Shown here: positions 1-64,000 of the stretch, piece after piece
Layout: each line of letters starts with the position of its first letter
Position numbering within the stretch: the first letter of the stretch is position 1
Assembly (NCBI RefSeq): GCF_000189635.1
Contig: NW_002476162.1
Span: 62,001 to 126,000 of the forward strand
DNA length: 64,000 nt
Reading direction: 5' to 3'
DNA from: Tetrahymena thermophila SB210
Lineage: Eukaryota; Ciliophora; Oligohymenophorea; Hymenostomatida; Tetrahymenidae
Made by a program: the position numbers and the translations under genes
The notes under the pieces: generated by a model
The model's database searches: none
The model's input: only the letters and a program-made list of their open reading frames with translations
Told to the model about the DNA's origin: nothing

Positions 1-190
1 AGGCACAATAACAGTGAATCCCTTAGCAGAGAATTTATCAGCAGTGATGCATAATGATTGGTTCAAGCCCCACCATTCTTAAATTAATACTAAACCATGC
101 TTAGATCCGCCATTAGGTTATGTCAAATATCCCTTACCATCTTCTCTTCCTTCAACATGGAAAGTAACGTTGTGCTATCCTGCAGTAATA
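1..190 (-). pseudogene. dienelactone hydrolase-like gene, 5' part (runs off the left edge)
   Basis: Read on the minus strand with TAA as Gln, positions 105-1 give an open frame with HGLVLIQEWWGLNQ followed by ITADKFSAKGFTVIVP. This is the N-terminal core of the dienelactone hydrolase (DLH) alpha/beta-hydrolase family, where the conserved E-W-W-G-L-N segment lies before the first helix. A further short coding-looking stretch (LQDSTTLLSML) lies at about 190-140 and may be an upstream exon. The catalytic Cys/Asp/His region would lie left of the window, so function cannot be judged. Related but clearly broken copies lie at 28.7, 47.7 and 49.7 kb. This fragment itself shows no stop, so it may be an intact gene cut by the window edge or another relic. 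Confidence 0.6.
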
Positions 191-1187
191 ATTTCAGTTG
201 CAAGTTTATCCATTTATTATGTAAAACTAACTTTTTATTTTTTAATGTGTTTTTGATAAAATAAATAATGTATGTTAAAATAAATAAATAATTATTAATT
301 ATCAGGAAGATTTTTTTATAAATATACAAAAAATATAAAAGATATTATTTATTAGCTGATTTAATTATCAAAGAACTTCTAAAGAAAAATCTTTGAATCT
401 ATGTTAAGCATAGATAGATATTTCATTCATAAATTTACAAATTTTTTCTCTAATCTAATAAAATAGATCAATAATTAATAAAAATTAAGATTTTTCTAAA
501 GAAAAGTAAATAGAAATAAATATATATTTTTTAATTTTAAAACTTTTACAAATCTCAAATACCCAAAAATAGCATAAATCAGACACTCAATTCCTCAGCA
601 AAATAAATTGATAGTTGATATTTTAATTTTGTTATTTATGATTGGTTGAAAAATAAGTATTGTATAAATATAAATTACTGACTTAAATGTAACAACCACC
701 TTTAAAAGAAATCAAAAAATATCTTTACTTCTTCTAATTTCTTTAAATCTTCTAAATTATTGTAAGCTATTAACTTACATCTAAATTTAAAAAATTCAAA
801 CAGCTTAATACTATTCATATAAATTTTAGAGTTTTAAGATTTTATTATTAAAATTATTAACAAAAATTATATTTTTTGATAAGTTTATTTTTATAAAACA
901 AAATCTATAAAATTTTAACTCAAATCATTTTTTAAAATATTTATAAAAAGCAAAAAATTTTTTTAGTCTTTAAAAAATATGGTGAACATTTATTTTGGAA
1001 ATAATTAATTAGAAGTTACAGTATAAAATATTATTTAATGAATCAAATATATCTTTTAAAAAAATTTAAGTTTAAAGAGTGAAATACAAATAAATCAATA
1101 TACATTTAATCCCAACATAAAGTTTCTAAATAATATATTTATGTATAAAAGCTATGCATTTAGCAATAATTAAATTTAAAAAAACTT
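191..1187. other. AT-rich spacer downstream of copy 1
   Basis: No coding frame is supported here. Positions about 220-960 resemble 29480-30150, so this spacer was duplicated together with the neighbouring DLH-like sequence. From about 970 on, the sequence aligns with the 3' flank of the other giant-gene copies (14963, 33880 and 50755). Confidence 0.6.
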
Positions 1188-4100
1188 TCAATTCTCTTGA
1201 GTTTATTGAGATTCAAATACATTAATATTCTTAGATTACTTTTTAACTATAAAACTAATTGGAGATCTTGCGATGCTATTTTCCTCAAAGTAATCTTTTT
1301 TTTTAAATTAATGAACAAAATTTTAATGATTATATTAATTTATACTTATAAATTCGTCATCTGTCTTCATGAGTTAGAATTTTTCTATTTTTAAATTATC
1401 TCTTTCTCCTGATTTTCTTCTATCTATTTTACCTTTTTAGTTTTAAAAAAAATCTTAATATTAAAAAAATTTATTTTCTTACCTTGAAGACTAATCTATG
1501 AAATGCTTTGAAGTTTTTAGAAAGAGTTGCTTATACCGTAGAGAGATGTTTATTAATTCATCTATATAATTAAATTTTTATTTTGTTCTTGTTCTTCAAT
1601 AATTTCATCAACTTGGTTATTACTTTTCTGTGCATTAGAATTTCTTTTCTTAAGTCTAATATATTTATATACTTCTTTTTAAACTTTGTTCCATCTTTTC
1701 ATTACTTAAAATTGATTGGAGCTTTATATTATTATTTAACTAGTTAAAAATTTAGGAAATATATCTTTTAATTTTATTAGCAATTAATGAAACAAATTTC
1801 TTTATTGAGGATCAAAAGGTATTTCTCTCAAAATTACTTTCAATAAAATTCTCACAATAAACACAAAGTTGAAGAAAAATATAATTATAGTAGAAATATT
1901 CTCCCAAACTGTATTTCCCATTTGATTGATTATTATTGCTAAGACGATAGAATTAAATTATAGAACTGTAGCCATTAAATCTAGATTATTTAGTTAAATA
2001 CTGCTATATGGTTTACTAAAGAATGATGCTAAACCATAAAAAAGTAATACCGATAAGGAAACTAAAGCTTTCTATCCAATATTATCAAAAAAGGTGCAAA
2101 GATAAATTAAAGATTTTTAAGTTGCCTTTATTATTTCCCAGTAGTATTTTTCTTATCTATACTCATAAAATAAAATGCCATAGACTTTTATATTTTCAAT
2201 TTTTGTAAGGTTAGTTCTTTTTTATTTTAGTTTAGAAAGGAAAAATAAAGGTAAAAGTAAATAGAGTAACACTAAAGAAGGGATCAAAATAAAAAATATA
2301 TTTTATTTATGATCATCTCCAAAGCAGATATACTATTTATCTGTTAAAACATAAGAAAAATCACCAATTTAGACACAGCTAAGTTATTAGACAAAATAAT
2401 TTATAAGGCTTGGGGAAAAGAAAAGCCATAAGAAGATAAATGAGCACTTTATATCATAGATATACAATCTATAATAATTAAGTTTGAATTTTAGTAAAAA
2501 TATACCTAAAGCAAATATAAATAAGTAAGTTAAGGGAATCAATATCCTTAAAATTGATCTCCTTGTTAATATATTTCCTACATTTAATGAATTAATCAGA
2601 ATACAATCTATTGACATCCTTTAAATTAATATAATAATATTTATTTTTCAAAGGGGGTATAAAAAAATTTATTTTTTTATTATTAATTCTAACAGTTTTT
2701 AATATTTAAAAATTCTCTTAAAATGGCCTTAATATAAGTTGGCCTTAATTAATGAGAATGCACGGTATATATTAACTAAATAATAGAAATAATTTTATTT
2801 TTAAAAAAATAAATTACATCGAATCAGATGAGGAGTCTCCAAAAATACTAATTACTTATTTGAGATAATATGAAAAATTTGTAAATTAGAATATGATTAT
2901 AATAATTTAAACATAATTGATTAATATCTTAGTAGCAACCGTATTCTAATCAGACTCAGATGATTTGCCAATACAAATAAAATTTAATCGCTTGATATAC
3001 AAAAAAAGGCATTTCTGAGTAGTGAATCTTTATATTTTCCTAAAACAGAATAATAAATAGCACAAAATAGCTAAATATAAAAGGAAATAAGAAATAATAT
3101 CTATATAATTATCTTTGCATTTCATACAGCTAAGATTATTGCTTCTAGAATATTAATCTCCCCATAATTAATTATTAATATCACAACTTTCGCATAAAGC
3201 TCCTATGTGGCCAACATTACAAATTGATTTTTCAAATTATTCTGTAATAAAATTGCAATAAATTAATATTATGAAATTTTAAGTATTTACCTTAAGACAT
3301 TTCGGAAGTGAAGTTATAATTATACTAGTTTTATGTTTATATGCAATTAGAAGGATTTGAACATGCAAATACCTTGCCCGATTGTGGATTTAATCTCCAG
3401 TATCCATCTTATAGAACTATTATATCTTTTTCACAATAACTAGCTTATTCAGGGCAACGACTGCATTGATAAGTCTCAGAATTAGAAAAACTGCTTATAT
3501 AAGAATATGTCCCTATTTTTTTAGTTTATTTTTAGGGATTGAATCATTTTAAATTTTAATATAATCGATCATATAAAATTTGGTTTTGAAAATAAGAAAA
3601 GCATAAAATAATTATCGTAATTTATAAAGTTTGATAACAAAAAATTTTTTTACCTTATGGACATTCATAACATGAAATGAGATTAAATTCTTACTTAGGA
3701 ATTTAGCCAACTAAGCAAGGCAAAAATTTTAATTAAATATTACTTTCTACTGAGCTTAATATGAAACAGTTTTATTAAATATCATAAATTGGTACCTTTG
3801 AAGAAAGTTAAATTTATAAAAACTAAGTACTAGAAGGATTGGATGTTATTTAAGGTTAAAAAGCGATATAATTATTAAAAATTTAAATTCCTCCTTATAT
3901 ATGCATTTTCGCCTCATCTTAGTTTACAATAAGAATATCATATCCTTAAAACTCTTAAATTATCATTTAATGAACTTTATTTGCTTCAATATTTAAGGGG
4001 TAATTTACTACTTCTTCAAATTCATCAATCAAATAAAATATAAGAGGTTAATTTAGAGTATTTCCAGATACCAATTAAGATAGCATTTATGTATAATCTT

Positions 4101-7100
4101 TGTGGAATTTGATTGATTTTGGATAAGAGGTAATTTATTAGCCAAACAAAAGAGCTTTGTTATTAAAAATATAAGATTATTAAATATCAAGATGGCGATA
4201 TTTATACTGTTTATCTATATAAATTAAAGAAGAGTTCATTCCTTAGTATCTGATTCCACCTCCTATTACTGCATAATTAAAGGAAATTGTACAATTATTT
4301 AGCTAAACTTAGCTATTACTAATATATATTCCCCCACCGCAACCCTTTTCAACAGTGTTCTATGAAAAAATTGAATTATTAATTACTATATTTTTTGTTG
4401 TATCAAGCGACACTGTTCCATAAAAAGATTCTTAGAGGTAATTCATATTAATAATCAAGTAATTCAAAATTATTTTGCTATGCTAAAAAATGTAAATCAC
4501 TTAACCAGTTTATAGATTATTATCATTAAATTAACTATTTTATATCTAACAACTTAAAGAGTCTAATTTAGAGCCTAAATTTTTATGCTAAAAGCTATTC
4601 AACAAAAGTAATGAGCCAAAAATCTAGTTTTTATTTACAATTAAGTTTTATAATTTAATTATGTTCGAATAAAATTAAATTGCATCACTATTAAATATTC
4701 CATTTTAAATGCTCATATTTTCTACATTTGTATTTAAACTTGATAGATAGATTGAAGGGTTTTATTAATCTTTAAATTAACTATTTATAACTATTAAATT
4801 ATTAATTATAACTTAAGAAACTATGACTATTACTTCATTATAAAATTATTCTTATATTTAAACAAAAGAAGGTCCTGAACTATTTGTAACTGTAAGATTT
4901 TATAAATTATTTATTAAAGATCCCATAGTTTATATTAAAGAGTAGGATGTTCCTTCAAATTAAGAACCATAAATTTACAGACTTTAGATAAAAAAATTTT
5001 TGATATTAGAAGAAGATATTATAGAACCATTTGACTTAGTGATATTCACTAATATATTATTTAGTGTTAAATTTCCAATGTTTTAAAAGCTAAATATACT
5101 GCTTATTTGTAGATTTGAATTTTAAATAGCAATATTTGATATGCTTAAAGTTTAGATGCTGTCAAATGCAATTATATATTCCAAAGATGGAGATCCATTT
5201 TAAGTGGTAAAGTTTTTAAATGTAAGTCTGTCTAAATAAACAAAGTTGACATTTTTAATTAAAACCATGCAGCTATTCTGTGCACTGCTATTATTCAAAT
5301 GTTATGAAGTGATAAATTCTGAATTTGAAATTATGAGCTCATTCATATTTTAAAATATAATACAAACTTAGCTATCCAAATCAATTATTGTATTTGTTAT
5401 ACTTAAGTTTAAAAGGTTTTAGTTGTTATTTATATCAATTGTAATTGGAGTAATTAATTGTTTATTTTATGGTTATTAAGGAATTGTGAGCCTCATATTC
5501 AAAATTTCTAAATTAGCTATGCTTGCATTAAAAATGTTGTTGATATTATTATAATTTTAATTTATCAGATAGACAAGTGCATTTTGAGAATCTGAATATA
5601 ATCTTAATGTAAAATTAGATGGTGTTAGTGTTTAAAAAATATCTTATCTTAAATAGAGACTTGTTTGTGGAATAAAATATATCTCTAAAATTTAAATATT
5701 GGCATAGTTTTTTGAAACAAATTAATCCTAAATAGCTTGCATCTTTACAGAATATTGAAGTAGGGATAAGTCTTAAATATAATCACTGAATGTGAGTACA
5801 CACTATTAGTTTGAAGCATATCTTGAAGAATCAACATTTTAATTTGTAGTTAAAGTGTATTATAGCAATCTAATATCATAATTAGAGCTGACAACCATTG
5901 ACAACTAATATGTATTTAGTTACTATACAGGATTTAAAATAGCATAACCAATTATAGGTAAACTGACTTAAAATGATTATAATAGATAATAATTATTTTT
6001 AGAAAAGTAGTACACATCAATTTCTGTTTTAGAAGCTAGAAGCATAATTGATTTCGATAATATTTAGATTTGCTAAATACTTGTAATGTTTAAAGACCTT
6101 ATAGTTAGATAAAGCGAAAAATCAATTAAAGAATAAATGTTTGCCTGTCCAAATGTTTGCAAGACTAAAAACTATGAAATTTATTCCGATATCTTTGACT
6201 CTTCATATTTTTTATTGTAAAAGAGAGGAATTTGATTAGAAGAGGACAAATCTCTCAGCTTTTAAGCAGGTAATTTCAAGTTATAAAGTGAATTTATTAA
6301 CACACCATTGTTATCAATAGCTACTAATTTTAAATCAAATGTCTATTGGAGTTCTAACAAAATGTATTAGCTGCCAACTGTTAATTATTAAATATTATTT
6401 GCCATTTATAATTTAGATAATTTATTTTGACTAGGATTCCAACAAAAAACAATATTATTGCAATAAAATACTAATGGTAGATTTGTAGTACTTTGAATAA
6501 TATTTTTACCAAATGTTATGTTTTAATTGGTTAATTATTGATCTAACTAACTTATCTATGTAAACTTGAAACTATTTGGGTCTTAAATGTTAATTTTTAT
6601 TACATTCATACCTTATTGGTCAAAGCAATATACAGTTTAATTACGTATATTGCAATCATTAATTAGTTATTTAAATTAACTAGAAATTAAACTTATCATC
6701 TTACTTTCATAGTCTATAATTTATAGATATAAAGTAGAAGTTATGGTGTTTTAAAGTAGCAGAACAGGGAAGAAGCTTAATTCTTCTAGTAAAGTGTAAT
6801 ATTGGTAATTAATTGATTAAAAATAATATGTTTTAAGGAGATTAATATTTTAATTATTACTCTAATATACACAATACCTTAATATATGATGTTAAATAAT
6901 CATATATTATTAAATATCATTTGTATCTTATTTTAATATTTGTATAATTCTATAATTATACTTAGTGCTATTATTTATATTTGATATTTGTCCAAGTGGT
7001 CCTCCTTTTAATGTAAATTATAAATCTTAGTCTTGAGTCACATCAAAGCTTAAAGATGGTGTTATTGTTTAATTTTACAAAGAGATTTAATAAAAAGAAA

Positions 7101-10100
7101 TTTAATTGTAATTGAATTCTCTTGCAAATACAATTAAATTATCGTTTTAGTTTATTGCCTATGGGATATAACTAATTAAATCTGCATTTTGAGGACCTAA
7201 ATAAAAATTCTAATAATCATAGAAAGTAATTGAAGAGTAATCATAAATTATGATGTTTTCTTATGTGATGCATGTAAGTATATTGCTTTGTTTATCAAGG
7301 CTTATAGATATAATTTATCCTCCAGCTTAGGATTAGCTTAGATTTTCTTAAAAGTTGAGATAATGAATTATTTAAGTTTATGAAATTTAAATAAAGAACA
7401 CATTATCTACAAATACTATAATAAGTATATCCTTTTAAAAATCTTCTATTATAGTAAATTAAGTTTACTAGTTATATTATGAAAAAGTTTAGGAGTACTA
7501 AGAGATATCTATTGATCTAACCTGAGAAGCCGAAGTTGTATATTAATCGTCAAGATACATTATTTAAATTAATAACTTTTAGTTAGGTGCTACAATAACA
7601 TTTAATGGGTAATCGTAATAAGAAAGTTGATCGATATCAATACTCTAGTTTTATCAAATGTTTAATGTTTAAATAGAATAAAATAAAAAATTAGATAAAT
7701 AATAAATAATGATTTATTTTTGTGTTTTTTAAAAATGAAGTAAATTTAATTTAATTTATTAATACCATAATTTCTCATTTATTCTGCATTAATCTTTAAA
7801 TCATTTTACAAATATAGTTTGCATTCAAAAAAAAAAAAACACTGAAGAATTATTTAATTAGTTTAAACATAATATCTGAGAATTTAAGGTATTTAAATAT
7901 TCAAGTAAAATAGTTAAAAATTAAACTTACATTTATAAATGCAATAGTTTTAATAAGTTTGAATTAAGAACTATAGATCTAGCATTGCATATAATCTTAA
8001 TTACATAAAATAATTCTTTGATTATAGCTATCATAGAATTATTTAACAAATGTTACAGTTTAGAATACTATAGCAAAGTAATTAAATTTTTTAAATGATG
8101 GTGCAGTATATACTACAGCGATACATGGATTTGTTACTAAATAAAACAAATTTAACTAATCCAAACTATATAAGCTTACCATACGAGAATTTCCTAATAT
8201 TTTAGTTGTTAAAAACCAATTAGTTTTATTTTAGCTGTATGAAAAGCTTGTTATTTATGTAGTTTATTTCAACAGAATATTTTTGTTAACTCTATCAAAA
8301 GATGAGGTACATTTTAGAATAGGATCATAATTTGAATCTTGAGGCATTTAATACATAAATTAACCAGTAGAAAACTAAAAAATGAACCATTAGCAGAATG
8401 AATTTGATATAACTAAAGTATCTTCTTAGAAATCAATAATAAACTGATTAATTTAAGAAGGTATATTATCAATCATTTATAGGATAGACTCATTCTTATA
8501 AATTATAAAACCATTATCATAATATATTGTTTAATAGTTTCCATATGATTAAATACCTTGGACATTTGTAAGAGTTGGTTAGTTAATTTATGCTATAATA
8601 TTAATCTATTTTAATATTTTATTCTTTAAAAACTATTTTAATTTATAAAAACTTACATTTAGCTGCGATTTATATAAAGTTGAGCATAAAAACATATTAT
8701 TTTATGAATCCCTTAAAACAAGATATATTGTATCTTGAGATATATCAATACACGAGGCTAAATTGATATAATTTAATTTTGAAAGTGATATATAATCAAG
8801 ATACATTTATCCAGGTACTTTCATTTGAACCTAAGTACTAAAGATTAATGATTTAAAAATAAGATTAATTTATAATTAAAAATTATTACTTGTTAAGCCC
8901 TTAATTACCATAAATGTTACAGATTCCAGAATTATCTTAATCTAAAAATAGCGATTTTTAATTTAAGTAGCTTTCAGAAAAATACTAAATAGTTTACTAT
9001 AAACATGATATAGAAGGCTATTATATCTAAAATAATTATTTAATTTGACTTTAAGATAAAGAATAAACCTTAAAAGTAAATCCTTAAAGGAATCCAAACT
9101 TTTATTAATAATTAAATAATTATTAAATAAAAAAAATTAAAAATCAATTAAATTTTAAAATTTACATGAATTTAATCATAAAATGTTATTATCTAGCTAA
9201 CTGAATAGGAGCATTATATAGTTTACTCAGAAGAAGATGGATAATGTATAATTTAGATCTTGTTTAAATCATATGAAGCTAAAATAAAGTCACCATAAAC
9301 AATTTAGTAAATAACCTTTCCATAGGCAGAGTATTAAACTTACAAGTAATTTAAGTTATTATCTATAAAATTTATTTAATTTTATTGAAAAATTACAATC
9401 AATTGCTTGTTTTGATAGTAGATAAATTATGAGGTAGATTAAATTGTAAATTATGTTTATTTAATTATGTTACCTAAAAAATCTATAATAAACATATTAT
9501 TTACTGTTATGCATATTATATTTTTATCAATAGTTTAATAAGCATAAAGAATATTTTCTACTTATTGGCCATTAAAAAGCTTTAAATCATAAGTTGTCAA
9601 ATTTATGAAGTCAAAGTATGAAAGTATTGCATCCGTTTAATCTACCAGACATACTATTTTTTTATCTTAATCAAAAAATCTATAGGCCTAGCTCTGTTAT
9701 TTAATTAAAATTTAAAAATTATATTTATTGATAATTATTTACATATGTTAGATCTAGTCTTGCAGGTATTTCTTTTATAATTTATCCATTTGATGCATAT
9801 GCTACAACTGATTTCCAATTTATGTCGTCGAAATTGTAGACATAAAAATTTTCATCGCTATCAAAAAAGGGAATACCATTTGAAAATGCTCTTGGCATAG
9901 CTACTTAAGTTATAAACTCTGATTCATTCTAAGGGTCTTTAGAAAAATCTATTATCAAAATTCCTCCAAGCTAAAATAGATATAATCTATTTTTTAGTTT
10001 ATTTTGTAAAGGAAAATATAATTAAATATAGTTAGTGCTCAAAATTATATCTCCATTTCTCATATCCCTCAATTAATAACTTTATTGAAATCCTTGCAAG

Positions 10101-12231
10101 GCATATTTTTATCCTTAAGAATCATAAATATTTGAGGCAAAATTTCCAAAATGGTAATTTGGGTAATTTTATGTCTTGCAAATAGTTTATTTATCTATTT
10201 TATAACTTTAATTATCATTCAAGATTATTGAAGCAATATTATTCTCATCAGTAGTAATAACAATATCTCTGTCCACAATATGAATACTATAAAAATATGT
10301 ATTGAAAAAGTATTGCTTAATTGTTAGAAGATTCAAATCTTATTTGAAAATGTAATTAGATATGTAAAAATTGGCATAAATGACATTATCTCCTAATATT
10401 TAATTAAATATCATTTGAGTATTTTACTAAAAGCTTACTATTTCGCTAATTTAACTATCGCCGCTTATGTTTGAAGTAATGTTGAATAATTTATAAGACA
10501 AATTATTATAAGAAACTTTTTAATTCTGTAAAATAAGCATGATCTTAGTCTCAGAAGAAAGAAAGCTTACAAAGTAATTGTTTATATCCATATTTTAGAT
10601 GATAAATTCTTAACAGCTTTAAACAGATTTTTCATTGATGATTAAAATAGCATAGTTATTTGCTCCAGTTAAGATGTATATTTTTTCAGTGGCTCTGGAT
10701 ATTGCATCATACTTGTTATAAAGATAGCATATAGGTAATTATTGCTTATATAAAACTCCGGTTTAAGTTTTACCACTGCTATCGATCCATTTTTCTAAAA
10801 AAAATATTATTAAATAAATTTTTAAAATATCTTTAAAAATACCTGCTGATTTGTATATTAAAATTTCTTAACTAAATTATACAATACATATATAGTAGCT
10901 ACTATCTGCTTGAAACTGTATAAATTTTTTAAACCAATCCTAAGAAGAGTTATTATTAAAGATATTTACTACTTCAAAAAGTAGTACATCTTATTCACTT
11001 TGTACACAAATATAATCTGTTCCATTATAAGAAGCAAAGTCAAAAAAAGACAATGTACCACTAGATGACTATTATAGAGCATGTATTTCCTATATTTGTG
11101 GTGATTTCAGGTCAAATGCTTAAATATATTTAGGGTATACGCAGAGATAAAATTACTCTTTTAAAAAATAAATATTTAGTTTTTGATGGTAATTTTACTA
11201 TTTCTTTTTAAATTAGAAAAGTATTGAAATTTAATAATTTGAAAGTAAGGTTTATTGAAAGTTTATTTAAAAATATATTTAAAATGTAAATAAATTTATG
11301 CATTTTCACAATTTTTTTCTTTCGGTCAGTATTCCTAAATGATATTTTAGCTGATTTGTAGAAGTAAATAATTTAAAAAATAACTTTGTAAAAATTATTT
11401 AATATATTTTGTAAGAAAATATTTGAATAAAAAGAAAATATAATTAGAAATTAAATATTTTTAATATAAATTTTAAATTAAATTACTTTGAGATAATTTG
11501 CAAAACAATGAGTTATTTGGATTACTTAAAGTTGGTTGAATCTCTGAAAGAAAATTTATAACAGGTCTAATATATCTCCAAAACTTAATATTACCTATAT
11601 TATCGTAAGTGACCATTATTTCTTATTAATTGTTATCAATATATTTTTCAATTGATAAAATCGTCTATTTGTATATTACTTAGTATGTGTGACATTAATT
11701 GCTTTCAGATTATTATATAGGGCATTTGTTTATTGTTTAGCATGTTGAAAACTGGTCATTTTTTGTTTGTCCTAATCCACACTAAAAGGTACACTGGCTA
11801 TTTTAAAGTAGAAATTGCGACTAGTTTAAACAATCAGAGACGCATATTCCATTTTTTAGCTAAAAGTTTTCTTTACATACTTTACAAGTATTTTAAGTAG
11901 CGCACTGAAGACATCCCTCTAATTAGCACTATTAGCACTAGTTTTTTAATGAGTCAAAATAATATTAACAGTCACTTAGACAGCTTTTATAATCTTCGCT
12001 TAAATAAAAAGCCGTTGAGCATTGCTAACAAGTTTAATAATATTCTGAATATAAGTTAGAAGAAGGGTTCAATCCTACTTAGCAACTTTCGCAATTTTAA
12101 GAGCATTTAAAACATTAATTTTAGTAAGGGTCAAATCCTTATCCTTAAGGGCAAGTTTAGTCACTTGAAAACACCAAGCTCAAAAAACTAAAGGTAATTA
12201 TTAGCAATTTAAATATCATTTACTTAATCAT
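1188..12231 (-). CDS. Giant Cys-rich/beta-helix multi-pass membrane protein, paralogue copy 1 (3240 aa, 12 exons)
   Basis: Predicted cell-surface protein; ligand unknown. Exons (minus strand): 12231-11487, 11157-10843, 10794-9743, 9693-9166, 9098-8890, 8837-8657, 8605-7931, 7644-3654, 3512-3291, 3241-2818, 2618-1483, 1432-1188. They total 9723 nt, exactly 3241 codons, with TAA/TAG as Gln and TGA as stop. The ATG opens a signal peptide (about residues 1-23). Residues 26-182 carry CxxC-type furin/GFR-like repeats such as CFKCSQNCESC. About residues 250-1300 look like beta-propeller strands. The 3991-nt exon holds Asn-rich beta-helix repeats with CGGGIYISNSQ near residue 2335. Next come ISCYECPQG, DGYWRLNPQSGK and CNVGHIGALCESCD, which resemble an extracellular Cys-rich module known from large ciliate membrane proteins. 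About seven hydrophobic spans follow (about residues 2670-3060), then a charged, Gln/Asn-rich tail. This copy is apparently intact. The exon model is hand-built. Confidence 0.88.
2619..2817 (-). other. Intron 10 of copy 1, with a conserved pyrimidine block
   Basis: This GT...AG intron lies between the exon ending in the conserved DSSSDS motif and the exon beginning MSIDC. On the minus strand it holds a run of five C about 35 nt before the acceptor (G run at 2653-2657 on the plus strand). The run stands out in otherwise nearly pure A/T intron sequence. Equivalent runs occur at 35579-35582 and 52430-52434, and at 16651-16655 in copy 2. Confidence 0.6.
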
Positions 12232-15187
12232 TATTATTTTTTCACAATTTAAAGTTTTGTTAATTTATTATTAATAATTATTTAATTAATTTCTTCTTTT
12301 TTTAAACATAAAATTTTAGGCAAATTAATTGAATGCAGTATATTAAAATAAAAAAAACTTCTTTTGTTGATTAAAGTAAAAATAGATGTTTATTAAACAT
12401 AAAAGTCAGTCTTTTAGTTTAAATATTAAGAATTTATCTAATGAATTTCTTTTTACAATTATATGAATTTTCGTTGGTTGGTTTAAATAAATAAAAAAAT
12501 TTACATTGATAGTTAAATTTAAAGGTCATTATGTTGTTGAATATTAAACAATTAGTAATAAAAATACAAATACAAATTTCCTTTTTTAAAAATATTCTAG
12601 TTTATTTTATTGTAAAAGTATGTATAGTCTTATTTATTTTTTAATTATTTTAGCAACTCTTTTATATAATATAAATCTTCATTCATCAAGATCAATATAA
12701 AGTATTTTTTTTTTAGCTGCTGATTAGGTCTTATTGTCTAAAAAATAATTTATTTTGAATCAAAAATATGATTTTACTAATATTAATTATGGTATGAATA
12801 AAATATGTAAAACAACATAAACACTTAAAATAAAATGGAAGAGATGTTTATTATTGTTAATAAATGAATAGAAAATAAATTAACTTTGAATTTATCACAA
12901 ACAGAATAATTATCGATTTCTAATTTTCTTTGCTATCCAAAAAATAAATAATGTAATCACTCTTTTTTTAAATTTTTCTACATAAATTAATTTGCTGCTA
13001 GTTAAATAAGCATCTATTTCTAATCTGAGTTTTTAATTATATCTGGAAATATAATAAGTACAAAAAATGTAACAATCAATATTTATTTATTTACTAGAAT
13101 ATGTTCATTACTTTAATTTTAATAGGAGCATATTATTTTTATCCTATTTAAATGTCTAAATTATTTGTAAATTTTTTTTTTTTTTCTTATCTAAAATAAT
13201 TGTTAACTTCATTCATTTTTTGAAATATTTCTTTTTATTATCTCCTACTTTTTAGCTTCTTTTGTTACCTGCCATAATTTGATTATAGACCATAGGCTCT
13301 ATTGATTTATATTCTTCTAAATTTAGCTGTAAAATTGTTGATAAATGTTTAGAAAATTAATTAACATTTGAATTTATCACAAACAGAATAATTATCAATT
13401 TCTAATTTTCTTTGCTAACCTAAAAATAAGTAATGTATCACTCTTTTTTAAATTTTGCTTCATAAATTAATTTACTGCTAGTTAAAAAAGCATCTATTTC
13501 TAATCTGAGTATCTAGAAATAAACAATATATATTTACTAGAAAAATAGAATATGTTATTTACATTAATTTTAATAAAAGCAAATTATTTTTATCTGATTT
13601 AAGTGTCTAAATATTTTGTAAATTTATTTTACTTTTTCTAAAATAATTGTTCGCTTCATTCATTTTCGAAAATATTGCTATTTTATTATCTCCTTCATTT
13701 TAACTTTTTCTGTAAGCTACTATTAGTTGATTATTGACGATAAGCTCTATAGCTTTATATTTTACTGAATTTTATTAAGCAAGAGATTTAAAAAAAGAAA
13801 ATTAGAAGGAGAAAGAAAGTAAAATTGATTATTATTATTTAAAATAACGTAATTAATTGATTTTCTTTTTGTTTCAAAAGGCTGAAAAAGTGTAAAAGTA
13901 AAATAATTAACTATAAAAGCTATTAAATAAGAATAAATATTTAGATAATATAAAGTTGTTTTCGATATGTAATTTAATAAATAAATTAATTCAAAATATT
14001 TGGTCAATTTAAATAATTACCTTATTTTTATTCATACTTTTCTTTATTCATAGCTTTTTTGAAACAACTTAAATGCAAAAATCTAGTTAAAAAATACTTT
14101 TTAAGTTAATCATTATGATCAAAAACCCTAAACAAAATAAAATAATTATTAAAAGTTGATTTTTTAATATTATATGGCATGGAGAATTTTAAATAAAATG
14201 ATATCACTTTGGTTAAAATTGAAGAAAAATAATAAAACTTAATTTTAAAGTAATTGAAGTAAAATCATGAAAATCTTCTTAGTTAATTTAGTTATAATTT
14301 CAATTTTTATATTTCAGTTGATTGGTTGGTTGAATTTTTAAACCCCCACTTTTGTTTACAAATAAAATTAAAAATTAAATAAATTAGTAACAATAATAAA
14401 TTTTTGAAAGAATCAAATTTGTCTATCATGATTAATATAATTATGTTTAAATACAAAAAGATGCCCTTTTTACAATTGTTTTCTATAATATCATAACGAG
14501 AAAAAACTAAATAATGAATTAATTGAATATTGATATATATATTATGTATCTAAATTCAGTAAATTTATTGTAAAATATTTTAATCATTTTAAAAAGTTCT
14601 TGTTAAATTGATCAAATCTATATTTATGTTTTCATTCAAAAATTATATATGCAAACACCTTAGAAATTATATATAAATGATGATAAATTGATATAAATGT
14701 AATGATTATAAAATCAATTATATTTAGGTACCCCAAATCTCAAGTATATATCATCATATGCGAGTTATAGTATTTAATTAATTTTTTTATTTTGGCTTTC
14801 AAAAAATATTTTATATATTGTATGAAATTTATTTAGAGGCTATGATATTATAGGTATTTATATATTTTTTTATTTATATTATTTTAAAATATTTTTTTTC
14901 TAATTTTGCTCATAAATTCTCACAAAATGAGCATTTATAGATACTGTTATAGTTTATTATTTTTTTAATCTTTAAAAAATAAGGTGAATATTTATTTTGG
15001 AAAGAATTAATTAGAAGTTAATGTATAAAATATTTTTTAATGAATCAAATATATCTTTTAAAAAAAATTAAAGTTTAAAGAGTGAAATACAAATATATCT
15101 ATATATTTAATCCCAACACATAGTCTCTAAATAATATATTTATATATAAATGCCATGCATTTAGCAATAATTAAATTTAAAAAAATT
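12232..15187. other. Spacer between copies 1 and 2
   Basis: No coding frame survives comparison with the matching spacers. The first 2.5 kb is the 5' flank of copy 1. It shares blocks with 25435-27550, 45435-47680 and 62458-64000, for example the GGTCATT-containing block near 12520 and the CAAAAACCC block near 14120. These blocks differ by indels that are not multiples of three, which argues against coding. From 14963 on, the sequence is the 3' flank of copy 2. No DLH remnant is seen in this spacer. Confidence 0.65.
12850..13790. repeat. Tandem duplication inside the spacer (two units, period about 482 bp)
   Basis: The block around 12892 (TATCACAAACAGAATAATTA) recurs at 13374. The following landmarks also recur in order: CTAATTTTCTTTGCTA, GCATCTATTTCTAATCTGAG, and a GATTATWGAC...CTCTAT stretch ending each unit. 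The two units differ by many substitutions and small indels. Only one recognisable copy is present in the homologous spacer near 26080-26480. Imperfect duplications of the same block are seen near 46080-47040. Confidence 0.7.
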
Positions 15188-16689
15188 TCAATTCTCTTGA
15201 GTTTATTGAGATTCAAATAAGTTAATATTCTTAGATTACCTTTTCGCTAAAAAACTAATTGGAGATCTTGCGATGCTGTTTTCCTCAAAGTAATCTTTTT
15301 TATAAAATTAATGAACAAAATTTTAATGATTATATCAATTTATACTTATAAATTCGTCATCAGTCTTCATTAGTTAGAATTTCTCTACTTTTAAATTATC
15401 TCTTTCACCTGAAATTCTTCTATCAATTTTACCTTTTTAGTTTAAAAAAAACTTAATATTAAAAAAATTTATTTTCTTACCTTGAAGACTAATCTATGAA
15501 ATGCTTTGAGATTTTTAAAAAGAGTTGCTTAACCCGTAGAGAGATGTTTATTAATTCATCTATATAATTAAATTTTTATTTTGCTCTTGTTCTTCAATAA
15601 TTTCATCAACTTGGTTATTACTTTGCTGAGCTTTGGAATTTCTTTTCTTAAGTCTAATATATTTAAATACTTCTTTTTAAAGTTTACTCCATCTTTTCAT
15701 TACTTAAAATTGATTGGAGCTCTATATGATTATTTAACTAGTAAAAAATTTAGGAAATATATCTTTTATTTTTATTAGCAACTAATGAAACAAATTTCTT
15801 TATTGAGGATCAAAAGGTATTTCTCTCAAAATTACTTTCAATAAAATTCTCACAATAAACACAAAGTTGAAGAAAAATATAATTATAGTAGAAATATTCT
15901 CCCAAACTGTATTTCCCATTTGATTGATTATTATTGCTAAGACGATAGAATTAAATTATAGAACTGTAGCCATTAAATCTAGATTATTTAGTTAAATACT
16001 GCTATATGGTTTACTAAAGAAGGATGCTAAACCATAAAGAAGTAATACTGATAAGGAAACTAAAGCTTTCTATCCAATATTATCAAAAAAGGTGCAAAGA
16101 TAAATTAAAGATTTTTAAGTTGCCTTTATTATTTCCCAGTAGTATTTTTCTTATCTATACTCATAAAATAAAATGCCATAGACTTTTATATTTTCAATTT
16201 TTGTGAGGTTAGTTCTTTTTTATTTTAGTTTAGAAAGGAAAAATAAAGGTAAAAGTAAATAGAGTAACACTAATGAAGGAATTAAAATAAAAAATATATT
16301 TTATTTATGATCATCTCCAAAGCAGATATACTATTTATCTGTTAAAACATAAGAAAAATCACCAATTTAGACACAGCTAAGTTATTAGACAAAATAATTT
16401 ATAAGGCTTGGAGAAAAGAAAAGCCATAAGAAGATAAATGAGCACTTTATATCATAGATATACAATCTATAATAATTAATTTTGCATTTTAATATAAATA
16501 TACCTAAAGCAAATATAAATAAGTAAGTTAAGGGAATCAATATCCTTAAAATTGATCTCCTTGTTAATATATTTCCTACATCTAATGAATTAATCAGAAT
16601 ACAATCTATTGACATCCTTTAAATTAATATAATAATATTTATTTTTCAAAGGGGGTATAAAAAAATTAATTTTTTTATTATTAATTCTA

Positions 16690-16795
16690 ACAGTTTTTAT
16701 TATAAAAAATAACAGATAATAAATTTACATATATACTGTAATTCCTCTAAAAAATGGGGGTTGAGTCAGGTCTCTGACTATCTAATATATATTAT
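16690..16795. other. Filler sequence at the deletion junction of copy 2
   Basis: About 100 bp with no counterpart in copies 1, 3 or 4 replaces about 1.27 kb of gene. It contains an unusual G run (ATGGGGGTTGAG near 16755) and a perfect 6-bp hairpin, AGTCAG-GTCT-CTGACT at 16764-16779. The hairpin carries the TGA that closes the upstream frame. Confidence 0.7.
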
Positions 16796-19700
16796 CATTT
16801 AATGAACTTTATTTGCTTCAATATTTAAGGGGTAATTTACTACTTCTTCAAATTCATCAATCAAATAAAATATAAGAGGTTAATTTAGAGTATTTCCAGA
16901 TACCAATTAAGATAGCATTTATGTATAATCTTTTTGGAATTTGATTGATTTTGGATAAGAGGTAATTTATTAGCCAAACAAAAGAGCTTTGTTATTAAAA
17001 ATTTAAGATTATTAAATATCAAGATGGCGATATTTATACTGTTTATCTATATAAATTAAAGAAGAGTTCATTCCTTAGTATCTGATTCCACCTCCTATTA
17101 CTGCATAATTAAAGGAAATTGTACAATTATTTAGCTAAACTTAGCTATTACTAATATATATTCCCCCACCGCAACCCTTTTCAACGGTGTTCTATGAAAA
17201 AATTGAATTATTAATTACTATATTTTTTGTTGTATCAAGCGACACTGTTCCATAGAATGATTCTTAGAGATAATTCATATTAATAATCAAGTAATTCAAA
17301 ATTATTTTGCTATGCTAAAAAATGTAAATCACTTAACCATTTTATAGACTATTATCATTAAATTAACTATTTTATATCTAACAACTTAAAGAGTCTAATT
17401 TAGAGCCTAAGTTTTTATGCTAAAAGCTATTCAACAAAAGTAATGAGCCAAAAATCTAGTTTTTATTTACAATTAAGTTTTATAATTTAATTATGTTCGA
17501 ATAAAATTAAATTGCATCACTATTAAATATTCCATTTTAAATGCTCATATTTTCTACATTTGTATTTAAGCTAGATAGATAGATTGAAGGATTTTATTAA
17601 TCTTTAAATTAACTATTTATAATTATTAAATTATTAATTGTAACTTAAGAAACTATGACTATTACTTCATTATAAAATTATTCTTATATTTAAACAAAAG
17701 AAGGTCCTGAACTATTTGTAAATGTAAGATTTTATAAATTATTTATTAAAGATCCCATAGTTTATATTAAAGAGTAGGATGTTCCTTCAAATTAAGAACC
17801 ATAAATTTACAGACTTTAGATAAAAAAATTTTTGATATTAGAAGAAGAAATTATAGAACCACTTGAATTAGTGATATTCACTAATATATTATTTAATGTT
17901 AAATTTCCAATGTTTTAAAAGTTAAATATACTGCTTATTTGTAGATTTGAATTTTAAATAGTAATATTTGAAATGCTTAAAGTCTAGATGCTGTCAAATG
18001 CAATTATATATTCCAAAGATGGAGATCCATTTTAAGTGGTAAAGTTTTTAAATGTAAGTCTGTCGAAATAAACAAAGTTGATATTTTTGATTAAAATCAT
18101 GCAGCTATTCTGTGCACTACTATTATTCAAATGTTATGAAGTGCTAAATTCTGAATTTGAAATTATGAGCTCATTCATATTTTAAAATATAATACAAACT
18201 TAGCTATCCAAATCAATTATTGTATTTGTCATACTTAAGTTTAAAAGGTTTTAGCTGTTATTTATATCAATTGTAATTGGAGTAATTAATTGTTTATTTT
18301 AGGGTTACTAAGGAATTGTGAGCCTCATATTCAAAATTTCTAAATTAGCTATGCTTGCATTAAAAATGTTATTGATATTATCATAATTTTAATTTATCAG
18401 ATAGACAAGTGCATTTTACGAATCTGAATATAGTCTTAGCGTAAAATTAGATGGTGTTAGAGTTTAAAAAATGTCTTATCTTAAATAGAGACTTGTTTGT
18501 GGAATAAAATATATCTCTAAAATTTAAATATTGGCATAGTTTTTTGAAACAAATTAATCCTAAATAGCTTGCATCTTTACAGAATATTGAAGTAGGGATA
18601 AGTCTTAAATATAATCACTGAATGTGAGTACACACTATTAGTTTGAAGCATATCTTGAAGAATCAACATTTTAATTTGTAGTTAAAGTGTATTATAGCAA
18701 TCTAATATCATAATTAGAGCTCACAACCATTGACAACTAATATGTATTAAGTTACTATACAGGATTTAAAATAGCATAACCAATTATAGGTAAACTGACT
18801 TAAAATGATTATAATAGATTATAATTATTTTTAGAAAAGTAGTACACATCAATTTCTGTTTTAGAAGTTAGAAGCATAATTGATTTCGATAATATTTAGA
18901 TTTACTAAATACTTGTAATATTTAAAGACCTTATAGTTAGATAAAGTGAAAAATCAATTAAAGAATAAATGTTTGCCTGTCCAAATGTTTGCAAGACCAA
19001 AAACTATGAAATTTATTCCGATATCTTTGACTCTTCATATTTTTTATTGTAAAAGAGAGGAATTTGGTTAGAAGAAGACAAGTCTCTCAGCTTTTAAGCA
19101 GGTAATTTCAAGTTATAAAGTAAATTTACTAACACACCATTATTATCAATAGCTACTAATTTTAAATCAAATGTCTATTGGAGTTCTAACAAAATGTATT
19201 AGCTCCCAACTTTTAATTATTAAATATTATTTGCCATTTATAATTTAGATAATTTATTTAGACTAGGATTCCAACAAAAAACAATATTATTGCAATAAAA
19301 TACTAATGGTAGATTTGTAGTACTTTAAATAATATTTTTACCAAATGTTATGTTTTAATTGGTTAATTATACATCTAACTAACTTATCTATGTAAACTTG
19401 AAGCTATTTGGGTCTTAAATGTTAATTGTTATTAAATTCATACCTTATTGGTCAAAGCAATATACAGTTTAATTACGTATATTGCAATCATTAATTAGTT
19501 ATTTAAATTAACTAGAAATTAAACTTATCATCATACTTTCATAGTCTATAATTTATAGATATAAAGTAGAAGTTATTGTGTTTTAAAGTAGCAGAACAGG
19601 GAAGAAGCTTAATTCTTCTAGTAAAGTGTAATATTAGTAATTAATTGATTAAAAATAATATGTTTTAAGGAGATTAATATTTTAATTATTACACTAATAT

Positions 19701-21934
19701 ATGCAGTACCTTAATATATGATGTTAAATAATCATATATTATTACGTATCATTTGTAGCTTATTTTAAAATTTGTATAATTCTATAATTATACTTAGTGC
19801 TATTATTTATATTTGATATTTGTCCAAGTGGTCCTCCTTTTAATGTAAATTATAAATCTTAGTCTAGAGTCACATCGAAGCTTAAAGATGGTGTTATTGT
19901 TTAATTTTACAAAGAGATTTAATAAAAAGAAATTTAATTGTAATTGAATTCTCTTGCAAATACAGTTAAATTATCGTTTTAGTTCATTGCTTATGGGATA
20001 TAACTAATTAAATCTGCATTTTGAGGACCTAAATAAAAATTCTAATAATCATAGAAAGTAATTGAAGAGTAATCATAAATTATGATATTTTCTTATGTGA
20101 TGCATGTAAGTATATTGCTTTGTTTATCAAGGCTTATAGATATAATTTATCCGCCATCTTAGGATTAGCTTAGATTTTCTTAAAAGTTGAGATAATGAAT
20201 TATTTAAGTTTATGAAATTTAAATAAAGAACACATTATCTGCAAATACTATAATAAGTATATCCTTTTAAAAATCTTCAATAATAGTAAATTTAGTTTAC
20301 TAGTTATATTATGAAAAGGTTTAGGAGTACTAAGAGATGTCTATTGATCTAACCTGAGAAGCCGAAGTTGTATATTAATCGTCAAGATACATTATTTAAA
20401 TTAATAACTTTTAGTTAGGTGCTACAATTAAATTTAATGGGTAGTCGTAATAAGAAAGTTGATCGATATCAATATTCTAGTTTTATAAAATTTTTAATGT
20501 TTAATTAGAAGAATAAAAAATGGCATAAATAATAAAAAAGAGATATTTATATTTGTGTTTTTTAAAAATAAGAAAAATTATATTTAACTTATTAATACCA
20601 TAATTTCTCATTTATACTGTATTAATCTTTAAAGCATTTTGCAAATAAACTTAGCATTAACAAAAAAATTAAAGCTGAATAATTATTTAGTTAGTGTAAA
20701 CATAATATGTGAGAATTTAAGGTATTTAAATATTTAAGTAAAATAGTTAAAAATAAACTTACATTTATGAATGCTATAGTTTTAATAAGTTTGAATTAAG
20801 AACTATAGATCTAACATTGCATATAATCTTAATTACATAAAATAATTCTTTAATTATAGCTATCATAGAATTATTTAACAAATGTTACAGTTTAGAATAC
20901 TATAGCAAAGTAATTAAATTTTTTAAAAGATGGTGCAGTATATACTACAGCGATACATGGATTTGTTACTAAATAAAACAAGTTTAACTAATCCAAACTA
21001 TATAAGCTTACCATACGAGAATTTCCTAATGTTTTAGTTGTTAAAAACCAATTAGTTTTATTTTAGCTGTATGAAAAGCTTGTTATTTATGTAGTTTATT
21101 TCAACAAAATATTTTTGTTAACTCTATCAAAAGATGAGGTACATTTTAGAATAGGATCATAATTTGGATCTTGAGGCATTTCATACATAAATTAACCAGT
21201 AGAAAACTAAAAAATGAACCATTAGCAGAATGAATTTGATATAACTAAAGTATCTTCTTAGAAATCAACTATAAACTGATTAATTTAAGAAGGTATATTA
21301 TCAATCATTTAAAGTATAGACTCATTCTTATAAATTATAAAACCATTATCATAATATATTGTTTAATAGTTTCCATATGATAAAATACCTTGAACATTTG
21401 TAAGAGTTGGTTAGTTAATTTATGCTATAATATTAATCTATTTTAAAATATTTTATTCTTTAATAACTATTTTAATTTATAAAAACTTACTTTTAGCTGC
21501 GATTTATATAAAGTTGAACATAAAAACATATTATTTTATGAATCCCTTAAAACAAGATATATTATATCTAGAGATATATCAATAAAAGAGGCTAAATTGA
21601 TAAAATTTAGCTTTGAAAGTGATATATAATCAAGATACATTTATCCAGGTACTTTCATTTGAACCTAAGAACTAAAGATATTAATTATTTAATAATAAGA
21701 TTAATTTATAAATAAAAATTATTACTTGTTATATCCTTCATTACCATAAATGTTGCAGATTCCAGAATTATCTTAATCTAGAAGTAGGGCCTTTTCGTCT
21801 AAGTAGCTATCAGAGAAATATTAAATAGTTTACTATTAACATGATAGAAAAGGTAAGTATATCTAAAATACTTATTTAATTTGATTTTAAGATAAAGAAT
21901 AAACCTTCAAATTTAATCCTTAAAGGAATCCAAA

Positions 21935-22289
21935 CTATTATTAATAATTAAATTAATTTTAAATTAAAAATTTAAAAGTCAATTATATCATAACTTTTTT
22001 CAAATTGTTAAAAATAAAGTAAATTTATTTAGAAACAGAATTTAAAAAAAACAGTTTTTGTCTTTCATTAAGATTACTTTATAACTATTTTTCTAAAAAT
22101 TGTTTTAATTAATTTAGAAAAACTTTATTTTATTTAAAAGTGACGTTTTTTAATTATTATATTAGTTTAATTAAATATATGAAAAAAAAATAAAAAATTG
22201 CTCTTATTTTTTCATTTTTTGAAGAGAAAATTATAAAATATTTTTTTGGAAGTCTATATTAACTTTTTGAATTAAATTTTAAATTTTAC
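21935..22289 (-). other. Intron 4 of copy 2 (long form, 355 nt)
   Basis: It lies between exons 4 and 5 and is bounded by GT...AG. The matching introns are 343 nt in copy 3 (42340-41998) and 382 nt in copy 4 (59313-58932), but only 67 nt in copy 1 (9165-9099). Copy 1 has therefore lost most of an otherwise shared intron. Confidence 0.75.
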
Positions 22290-25200
22290 ATGTATTTAAT
22301 CATAAAATGTTATTATTTAGCTAACTGACTAAGAGCATTATATAATTGACTCAGAAGATGATGGATAGTGTATAATTTAGATCTTGTTTAAATCATATGA
22401 AGCTAAAATAAAATCACCATAAACAATTTAGTAAATAACCTTTCCATAGGCAGAGTATTAAACTTACAAGGAATTTAAGTTATTATCTATAAAATTTATT
22501 TAATTCTATTAAAAAATTACAATCAATTGCTTGTTTTGATAGTAGATAAATTATGAGGTAGATTAAATTGTATATTTTATTTATTTAATTATGTTACCTA
22601 AAAAATCTATAATAAACATATTATTTGTTGTTATGCATATTATATTTGCATCGTTAATTTAATAAGCATAAAGAATATTTTCTGCTTATTGACCATTAAA
22701 AAGCTTAAAATCATAAGTTGTCAAATTTATGAAGTCAAAGTAAGAAAGTGTTGCATCCATTTAATCTACGAGACATACAATTTTTTTAACTTAATCAAAA
22801 AATCTATAAACCTAACTCTTTTATTTAGTTAAAAGTTAAAAATAATATTTATTGCTAATTATTTACATATGTTAGATCTAACCTGGCAGGTATTTCTTTT
22901 ATAATTTATCCATTTGATGTATATGCTACAACTGATTTCCAATTTATGTCGTCGAAATTGTAGACATAAAAATTTTCATCGCTATCAAAAAAGGGAATAC
23001 CATTTGAAAATGCTCTTGGCATAGCTACTTAAGTTATAAACTCTGATTCATTTTAAGGGTCTTTACTAAAGTCTATTATTAAAATTCCTCCAAACTAAAA
23101 AAGATATACTCTATTTTTTAATTTATTTTGTAAAGGTTAATATAATTAAATGAAATTAGTGTTCAAAATTATATCTCCATTTCTCATGTCTCTCAATTGA
23201 TAGGTTAATTGAAATCCTTGCAAGGCATATTTTTTTCCTTAAGAATCATAAGTATTTGAACTAAAGGATCCTTCATGTTAATTTGGATAGCTTTATTTCT
23301 TGCAAATAGTTTATTTATCTATTTTATAGCTTTAGTTATCATTCAAGATTACTGAAGCAATATTATTTTCATCAGTAGTAATAACAATATCTTTATCTAC
23401 AATACGCATACTATAAAAAAATGAATTGAAATAGTATTGCTTGATTGTTAGAAGATTTAAATCTTATTTGAAAATGTAATTAGATTTGTAAAAATTGGCA
23501 TAAAATACTGTATCTCCTAATATTTAATTAAATATCATTTGAGTATTTTACTTAAAACTTACTACTTCGCTAATAGAATTATTGCCATTTGTGTTTGAAG
23601 TAATGTTGAATAATTTATAAGATAAATTATTATAAGAAACTTTTTAATTCTGTAAAATAAGCATGAGTTTAGTCTCAGAAGAAAGAAAGCTTACCAAGTA
23701 ATTGTTTGTATCCATATTTTAGATGATAAATTCTTAACAGCTTTAAACAGATTTTTCATTCAGGATTAGAATAGCATAGTTATTTGCTCCAGTTAAGATG
23801 TATATTTTTTAAGTGGCTCTAGATATTGCATTATACTTGTTATAAAGATAGCATATAGGTAATTATTGCTTATATAAAACTCCAATTTAAGTTTTACCAC
23901 TGCTATCGATCCATTTTTCTGATAAAAAACATTATTAAATAAATTTTAAAAATATCTTTAAAAATACCTGCTGATTTGTATATTAAAATCTCTTAACTAA
24001 ATTATACAATGCATATATAGTAGCTACTATCTGCTTGGAACTGTATATAGTTTTGAGACCAATCCAAAGAAGAGTTATTATTAAAAATATTTATTACTTT
24101 AAAAAGTAGTACATTTTATTCACTTTTTATGCAAATATAATCCATTCCATTATAAGAAGCAAAGTCAAAAAAAGACAGTGTACCTTTAGATGACTATTAT
24201 AGAGCATGTATTTCCTATATTTGTGGTGATTTTAGGTCAAATGCCTAAATATATTTAGGGTACATACAGAGATAGAATTACTCTTTTATAAAATAAATAG
24301 TTTAAATTGTAAAAAGAAAAAATTTTTTTTATTTTAAATAAATTTTTTATGATAATTTAAGTAGTCTCTATTTATTAATTTTACTAATTAATGATATTTT
24401 TACTCTTTCTTTTTAGAAAAGAAAATTATTGATTAATAATTTCAAAGTGAGATTTATTTTTCAAAATAAAATTTAATAAAAAAAAATATTTTTTATGTAA
24501 AAATATTTTAAGTCACAATTTTTTTCTTTCGGTAATCTTCCGAAATAACATTTTAGCTTGATTAATTGAAGTAAATAATTAAAAAAATTACTTTTGATAA
24601 TATTATTTTAAATATTTACGAAGAAGAATTTATATGAAGTAAAATGAAGATATAATTAGAAATTAAGTATTTTTAATCAAATTTTAAAATTAAATTACTT
24701 TGAGATAATTTACAAAACAATGAGTTATTAGGATTACTTAAAGTTGGTTTAATCTCTGAAAGGAAATTTATCACTGGTGTAATATATCTCCAAAACTTGA
24801 TATTTCCTATATTATCGTAAGTGACCATTATTTCTTATTAGTTGTTATCAATATATTTTTCAATTGATAAAATAGTCTACGTTTATATTACTTAGTATGT
24901 ATGACAATAATTGCTTTCAGATTATTATATAGGGCATTTGTTTATTATTTAGCATGTTGAAAACTGGTCATTTTTTGTTTGTCCTAATCCGCATTAAAAG
25001 GTACACTGGCTATTTTAAATTAGGAATTTCGACTAGCCTAAACAATCAGAGATGCATATTCCATCTGTTAGTTAAAAGTTTTCTTTACATACTTTGCAAG
25101 TATTTTAAGTAGTGCACAGAAGACATCCCTCTAATTAGCACTATTAGCACTAGTTTTGTAATGGGTCAAAATAATATTAGCATTCGCTTAGACAGCTTTC

Positions 25201-25434
25201 ATAATCTTCGCTTAGATAAAAAGCAGTTGAGCATTGCTAGCAAGTTTAATATTATTCTGAATATAAGTTAGAAGAAGGGTTCAATCCTAATTAGCAACTT
25301 TAGCAATTTTAAGAGCACTTAAAACATAGATTTTAGTAAGGGTCAAATCCTTATCCTTAAGGGCAGGCTTATTCATTTGAAAACATCAAGCTCAAGGTAA
25401 TTATTAGCAATTTAAGTTTCATTTACTTTATCAT

Positions 25435-28400
25435 TATTATTTTTTCACAGTTTAAAGTTTTGTCAATTTATTATTTATAATTATTTAATTAATTTATTAT
25501 TTTTTAAACAGAAAATGTTAAGCAAATAAATTAAATGCAGTTTATTTAAACAGAAAACTTCTTTTGTTGAATTTAAGTAATAATAGATGCAAATTGAACA
25601 TAAAATTAAGCCTTTTTATTTAAATGTTAAGAATTTATCATAATGAATTTCTTTTTACAATTCTATGAATTTTCGTTGGTTGATTTAAATAAATAAAAAA
25701 ATTTACATTGATTGTTAAATTTAAAGGTCATTCATTATGTGTTTGAATATTAAATTATTAGTATTTAAAATGCAAATACAAATTTCCTTTTTTAAAAATA
25801 TACTCGTTTATTTTATTGCTAAAGTATGTATAGTCTTATTTTTTTAAAATTATTTTAGCAACCCTATTATATAACATAAATCTTCATTCATTAAGATCAA
25901 TACAAAGCAGTTAATTTTTTTCAGCTGCTAATTAAAAATATTTTTAATTTTTTTATAAGTTTTTGTATAAAATATTATTTTATTAACTTTATGGTATGAA
26001 TAAAATATTTAAAACAACATATATTTTTAAAAGAAAACAGAAGAGAGTTTTAGTATTATTGGTAAATGTTTAGAAAATATATTAACATTTGAATTTATCA
26101 CAAAAAGAATAATAATTAATCTTTAATTTTCTTTACTAACCAAAAAATAAATAAGTAATCACTCTTTTTTAAATTTTGTAACATAAATTAATTTGTTGCT
26201 AGTTAGATAAGCTTCTATTTCTAATCTGAGTCATCAATTATATCTGTTAATATAATAATTACAAAAAATGTAACAATATGTATTTATTAGAAAAATAGAA
26301 TATATTATTTACATTAATTTTAGTAAAAGTAAGTAAATTATTTTTATCTGTCATTCATTTTTTAAAAATATTACTATTTTATTATCTCCTTCATTTTAAC
26401 TTTTTTTTTATCTATTATCATTTGATTATTGGCCATAATCTCTATTGTTTGTATTCTACTGAATTTTATTAAGCAAGAGAATTTAAAAAAGAAATTTAGA
26501 AGGAGAAAGAAAAATAGATGTTATTTTAAAATATCGTTATTAATTGATTTTTCATTTTGTTTCAAAAATTTGAAAAAATGTAAAAGTAAAATAATTAGCC
26601 TAGAAAAGCTATTAAATTAGTATAAATATTTAGATAATAGAAAATTGTTCTCGATATGTAATCCGATAAATAATTTAATTCAAAATATTTGGTCAATTTA
26701 AATTATTATATTTTTTTATTCATATTTTTCTTTATTCATAACTTTTTTGAAACAACATAAATGCAAAAATCTTGTTAAAAATTACTTTTTAAGTTAATCT
26801 TTATGATCAAAAACTCTAAACAAAATAAAATAATTATTAAAAGTTGGTTTTTTAATATTATATGGCATGGAGAATTTAAAATAAAATGGTATCATTATGG
26901 TTAAAATTGAAGAAAATAATAAAATTTAATTATAAAGATAATGAAGTAAATCATGTAAAGTTTCCAGGTTAATCTAGATATAATTACAATTTTTATATTT
27001 CAGTTGATTAGTTGGTTGAATTTTAAACCCCAATTTTGATTACAAATATAATTAGAAATTAAATAATAAGTAACATTCATAAATTTTTGAAAGAAATAAG
27101 CTTATTTCTCGTCACTTTTACAATCATGTTTAAATCCAAAAATATGCTCTTTTTTTTAAAATTATTTTTAATAATATTATAAAAAGAAAAAACTAAAAAA
27201 TAAATTGATTCTTTATTGATATATATTATATATTTAAATTCAGTAAATTTATTGTAAAATTTTTAATCATTTTAAAAAGTTCTTGTTAAATTGATCAAAT
27301 CTATATTTAAGTTTTCATTAAATAATCATATTTACAAACACCTAATAAATTATTTAAAATGATGATCAATTCGTATAAATTTTATGATTATAATTAATTA
27401 TATTTAAGGTACCCCAAATCCAAAGGGCATATCATCATATGAGTTAGTGTATTTAATTTATTTTTTTTTGGTTTTCAAAAAATTTATTATATATCGTATG
27501 AAATTCATTTAGAGGCAATGATATTAGTAATATTTATGTATTTTTTATTGAGATTTTAAGTCTTAATATTAAAAAATAATTTTCCAATAAAATTAGGTCT
27601 TAATTATTGAAGAATTAAAGTGTTTTTAGTTCATTCTTTTCAAATGTAATTTTTGTCCTATTCATTTTTTTAAGATAATTGATAATTTATTATTTATTAC
27701 TTTTTGAATTATTTTTTTATTTTTGAAGGTAATTTTTTACAGTTTTAAATTTTATTTTATAAGATTAAATGGGGAAACATAAAAAGATAAAATCAGATGA
27801 AGAAATAAAATTTGAAGGTTATTTTGAACTATTAACTTCTATTTGAAAGTGATTTTTCTTTTTGTTTCAAAAGACTATTTTAAAATAGCAACACTAAAAT
27901 TATTAGCCTAGATTAACAAAATAAATATTTGCTTAAAATTATAAAATAAAATAATTTTTTGAAATAGATTTTTAAATATTTATCAGCATATAAATTTAAA
28001 GTAGAATGATGGCAAAATGTTGAAGCCTTTAAAAATATTAAAATTCATTTTTTTAAAAAGTTAAAGAAAAAATGAGCTTACTAGTTATATAGCTATAATG
28101 CTAATTACTTTTTGATAGGCTGATCGAGCTTTTTTAACCCCATCCACCTATAGTCTATTATTAATGCAAATTTAAATTAAATAAATTTGCTGATAATCAT
28201 AATTTTCTGAAAGAATAATCTTCTTTTTTCTTGATAATTTATGTATATTTAAATATAAATACAAAAAGACGATCTAGTATTTTAGCTGTTTTGGTTAACA
28301 CCTTAAAGAAAAAAACTAAATAATCAATGATATTTGAATGTATAAATATTTTATAATATAAGAATTCCAAGCACATTATGTATATTATTAAATTTTTTGA

Positions 28401-28689
28401 AGTTTTTTAAAAAGCTCTGTCTAAATGAAAATTTTTCTAATTCGAAAAAATCAACATTGTAAAAATACAATATACATCAACAAATAAATATTTTGTTTAC
28501 TAATATAATAAGCTTCATTTTAATTTATTTTTAAAGAAATTACTAACTTCTCAAAGAGTTTTTTAAGTACTTCTGAGTAGTAATGACTTGAATATTATTT
28601 TATTAATACATGCTCAGCTCCATTCTAAATGCTTTTTAGATAGTTATAAAAATTTAATATTTGCAATAACTAAAAAATATTAATTATTT
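25435..28689. other. Spacer upstream of copy 2
   Basis: This AT-rich sequence is homologous to the other 5' flanks as far as about 27550. From about 27560 to 28560 it resembles 48420-49640, sharing for example a CATCCACC block near 28141 and 49185. That part belongs to the 3' side of the duplicated DLH-like unit. Short frames occur but are not kept between copies. Confidence 0.6.
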
Positions 28690-29460
28690 ATTTGTTGATT
28701 TCATTATATTTAAATCTACTTCAGCTTTCTTTGCTTCATTTTCTAATTTTTTAACCATTTTAGATTAGGTATTCCTTTAATCTAATGTTACACGCTTATA
28801 TGACTTTAAGCAGGAACCTTTATATTCTTTATTTGGTATTTTGTTTAGTCAGGAATAAAATAGAAAAGAGCATCTGCTCTAAAGACCAAACATCCTTTAA
28901 AAAAAAAATGAGAGTCCCACCTAAACAAAATCCTAAAATAGCTACTTTAATGAATCTTAATTTATTTTTTAAGTGATTGGTAGTCCTTTCATATCTGAAA
29001 CTGCACCACTCCAGACTAAATCTTAATAATAATAACTAGCTCACTATTAAACATTTAAATAAAATACAAATTAAATTTATCATAAATAATTATATATTGT
29101 CATACTTCTCCATTTTTAGCACAGCTCCTTTAATGATACCAGATACTAAAACATTAAATCCCTACGCAGCAACCTTATCTACTGTGATAGATAGTAAGTG
29201 ACTTGTTTAAACTCCACACTTGAAATAAAACTAACCTAAGCTAGATCCTTCATATTAAATAGCCTATTCTACCACTGTTTTTAGAATTTTTTCCTCTATA
29301 TACATCAAAAACAATAACAGTGAACCTTTTAGCAGAGAATTTATCAGTAGTAATGAATAATGACTGTTTAAAACCAAACCATTAGTCAAAAATCCCTTAC
29401 TATGTTCTCTTTGTTTAGCATGGAAAGTAATGTTGTGTTATCCTGCAGTAATAATATTAT
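28690..29460 (-). pseudogene. Dienelactone hydrolase-like pseudogene (two overlapping relics)
   Basis: On the minus strand several frames together cover the DLH family. At 29360-29240 a frame reads QSLFITTDKFSAKRFTVIV, then FDVYRGK, and ends in TGA. At about 29250-29090 a second, partly duplicated N-terminal relic reads SITVDKVAAQGFNVLV. At 29015-28820 the frame contains GFCLGG (28933-28916), the nucleophile-elbow motif in which Cys is catalytic in DLH enzymes. The C-terminal segment SKMVKKLENEAKKAEVD at about 28770-28710 sits in a different frame. Frameshifts near the T run at about 28900 and the duplicated N-terminus show that the gene is broken. Known DLH enzymes are soluble alpha/beta hydrolases; none can be made here. 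Confidence 0.72.
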
Positions 29461-30589
29461 TTGCATGCTTATCGATTAAAAAGCTAAGACTAATTTTTTA
29501 TTATTTAATACGCTTTTGATAAAAAAAAATAATTTATGTTAAAATAATTAAATAATTATTAAATATAAGGAATATTTTATAATAAATGTCAAAAAAATAT
29601 AAAAGATATTATTTTTTTGCTCTTTAAATGTATTGTTAGCATAGATATTTCATTCCTTCAATTTTTTCTCTGATCTAATAAAATAGATCAATAATTAATA
29701 CAAATTAAGATTCTTCTAAAAAAATAAAATAGAAATAAATATCTATTTTTTAATTTTAAAACTTTTAGAAATCTTAAAATACTTAAAATAGTATTGATCA
29801 GATCCTTAATGTCTTAATAAAATAAATTAATAGGTTATATTTTATCTTTTTTATTTAAGATTGGTTGAAAGAAAAGTATTGTATAAACATAAATTACTTA
29901 ATTTAAAAGTAACAACCACATTGAAAAGAATTAAAAATTATCTTTTAATTCTTCTAAATTCTTTAAATCTTCTAAATTATTATGTAAGCTAATAACTTAC
30001 ATCAAAATAAAAAAATTCAAACAGCTTAATACTATTATATTAATATAACTTTTAGATATATCAAATTCAATATTTAAAATTATTAACAAAAAGTATATTT
30101 TATCTAATTAGTTTATTTTTGTAAAACAAAATTAAAAAATGTTAATTTAAACCTTTTTTAGTAAAAGCAAAAAAAATATTTTGGAATTGAAAAGCAATTA
30201 TAATTTTAAGCTTTTTACTATTTTTATTAATGAAATTGTAAAATTGTAGATATGAATACTACATATTCTCATTAATTAAGCCTAGTTTAATAAAACAGTA
30301 TTTCTTCTCAAAAATTGGATTTTTTACTAAAAGAATAGATAAAACAAAAAAAGCAAAAATCTTATTGATAATTAAACATACATAGTAAATTAAAATTTTA
30401 TTTAATTATTTAAATATATAAAATTAAATTTTATTTATGATTAAGTAACAATTAAAACTTTTGAAAATATTTTTGATTGTTCTTTTTATATTTTATTGAA
30501 ATTAATTTAAGTAAAATTATTTTAAAGCCTTAATCACTATTAAAAAATAAAAAGTATATGACATTATGTAATTCAAAATAGTTAAATAT
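29461..30589. other. AT-rich spacer, homologous to the left edge of the window
   Basis: Positions 29480-30150 match 220-960 with many small indels. From about 30160 the similarity ends, and sequence unique in this window begins, carrying the RING-like and pepsin-like genes. I see no gene here. Confidence 0.55.
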
Positions 30590-31569
30590 TTTGTTGCTTT
30601 AGAAACGATTTTACAAGATACTTTTTGGTCAATCATGTCTTCATATTTGTTGCAAACAAATGTAAAGCATTTTTCACAAATAAAATTAACCAGTTACTTT
30701 TTTAGGCATAAATTTGATGTTACTTTATCATATGATCTCTAAAGCTGTTGAGTTTCTGCCAGCCCTACATATGTATTCTAAATACATTTTATTTATATTT
30801 ATCTTCAAGGTAAGCAATTTTCTATTGTTTTTTGCTTCTAACTCTGTTAGGGCTCCTTCAAAATCTTTTCTTAAGCTTGAACATACTACCTAATTAGATA
30901 TTGAAAGCTAAACACCAATCCTTTCTAAGTCACACCTTTAGCAAAAAGTAATATATTCATTTTAACTTAGCGCATCTTTCTCTATCTCATAGGTATTTAT
31001 ACATTTAGAATAAAATTATGTAGAAGCATCACAGCACATATAACATATAAATTTTTCACATTAATTACACTAATTACCACTATATTAGTCATTTTTTATC
31101 TATCTGTTCAAAATTTATACTTCAGTTTCTTTATATTCAAGAATATAAGAAGTTTCTTAGTTATCTGCAATCGTCTGGCTCATTAAAATTTATTTAAGCC
31201 TAAATTTTAAGCATAATGTTACTTTGCAAATGAGACAAAAATGCAGTCCTTACCTCTCCCAACTTTAAGAACATTCAACACATAAAAAATGTTTGCAACT
31301 ATAAATAGAAAGATCAACACCTGCCCAATAAAGCTACTCAACATCTTATGAGCAAATACAGTATAAAATTATTTGAGAGCTAAATTAATTATTTGAATAT
31401 ATTATTTTATCTAAAACTACATAGCTTTGAAATCAAAGCTTTTTGGCTGAATTCTATTCGATTTATTTAATACTCACAAAAATCGTATTAATACTTTTAA
31501 TTATTTTTGTTTAAATACTTATTCTATGCCCAATTTATTTAAATTATGTATGAACTCAGAGTAGCCCAT
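30590..31569 (-). pseudogene. RING/B-box-like zinc-finger protein gene, apparently frameshifted
   Basis: The best start is ATG at 31569. Exon 1 (31569-31478) joins exon 2 (31424 onward) through a 53-nt GTGAGT...AAAG intron. The uninterrupted frame ends at TGA 30730-30728, giving 262 aa. It holds a RING-like pattern: YCIC, then SCKHFLCVEC, then FCLIC. RING fingers bind two zinc ions and usually mark ubiquitin ligases, but the first pair here is C-x-C rather than C-x2-C. A second Cys cluster follows (CNQCEKFICYMCC, later FCQRC). Past the T run at 30828-30833 a coding-like frame (AYLEDKYKQNVFRIHM) continues in another register. After a second T run (30698-30703) another register shows FICEKCFTFVCNKYED. 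This suggests two single-base losses in homopolymers, or read errors. No other copy is seen in the window. Confidence 0.6.
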
Positions 31570-31829
31570 TTTTATAAAGCTTTTGCAATTTTATTTTTCT
31601 TTCTGTTTTTGCTTTTTTGTTTTTATAAATCTATCTTTTTTTTATTAAATTAATATTTTTTATGATTAATTGGTTCTTATAAATATTATTTTCGATTTTT
31701 TCCTGTTATACATATGTATAGGTAGTAAAAGCTTTTAAAATAATAAATTAGATGAAATGATTAGAAAGTTTTAAGTATAAAAACAAATATAATTAATATA
31801 AAAATAAAAAGATTATTTATTATTTAATT

Positions 31830-33071
31830 TCATAGTGTTTTATATTTAGGATTATAAATGATAGATACTTCTCCTTTCAATTATTTTTATTTTTGAATGA
31901 ATTAAAAAGCAGTAAACACTAATAATGTAAAACCTATTGAGTTAAAGGAAGAGAATAAAATAATAAGGGCTTTCAAATTCATGTGTTTAACTGTTTTAAT
32001 TCCATTAAACCTAAGAGAATTATTTTCTTTTGAAAATAATATTTTGGCATTTGCATATTTTATTAATTAAGAAACAAAATTGTAATTTCTATAATTTATT
32101 ATGTTAATTTAACATTTACCTTATATCTTTCCATCAGATGTTTAGTATGTTTAATAGTTAGTATACATATTTGGGGTAATTTCAAATATATATTCTTGTG
32201 AAATAAACTTGAAGGTAGGCAAAGATTTAACTGTTTAACACTAGCAATTTTCACAATTTGTTAAATCCTATCTTTACACTTTCTAAAAATACTTTGAGTA
32301 TATCTCTTTAGGGATGTATAATTAATTTTGAGATAACTCAATAGGATCAAAATTGACTATCCTGAGTTTTAATTAATCCGTAATATCTTAGTTATTTGCA
32401 TAAACTCCATATATTTTGATATTAAATGAGCTGTCACCTACCAAAGAATCTTCGGGAGAGCTAAAAATTAGGTTATTACTTCTGTCTAAGTCGTAAACTA
32501 TATCTATTTTTTAATTTTGATGTTAGGATTTTTACAGCAAGTAATCACTACTTTAAATTATGTCTTGCTCCTTCATGTAATCAAAATAATTATTATCCTT
32601 TCTATTAAAGAGTGTTACCCCGTTTAAAAACTAGAATGGTAACCTAGAAGGATCATTTACAACACAAGGAAATGAGTATTAAAATTATTTATCTCCAATC
32701 TTCATAACATCTTAAACAATATTTCCAACAAATTATCCTCCATAAACAATATTAGATTAATAGTTCTATCCAATTTAAGCTGTAGAACTAGTGTGCATAT
32801 TATACAACGTGAGGTCATAAGGTTTTATCTAATTATCATAGTACTCTGGATCGTTTACTTATATGCTAGAGTCTATAATAAACTATCCAAGATCTGAAGA
32901 GCCTGACTATTCAAACAAGACTAATATTTACTATGTAACAGGTGGAGTTCCAAGTTATAATGTAATTTTTTTTGATTTATTTGGAGTGTTACCATCACCA
33001 AGCATTTCCATTTGTAATATACCTTCACAAGCAACTAAGCTAATATACAAAAAGAAGAATATCAAATTCAT
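31830..33071 (-). CDS. Pepsin-family (A1) membrane-anchored aspartic protease homologue, probably inactive
   Basis: A single 1242-nt frame with TAA/TAG as Gln encodes 413 aa. The ATG at 33071 begins a signal peptide (NLIFFFLYISLVAC). Residues about 36-60 read ITLQLGTPP...LVLFEQSGSSDL, aligning with the pepsin N-lobe I-G-T-P-P...F-D-T-G-S-S segment. NIVYGGQFVGNIVQD aligns with the flap region. IVNFDPIELSQNQLYIPKEIY (about residues 239-259) matches the second-lobe I-V-D-S-G-T...P-x-x-Y region. LPTFKFISLEYIFEITPNMY fits the usual P-x-x-x-F...P-x-x-Y tail. Both catalytic D-[TS]-G triads are altered (E-Q-S-G-S and F-D-P-I), so proteolysis is unlikely. A hydrophobic span near residues 375-400 precedes a short basic tail, suggesting a type I surface or vacuolar protein. 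It lies between giant-gene copies 2 and 3. A 31-nt intron near 32119 is possible but not needed, because the unspliced frame stays open and pepsin-like. Confidence 0.8.
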
Positions 33072-33103
33072 ATTTTCACTCACTTTAATTTATATCTATT
33101 TTA

Positions 33104-33472
33104 TTTAATTATTTTCTTATAATCAAGTTATCATTTATTATTTATTTAGCAATATATATGTGTTTTAATTCCTAGTCATAAGCTTGTCTATTAATAAATA
33201 GATGTTCCTAATCTTCTTTTTGATCAGCGGGTTTACTTTTTCTAATAAAATATAAATTTATTTTTACTGCTTTAATTTTCCATTATTGAATTTAATTATT
33301 TTCTTCTTAATCAAGTTATCATTTATTATCTATTTAGCAATAAATAAGTGTTTTAATTCTTAGTCATATATACGTTTGCCTATTAATAAATAGGTGTTCC
33401 TAATCTTCTTTTTGATCAGCCGATTTACTTTTTCAAATAAAATATAAATTTATTTTTAGCTGCTTTAATTCT
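33104..33472. repeat. Direct tandem repeat of about 180 bp, two units
   Basis: The units lie at about 33104-33280 and 33291-33472. They share long stretches such as AATCAAGTTATCATTTATTA, CTATTAATAAATAG, CTAATCTTCTTTTTGATCAG and AAAATATAAATTTATTTTTA. They differ by scattered substitutions and small indels. The first unit begins just 5' of the pepsin-like start codon, so the repeat covers its 5' leader or promoter region. Confidence 0.85.
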
Positions 33473-34261
33473 CTACTTTATATTTTTATATCATTCATTC
33501 TATAAGTTCATTAAATAAAAACGTTTTTCTTTCATAAAAAAGTGATCTTAAGCTTACAATAAGTAATAAATTATTTAAAAATACAGCAAAGTTACATTTA
33601 TAAAGCATTAATTTTACTTTTGATTTTCTGATAGCTAATAAAATTATTTAGATTAGAAATATAGCATTTAAAAAAATGGCTATTGCTGCTAAACAGCACA
33701 TATTCATTAATTTTGAAAAGTAAATAAAACATTTCTTTTATTTTTATTACTTTATTTGTATTTATGAAATAAATTAAATTTGTAAAATGAATGTGCGCGC
33801 AAAGGAATATTTAAGATTTAAAAAGGAGGGCAATTATGTAAAAAATAAAAATGTTTTAATAGTTTTGTAATGTATTTTATTTTTTAAATTTTATAAAATA
33901 TGGAGAGAATAAATTTTAGAAATAATTAGTTAGAAGTTACAGTATAATATAATTTATTAATAAATTTATCAAATATCTCATACAAAAATATAGAAGTATA
34001 AAGAGTCAAATACAATTAAATTAATATATACTTAATCCCAATATAAAATTACTAAATAATATATATATATATATATATAAATCATGCGTTTAGCTTTTAT
34101 TAAGAAAAAAGCTCTCAATTATCTTGAGTTTATTGAGACTCAAATACATTAATGTTTTTAGATTATCTTTTAGTAAATAAACTCATTGGAGACCTTGCGA
34201 TACTGTTTTCATCAAAGTAATCTTTTTTATTAAATAAATGAACAAAAATTTAATGATTAAA
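33473..34261. other. Spacer and 3' flank of copy 3
   Basis: No gene is supported. A GTGCGCGC-type motif near 33792 is unusually GC-rich for this DNA. From about 33880 the sequence is the conserved 3' flank of the giant genes, including an (AT)n tract at about 34061-34079. The strip 34140-34261 corresponds to the C-terminal tail coded by copies 1 and 4, which lies beyond the earlier stop of copy 3. Confidence 0.55.
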
Positions 34262-37200
34262 TCAATTTATACTTATAAATTCATCATCCGTTTTAATGAG
34301 TTAGAATTTCTCTATTTTTAAATTATTTCTCTCACTTGATTTTCTTCTACTTATTTTACCTTTTTAGTTTTAAAAAATTTAATATTAAAAAAAATTTATT
34401 TTCTTACTTTGAAGATTAATTTCTGAAATGTTTTGACATTTTTAAAAAGAGCTGCTTAAACCGTATAGAGATGTTTATTAATTCATCTATATAATTAAAT
34501 TTTTATTTTATTCTTGTTCTTCAATAATTTCATCAGCTTAATCATTATTTCGTTGTTTACTGGAATTTCTTTTCTTAAGTTTAATATATTTAAATACTTC
34601 TTTTTAAAGCTTGCTCCATCTTTTCATTACTTATAATTGATTGGAGCTTTATATGATTATTTATGATGTTAAAAATTTAGGAAATACATTTTTTATTTTA
34701 ATTAGCAGCAAATGAAACAAATTTCTTTATTGAGGATCTAAAGGTATTTCTCTCAAAATTACTTTCAATAAAATTCTTACAATAAACAAAAAGTTGAAGA
34801 AGAAAATAATTATAGTAAAAATACTCTCCCAAACTGTATTTCCCATAAGATTGATTATTATTGCTAAGACAATAGAATTAAATTATAGAACTGAAGCCAT
34901 TAAATCTAGATTATTTAATTAAATATTGCTATATGGTTTACTAAAGAATGATGCTAAACCATAAATAAATAATACTGATAAAGAAACTATAGCTTTATAT
35001 CCAATATTATCAAAAAAGGTGCAAAGATAAATTAAAGATTTTTAAGTAGTCTTTATTATTTCCCAGTAGTATTTTTCTTATCTATACTCATAAAATAAAA
35101 TGCCATAAACTTTTATATTTTCAATTTTTGTAAGGCTAGTTCTTTTTTGTTTTAGCTTAAAAAGGAAAAATAAAGGTAAAAGCAAATAGAGTAACACTAA
35201 TGAAGGAATCAAAATAAAAAATATATTTTATTAATGGTCATCTCCAAAGCAGAAATATTATTTATCTGTTAAAACATAAGAATAATCACCAATTTAAACA
35301 CAGCTAAGTTATTAGACAAAATAATTAATAAGGCTTGGAGAAAAGAAAAGCCATAAGAAGATAAATGAGCACTTTATATCATAGATATACAATCTGTAAT
35401 AATTAAATTTGCATTTTAGTAAAAATATACCTAAAGCAAATATAAATAAGAAAGTTAAAGGAATCAATATCCTTAAAATTGATCTCCTTGTTAATATATT
35501 TCCTATTTCTAAAGAATTAATCAAAATACAATCTATTGACATCCTTTAAATTAATATAATAATATTTATTTTTTAAAAGGGGTAAAAAAAATTTATTTTT
35601 TTATTTTAATTCCAAAAATAAAGTAAATTTTAAAAATTTTTGATTTATAATTTTGATGAATTTCTAAAAAAAATAAATTACATTGAATCCGATGAGGAGT
35701 CTCCAAAAATACCAATTACTTATTTGATATAATAAGAAAAATTTGTAAATTAGAATATGATAGTAATAATTTGAGCATAATTGATTAATATCTTAGTAGC
35801 AACTGTATTCTAATCAGACTCTGATGATTTGCCAATACAAATAAAATTTAATCGCTTGATATACAAAAAAAGGCATTTTTGAGTAGTGAATCTTTATATT
35901 TTCCTAAAACAGAATGATAAATAGCACAACATTGCTAAATATAGAAGGAAATAAGAAATAATATCTATATCATTATCTTTGCATTTCATACAGCTAAGAT
36001 TATCGCTTTTAGAATATTAATCTCCCCATAATTAATTATTAATGTCACAACTTTCACATAATGCTCCTATATGACCAACTCTGCAAATTGATTTTTCAAA
36101 TTATTCTATAATAAAATTATTATAATTTAATATTATTAAATTTTAAGCATTTACCTTAATGCATTTGGGTAGAAAAGTTATAATTCTACTAATTTTATGC
36201 TTATATGCAGTTAGAAGGATTAGAACATGCAAATACCTTGCTCGACTGTGGATTTAATCTCCAGTATCCATCTTATAGAACTATTATATCTTTTTCACAA
36301 TAACTAGCTTATTCAGGACAACGGCTGCATTAATTAGTCTATGAATCAGAAAAGCTGCTTATAAAAGAATACGTTCCTATTTTTTTTTATAGTATTAAAA
36401 ATCCTAAAATATTTTTTTTATTTATTTTTATAGTTTTAATCTTTTTAAATGTTTATGTAATCGATCTTATAAAAAATGATTTTTAAAATGAAGCATATAA
36501 TTATTATTGGATTTTAGAAAAAATTTTTAGCAAATATTATTTTTACCTTATGGACATTCATAACATTAAATGAGATTAAATTCTTACTTAGGAATTTACC
36601 CAACTTAGCATGGCAAAAAGTTTAATTAAATATTACTTTCTACTGAGCTTAATATGAAATAGTTTTATTAAAAATCATAAATTGGTACCTTTGAAGAAAG
36701 TTAAATTTATAAAAACTAAGTGCTAGAAGGATTGGATGTTATTTATGGCTAAAAAGTGATATAATTATTATAAATTTAAATTCCACCTTAAATGTGCATT
36801 TTCGACTCATCTTAGTTTACAATAAGAATATCATATCCTTAAAATTCTTTAATTATATATTCATGAATTTTATTAGTTTCAATATTTAAGGGGTAATTTA
36901 CTACTTCTTCAAATTCATCAACCAAATAAAATATAAGAGGTTAACTCAAAGTATTTCCAGATACCAATTAAGATAACATTTAAGTATAATTCATTTGAAA
37001 TTTTATTGATTTTGGATAAGAGGTAATTTATTAGCCAAACAAAAGAGCCTTGTTATTAAAAATTTAAGATTATTAAATATCAAGATGGCGATATTTATAC
37101 TTGTTATCTCTATAAATTAATGAAGAATTCATTCCTTAGTATCTGATTCCACCTCCGATTACTGCATAATTAAAGGAAATTGTACAATTATTAAGATAAA

Positions 37201-40200
37201 CTTAACTATTACTAATATATATTCCTCCACCACAACCCTTTTAAACATTGTTCTTAGAAATAAGGGTATTATTAATTATTATATTATTTGTTGTATCAAA
37301 CGATACTGTTCCATAAAAAGTTTCTTCGAGATAATTCATATTAATTATTAAGTCACTCAAAATAACTTTGCTATGCTAAAAAATATAAATCACTTAACCA
37401 TTTTATAGACTATTATCATTAAATTAACTATGTTATATCTAACAACTTAAAGCGTCTAATTCAGAGCCTAAGTTTTTATGTTAAAAGCTATTTAACAAAA
37501 ATAGTGAGCCATATATCTAGTTTTTATTTACTATTAAGTTTTAAACTTTTATTATGTTTGAATAAAATTAAATTATATCGCTATTAAATATTCCATTTTA
37601 AATGCTCATAATTTCTACATTTATATTTAAGCTTGATATGTAGATTGATGGGTTTTATTGATCTTTGAATTCACTATCTATAACTTACAATTTAGAAACT
37701 GTAACTTATGAAACTATGATTATTACTTTATTATAAAATTATTCTTAAACTTAAACAAAAGAAGGTCCTGTACTATTTGTAACTGTAAGATTTTATAAAT
37801 TGTTTATTAAAGATCCCATAATTTATATTAAAGAGTAAGATTTTCCTTCAAATTAAGAGTTATAAATTTACAGACTTTAGATAAAAAAATTATTGATATT
37901 AGAGGAAGAGATTATAGAACCACTTGACTTAGTGGTGTTCACTAAAATATTATTTATTGTTAAATTTCCAATATTTTAAAAGTTAAATATACTGCTTACT
38001 TGTAGATTTGAATTTTAAATAACAATATTTGATATGCTTAGAGTTTAGATGCTATCAAATGCAATTAAATATTTCAAATATGGATATTTATTTTAAGTGG
38101 TAAAGTTTTTAAATGTAAGTCTGTCTAAATAAACAAAGTTGATATTTTTGATTAAAATCATGCAGCTATTCTGTGCACTGCTATTAATCAAATGTTATGA
38201 AGTGATAAAATCTGAATTTGAAAAAATAAGCTCATTCATATTTTAATATATAATACATACTTAGCTATCCAAATCAATAATTGTATTTGCCAAACTTATG
38301 CTTAAAATGTTTTAGCTACTATTAATATCAATTACAATCGGGGTAATTAATTGCTTATTTTATGGTTACTAAGGAATTGTGAGCCTCATATTCAAAATTT
38401 CTAAATTAGCTATGCTTGCATTAAAAATGTTGTTGATATTATTATAATTTTAATTTATTAGATAGACAAGTGAATTTTACTAATCTGAATATAGCCTTAA
38501 GGTAAAATTAGATGATTTTAGTGTTTAAAAAATATCTTATCTTAAATAGAGACTTGTTTGTGGTATAAAATATATCTCCAAAACTTAAATATTGGCATAG
38601 TTTTTTGATACAAATTAATCCTAAATAGCTTACATCTTTACAGAATATTGAAGTAGGGATAAGTCTTAAATATAGTCACTGAATTTTAATACACACTATT
38701 AATCTGAAGCATATATTGAAGAATCTACATTTTAATTTGTAGTTAAAGTGTATTATAACAATCTAATGTCATAATTTGAGCTGATAACCATTGACAACTG
38801 ATATGTATTTAACTACTATACAGTATTTAAAATAGCATAACCAATAATTGGTAAACTAACTTAAAATGATTATAGTAGATTATAGTTATTTTTAGAAAAG
38901 TAGTACACATCAATTTCTGCTTTTGAAGCTAAAAGCATAATTTATTTTGATAATATTTAAATTTACTAAATTGCTGTAATATTAAAAGACCTTATTGTTA
39001 GATAAAGAGAAAAATCTATTAAAGAATAAATGTTTGCCTATCCAAAAGTTTGTAAGACTAAAAACTATGATATTTATTCAGTTATCTTTGACTCTTCGTA
39101 TTTTTTATTATAAAAGAGAGGAATTTGGCTTGAAGAAGATAAGTCTCTCAGCTTTTAAGCAGGCTATTTCAAGTTATAAAGTGAATTTACTAGCATACCA
39201 TCTTGATCAATAGCTACTAACTTTAAATCAAATGTCTAATAAAGTTCTAATAAAATGTATTAGCTACCAACTTTTAATGATTAAATATTATTTGCCATTT
39301 ACAATTTAGATAATTTATTTAGGATAGGATTCCAACTAAAAACAATACTACTGCAATAAAACACTAATGGTAGATTTGTAGTATTTTAAATGATATTTTT
39401 ACCAAATATTATATTTTAATTGGTTAATTATTGATCTAACTAACTTATCTATGTAAACTTGAAGTTATTTGGGTCTTAAATGTTAATTGTTATTAAATTC
39501 ATTCCTTGTTAGTCAAAGCAATATATAGTTTAGTTACGAATATTGCAATCGTTAATAAGTTAATAGAATTAACTAGAAACTAAACTTATAATATTACTTT
39601 CATTGTCTATAATTTATAGATATATAGTAGAAGCAATAGTGCTTTAAAGTAGCAGAATAGGGAAGAAGTTTAATTCCTCTAGTAAAGTGTAATATTGGTA
39701 ATTAATAGATTAAAAATAATATATTTTAATGAGATTAATATTTGAATTGTTAAGTTGGTATACGCAATACCTTAAAATATGATGTTAAATAATTATATAT
39801 TACGACAAATCATTTGTAGTTTATTTCAAAATTTGTATAATTCTATAATTATACTTAATACCATCATTTATATTTAATATGCGTCCAAGTGGTCCTCCTT
39901 TTAATGTAAATTATAAATCTTAGTCTTGAGTTACATCTAAACTTAAAAATGGTGTCATAGTTTACTTTTACAAAGAGACTTAGTAAAAAGAAATTAAATT
40001 ATAATTGAATTCTCTTGCAAACACAATTAAATTATCATTTTAGTTCGATGTTTATGCAATGTAACTAATTAAATCTGCATTTTGAGGACCTAAATAAAAA
40101 TTCTAATAATCATAGAAAGTAATTGAAGAATAATCATAAATTATGATGTTTTCTTATGTGATACATGTAAGTATATTACTTTGTTTATCAAGACTTATAG

Positions 40201-43200
40201 ATCTAATTTATCCGTCAGCTTAGGATTAGCTTAGATTTTCTTAAAAGTTGAGATAATGAATTATTTAAGTTTATGATATTTAAATAAAGAACACATTATC
40301 TGTAAATACTATAATAAGTATATCCTTTTAAAAATCTTCAATAATAGTAAATTTAGTTTACTAGTTATATTATGAAAAGTTTTAAGAGTACTAAGAGATA
40401 TCTATTGATTTAACCTGAGTAGTCGGAGTTGTATATTAATCGTCAAGATACATTATTTAAATTAATAACTTTTGGTTAGGTGCAACAATAGCATTGATTG
40501 GGTGTTCATAATAAGAAAGTTGATCTATATCTATATTCTAGTTTTATCAAATGTATAATATTAAAATAAATAAACTGAATAGATAAAGAATTATAAAAAG
40601 AATAAATATTGAGATATTTTTGTATTTTTTAAAACAAGATAAATTTAATTTATTAATACCATAATTTCTCATTAATTCTTTAGTAATCTTAAAAGAATTT
40701 TGCAAAATAACTTAGCATTCATTTAAAAAAAAATTAAACAATTATTTTATTTATTTTAAATTTTATATGTGAGAATTTAAGGTATTTAATAATTTTAATA
40801 ATATTGTTAAAAATTAAACTTACATTTATGAATGCTAATGTTTTAATAAGTTTGAATTCTGAACTATAGATCTAGCATTGCATATAATCTTAATTGCATA
40901 AAATAATTCTTTAATTATAGCTATCATAGAATTATCTTACGAACGTTATAGTTTAGAAAATTACAGCAAAGTAAGCAAACTTGTTGAATGATGGTGCAGT
41001 ATATACTACAGCAATACACGGATTTGTTATTACATAAAACAAATTTAACTAATCCAAACTATACAAACCTACCATACGATAATTTCCTAATATACTAGTT
41101 GTTAAAAACCAATTAGTTTCATTTTTACTATATGAAAAGCTTGTTATTTATGTAGTTTATTTCAACAGAATATTTTTGTTAACTCTATCAAAAGATGAGG
41201 TACATTTTAGAGTAGGATCATAAGCTGAATCTTGAGGCATTTCATACATAAGCTTACCAGTTGAAAACTAAAATATAAACCATTAGCAGAATGAATTTGA
41301 TATTACTAAAGTATCTTCTTAGAAATCAATAATAAACTGATTAATTTAAGAAGGTATGTTATCAATAATTTATAATATGGACTCATTCTTATAAATTATG
41401 AAACCATTATCATAATATATTGCTTAATAGTTTTCATAAGATTAAATACCTTGAATATTTGTGAGAGTTGGTTAGTTTATTTATGCTATTATATTAATCT
41501 ATTTTTAATATTATTTTATTCTTTTAAAACTATTTTAATTTATAAAAACTTACATTTAGCTGTGATCTATATAAAATTGAGCCTAAAAACATATTATTTT
41601 ATGAATCCCTTAAAACAAGATATATTATATCTACAGAAGTATCAATAAAAGAGACTAAGTTGATGTAGTTTATTTTTGAAAGTGATATATAATCAAGATA
41701 CATTTATCCAGGTACTTTCATTTGAACCTAAGAACTAAAGATATTAATGATTTAAAAATAATATTAGTTTATAATTAAAAATTATTACCTGCTTAATCCT
41801 AGATTACCAAAAATGTTGCAGATACCAGAATTATCTTAATCTAGATAAATGTTTTCATAGTTTAAGTAACTACCACTAAAATATTAAATACTTTACTATT
41901 AGCATGATATAGAAGGTTATTATATCTAAAATACTTATTTAATTTAATTTTAGGATAAAGAATAAACCTTCAAAATTAATCCTTAAATGAATCCAAACTT
42001 TTATTAATAATTAAATAACTTTTAAACAAAAAATTAAAAATCAATTAAATCGTAAATTTCAATTTATTAAAAATATACTCAAATTAACAGAAATAAAATT
42101 CAAAAAATACATTTTTTCTCATTAAATAAGTCATTCAAAAATTATTTTAATTGATTTTTTTTAATTTTATTTTACTGAATGACTATATAATAGACTAAAG
42201 ATTCTATTTCTGAAAAATAAATAAAAACTGATCTTATTTTTTCTTTTTTTTTGGTAATACAAAATTTTTTTTTGAAGAGAGAATAATGAATTATTTTTTG
42301 GAAGTTTAGTTAATTTTATTTTTTAAATTTCTAAATTTACATGAAGTTAATCATAAAATGTTATTATTTAACGAACTAGGTCGGAGCATTATATAGTTGT
42401 CTCAGAAGAAGAAGGATAATGTATAATTTGAATCTTGTTTATATCATATGAAGCTAAAATAAAGTCGCCATAAACAATTTAGTAAATAACCTTTCCATAT
42501 GTAGAGTATTATACTTATAAGGAATTTAAGTTATTATCTATAAAATGTATTTAATTCTATTGAAAGATTACAATCAATTGCTTGTTTTAATAGTAGATAA
42601 ACTATGAGATAGATTAAATTGTATATTATGTTTATTTAATTATCTTACCTAAAAAATCTATAATAAACATATGATTTGCTGTTATGCATATTATATTTTC
42701 ATCATTAATTTAATAAGCATACAGAATATTTTCTGCTTATTGACCATTAAAAAGCATGCTGTCAAAAGTTGTCAAATTTATGAAGTCAAAGTAAGATAGT
42801 ATCGCATCTGCTTAATCAACAAGACATACAATTTTTTTAGCTTCATAAAAAAATCTATAGGCCTAGCTCTTTTATATATTTTATATAGTTAAAATTAAAA
42901 ATTATATCTTGCTAAATTATTATTATTATTTACATATGTTAGATCTAACCTGACAGGTATTTCTTTTATAATTTATCCATTTGATGTGAATGCAAGAACA
43001 GATTTCCAATTTAGATCATCGAAGTTGTAGACGTAAAAATTTTCATCGGTGTCAAAAAAGGGAATACCATTTGAAAATGATCTTGGCATAACTACTTAAG
43101 TTATAAACTCTGATTCATTCTAAGGGTCTTTAGAAAAATCTATTATCAAAATTCCTCCAAGCTAAAATAGATATAATCTATTTTTTAGTTTATTTTGTAA

Positions 43201-45434
43201 AGGGAAATATAAAATGTAATTAGTGCTCAAAATTATATCTCCATTTCTCATATCTCTCAATTAATAGCTTTCTTGAAATCCTTGCAATGCATATTTTTTT
43301 CCTTAAGAATCAAAAATATTTGAAGCATCAATTCCATTATGATAATTTGGCATGTTTTATGTCTTGCAAAGAGTTTATTTATCTATTTTAAAGCTTTATT
43401 TATCATTCAAGATTATTGAAGAAATGTTGTTCTCATCAGTAGTAATAACAATATCTCTATCCACAATATGGATACTATAAAAATATGAATTTAAAAAGTA
43501 TTACTTGATTGTTAGCAGATTCAAATCTTATTTGAAAATGTAATTAGATATGTAATAATTGGCATAAAAAACATTATCTCCTAATATTTAATTAAATATC
43601 ATTTGAGTATTTTACTAAAAGCTTACTATTTCGCTAATTTAACTATCTCCATTTATGTTTGAAGTTATGTTGAATAATTTATAAGATAAATTATTTTAAT
43701 ATGCACTATAGTTCTATAGAATAAGCATGAGTTTAGTCTCAGAAGAAAGGAAGCTTACAAAGTAATTGTTTGTATCCATATTTTAGATTATAAATTCTTA
43801 GCAGCTAGATTTTTCATTCAGGATTATAATAGCATAGTTATTTGCTCCTATTAAAATGTATATTTTGTCAGTGGCTCTTGATATTGCATTATACTAGTTA
43901 AAAAGATAGCATATGGCTTATTATTGCTTATATAAAACTCCGGTTTAAGTTTTACCACTACTATCGATCCAATTTTCTTATAAAAAATGTAACTAAATAA
44001 AATTTAAAAATATCTTTAAAAAATACCTGCTGATTTGAAAATTAAAAGCTCTTAACTAAATTATACAATGCATATATAATAGCTAGTATCTGCTTGAAAC
44101 TGTATAAAGCTTTTAGACCAATCTAATGAAGAGTCATTATTAAAGATATTTATTGCTTCAAAAAGTAGTACATCTTATTCACTTTGTACACAAATATAAT
44201 CTATTCCATTATAAGTAGAAAAGTCAAATAATTGCAAAATGCCATTAGTTGACTATTAGAGAGCATGTATTTCCTATACTTGTGGTGATTTTAGGTCAAA
44301 TGCCTAAATATATTTAGGATACACACAGAGATAGAATTACTCTTTTTAAAAAATAAATAGTTGTTATTGTAAAAAGAAAAAATTTAGATTATTTTAAATA
44401 TTTAATTAAAATTTAAAAACTTTCTATTATAAATTTTAATTATTGATGATATTTTTACTGTTTCTTAAATAAACATATTGTTTATTTTTCTAGATAAAAG
44501 TTAATTAAAAAAAATATCTTAAATGTAAATAAAATGTATGCATTTTCAAAATTTTTTCATTCAGTCAAGATTCTGAAATAATATTTTAGCTTATTTATTG
44601 AAATAAATTGTTTAAAAATTTTCTTATGAAAATTTGATTAAAATTTATATGAAATAATAAGAAAAATGGTTTGAAATTAAATAATTTTAATATTAAATTA
44701 CTTTGAAATAATTTGCAAAACAATGAGTTATCAGGATTACTTAAAGTTGGTTGAATCTCTGAAAGGAAATTTATTACTGGTGTAATATATTTCCAAAATT
44801 TAATATTCCCTATATTATCGTAAGTGACCATTATTTCTTCTTAGTTGTTATCAATATATTTTTCAATTGATAAAATAGTCTACTAGAATATTACTTAGTA
44901 TGTGTGACAATAATTGCTTTCAGATTATTATATAGGGCATTTGTTTGCTGTTTAGCATGTTTAAGACTGGTCGTTTTTTGTTTGTCCTAATCCACACTAA
45001 AAAGTGCACTGATTATTTTAAATTAGAAATTGCGACTAGCCTAAACAATCAGAGACACATACTCCATCTTTTAGCTAAAAGTTTTCTTTACATACTTAGC
45101 AATTTTAAGTAGCGCACAGAAGACATCCTTCTAACTGGCACTATTAGCACTAGTTTTGTTATGGGTCAAAATAATATTCACATTTACTTAGACAGGTACT
45201 CTAATCTTCACTTAGATAAAAAGCAGATTAACATTGCTAGCAAGTTTAATATTATTGTGAATATAAGTTAGAAGAAGGATTCAATCCTACTTAGCAACTT
45301 TTGCAATTTTAAGAGCACTTAAAGCATTAATATTAGTAAGGGTCAAATCCATATCCTTAAGGGCAAGCTTAGTCAATTGAAAACACCAAACCCAAGGAAA
45401 TTAATAGCAATTTAACTATTATATACTTTATCAT
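34262..45434 (-). CDS. Giant Cys-rich/beta-helix multi-pass membrane protein, paralogue copy 3 (3184 aa, 12 exons)
   Basis: Same architecture as copy 1. Exons: 45434-44702, 44341-44027, 43976-42934, 42868-42341, 41997-41789, 41734-41554, 41498-40824, 40537-36547, 36376-36155, 36105-35682, 35543-34408, 34359-34262. The coding total is 9555 nt, exactly 3185 codons. The start ATG gives a signal peptide (MIKYIIVKLLLISLGLVFS). Residue changes such as a three-base deletion in the Cys-rich exon keep the frame. The beta-helix motif GCGGGIYISNSQ, the Cys-rich module before the membrane spans and the seven-span region are all present. The tail ends at TGA 34264-34262, 49 codons earlier than in copy 1, where the matching codon is TAA (Gln). 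It is about as close to copy 4 as copy 1 is to copy 2. It is probably a functional surface protein; its partner is unknown. Confidence 0.86.
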
Positions 45435-47744
45435 TTTTAGTTTTTTCACTAATTCAATTTTTGATTAATTATTTATTCATCATTTGTTTAAGTAATTTTC
45501 TATCGTTTTTTAAACAGAAAAATTAGATAAATAAATTTAAATGCAGTGTATTTAATAAAAAGGCTTCTTTTATTGAAATTAACTAAGAATAAATGCAATA
45601 GTAGAATGTAAAAGTCAAGCTTTTTGTTTGAATTTTAAGAATTTAGTATCATGATTTTTTTATTATAATTATTTGAATTTTGGTTGGTTGATGAAAATAA
45701 ATTAAAAATTTATTTGCTTTAAATGTCATTTATATTCTTAAATTTTAAATAGAGGCTATTTAGTATTCAAAAACTAGTTTCTATTTTTAAAACTATTCTC
45801 ATTCATTTTTTTGCTAAAGCGTGAATAGTTTTATTTATTTTTAAATTATTTTAGCAACCTTAATATATAACATAAATCTTCATTAACCAAGATTATGAAA
45901 GTAAACAGTCATTTTTTTCAACTGCTGTTATACTGATTGAGAAAAGAATATTTAAAAAATTTTTTATATAAATATTTGTATAAAATACGGTTTTATTAAT
46001 ATTCCAGCATCAATATGATAAGTTATATATCTATTTAAAATAAAAGTAAAATAATAATTATTTAAAAAATAAAATGTAAGATATTTTTTGTTGGTTTAGG
46101 TTTAGAAAACCATATTTATAGTTGAAAAAATTAATTTGATGTTAGTTAAATAAATATTAATTTCTAATCTGAACCTTGATTTATCTAAGGTAATATAACA
46201 TATTTAAAAAACAAATAATAACTGTAACAATATATTTACTAGAAGAAGAGAATATGCTAAATGTTCATAGTTATATTAGTTTTAATAAAAATAAATTGTT
46301 CTTATCTAATTTGAGCTTTTAAATAATTTATAAATTTAAAATGATAGATTACAATTAGTTTATTAAATATATTTTATACAATCTTTACTAAAATAATTGT
46401 TAGTTTCATTGATTATTTGAATAAATTGCTATTTTATTACCTCTTTTTTTAAGTTTTTTATTATCTATTATTATTTGATTATTGACCAAAAGCTTTTATG
46501 TTTTAGATTATACTAAATTTTATTAAAGAAATAAAATAGAAGAAAGAAAAATTGAGGTTTTTTTAAATTAACTTTAATTCAAAGCTATTAGATGGATTTT
46601 CTTTTGTTTTGCTTCAACAAGTTAAAATCTGAAAAATTGCAAAAGCAATAATTAATCTAAAATGACATAATTTTTAAAATAAAATTCAAGATATTTTTTG
46701 TTTTATTGATTTATGTTTATAAAATATATTGATACTTGTATCATTCTTTTATGAATTAATAGAATAATTATAAATGTTTAATTTCTTTTGCTAATCAAAA
46801 AATAATAATACATCACTCAGTTTTAAATTTTGCTCCATAAATTAATTTGATATTAGTTAAATAAACATTAAAATTTAACCTGAGTCTTGATTTATCTATG
46901 GTAATTTAATACTATTTAAAAAAATTGCTATTTAATTACCTCTCTTATTTGAGTTTTTTATTTTCTGTTTTTATTTGATTATTGACAAATGCTTTTTTGT
47001 TTTAGATTATTCTGAATTTTATTACATAAGAGAATTCTAAAAATAAAATCAGAAGAAGAAGAAGAAAGAAAAATTGATGATTGTTTTAAATTAGCTTATT
47101 TTCAAAGGTGTTAGCTGAATTTCTTTTTGCTTAAGAAAGCTAAAAACTGAAAAAGTGTAAAAGCAATATAATTAGTCTAGAAGAACTCTAAATAAGTATA
47201 AATATAATTTACTTAGTTCTTATATTTTTTGAAACAAAATAAATGCAAAAATCTAGTTAAAAATACTTTTAAAATTAATCTTTATGATCAAAAACCCTAA
47301 AAGAAAATAAAATAATTATTTTAAGCGGATTTTTTAATATTTTTAAAGAGATATTTTTAAATAAAATGGTATCATTAAATCTAAAAATTAAAGAAAAATA
47401 AAGCTCAAGATAATGAAGTAAAATCAAGAAAAGATTCCTTGTTAATTTAGTTACAATTTCAATTTTTATTTTTTCAGTTGATAGGCTGGTTTTATTTTTA
47501 AATGCCGCATTTGAATGTAAATAAATATACAAGTTAAATAAATTAAGTAACAATCACGAATTTTTGAAAGAATAAAGTTTATTTCACATTTTAAATTAAT
47601 AATGTTTAAAAACAAAATGAAGCTCTTTTTTAAAGCTATCTCAATAAAATAAAAGGAGAAAAAACTAAATAATGAATTTACTAACATATAAATATTGATA
47701 AATATTACAAAACTAATAGATTAAATATGTTTTATATATTTTTT
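45435..47744. other. Spacer upstream of copy 3
   Basis: 5'-flank sequence homologous to 12232-14700, 25435-27500 and 62458-64000, with internal duplications around 46080-46500 and 46690-47040. Short minus-strand frames near 47300-47690 are mostly Phe/Leu/Ile/Lys and are not kept in the matching spacers, so I do not call a gene. Confidence 0.6.
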
Positions 47745-48165
47745 AAATTATTTTTAGCTCCATACTAAATACTTTTTATGAACCTAAAAGACCTACTTTT
47801 GCTAATCTTAATTCATTTTTTATGTAATTAGCTTCTCTTTTCTTATTCGCAATATCACCTTTCTAGCCTAAATATTTTTGATAGTTATAATAGTGACCAT
47901 ATTCATAAAATACTAAGTTATAATTTACATACATTTTTTGCTATTTCCTTATTTTTAGCTAGAGCTCCACAAAAAATATTATTGGCAATAAAATGAAATC
48001 CATTTATAGCAATTTTATTTTCAGCAATAATAAGTGACTAATTGAGACTACATCATTCTTGAATCAATACTAATTCATCTAGCAAAATCATATTAATTTC
48101 TTCATATAATCTGTTACTTCAAGCCTATATTCAACTTATAACTTTAAATTTTCTCAGCACCAATA
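47745..48165 (-). pseudogene. Dienelactone hydrolase-like relic
   Basis: A minus-strand frame reads ELVLIQE, then TGA (48055-48053) where the family has Trp, then CSLNQSLIIAENKIAINGFHF, which aligns with the DLH N-terminal core. A second stretch at about 47870-47760 (AKVGLLGSQKVFSMEL) resembles the region before the catalytic Cys. Sequence between and beyond these is missing or scrambled. It is a short, dead fragment. Confidence 0.6.
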
Positions 48166-49689
48166 AACTTTTCAACATAAATACATAAAACAAACTTATC
48201 TTTCGTTTTAATTTATTTTTTATTTTATATATTTTATTTTAACTTTTTGAATTATTTATTTTTATTAAAATAATTCTAAATTCTGATAAAATAATTAAAA
48301 TTATTTATTTAATTGTTGGCTTTCTTTTTAAGGAATAAAGAATATTTTCTATTATTATAAGCACTATAAAATTTCTAATCAGGATTATTAACATCATCAA
48401 ATTTAATTATATTCATTCAAAAAATTTAAAAAAACTATTTTCAATAAAATTAGGTATTAAATAAATAGGGTCTTTTAGGAGAAATAAAGTATATTTAATT
48501 CATTCTTTGATGAATAATGTTTTATTCCATTAATTTAATTAAGAAAATAGATAATTTACTATTTATTACTTTTTATTTTTGTGTAATTATTGAATGTCCT
48601 GTCTTAAATTTTATTTGACGTTATTAAATGGGGAAATTTAAAAATATAAGATTAGACGAAAAAGAAAAAGTTAAGATTATTATGCACTATTTATTTCTAA
48701 TTGAAAGTAATTAATTGATTTTTCTGTTTGTATCATAAATTTACTCTAAATAATAAAATCAAAATTCTTAGGATAAATTAACATTCAAGAAGAATAAATA
48801 TTTATTTAAAATAAAAAATCTATTTTTAAAATATAAAAAAATGTAAAATTTAATTTAAAATATTTTATTTATTTAATTTTTTAATTGATTATTCTATTAT
48901 TAAATATACTTTCAAAATATAAAAATCTACTTAAAAAAAGTTTAAAAATCAATCTTAATAATTAATACCTTAAAATAAAATAAAATATAATATTTTTTTA
49001 TATAGGTTTTTAAATACTTATCAGCATAAATTAAATAAAAAGTAGAATGATGGAAAATTTGGAAAGCTTAAAGAAAAAAGCTATAATTTAGTTGTTAGAA
49101 AGTAAATGAAAAATATATATGAGCTATTTAGTTATTTAGCTATAATACTAATTATTTTGACAGGCTGATTGAGTTTTTTAACACATCCACCCACAGCCTA
49201 TCATGAACGCAAATTTAAATTAAATAAATTTATTAATAATCTTAACTTTCTGAAAGAATCACGTTAGTTTTTCTTCATAATATTATGTATGCTTAAATAC
49301 AAAAATATTATCTAGTATTTTAACTATTTTGGTTACACCTTAAAGAAGAAAATCTAAATAATGAATGATAATTGAAGGTATTATTATTTTATATCTTTAG
49401 AATTTCAAACACAGTTTGTATATATTTAAATTTTTGAAGATATTTTAAATAAATTTATCTAACAAACTAAATGAAAAATTTTCTCAAAACTAAAGTTAAA
49501 ATCTTATTAAATATAAAATTTTTTAAGACAAAAAATACCAATATAAAAATATAAAATACAACTACAAATAAATATTTTATTTACTAATATAATAAGCTTC
49601 ATTTTAATTTTTTTTAAAGAAATAAGTAACTTCTAAAAGAGTTTTTAGCTTCTTCTGAGTTGTAATAACTTGAATTTTAATTCGTGAAT
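48166..49689. other. AT-rich spacer
   Basis: From about 48420 the sequence resembles 27560-28560, the 3' side of the DLH-like unit upstream of copy 2. I see no coding frame. Long poly-A and poly-T runs are common. Confidence 0.5.
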
Positions 49690-50340
49690 GCATATTCAGC
49701 TCCTTACCAAACACCTTTTACATATTTATAATTAAATATTTGCAATAACTAAAAATATTATTATTTATTCGCTGACTATATTACGTTAAAATCTACTCCA
49801 GCTTTGTTTTATTCATTTTCTAATTTTTTAGTAGTTTTAGGATCAGACATTCCTTTAATATAATCTAACTCTCCATGATGGCCTTAGACAGGAACTTTTA
49901 TATTCTTTATTATGTATTTTGTTTAATCAAGAATACCATAGAAAGGAGCGCCTGCGCTAAAGATACCATAATTTGTAGAAAGAGCAGCAAATGTGAAAGT
50001 AAAAATACAGACTTTTGAGATCCTAATTGATACTTTAAGTAATTGGCAGCTCCTTTCATATCTTCAGTTGATCTACTCTAGTCTAAATCTTTAAAGTGAT
50101 GATCAACTTCTTTTTAAAAATTAAGAAATATACAAATTAAAATTATTATAAATTATCTTACCTCTCTATTTTTAGCAGCAGCTCCTCTATAAACACCAAG
50201 GATTATAGAATTAAATCCTTAATCATCAACATTATTAGCTGTGATAGTAAGTGACTTGCTAAGACTCCATCATTTTTGAATTAAAACTAATCATAATCAA
50301 AGCTTGGATCCTTCATATTTTTTTTAATAACCTAATCCTT
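49690..50340 (-). pseudogene. Dienelactone hydrolase-like pseudogene
   Basis: The minus strand shows most of a DLH-family protein in pieces. At 50290-50170 it reads VLIQK, then TGA (50272-50270, a Trp site), then WSLSKSLTITANNVDDQGFN and LGVYRGAAAKNRE. At about 50090-50010 it reads TEDMKGAANYLKYQLGSQK. After a frameshift where GFCxGG should be, at about 49995-49800 it reads FAALSTNYGIFSAGAPFYGI, KNIKVPVQGHHGELDYIKGM and SDPKTTKKLENE. Several TAA codons fall at Gln sites, consistent with ciliate code. At least one nonsense change and one frameshift mark it as non-functional. It lies downstream (left on the plus strand) of giant-gene copy 4. Confidence 0.78.
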
Positions 50341-50975
50341 CAGGTCTATCTTCTACTGAAACTTTAAATTTCTCTTGAAAATATTGCTAATCCTGTAATT
50401 AAAATATCACTAACTGTGTAGGTACAGATGGTGATATTTCATTTAATTTTTATGATTTTAAGCGCTAATTTTACACTTTCTATTTTTTTATCTTTTTTAT
50501 CAACCTATTTTTATTAAATTTTGAAAAACCTTTTTTAGCGATTAATGCCTTTTCTCAAATTTTGAACGTAAAAAATTTTTTCTGAAAGTGAAAAAATTCT
50601 TTTTATTTGAAAATAGCAATATTATAATTGATAAACTAATGGTATCTCAATATATGAGAATTTGCAACATATAATTTTTTTATTTTTTTAAAATTATTCC
50701 TCATTAATTATTACCTAATAAGGCATGAAAAGATACTGTTATAATTTTATATTTTTTAGGTTTTATAAAGTATGGAGAAAATATATTTTGGAAATAATTA
50801 ATTAGAAATTATATTATAATATATTAATAAATGTATCTAATATCTCATAGAAAAATGTATTAATATAAAGAGTCAAATATAGATAAAACAATATATATAT
50901 ATAATCCCTACATAAAATAATATATTAATACATAAATATCATGCATTTAGCTGTAATTAGTAATAAAAAAAACTT
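50341..50975. other. Spacer and 3' flank of copy 4
   Basis: AT-rich, no gene seen. From about 50755 it aligns with the 3' flanks of the other giant-gene copies (970, 14963 and 33880). Confidence 0.55.
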
Positions 50976-53900
50976 TCAATTATCTTGCGTTTGTTGAGAT
51001 TCAAATAAGTTAATATTCTTAGATTACTTTTTTGCAATAAAGCTAATTGGAGTTCTTGCGAAGCTGTTTTCATCAAAATAAGCTTTTTTATAAAATTAAT
51101 GTACAAAATATTAATGATTTTATTAATTTATACTTATATTCTCGTCATCCATTTTAGTGAGTGAGAATTTTTCTATTTTTAAATTATTTCTCTCACCTGA
51201 ATTTCTTCTATCTATTTTACCTTTTTAGTTTTGAAAAAATTTAATATTAAAAAAATTCATTTTTTTACCTTGAAAACTAATTTATTAAATGTTTCGAGAT
51301 TTTTAAATAGAGTTGCTTAACCCGTATAGAGATCTTTATTAATTCATCTATATAATTAAAATTTTATTTTTTTCTTGTTCTTCAATAATTTCATCAACTT
51401 GGTTATTATTTTATTGCTTATTGGAATTTCTTTTCTTAAGTCTAATATATTTAAATACTTCTTTTTAAATTTAGCTCCATCTTCTCATTACTTAAAATTG
51501 ATTGGAGCTTTATATGATTAGTTAACTAGTTAAAAATTTAGGAAATACACTTTTTATTTTTATTAGCAACTAATGAAACAAATTTCTTTATTAAGGATCT
51601 AAAGGTATTTCCCTCAAAATTACTTTCATCACAATTTTCATAATAAACACAAAGTTGAAGAAAAAAATAATTATAGTAGAAATACTCTCCCAATCTGTAT
51701 TTCCCATAAGATTGATTATTACAATAGAATTAAATTATAGAACTGTAGCCATTAAATCAAGATTATTTAGCTAAATACTACTATATGGTCTACTAAAGAA
51801 TGATGCTAAACCATAAACAAATAATACTGATAAAGAAACTAAAGCTTTTTATCCAGTATTATCAAAAAAAGTGCAAATATAAATTAAAGATTTTTAAGTT
51901 GTCTTTATTATTTCCCAGTAGTATTTTTCTTATCTATACTCATAAAATAAAATGCCATAGACTTTTATATTTTCAATTTTTGTAAGGCTAGTTCTTTTTT
52001 GTTTTAGCTTAAAAAGGAAAAATAAAGGTAAAAGTAAATAGAGTAACACTAATGAAGGAATCAAAATAAAAAATATATTTTATTTATGATCATCTCCAAA
52101 GCAGATATACTATTTATCAGTCAAAACATAAGAATAATCTCCAATTTAGACACAGCTAAGTTATTAGACAAAATAATTTATAAGGCTTGGAGAAAAGTAA
52201 AGCCATAAGAAAATAAATGAGCATTTTATATCATAAATATACTATCTATAATTATTACTTTTGCATTTTAGTAAATAAATGCCTAAAGCAAATATAAATA
52301 AGAAAGTTAAGGGAATCAATATCCTTAAAATTGATCTCCTTGTTAATATATTTCCTACATCTAAAGAATTAATCAGAATACAATCTATTGAAATCCTTTA
52401 AATTAATATAATAAAATTTATTTTTTAAAGGGGGTATAAAAAAATTTCTTATTTATTATTTATTCTTACAGTATTTATTATAAAAGATAAAATGAAAATA
52501 TCCTAAATTTTTCAAAATAATGTAACTCTTAAAAATTTTTGATTTATAATTTTGATGAGTAAATATATTTATTAACTAAATAATATAAATAATTATATTT
52601 TTAAAAAATAAATTACATTGAATCAGATGAGGAGTCTCCAAAAATACTAATTACTTATTTGAGATAATATGAAAAATTTGTAAATTAGAATATGATTGTA
52701 ATAATTTAAATATAATTGATTAATATCTTAGTAGCAACTGTATTCTAATCAGACTCTGATGATTTGCCAATACAAATAAAGTTTAATCGCTTCATATACA
52801 AAAAAAGGCATTTTTAAGTAGAGAATCTTTATATTTTCCTAAAACAGAATGATAAATAGCACAAAATTGCTAAATATAGAAGGAAATAAAAAACAATATC
52901 TATATAATTATCTTTGCATTTCATGCAGCTAAGATTATTGCTTTTAGAATATTAATCTCCCCATAATTAATTATTAATATCACAGCTTTCACATAAAGCT
53001 CCTATGTGACCAACACTGCAAATTGATTTTTCAAATTATTCTATAATAAATTTTTTATAATTTAATATTATTAGATTTTAAGTATTTACCTTAAGGCATT
53101 TAAGAAGAAAAGCTATAATTCTACTAGTTTTATGATTATATGCAATTAGAAGGATTAGAGCATGCAAATACCTTGCTCGATTGTGGATTTAATCTCCAGT
53201 ATCCATCTTATAGCACTATTATATCTTTTTCACAATAACTAGCTTATTCAGGGCAACGGCTGCATTGATAAGTCTCAGAATCAGAAATATTTCTTATAAA
53301 AGAATATGTTCCTATTTTTGTTTATAGTTAAAAACATCTTTTAAATATTTTTTTTATTTATTTTTAGAGCTTAAATCTTTTTAAATTTTTATGTAATCGC
53401 TCTTACAAATTTTTGATTTTGAAAATAAGAGAAGCATTCATTTATTATTGGATTTTAGAAAAAGTTTATATAAAAAAATGTTTACCTTATGGACATTCAT
53501 AACATTAAATGAAATTAAATTCTTACTTAGGAATTTAACCAACTTAGCATGGTAAAAAGTTTAATTAAATATTACTTCCTACTATACTTAATTTGAAATT
53601 GTTTTATTAAAAATTGTAAATTGGGACCTTTGAAGAAAGTTAAATTTATAAAAACTAAATACTAGAGGGATTAGAAGTTATTTATGGTTAAAAAGCAAAA
53701 TAATTGTTAAAAATTTAAATTCCCCCTTATATATGCATTTTCAACTCATCTTAGTTTACAATAAGAATATCATATCCTTAAAATTCTTAAATTATCAATT
53801 AATGAATTTTATTTGTTTCAATATTTAAGGGGTAATTTACTATTTCTTCAAATTCATCAACCAAATAAAATATAAGAGGTTAACTCATAGTATTTCCAGA

Positions 53901-56900
53901 TACCAATTAAGATAGCATTTATGTATAATCCTTTTGAAATTTGATTGATTTTGGATAAGAGGTAATTTATTAACCAAACAAAAAAGCTTTGTTATTAAAA
54001 ATTTAAGATTATTAAATATCAAGATGGCGATATTTATACTGGTTATCTCTATAAATTAAAGAAGAATTCATTCCTTAGTATCTGATTCCACCTCCTATTA
54101 CTGCTTAATTAAAGGAAATTGTACAATTATTTAACTAAACTTAGCTATTGCTAATATATATTCCCCCACCGCAACCCTTTTAAACTGTGTTCTTAGAAAA
54201 AAGGGAATTATTAATTATTATGTTTATTGTTGTATCAAACGATACTGTTCCATAAAAAGATTCTTAGAGATAATTCATATTAATTATCAAGTCATTAAAG
54301 ATAACATCACTGTGCTAAAAAATATAAATAACTTAACCAGTTTATAGATTATTATCATTAAATTAACTATATAATATCTAGCAACTTAAATCGTCTAATT
54401 CAGAGTCTAAATTTTTATGCTAAAAGCTATTTAACAAAAATATTGAACCCTTTATCTAGTTTTTATTTACAATTAAGTTTTAAACATTTATTATGTTTGA
54501 ATAAAATTAAATTATATCGCTATTAAATATTCCATTTTAAATGCTCATATTTTCTACATTTGTATTTAAACTTGATATATAGATTGATGGATTTTAATCT
54601 TTAAATTAACTATTTATTACTAACAAATTATTAATTGTAACTTAAGAAACTATGACTATTACTTTATTATAAAATTATTCTTAAACTTAAACAAAAGAAG
54701 GTCCTGTACTATTTGTAACTGTAAGATTTTATAAATTATTTATTAAAGATCCCATAGTTTATATTAAAGAGTAAGATTTTCCTTCAAATTAAGAGTTATA
54801 AATTTACAGACTTTAGATAAAAAAATTATTTGTATTAGAAGATGATATTATAGAACCACTTGACTTAGTAATGTTCACCAATATATTATTCAGTGTTAAA
54901 TTTCCAATATTTTAAAAGTTAAATATACTGCTTATTTGTAGATTTGAATTTTAAATAGAAATATTTGAAATGCTTAGAGTTTAGATGCTATCAAATGCAA
55001 TTATATATTTCAAAGATGGATATTTATTTTAAGTGGTAAAGTTTTTAAATGTAAGTTTGTCTAAATAAACAAGGTTTACATTTTTAATTAAAATCATGCA
55101 ACTATTTTGTTCACTGATATTTATCAAATGTTATGAAGTGATAAATTCTGAATTTGAAATTATGAGCTCATTCATATTTTAAAATATAATACATACTTAG
55201 CTATCCAAATCAATTATTGTATTTGCCATACTTATACTTAAAAGGTTTTTGCTACTATTTATATCAATTGTAATTGGAGTAATTAATTGTTTATTTTATG
55301 GTTACTAAGGAATTGTGAGCCTCATATTTAAAATTTCTAAATTAGGTATGATTGCATTAAAAATATTGTTGATATTATTATAATTTTAATTTATCAGATA
55401 AACAAGTGCATTTTAAGAATCTGAATATAGTCTTAATGTAAAATTTGATGGTGTTAGTGTTTAAAAAATATCTTATCTTAAATACAGACTTGTTTGTGGT
55501 ATAAAATATATTTCCAAAACTTAAATATTGGCATAGTTTTTTGAAACAAATTAATCTTAAATAGCTTGCATCTTTACAGAATATTGAAGTATGGATAAGT
55601 CTTAAACATAATCATTGAATGTTAGTACACACTATTAATTTGAAGCATATCTTTAAGAATCAACGTTTTAATTTGTAGTTAAAGTGTATTATAACAATCT
55701 AATGTCATAATTAGAGCTGATAACCATTGACAACTGATATGTATTTAGCTACTATACAGGATTTAAAATAGCATAACCAATTATAGGTAAACTGACTTAA
55801 AATGATTATAATAGATTATAATTATTTTTAGAAAAGTAGTACACATCAATTTCTGTTTTAGAAGCTAGAAGCATAATTGATTTTGATAATATTTAAATTT
55901 ACTAAATATTTTTAATGTTAAAAGACCTTATAGTTAGATAAAGAGAAAAATCAATTAAAGAATAAATGTTTGCCTATCCAAAAGTTTGTAAGACTAAAAA
56001 CTATGATATTTATTCTGATATCTTTGACTCTTCATATTTTTAATTATAAAATAGAGGAATTTGGTTTGAAGAAGACAAATCTCTCAACTTTTAAGCAGGC
56101 TATTTCAAGTTAAAAAGTGAATTTACTAGCATACCATCTTGATCAATAGCTACTAATTTTAAATCAAATGTCTATTGGAGTTCTAATAAAATGTATTAGC
56201 TGCCAATTTTTAATTATTAAATATTATTTGTCATTTATAATTTAGATAATTTATTTTGACTAGGATTCCAACTGAAAACAATACTACTGATATAAAACAC
56301 TAATGGTAGATTTGTTGTATTTTGAATGATATTTTTACCAAATATTATATTTTAATTGGTTAATTATTGATCTAACTAACTTATCTATGTAAATTTGAAG
56401 CTATTAGGGTCTTAAATACTTATCGCTATTAAATTAATCCCTTGTTGGTCAAAGCAATATACAGTTTAATTACGAATATTGCAATCGTTAATAAGTTAAT
56501 TGAATTAACTAGAAACTAAACTTATCATATTACTTTCATAGTCTAAAATTTATAGATATAAAGTAGAAGCTACTGTGTTTTAAAGTAGCAAAACAGGAAA
56601 GAAATTTAGTTCTTCTAGTAAAGTGTAATATTGGTAATTAATAGATTAAAAATAATATATTTTAAGGAGATTTATATTTGAATTGTTAAGTTGATATAAG
56701 CAGTACCTTAATATATGATGTTAAATAATTATATATTATTATAAATCATTTGTAGCTTATTTTAAAATTTTTATTATTCTATAATTATACTTAATGCCAT
56801 AATTTATATTTGATATGTTTCCAATTGGTCCTCCTTTTAATGTAAATTATAAATTTTAGTCTTGAGTGATATCTAAGCTTGAAAATGGGGTTATTGTTTA

Positions 56901-59900
56901 ATTTTACAAAGAGACTTAGTAAAAAGAAATTTAATTATAATTGAATTCTCTTGAAAACATAATTAAATTATCATTTTAATTCCTTACTTATGCTATGTAA
57001 TTAATTAAATCTGCATTTTGAGGACTTAAGTAAAAATTCTAATAATCATAGAAAATAATTGATGAGTAATCATAAATTATGATGTTTTCTTATGTGATGC
57101 ATGTAAGTATATTACTTTGTTTATCAAGATTTATAGATTTAATTTATCCGCCAGCTTAAGATTAACTTAGATTTTCTTAAAAGTTGAGATAATGAATTAT
57201 TTAAGTTTGTGATATTTAAATAAAGAATACATTATCTGCAAATACTATAATAAGTATATCCTTTTAAAAATCTTCAATTATAGTAAATTTAGTTTCCTAG
57301 TTATATTATGAAAAAGTTTAGGAGTACTAAGAGATGTCTATTGATATAACCTGGTTAGTAGAAGTTGAATATTAATCGTCAAGATACATTATTTAAATTA
57401 ATAACTCATAATTAGGTGCCACAATAGCATTAATTGGATGTTCATAATAAGAAAGTTGATCTATTACAATATTCTAGTTTTATCAAATGTTTAATGATTA
57501 AATAAAATAAGTGAATTGATAAAAATTGGATAAATAATAAATATTGAGATATTTTGATATTTTTTAAAAATAAGATAAATTTAATTTAACTTATTAATAC
57601 CATAATTTCTCATTTATTGTGTATTAATCTTAAAAGAGTTTTGTAAATAAAGTTAGCATTAAAAAAATAAACACTAAACAGTTATTTTAATTATTTTAAA
57701 TATAATATCTCAGAATAATAGGTATTTAAATTTTATATTTAAAATTAAACTTACATCTATGAATGATATAGTTTTAATAAGTTTGAATTATGAACTATAG
57801 ATCTAGCATTGCAAATAATCTTAATTACATAAAATAATTCTTTAGTAATAGCTATCATAGAATTACTTAATGAATGTTATAGTCTAGAAAACAAGAACAA
57901 AGTAATTAAACTGCTTAAAAGATGGTGCTGTATATACCACAGCAATACATGGATTTGTTACTAAGTAAAACAAATTTAATTAATCCAAACTATACAAGCT
58001 TACCATGCGATCGTTTCCTAATATACTAGTTGTTAAAAACCAATTAGTTTTATTCTAGCTATAAGAAAAGCTTGCTATTTATGTAGTTTATTTCAACAGA
58101 ATATTTTTGTTAACTCTGTCAAATGATGAGGTACACTTTAGGATAGGATCATAATCTGAATCTTTAGGCATTTCATACATAAACTAACCAGTAGAAAACT
58201 AAAAAACGAACCATTAGCAAAATGAATTTGATATTACTAAAGTATCTTCTTAGAAATCAATAATGAACTGATTAATTTAAGAAGGTATGTTATCAATCAT
58301 TTATATTATAGATTAGTTCTTATAAATTATGAAGCCATTATCATAATATATTGTTTAATAGTTTCCATAAGATTAAATACCTTGAATATTTATAAGAGTT
58401 GGTTAGTTAATTTATGCTAATATATTAACCTATTTTAATAATATTTTATTCTTTTAATAGTTATTTTAATTTATTAAAACTTACATTAAGTTGTGATTTT
58501 AAAAAAATTGAGCATAAAAGATTATTATTTTATGGATCCCTTAAAACAAGATATATTTTATCTAGAGGTATATCAATACAAGAGATTAAAGTGATGTAGT
58601 TTAGTTTCAAAAGCGATATATAATCAAGATACATTTATCCAGGTACTTTCATTTGAACCTAAGTACTAAAGATATTAATGATTGAAAAATTAGATTAATT
58701 TTTAATAGTTAAAAATTATTACCTATTAAATCCTACATTACCAGAAATGTTGCAGATTCCAGAATTATCTTAATCTAGATATAGGGCTCTATTGTCTAAG
58801 TAGCTATCAAAAAAATATTAATTCATTTATTATTAACATGATATCAAAGGTAAGTATATCTAAAATACTTATTTAATTTGATTTTAAGATAAAGAATAAA
58901 CCTTAAAATTTAATCCTTAAAAGAATCCAAACTATTATTTATAATTAAATAACTATTAAATAAAAAATTAAAAAATTAATTTAATTTTTAATTTTTTTAA
59001 ATTGTTAAAAACAAACCAATTTATTAGAAATAAAATTTTAAAAATACAATTTTTACTCATTCATTAAATTAATTTAGACTACTTTAAAACTTTTGTAAAA
59101 ATTGTTTTAATTGATTTTTAAAATTTTATTTTATTGAAAAATGACCTTTATTATTGAGAATATTGATTCTATTAAAATACCTGAAAAATAAACAAAAAAG
59201 TGCTCAAAATTTTTCTTTTTTACAATAAATAATTAATTTTTCTATTGAAGAAAAAATAATCAAATATTATTTGGAAGTGTGGTTACTTTTTTAATTTAAA
59301 TAAAAAAAATTACATGAATTTAATCATAAAAAGTTATTATTTAGCGAACTAACTAGGAGCATTTTATAATTGTCTCTGAAGAAGTTGGATAATGCATAAT
59401 TTGGATTTTTTTTATATCATATGAAGCTAAAATAAACTCACCATAAATAATTTAATAAATAACATTTCCATAGGCAGAGTATTAAACTTACAAGGAATTT
59501 AAATTATCATCTATAAAATTTATTTAATTCTATTTAAAGATTACAATTAATTGCTTGTTTTGATAGTAGATAAATTATGAGATAGATTAAATTGTATATT
59601 ATTTTTATTTAATTATCTTACCTAAAAAATCTATAATAAACATATTATTTATTGTTATGCATATTATATTTTCATTGTTAATTTAATAAGCATAAAGAAT
59701 ATTTTCTGTTTACTGACCATTAAAAAGTAGAAAGTCATATGTTCCCAAATTTATGAAGTCAAAGTATGAAAGTATTGCGTTTGTTTAATCTACGAGACAT
59801 ACAATTTTTTTAACTTAATCAAAAAATCTATAGGCCTAGCTCTGTTATTTAGTTAAAATTAAAAATTATATATATTACTAAATTATTTACAAATGTCAGA

Positions 59901-62457
59901 TCTAACCTGGCAGGTATTTCTTTAATAATTTATCCATTTGATGTGAATGCAACAACTGATTTCCAATTTAGATCATCGAAGTTGTAGACATAAAAATTTT
60001 CTTCGCTATCAAAAAATGGAATACCATTTGAAAATGCTCTTGGCATAACTACTTAAGTTATAAACTCTGATTCATTCTCAGGGTCTTTTGTAAAATCTAT
60101 TATAAAAACTCCTCCAAAATAAAAAAGATATATTCTATTTGTTTATTTATTTTGCAAAGGATAATATGAATAAATTTAACTAGTGCTCATAATTATATCT
60201 CCATTTCTCATGTCTCTCAATTAATAGCTTTATTGAAATCCTTGCAATGCATATTTTTTTCCTTAAGAATCAAAAATATTTGAACCATAATCTCCCATAT
60301 GATAATTTGGAGTTTTTTATGTCTTGCAAAGAGTTTATTTATCTATTTTAAAGCTTTAGTTATCGTTCAAGATTACTTAAGCAATATTGTTCTCATCAGT
60401 AGTAATAACAATATCTCTATCCACAATATGGATACTATAAAAATATGAATTGAAAAAGTATTTCTTGATTGTTAGCAGATTCAAATCTTATTTGAAAATG
60501 TAATTAGATTAGAACGAATTGGCATAATATATATTATCTCCTAGTATTTAATTAAATATCATTTGAGTATTTTACTAAAAGCTTACTATTTCGCTAATTT
60601 AACTATCGCCGTTATTTTAAGTAATGTTAAATAATTTATAGGATAAATTATTATAAGAAACTTAATAATTCTGTAAAATAAACATTAGTTTAGTCTCAGA
60701 AGACAGGAAGCTTACAAAATAATTGTCTGTATCCATATTTTAGATTATAAATTCTTAACAGCTTTAAACATATTTTTCATTTAAGATTAGAATAGCATAG
60801 TTATTTGCTCCTGTTAAGATGTATATTTTTTCAGTGACTCTGGATATTGCATTATATTAGTTATAAAAATAACATATGGCTTATAATTGTTTATATAGAA
60901 CTCCATTTTAAGTTTTACCACTGCTATCGATCCATTTTTCTTATAAAAAAAATATTATTAAATAAATTATAAAAATATATTTAAATATACCTGCTGATTT
61001 GTATATTAAAATCTCTTAACTAAATTATACAATACATATATAGTAACTACTATCTGCTTGAAACTGTATAAAGCTTTTAGACCAATCCAAGGAATAGTTC
61101 TTATTAAAGATATTTGTTACTTCAAAAAAAAGTACATCTTATTCACTTTGTACACAAATATAATCAGTTCCATTATAAGAAACAAAATCAAATAAATACA
61201 AAAAGCCATTAGATGACTATTATAAAGTATGTATTTCTTGTATTTGTGGTGATTTCAGGTCAAATGCCTAAATATATTTAGGGTACACACAAAGATAGAA
61301 TTACTCTTTTTAAAAAATAAATAGTTTTAATCGTAAAAAAAATTTAGATTAAAAAAGATAAATATTTTATTTTGATTTAAATATTTTCTATTTATAAATT
61401 TTAATTTTTGATGATAACTTTACTCTCTCTTTTTAAAAAAGAAAATTTTAAAATAAATAATTTGAAAGTAAGGTTTATTTTTCCAAATCAAAATTTATTA
61501 AAAAATATATTATTTGTAAATAAATTTTATATATATTCACTATTTTTATTGTATTCAGATTCAAAAATCATATTTTATTTAGCTGATTTATTGAAGTAAA
61601 TTATTTAAAAAATTACTTATGAAAATTTTATTTTAAATATTTAGCTAGAATTCAAACGAAATAATAAGGATAATCGAATTAAAAATTAAATCTTTTTTAT
61701 AAAATTTTTAAATTAAATTACTTTGAGATAATTTGCAAAACAATGAGTTATCAGGATTATTTAAAGTTGGTTGAATCTCTGAAAGGAAACTAATTACTGG
61801 TGTTAAATATCTCCAAAACTTGATATTTCCAATATTATCGTAAGTGACCATTATTTCTTGTTAGTTGTTATCAATATATTTTTCAATTGATAAAATCGTC
61901 TATTTGTATATTACTTAGTATTTGTGACAATAATTGCTTTCAGAGTATTATATAGGGCATTTGTTTACTGTTTAGCATGTTGAAAACTAGTCATTTTTTA
62001 TTTATCCTAATCTGCACTAAAAGGTACACTGGCTATTTTAAATGAGAAATTGCGACTAGCCTAAACAATTAGAGACACATATTCCATCTTTTAGCTAAAA
62101 ATTTTCTTTACATACTTAGCAAGTATTTTAAGTAGCGCACATAAGACATCCTTCTAATTAGCACTACTAGCACTGGTTTTATTATGGGTCAAAATAATAT
62201 TCACAGTTACTTAGACAGCTTCTATAATCTTCACTTAGATAATAAGTAGTTTAGCATTGTTAACAAGTTTAATATTATTCTGAATATAAGTTAGAAGAAG
62301 GATTTAATCCTACTTAGCAACTTTCGCAATTTTAAGAGCACTTAAAACATTAATTTTAGTAAGGATCAAATCCCTATCCTTAAGGGCAACCTTAATCACT
62401 TGAAAATACCAAGCTCAAGGAAATTAATAGCTATTTAAGATATGTATATTTTATCAT
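50976..62457 (-). CDS. Giant Cys-rich/beta-helix multi-pass membrane protein, paralogue copy 4 (3232 aa, 12 exons)
   Basis: Same architecture as copy 1. Exons: 62457-61722, 61305-60991, 60939-59891, 59841-59314, 58931-58723, 58665-58485, 58429-57755, 57473-53486, 53311-53090, 53040-52617, 52395-51269, 51220-50976. The coding total is 9699 nt, exactly 3233 codons. The start is an ATG with a signal peptide (MIKYTYLKQLLISLSLVFS). Every length difference from copy 1 is a multiple of three: 9 nt fewer in exon 1, 3 in exon 3, 3 in the large exon, and 9 in the seven-span exon. The N-terminal Cys clusters, CGGGIYIS beta-helix motif, GYWR-type module and long Gln-rich tail are all kept. The exon beginning MSIDC in copy 1 begins with Ile-Ser-Ile here, showing that this Met is internal and not a start. 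Apparently intact; role inferred only from domains. Confidence 0.88.
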
Positions 62458-64000
62458 TTTTAGTTTTTTTCTTACTTAAATTTTTGTTTAATTATTTATT
62501 TATTATTTCTTTAATTAATTTTCTACTTTTTTTAAACAGAAAATGTTCGTTAAATAAATTGAATTCTGTTTATTTAAATAAAAAAATTCTTTCGTTGAAA
62601 TTAAGTAAAAATAAATGCAAAGTAGAAAGTTAAAATCAACTTTTTTGTTTAAATGTTATGAATTTAGCATGATGAATTTCTTTTTATAAATCTATTATTT
62701 TTTTTGGTTTAATTCAAATAAATAAAAAAGTTTACTTGCTAAAATCAAATTTAAAGGTCATTATATTATTGAGTGTTAAATAATGAGTATTTAACATACA
62801 AATGCTAATTTCATTATTAAAATAATTCTCATTTATTATTTTGCTATAGTTTGTATAGTTTTAAGTATTTTTAAATTATTTTAGCAACCTTATTATATAA
62901 TATAAATCTTCATTAAACAAGATCTGAAAGTAAAGCAGTCATTTTTTCAACTGATGATTTTTTAATTTTTTTATAAAAATGAAAATATGATTTTATTAAT
63001 ATTCTAACTGAATATTATAAGGTATATATTTATTTAAAATAAAAGAGTAAAATAAGATATTTTTAAATAAAATGCAAGAGATTTTTAGTTTTATTGATTT
63101 ATGTTTAGAGACTATATTACCATTTGAATTATTTAACAACAAATAAAATAAGAATCAATTTTTTATTTTCTTTACAAATCAAAAATAAATAATGTATGTA
63201 TCTCTCAGTTTTAAATTTTACTGGATAAATAAATTTAATGTAAATTAAATAAACATCAATTTTTAATCTTAGTCTTGATCTATCTCTGTATCTCTGTTCC
63301 TTAATTTCATTCAAAAGTAAATGAAATAAATTGAGTGTCTAAATATTTTTTAAATTTAGAATGATAGATTGCAATTAGTATTTTAAATATATTTTATTCT
63401 TTCTTTTATAAAATAATTGTTAGCTTTATTCTTTATTTGAAAAAATTGCTATTTTATTAATTCTTTGTTTTATGTTTTTTTATTATCTGTAATTATTTGT
63501 TTATTAACAAAACCCTTTTTGTTTTAGATTATACTGGATTTGATTAATCACAAGAATTAAGAAAATAAAATAGAAGAAGTAGAAGAAACAAAAATTGAAT
63601 GATTATTTTAAATTTCCTTTTTTTCAAAGTTATTAATTTAATTTTCTTTTTGTTCAAAAAGCTAAAAGCTGAAAAATAATAAAAGCAATATAATTAGTAT
63701 AGAAGAACTCTTAAATAATAGTAAATACTTATATAAAATAAAGCTATTATCGATATGTAATTAGATAAATAATTTAATTTAAAATATTTGGACATTTTAA
63801 TTATTATATCTTTTTAATTCATAATCTTCTTAGTACATTACTTTTTTCAAACAACATAAATTCAAAAATCTAGTTAAATCAAAAACTATAAAAGAAATAA
63901 AATAATTATTTTAAGTTGATTTTTTAGTATTTTGTGGCATGGATTTTTAAAAATAAAATAGTATAACTTTGGTTAAAAATTTGAAGAAAAATAATAAAAC
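62458..64000. other. Spacer upstream of copy 4
   Basis: 5'-flank sequence homologous to the other spacers up to the window edge, for example the CAAAAATCTAGTTAAA block near 63866 matching 14077 and 47247. No gene is seen. Confidence 0.6.

Follow-up and report, generated by a model that had tools for sequence, protein, structure and literature searches.

In this work we analysed a window of 64,000 nucleotides from the genome of Tetrahymena thermophila SB210 (contig NW_002476162.1, positions 62,001 to 126,000), which carries four copies (A to D) of a giant gene, all on the minus strand and with a DNA identity of 87.5-93.6% over 11.1-12.3 kb of aligned columns. The exon structure was settled by a five-copy alignment, and copies A, C and D fit a common 12-exon model with shared introns, read with genetic code 6; the gene structure is in this sense established. 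An initial gene finder that trained its own splice sites had been discarded after drifting to 260 exons, and stricter gene finders were dropped, as they split or fused the genes. A sequence-only reading of the window had proposed a four-copy tandem array of an 11-kb gene for a protein of about 3.2 thousand residues. Both sizes hold for A, C and D, with spans of 11,044, 11,173 and 11,482 bp and products of 3216, 3160 and 3208 residues, and the four same-strand copies are real, but the full architecture is found in only three of them, copy B being truncated. The features are as follows.

1188..12231, minus strand: copy A, intact 12-exon gene, 3216 residues (comparative model, stop coordinate checked)
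12231-11487, 11157-10843, 10794-9743, 9693-9166, 9026-8890, 8837-8657, minus strand: first six exons of copy A, 5' to 3' (comparative model)
8605-7931, 7644-3654, 3512-3291, 3241-2818, 2618-1483, 1432-1188, minus strand: last six exons of copy A, 5' to 3' (comparative model)
11487..12231, minus strand: copy A exon 1, signal-like N-terminus, Cys-rich repeats (furin/GFR-like by eye), beginning of the propeller-like region (sequence, hydropathy, Cys positions)
3654..7644, minus strand: copy A exon 7, final part of the propeller-like region, then a beta-helix-like region at about residues 1800-2430 and the beginning of the Cys module (AF2 of the copy D counterpart, Foldseek)
2818..3512, minus strand: copy A exons 8-9, remainder of the GYWR / GxxGxLCxxCD Cys module, predicted spans 1-2 (alignment of 22 members)
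1483..2618, minus strand: copy A exon 10, predicted spans 3-9, beginning of the charged tail; in other members this region matches PF06011
16766..25434, minus strand: copy B, truncated gene, ectodomain only, ending at the TGA at 16766 (blastn gap, open frame)
15335..16616, minus strand: orphaned 3' exons of copy B (predicted spans 3-9 and tail), severed from the rest by a deletion
34262..45434, minus strand: copy C, 3160 residues (comparative model)
50976..62457, minus strand: copy D, intact, 3208 residues (comparative model)

The deletion in copy B removed 1.2 kb, the equivalent of positions 2712-3955 in copy A (blastn gap), and left a frame that stays open for 2445 codons, counting the stop, without the Cys module or membrane spans. 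Copies A and B are 96% identical over 5.2 kb. The TGA of copy C lies 49 codons ahead of where A and D stop. The spacers between the genes hold degenerate dienelactone-hydrolase-like remnants, and an Rfam search of the window gave no match.

A search for copies outside the window, which had been suggested along with the array, revealed a fifth intact copy (E) and two divergent relatives (F and G), near chromosome ends. The models of F and G (C267) do not cover the membrane region completely, and Ka/Ks was computed without them. The GYWR Cys module occurs at no fewer than 73 loci on 43 contigs of the T. thermophila genome, 31 of them in close tandem. Judged by this shared module, the window genes are part of a large superfamily expanded in this ciliate.

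Selection on the copies is purifying. Ka/Ks was 0.25-0.33 in all six pairwise comparisons among A, C, D and E, and 0.25-0.34 with copy B included over its codons 1-2440 only; each of the 32 full 100-codon windows stayed below 1. Ks among the copies ranged from 0.12 to 0.29, and divergence is spread along the protein. As selection is purifying, the suggestion that the array diversified for recognition finds no support.

The large N-terminal part of the protein has the marks of an ectodomain. Copy A begins with a signal-like hydrophobic N-terminus, followed by 22 Cys between residues 27 and 180 (hydropathy, Cys positions), and carries 37 N-glycosylation sequons in its first 2500 residues. Together with the position of 13/13 invariant Cys on the predicted outer side of the membrane, these traits bear out the surface receptor-like character first proposed, and both the Cys-rich N-terminus, then described as furin/GFR-like repeats, and the GYWR module are present in the sequence. 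Exon 1 gave no Pfam match at E 0.1, nor did the whole of copy A match any Pfam family at that threshold. The AF2 model of copy D exon 7 had a mean pLDDT of 35.0, with the best block means (38-75) in residues 641-900, and Foldseek with this model returned weak matches to beta-helices and WD40 blades, none at E ≤0.001; polygalacturonases, polysaccharide lyases and other glycan-active beta-helices were among the top ones. The propeller strands and the beta-helix of the sequence-only reading are thus kept as '-like' regions, resting on weak fold matches and one relative; the layout of the upstream regions of four relatives was judged by eye, and the first 2180 residues of one were scanned against Pfam.

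Downstream of the ectodomain, the alignment of 22 members contains 13 invariant Cys in the whole module, of which 10 precede span 1. Weak matches to NCD3G, a Cys domain, were obtained (E 0.23-1.4), as well as to Ephrin_rec_like in 3/22 members (best E 0.0062), and no EGF family matched. Hydropathy of the membrane part displays eight peaks. With spans placed by hand, these and one amphipathic helix give nine predicted spans, N-out/C-in, instead of the seven or so counted earlier, an arrangement that fits both charge bias and Cys placement: inner segments are net positive in 5/5 cases, outer segments net negative in 4/5, and all 13 invariant Cys fall outside. This topology is shown at the level of charge bias. 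A GPCR was rejected on the nine predicted spans and the absence of a 7tm profile, as 7tm Pfam families gave no match for the 22 members at E 1, nor for C, D, E and B exon 10 at E 10. An AF2 model of spans 3-9 was uninformative (mean pLDDT 37.9). NCBIfam on the 22 members returned three stray matches (best E 0.24), and of the PDB sequence searches one gave four matches at E 1.3-5.5, taken as chance, and another none.

A link to a known membrane family came from other members of the family. Scanning the genome with PF06011, the 'TRP' domain of fungal FLC/Pkd2 proteins, gave 40 places at E ≤10, four of them over the cut-off (three at C176, one at C138). One full ORF of C176 scanned alone scored 31.2 bits against a cut-off of 28.5 (E 1.3e-7, profile positions 156-400 of 426), while the C138 ORF and one further ORF, with 22.5 and 22.8 bits, remained below it. 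Eight of the 40 places were fetched, including the four above the cut-off, and all eight belong to the window's family, as the window-family profile matched them at E 1.9e-53 to 2e-75 in a search of those loci only. None of five reversed or shuffled controls matched PF06011. The window copies themselves gave no PF06011 match, be it copy A whole (E 0.1), its module (E 1), or the C, D and E modules and B exon 10 (E 10). The best Pfam match of these C, D and E modules and B exon 10 was a weak TMEM154, at E 0.0056 to 0.23, far below cut-off and taken as chance. Among the 22 aligned members PF06011 matched 1/22 (E 0.027), which is no better than the stray matches to TMEM154 (3/22, E 0.016) and DUF4416 (1/22, E 0.0067). 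PF14558, the fungal N-terminal ML/TRP_N domain, had no match in the genome at E ≤1. What is new here is that other members of the family match PF06011 in a profile search. Because those members belong to the window's family, distant homology with PF06011 stays likely, and the membrane part of the family is probably a distant relative of fungal FLC/Pkd2; for the window copies themselves we infer the same ancestry. Since flavin carrier is another name given to fungal FLCs, this homology is no proof of a channel. Fungal PF06011 proteins are described as acting in Ca2+ regulation, and Schizosaccharomyces pombe Pkd2 is called Ca2+-permeable (PMC10732042).

The earlier remark that no described system with this full architecture could be named was too strong: CRMPs and MRC2, compared here by description, are relatives in kind, though neither is described with all the parts. 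The conserved core of Toxoplasma and Plasmodium CRMPs (e.g. TgCRMPa/b, PfCRMP1-4) is given as EGF-like domains followed by nine transmembrane domains, and the Fig 1 legend lists furin-like, ephrin-receptor-like and PbH1 domains (PMC9815656). As in CRMPs, a large ectodomain with Cys-rich repeats precedes multiple C-terminal spans in the window proteins, and copy A has the large Cys-rich ectodomain with a putative signal peptide (signal-like by hydropathy); unlike them, it includes a propeller-like region, none being among the CRMP domains named in PMC9815656. The window proteins also differ, with nine predicted spans, from Tetrahymena TtCRMP1/2, which are assigned five (PMC9670195). MRC2 of the T. 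thermophila mating-type recognition complex is reported to combine a pectin-lyase fold with eight predicted spans (PMC10901506), against a weakly supported beta-helix-like region and eight hydrophobic peaks, or nine spans by charge bias, in the window proteins; at about 3,200 residues the window proteins are larger than the complex members, given as 92-212 kDa (PMC10901506). MTA/MTB likewise join an extracellular region, a Cys-rich GFR domain and a multi-span C-terminus, but with five spans, a head-to-head gene pair and no beta-helix in their description in PMC10901506, and membership was rejected on span number (eight to nine against five). FLC/Pkd2 shares the region of spans 3-9 through the PF06011 match of other members; the window proteins, themselves without that match, differ in having a giant ectodomain in place of PF14558 (TRP_N/ML).

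We tentatively favour, at somewhat below an even chance, the reading in which the genes of the array code for very large multi-pass sensors at the cell surface, with an ectodomain that would drive a nine-span core of TRP/FLC-like type. The extracellular part of 2,500 residues, with its Cys repeats and propeller-like and beta-helix-like regions, would bind a ligand, or else a partner carried by another cell; the disulfide-rich GYWR module would tie it to the nine-span core, N-out/C-in, which would share ancestry with PF06011. Binding would change the state of the core, probably via movement of cations (Ca2+) or a coupled complex, and the changed state would trigger a surface response, e.g. partner recognition or secretion. 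Ligand binding, signalling and ion movement or channel function are what we infer for the window proteins. A role as environment or cell-contact sensors may be considered because fungal calcium-channel-like proteins are probably distant relatives of the membrane part.

It is also possible, though somewhat less probable, that these are contact or recognition receptors or scaffolds of the CRMP/MRC2 type, signalling via partner proteins, with the nine-span core as a dimerising anchor and no ion movement. CRMP cores, with EGF-like domains and nine spans, are predicted to heterodimerise (PMC9815656), Tetrahymena CRMP1/2 are needed for mucocyst discharge (PMC9670195), and MRC2 was found alongside the mating-type recognition complex (PMC10901506). 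The five spans of the Tetrahymena CRMPs (PMC9670195) fit this less well, and the fact that other family members match PF06011 is a hint that the core is not just an anchor. A membrane-anchored carbohydrate-active enzyme, in which the beta-helix would be a pectin-lyase-like catalytic domain trimming extracellular glycans, seems improbable: glycan-active beta-helices do stand among the top Foldseek matches, but none reached E ≤0.001, copy A has no Pfam family, and an anchored enzyme has no need of a nine-span core. Right-handed beta-helices, moreover, are often non-catalytic. On the other side, carbohydrate modification has been suggested for MRC2 (PMC10901506).

Still less probable is that the genes form a variable family of surface coat proteins or antigens maintained for the sake of diversity, in which the truncated copy B would be secreted or serve as a donor. 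The tandem array, the recent A-B exchange (96% over 5.2 kb), the relatives near telomeres and the open frame retained by copy B would suit it; Ka/Ks of 0.25-0.34, with no full window reaching 1, and the spread of divergence along the protein do not, and antigenic variation was rejected on Ka/Ks. GPI-anchored ciliate surface antigens are also unlike this multi-pass topology. That the array is an assembly artefact or a decaying pseudogene cluster we consider barely credible, even though copy B is broken and the spacer remnants are degenerate. Assembly duplication is argued against by Ks of 0.12-0.29 between copies and by their distinct spacers, the artefact being rejected on this divergence, and the frames of A, C, D and E, open over 3160-3216 codons, together with Ka/Ks of about 0.3 speak against decay.

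With the favoured reading of an ectodomain-driven, channel-like core, what looked like an isolated oddity becomes a superfamily spread over the genome, with a probable relative of its membrane domain, and a class of alveolate surface proteins gains a testable mechanism. For the described relatives in kind, roles are given in mating recognition (PMC10901506) and in contact-triggered secretion (PMC9670195), and in the passages of the literature cited here the membrane core is compared only with GPCRs. A broader, speculative reading, which we hold unlikely as a whole, is that in ciliates an FLC/TRP-type cation channel core gave rise to a superfamily with 73 or more loci in one genome, an 'ectodomain-gated channel' with giant propeller and beta-helix ectodomains, each differently aimed, and that MRC2 and the alveolate CRMPs belong to the same superfamily. 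Ligand-gated Ca2+ entry would then be the means of contact recognition in alveolates.

Genome searches covered 445 contigs (101 Mb), the window being C328:62001-126000. Within the window, 77 ORFs of at least 200 aa were found with code 6 (TAA/TAG = Gln) and none with table 11. Self-comparison of the window showed the expected array of long copies, designated A–D and all on the minus strand; the tandem arrangement and the number of four stood, while the reading of all four as equivalent did not, one copy (B) being truncated. A search for copies outside the window, proposed in the sequence-only reading, revealed a fifth intact one, E, on contig C167, and two divergent relatives, F and G, on C267 (36–38% identical). 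The loci and neighbouring genes are as follows (positions without contig name are those of the window, a part of contig C328).

A, 1188-12231, minus strand, array copy
B, 16766-25434, minus strand, truncated array copy
C, 34262-45434, minus strand, array copy
D, 50976-62457, minus strand, array copy
E, C167:790664-802729, fifth intact copy
F, C267:1420-11122, divergent relative
G, C267:384470-396881, divergent relative
1-226, running past the left edge of the window, presumed dienelactone-hydrolase-like gene flanking the array
C328:127837-128604 (L012), presumed dienelactone-hydrolase-like gene flanking the array on the other side
28849-30166, presumed dienelactone-hydrolase-like gene, degenerate, in the B–C spacer
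49599-50316, presumed dienelactone-hydrolase-like gene, degenerate, in the C–D spacer

Alignment of A–E gave a single 12-exon structure with conserved introns, the frame of which is open in A (3216 aa), C (3160), D (3208) and E (3213). In B the equivalent of A 2712-3955 is missing, with 78 other bases instead, and the frame, coding for a 2445-codon ectodomain, ends at TGA 16766. The 78 bp at this junction (16710-16787) have no match longer than 16 bases elsewhere within the window. A TGA at the same last-exon codon is common to C (34262) and B (15335); A, D and E continue for 49 residues. With presumed dienelactone-hydrolase-like genes on either side of the array and degenerate ones in its B–C and C–D spacers, this neighbour may have been duplicated together with the array unit. 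Between B and C lies a further gene-like region (30728-33011, minus strand), in which 393 codons read open; part of this stretch, close to the end, is hydrophobic.

At the DNA level A and B are 93.6% identical, the remaining in-window pairs 87.5–88.9%, and E and the window copies 86.0–86.7%. The closeness of A and B is greatest in the 3' two-thirds, which is consistent with recent exchange. In a protein tree (2197 columns) A joined B (support 100) and C joined D (76), with E towards the outgroup side (79). Ka/Ks was 0.25–0.33 in all six pairs of A, C, D and E, and 0.26–0.34 in all ten pairs over codons 1-2440, where B could be included; over these codons 34.5 nonsynonymous and 37.5 synonymous changes fall on the branch of B, little different from the 25 and 32 on that of A. 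All 32 full 100-codon windows of A, C, D and E gave Ka/Ks below 1, the highest being 0.60, in the tail, and the next 0.47. At the level of pairs and 100-codon windows, these values argue against positive selection behind the diversification of a recognition or adhesion system that the sequence-only reading suggested.

Contigs C4 and C267 carry CCCCAA repeats at either end, and C167 carries them on its right. The genome is taken to be macronuclear and of Tetrahymena type. Each of E, F and G begins or ends within ~14 kb of a telomere, and C267 carries one relative at each end. Adjoining F is L019/L020 (C267:14896-19918, minus strand), a predicted 1533-residue protein in which several hydrophobic stretches come after a series of many Cys-rich repeats; by eye this resembles the arrangement described for MTA/MTB/MRC1.

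The protein begins with a signal-like helix and Cys-rich repeats, residues 27-180 holding 22 Cys. Next come a long short-strand region and a beta-helix-like one, then the GYWR/GxxGxLCxxCD module, the membrane spans and, last, a charged tail. A Pfam scan of copy A at E 0.1 matched no family. The AF2 model of D exon 7, which covers the end of the propeller-like region, the beta-helix-like region and the module start, was of low confidence as a whole (mean pLDDT 35), the best part being residues 641-900, with block means of 38–75 and evenly spaced strands. Foldseek gave 594 PDB matches at E ≤10, the best at 0.015 and none at E ≤0.001, and we take the top 50 to be mostly right-handed beta-helices or short propeller-blade matches, with a few others (kindlins, TLR1).

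Instead of the roughly seven membrane spans counted previously, hydropathy shows eight peaks, or nine spans with the amphipathic helix following the YYWE motif. Under this hand placement, all five inner segments are net positive, four of five outer segments net negative, and all 13 invariant Cys lie outside.

Searched against the genome, the propeller/helix half gave 17 matches: seven strong loci (A–G), plus ten that are short and weak (E 5e-6 to 6e-4). The Cys and membrane module gave at least 87 matches (81 of 717 candidates scored), merging into at least 73 loci on at least 43 contigs, at least 31 of them less than 20 kb from another; all these counts are lower bounds. Six module loci stand in a row at C262:483358-556392, spaced by 12–17 kb, a larger array than that of the window. 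Besides the seven there are at least 66 loci, of which twenty, chosen for a one-frame match over most of the module, were sampled; all aligned over the module. The 8 kb upstream of four of these showed by eye a comparable layout in each case, with beta-helix-like repeats before the module. In profile comparison all four joined the window family over a stretch that starts late in the helix region and runs into the membrane part (E 5e-25 to 2e-48). The propellers stayed unjoined, save for 105 columns in the member on C10 (E 1e-5). The upstream region of this member gave hits to Pfam models of WD40/beta-propellers, with a best E of 1.6e-13 and every score under the cut-off of the model concerned. 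The genes of the window belong to a superfamily of multi-pass surface proteins that is large in this ciliate.

As far as excerpts of the cited papers go, described systems may offer partial parallels. Cysteine repeat modular proteins (CRMPs) are likened to GPCRs; those of Toxoplasma and Plasmodium have nine spans, and Tetrahymena CRMP1/2 are required for mucocyst release (PMC9670195). The conserved CRMP core combines spans with two EGF-like domains, and the domains listed for CRMPs include furin-like and PbH1 ones (PMC9815656). MRC2 of the mating-type recognition complex combines a pectin-lyase fold with eight spans (PMC10901506). In species-specific Tetrahymena genes the seven commonest domains include GFR and WD40 (PMC6564038), and a WD40+PbH1 protein is listed for Plasmodium (PMC4456382).

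For the membrane core, a probable relative is the Pfam TRP family PF06011 (fungal FLC/Pkd2), whose fungal members act in Ca2+ regulation, according to an excerpt (PMC10732042). A genome scan placed it at 40 sites at E ≤10, four above cut-off. Eight of these, including the four, were examined, and each belongs to the family that carries the module, at E 1.9e-53 to 2e-75 when only the eight loci are searched; five (on C176, C138 and C33) lie outside the 73 module loci. In three of their ORFs scanned alone, PF06011 was the sole match at E 1, scoring 31.2 bits (above the 28.5 cut-off), 22.5 and 22.8 (below), and five reversed or shuffled versions (of six made) gave no matches. Among aligned members, one of 22 matched PF06011 (E 0.027), with stray families there at similar E-values. 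Against the link, no match to PF06011 was obtained in A, in C, D or B exon 10 at E 10, or in E at E 10; the best Pfam match of these copies, TMEM154 (E 0.0056–0.23, below cut-off), is taken as chance. A search of the genome for PF14558, the N-terminal domain of the fungal proteins, gave no match. Titles and abstract openings in the open-access literature, among the matches listed, contained none joining PF06011 with CRMP, MRC2 or this architecture. On sequence comparison, the PF06011 link is likely for the family and unproven for the window copies.

The array itself is ordinary, since the same genome has a longer one on C262; the superfamily, with its probable TRP/FLC-type core, would be the more interesting aspect.
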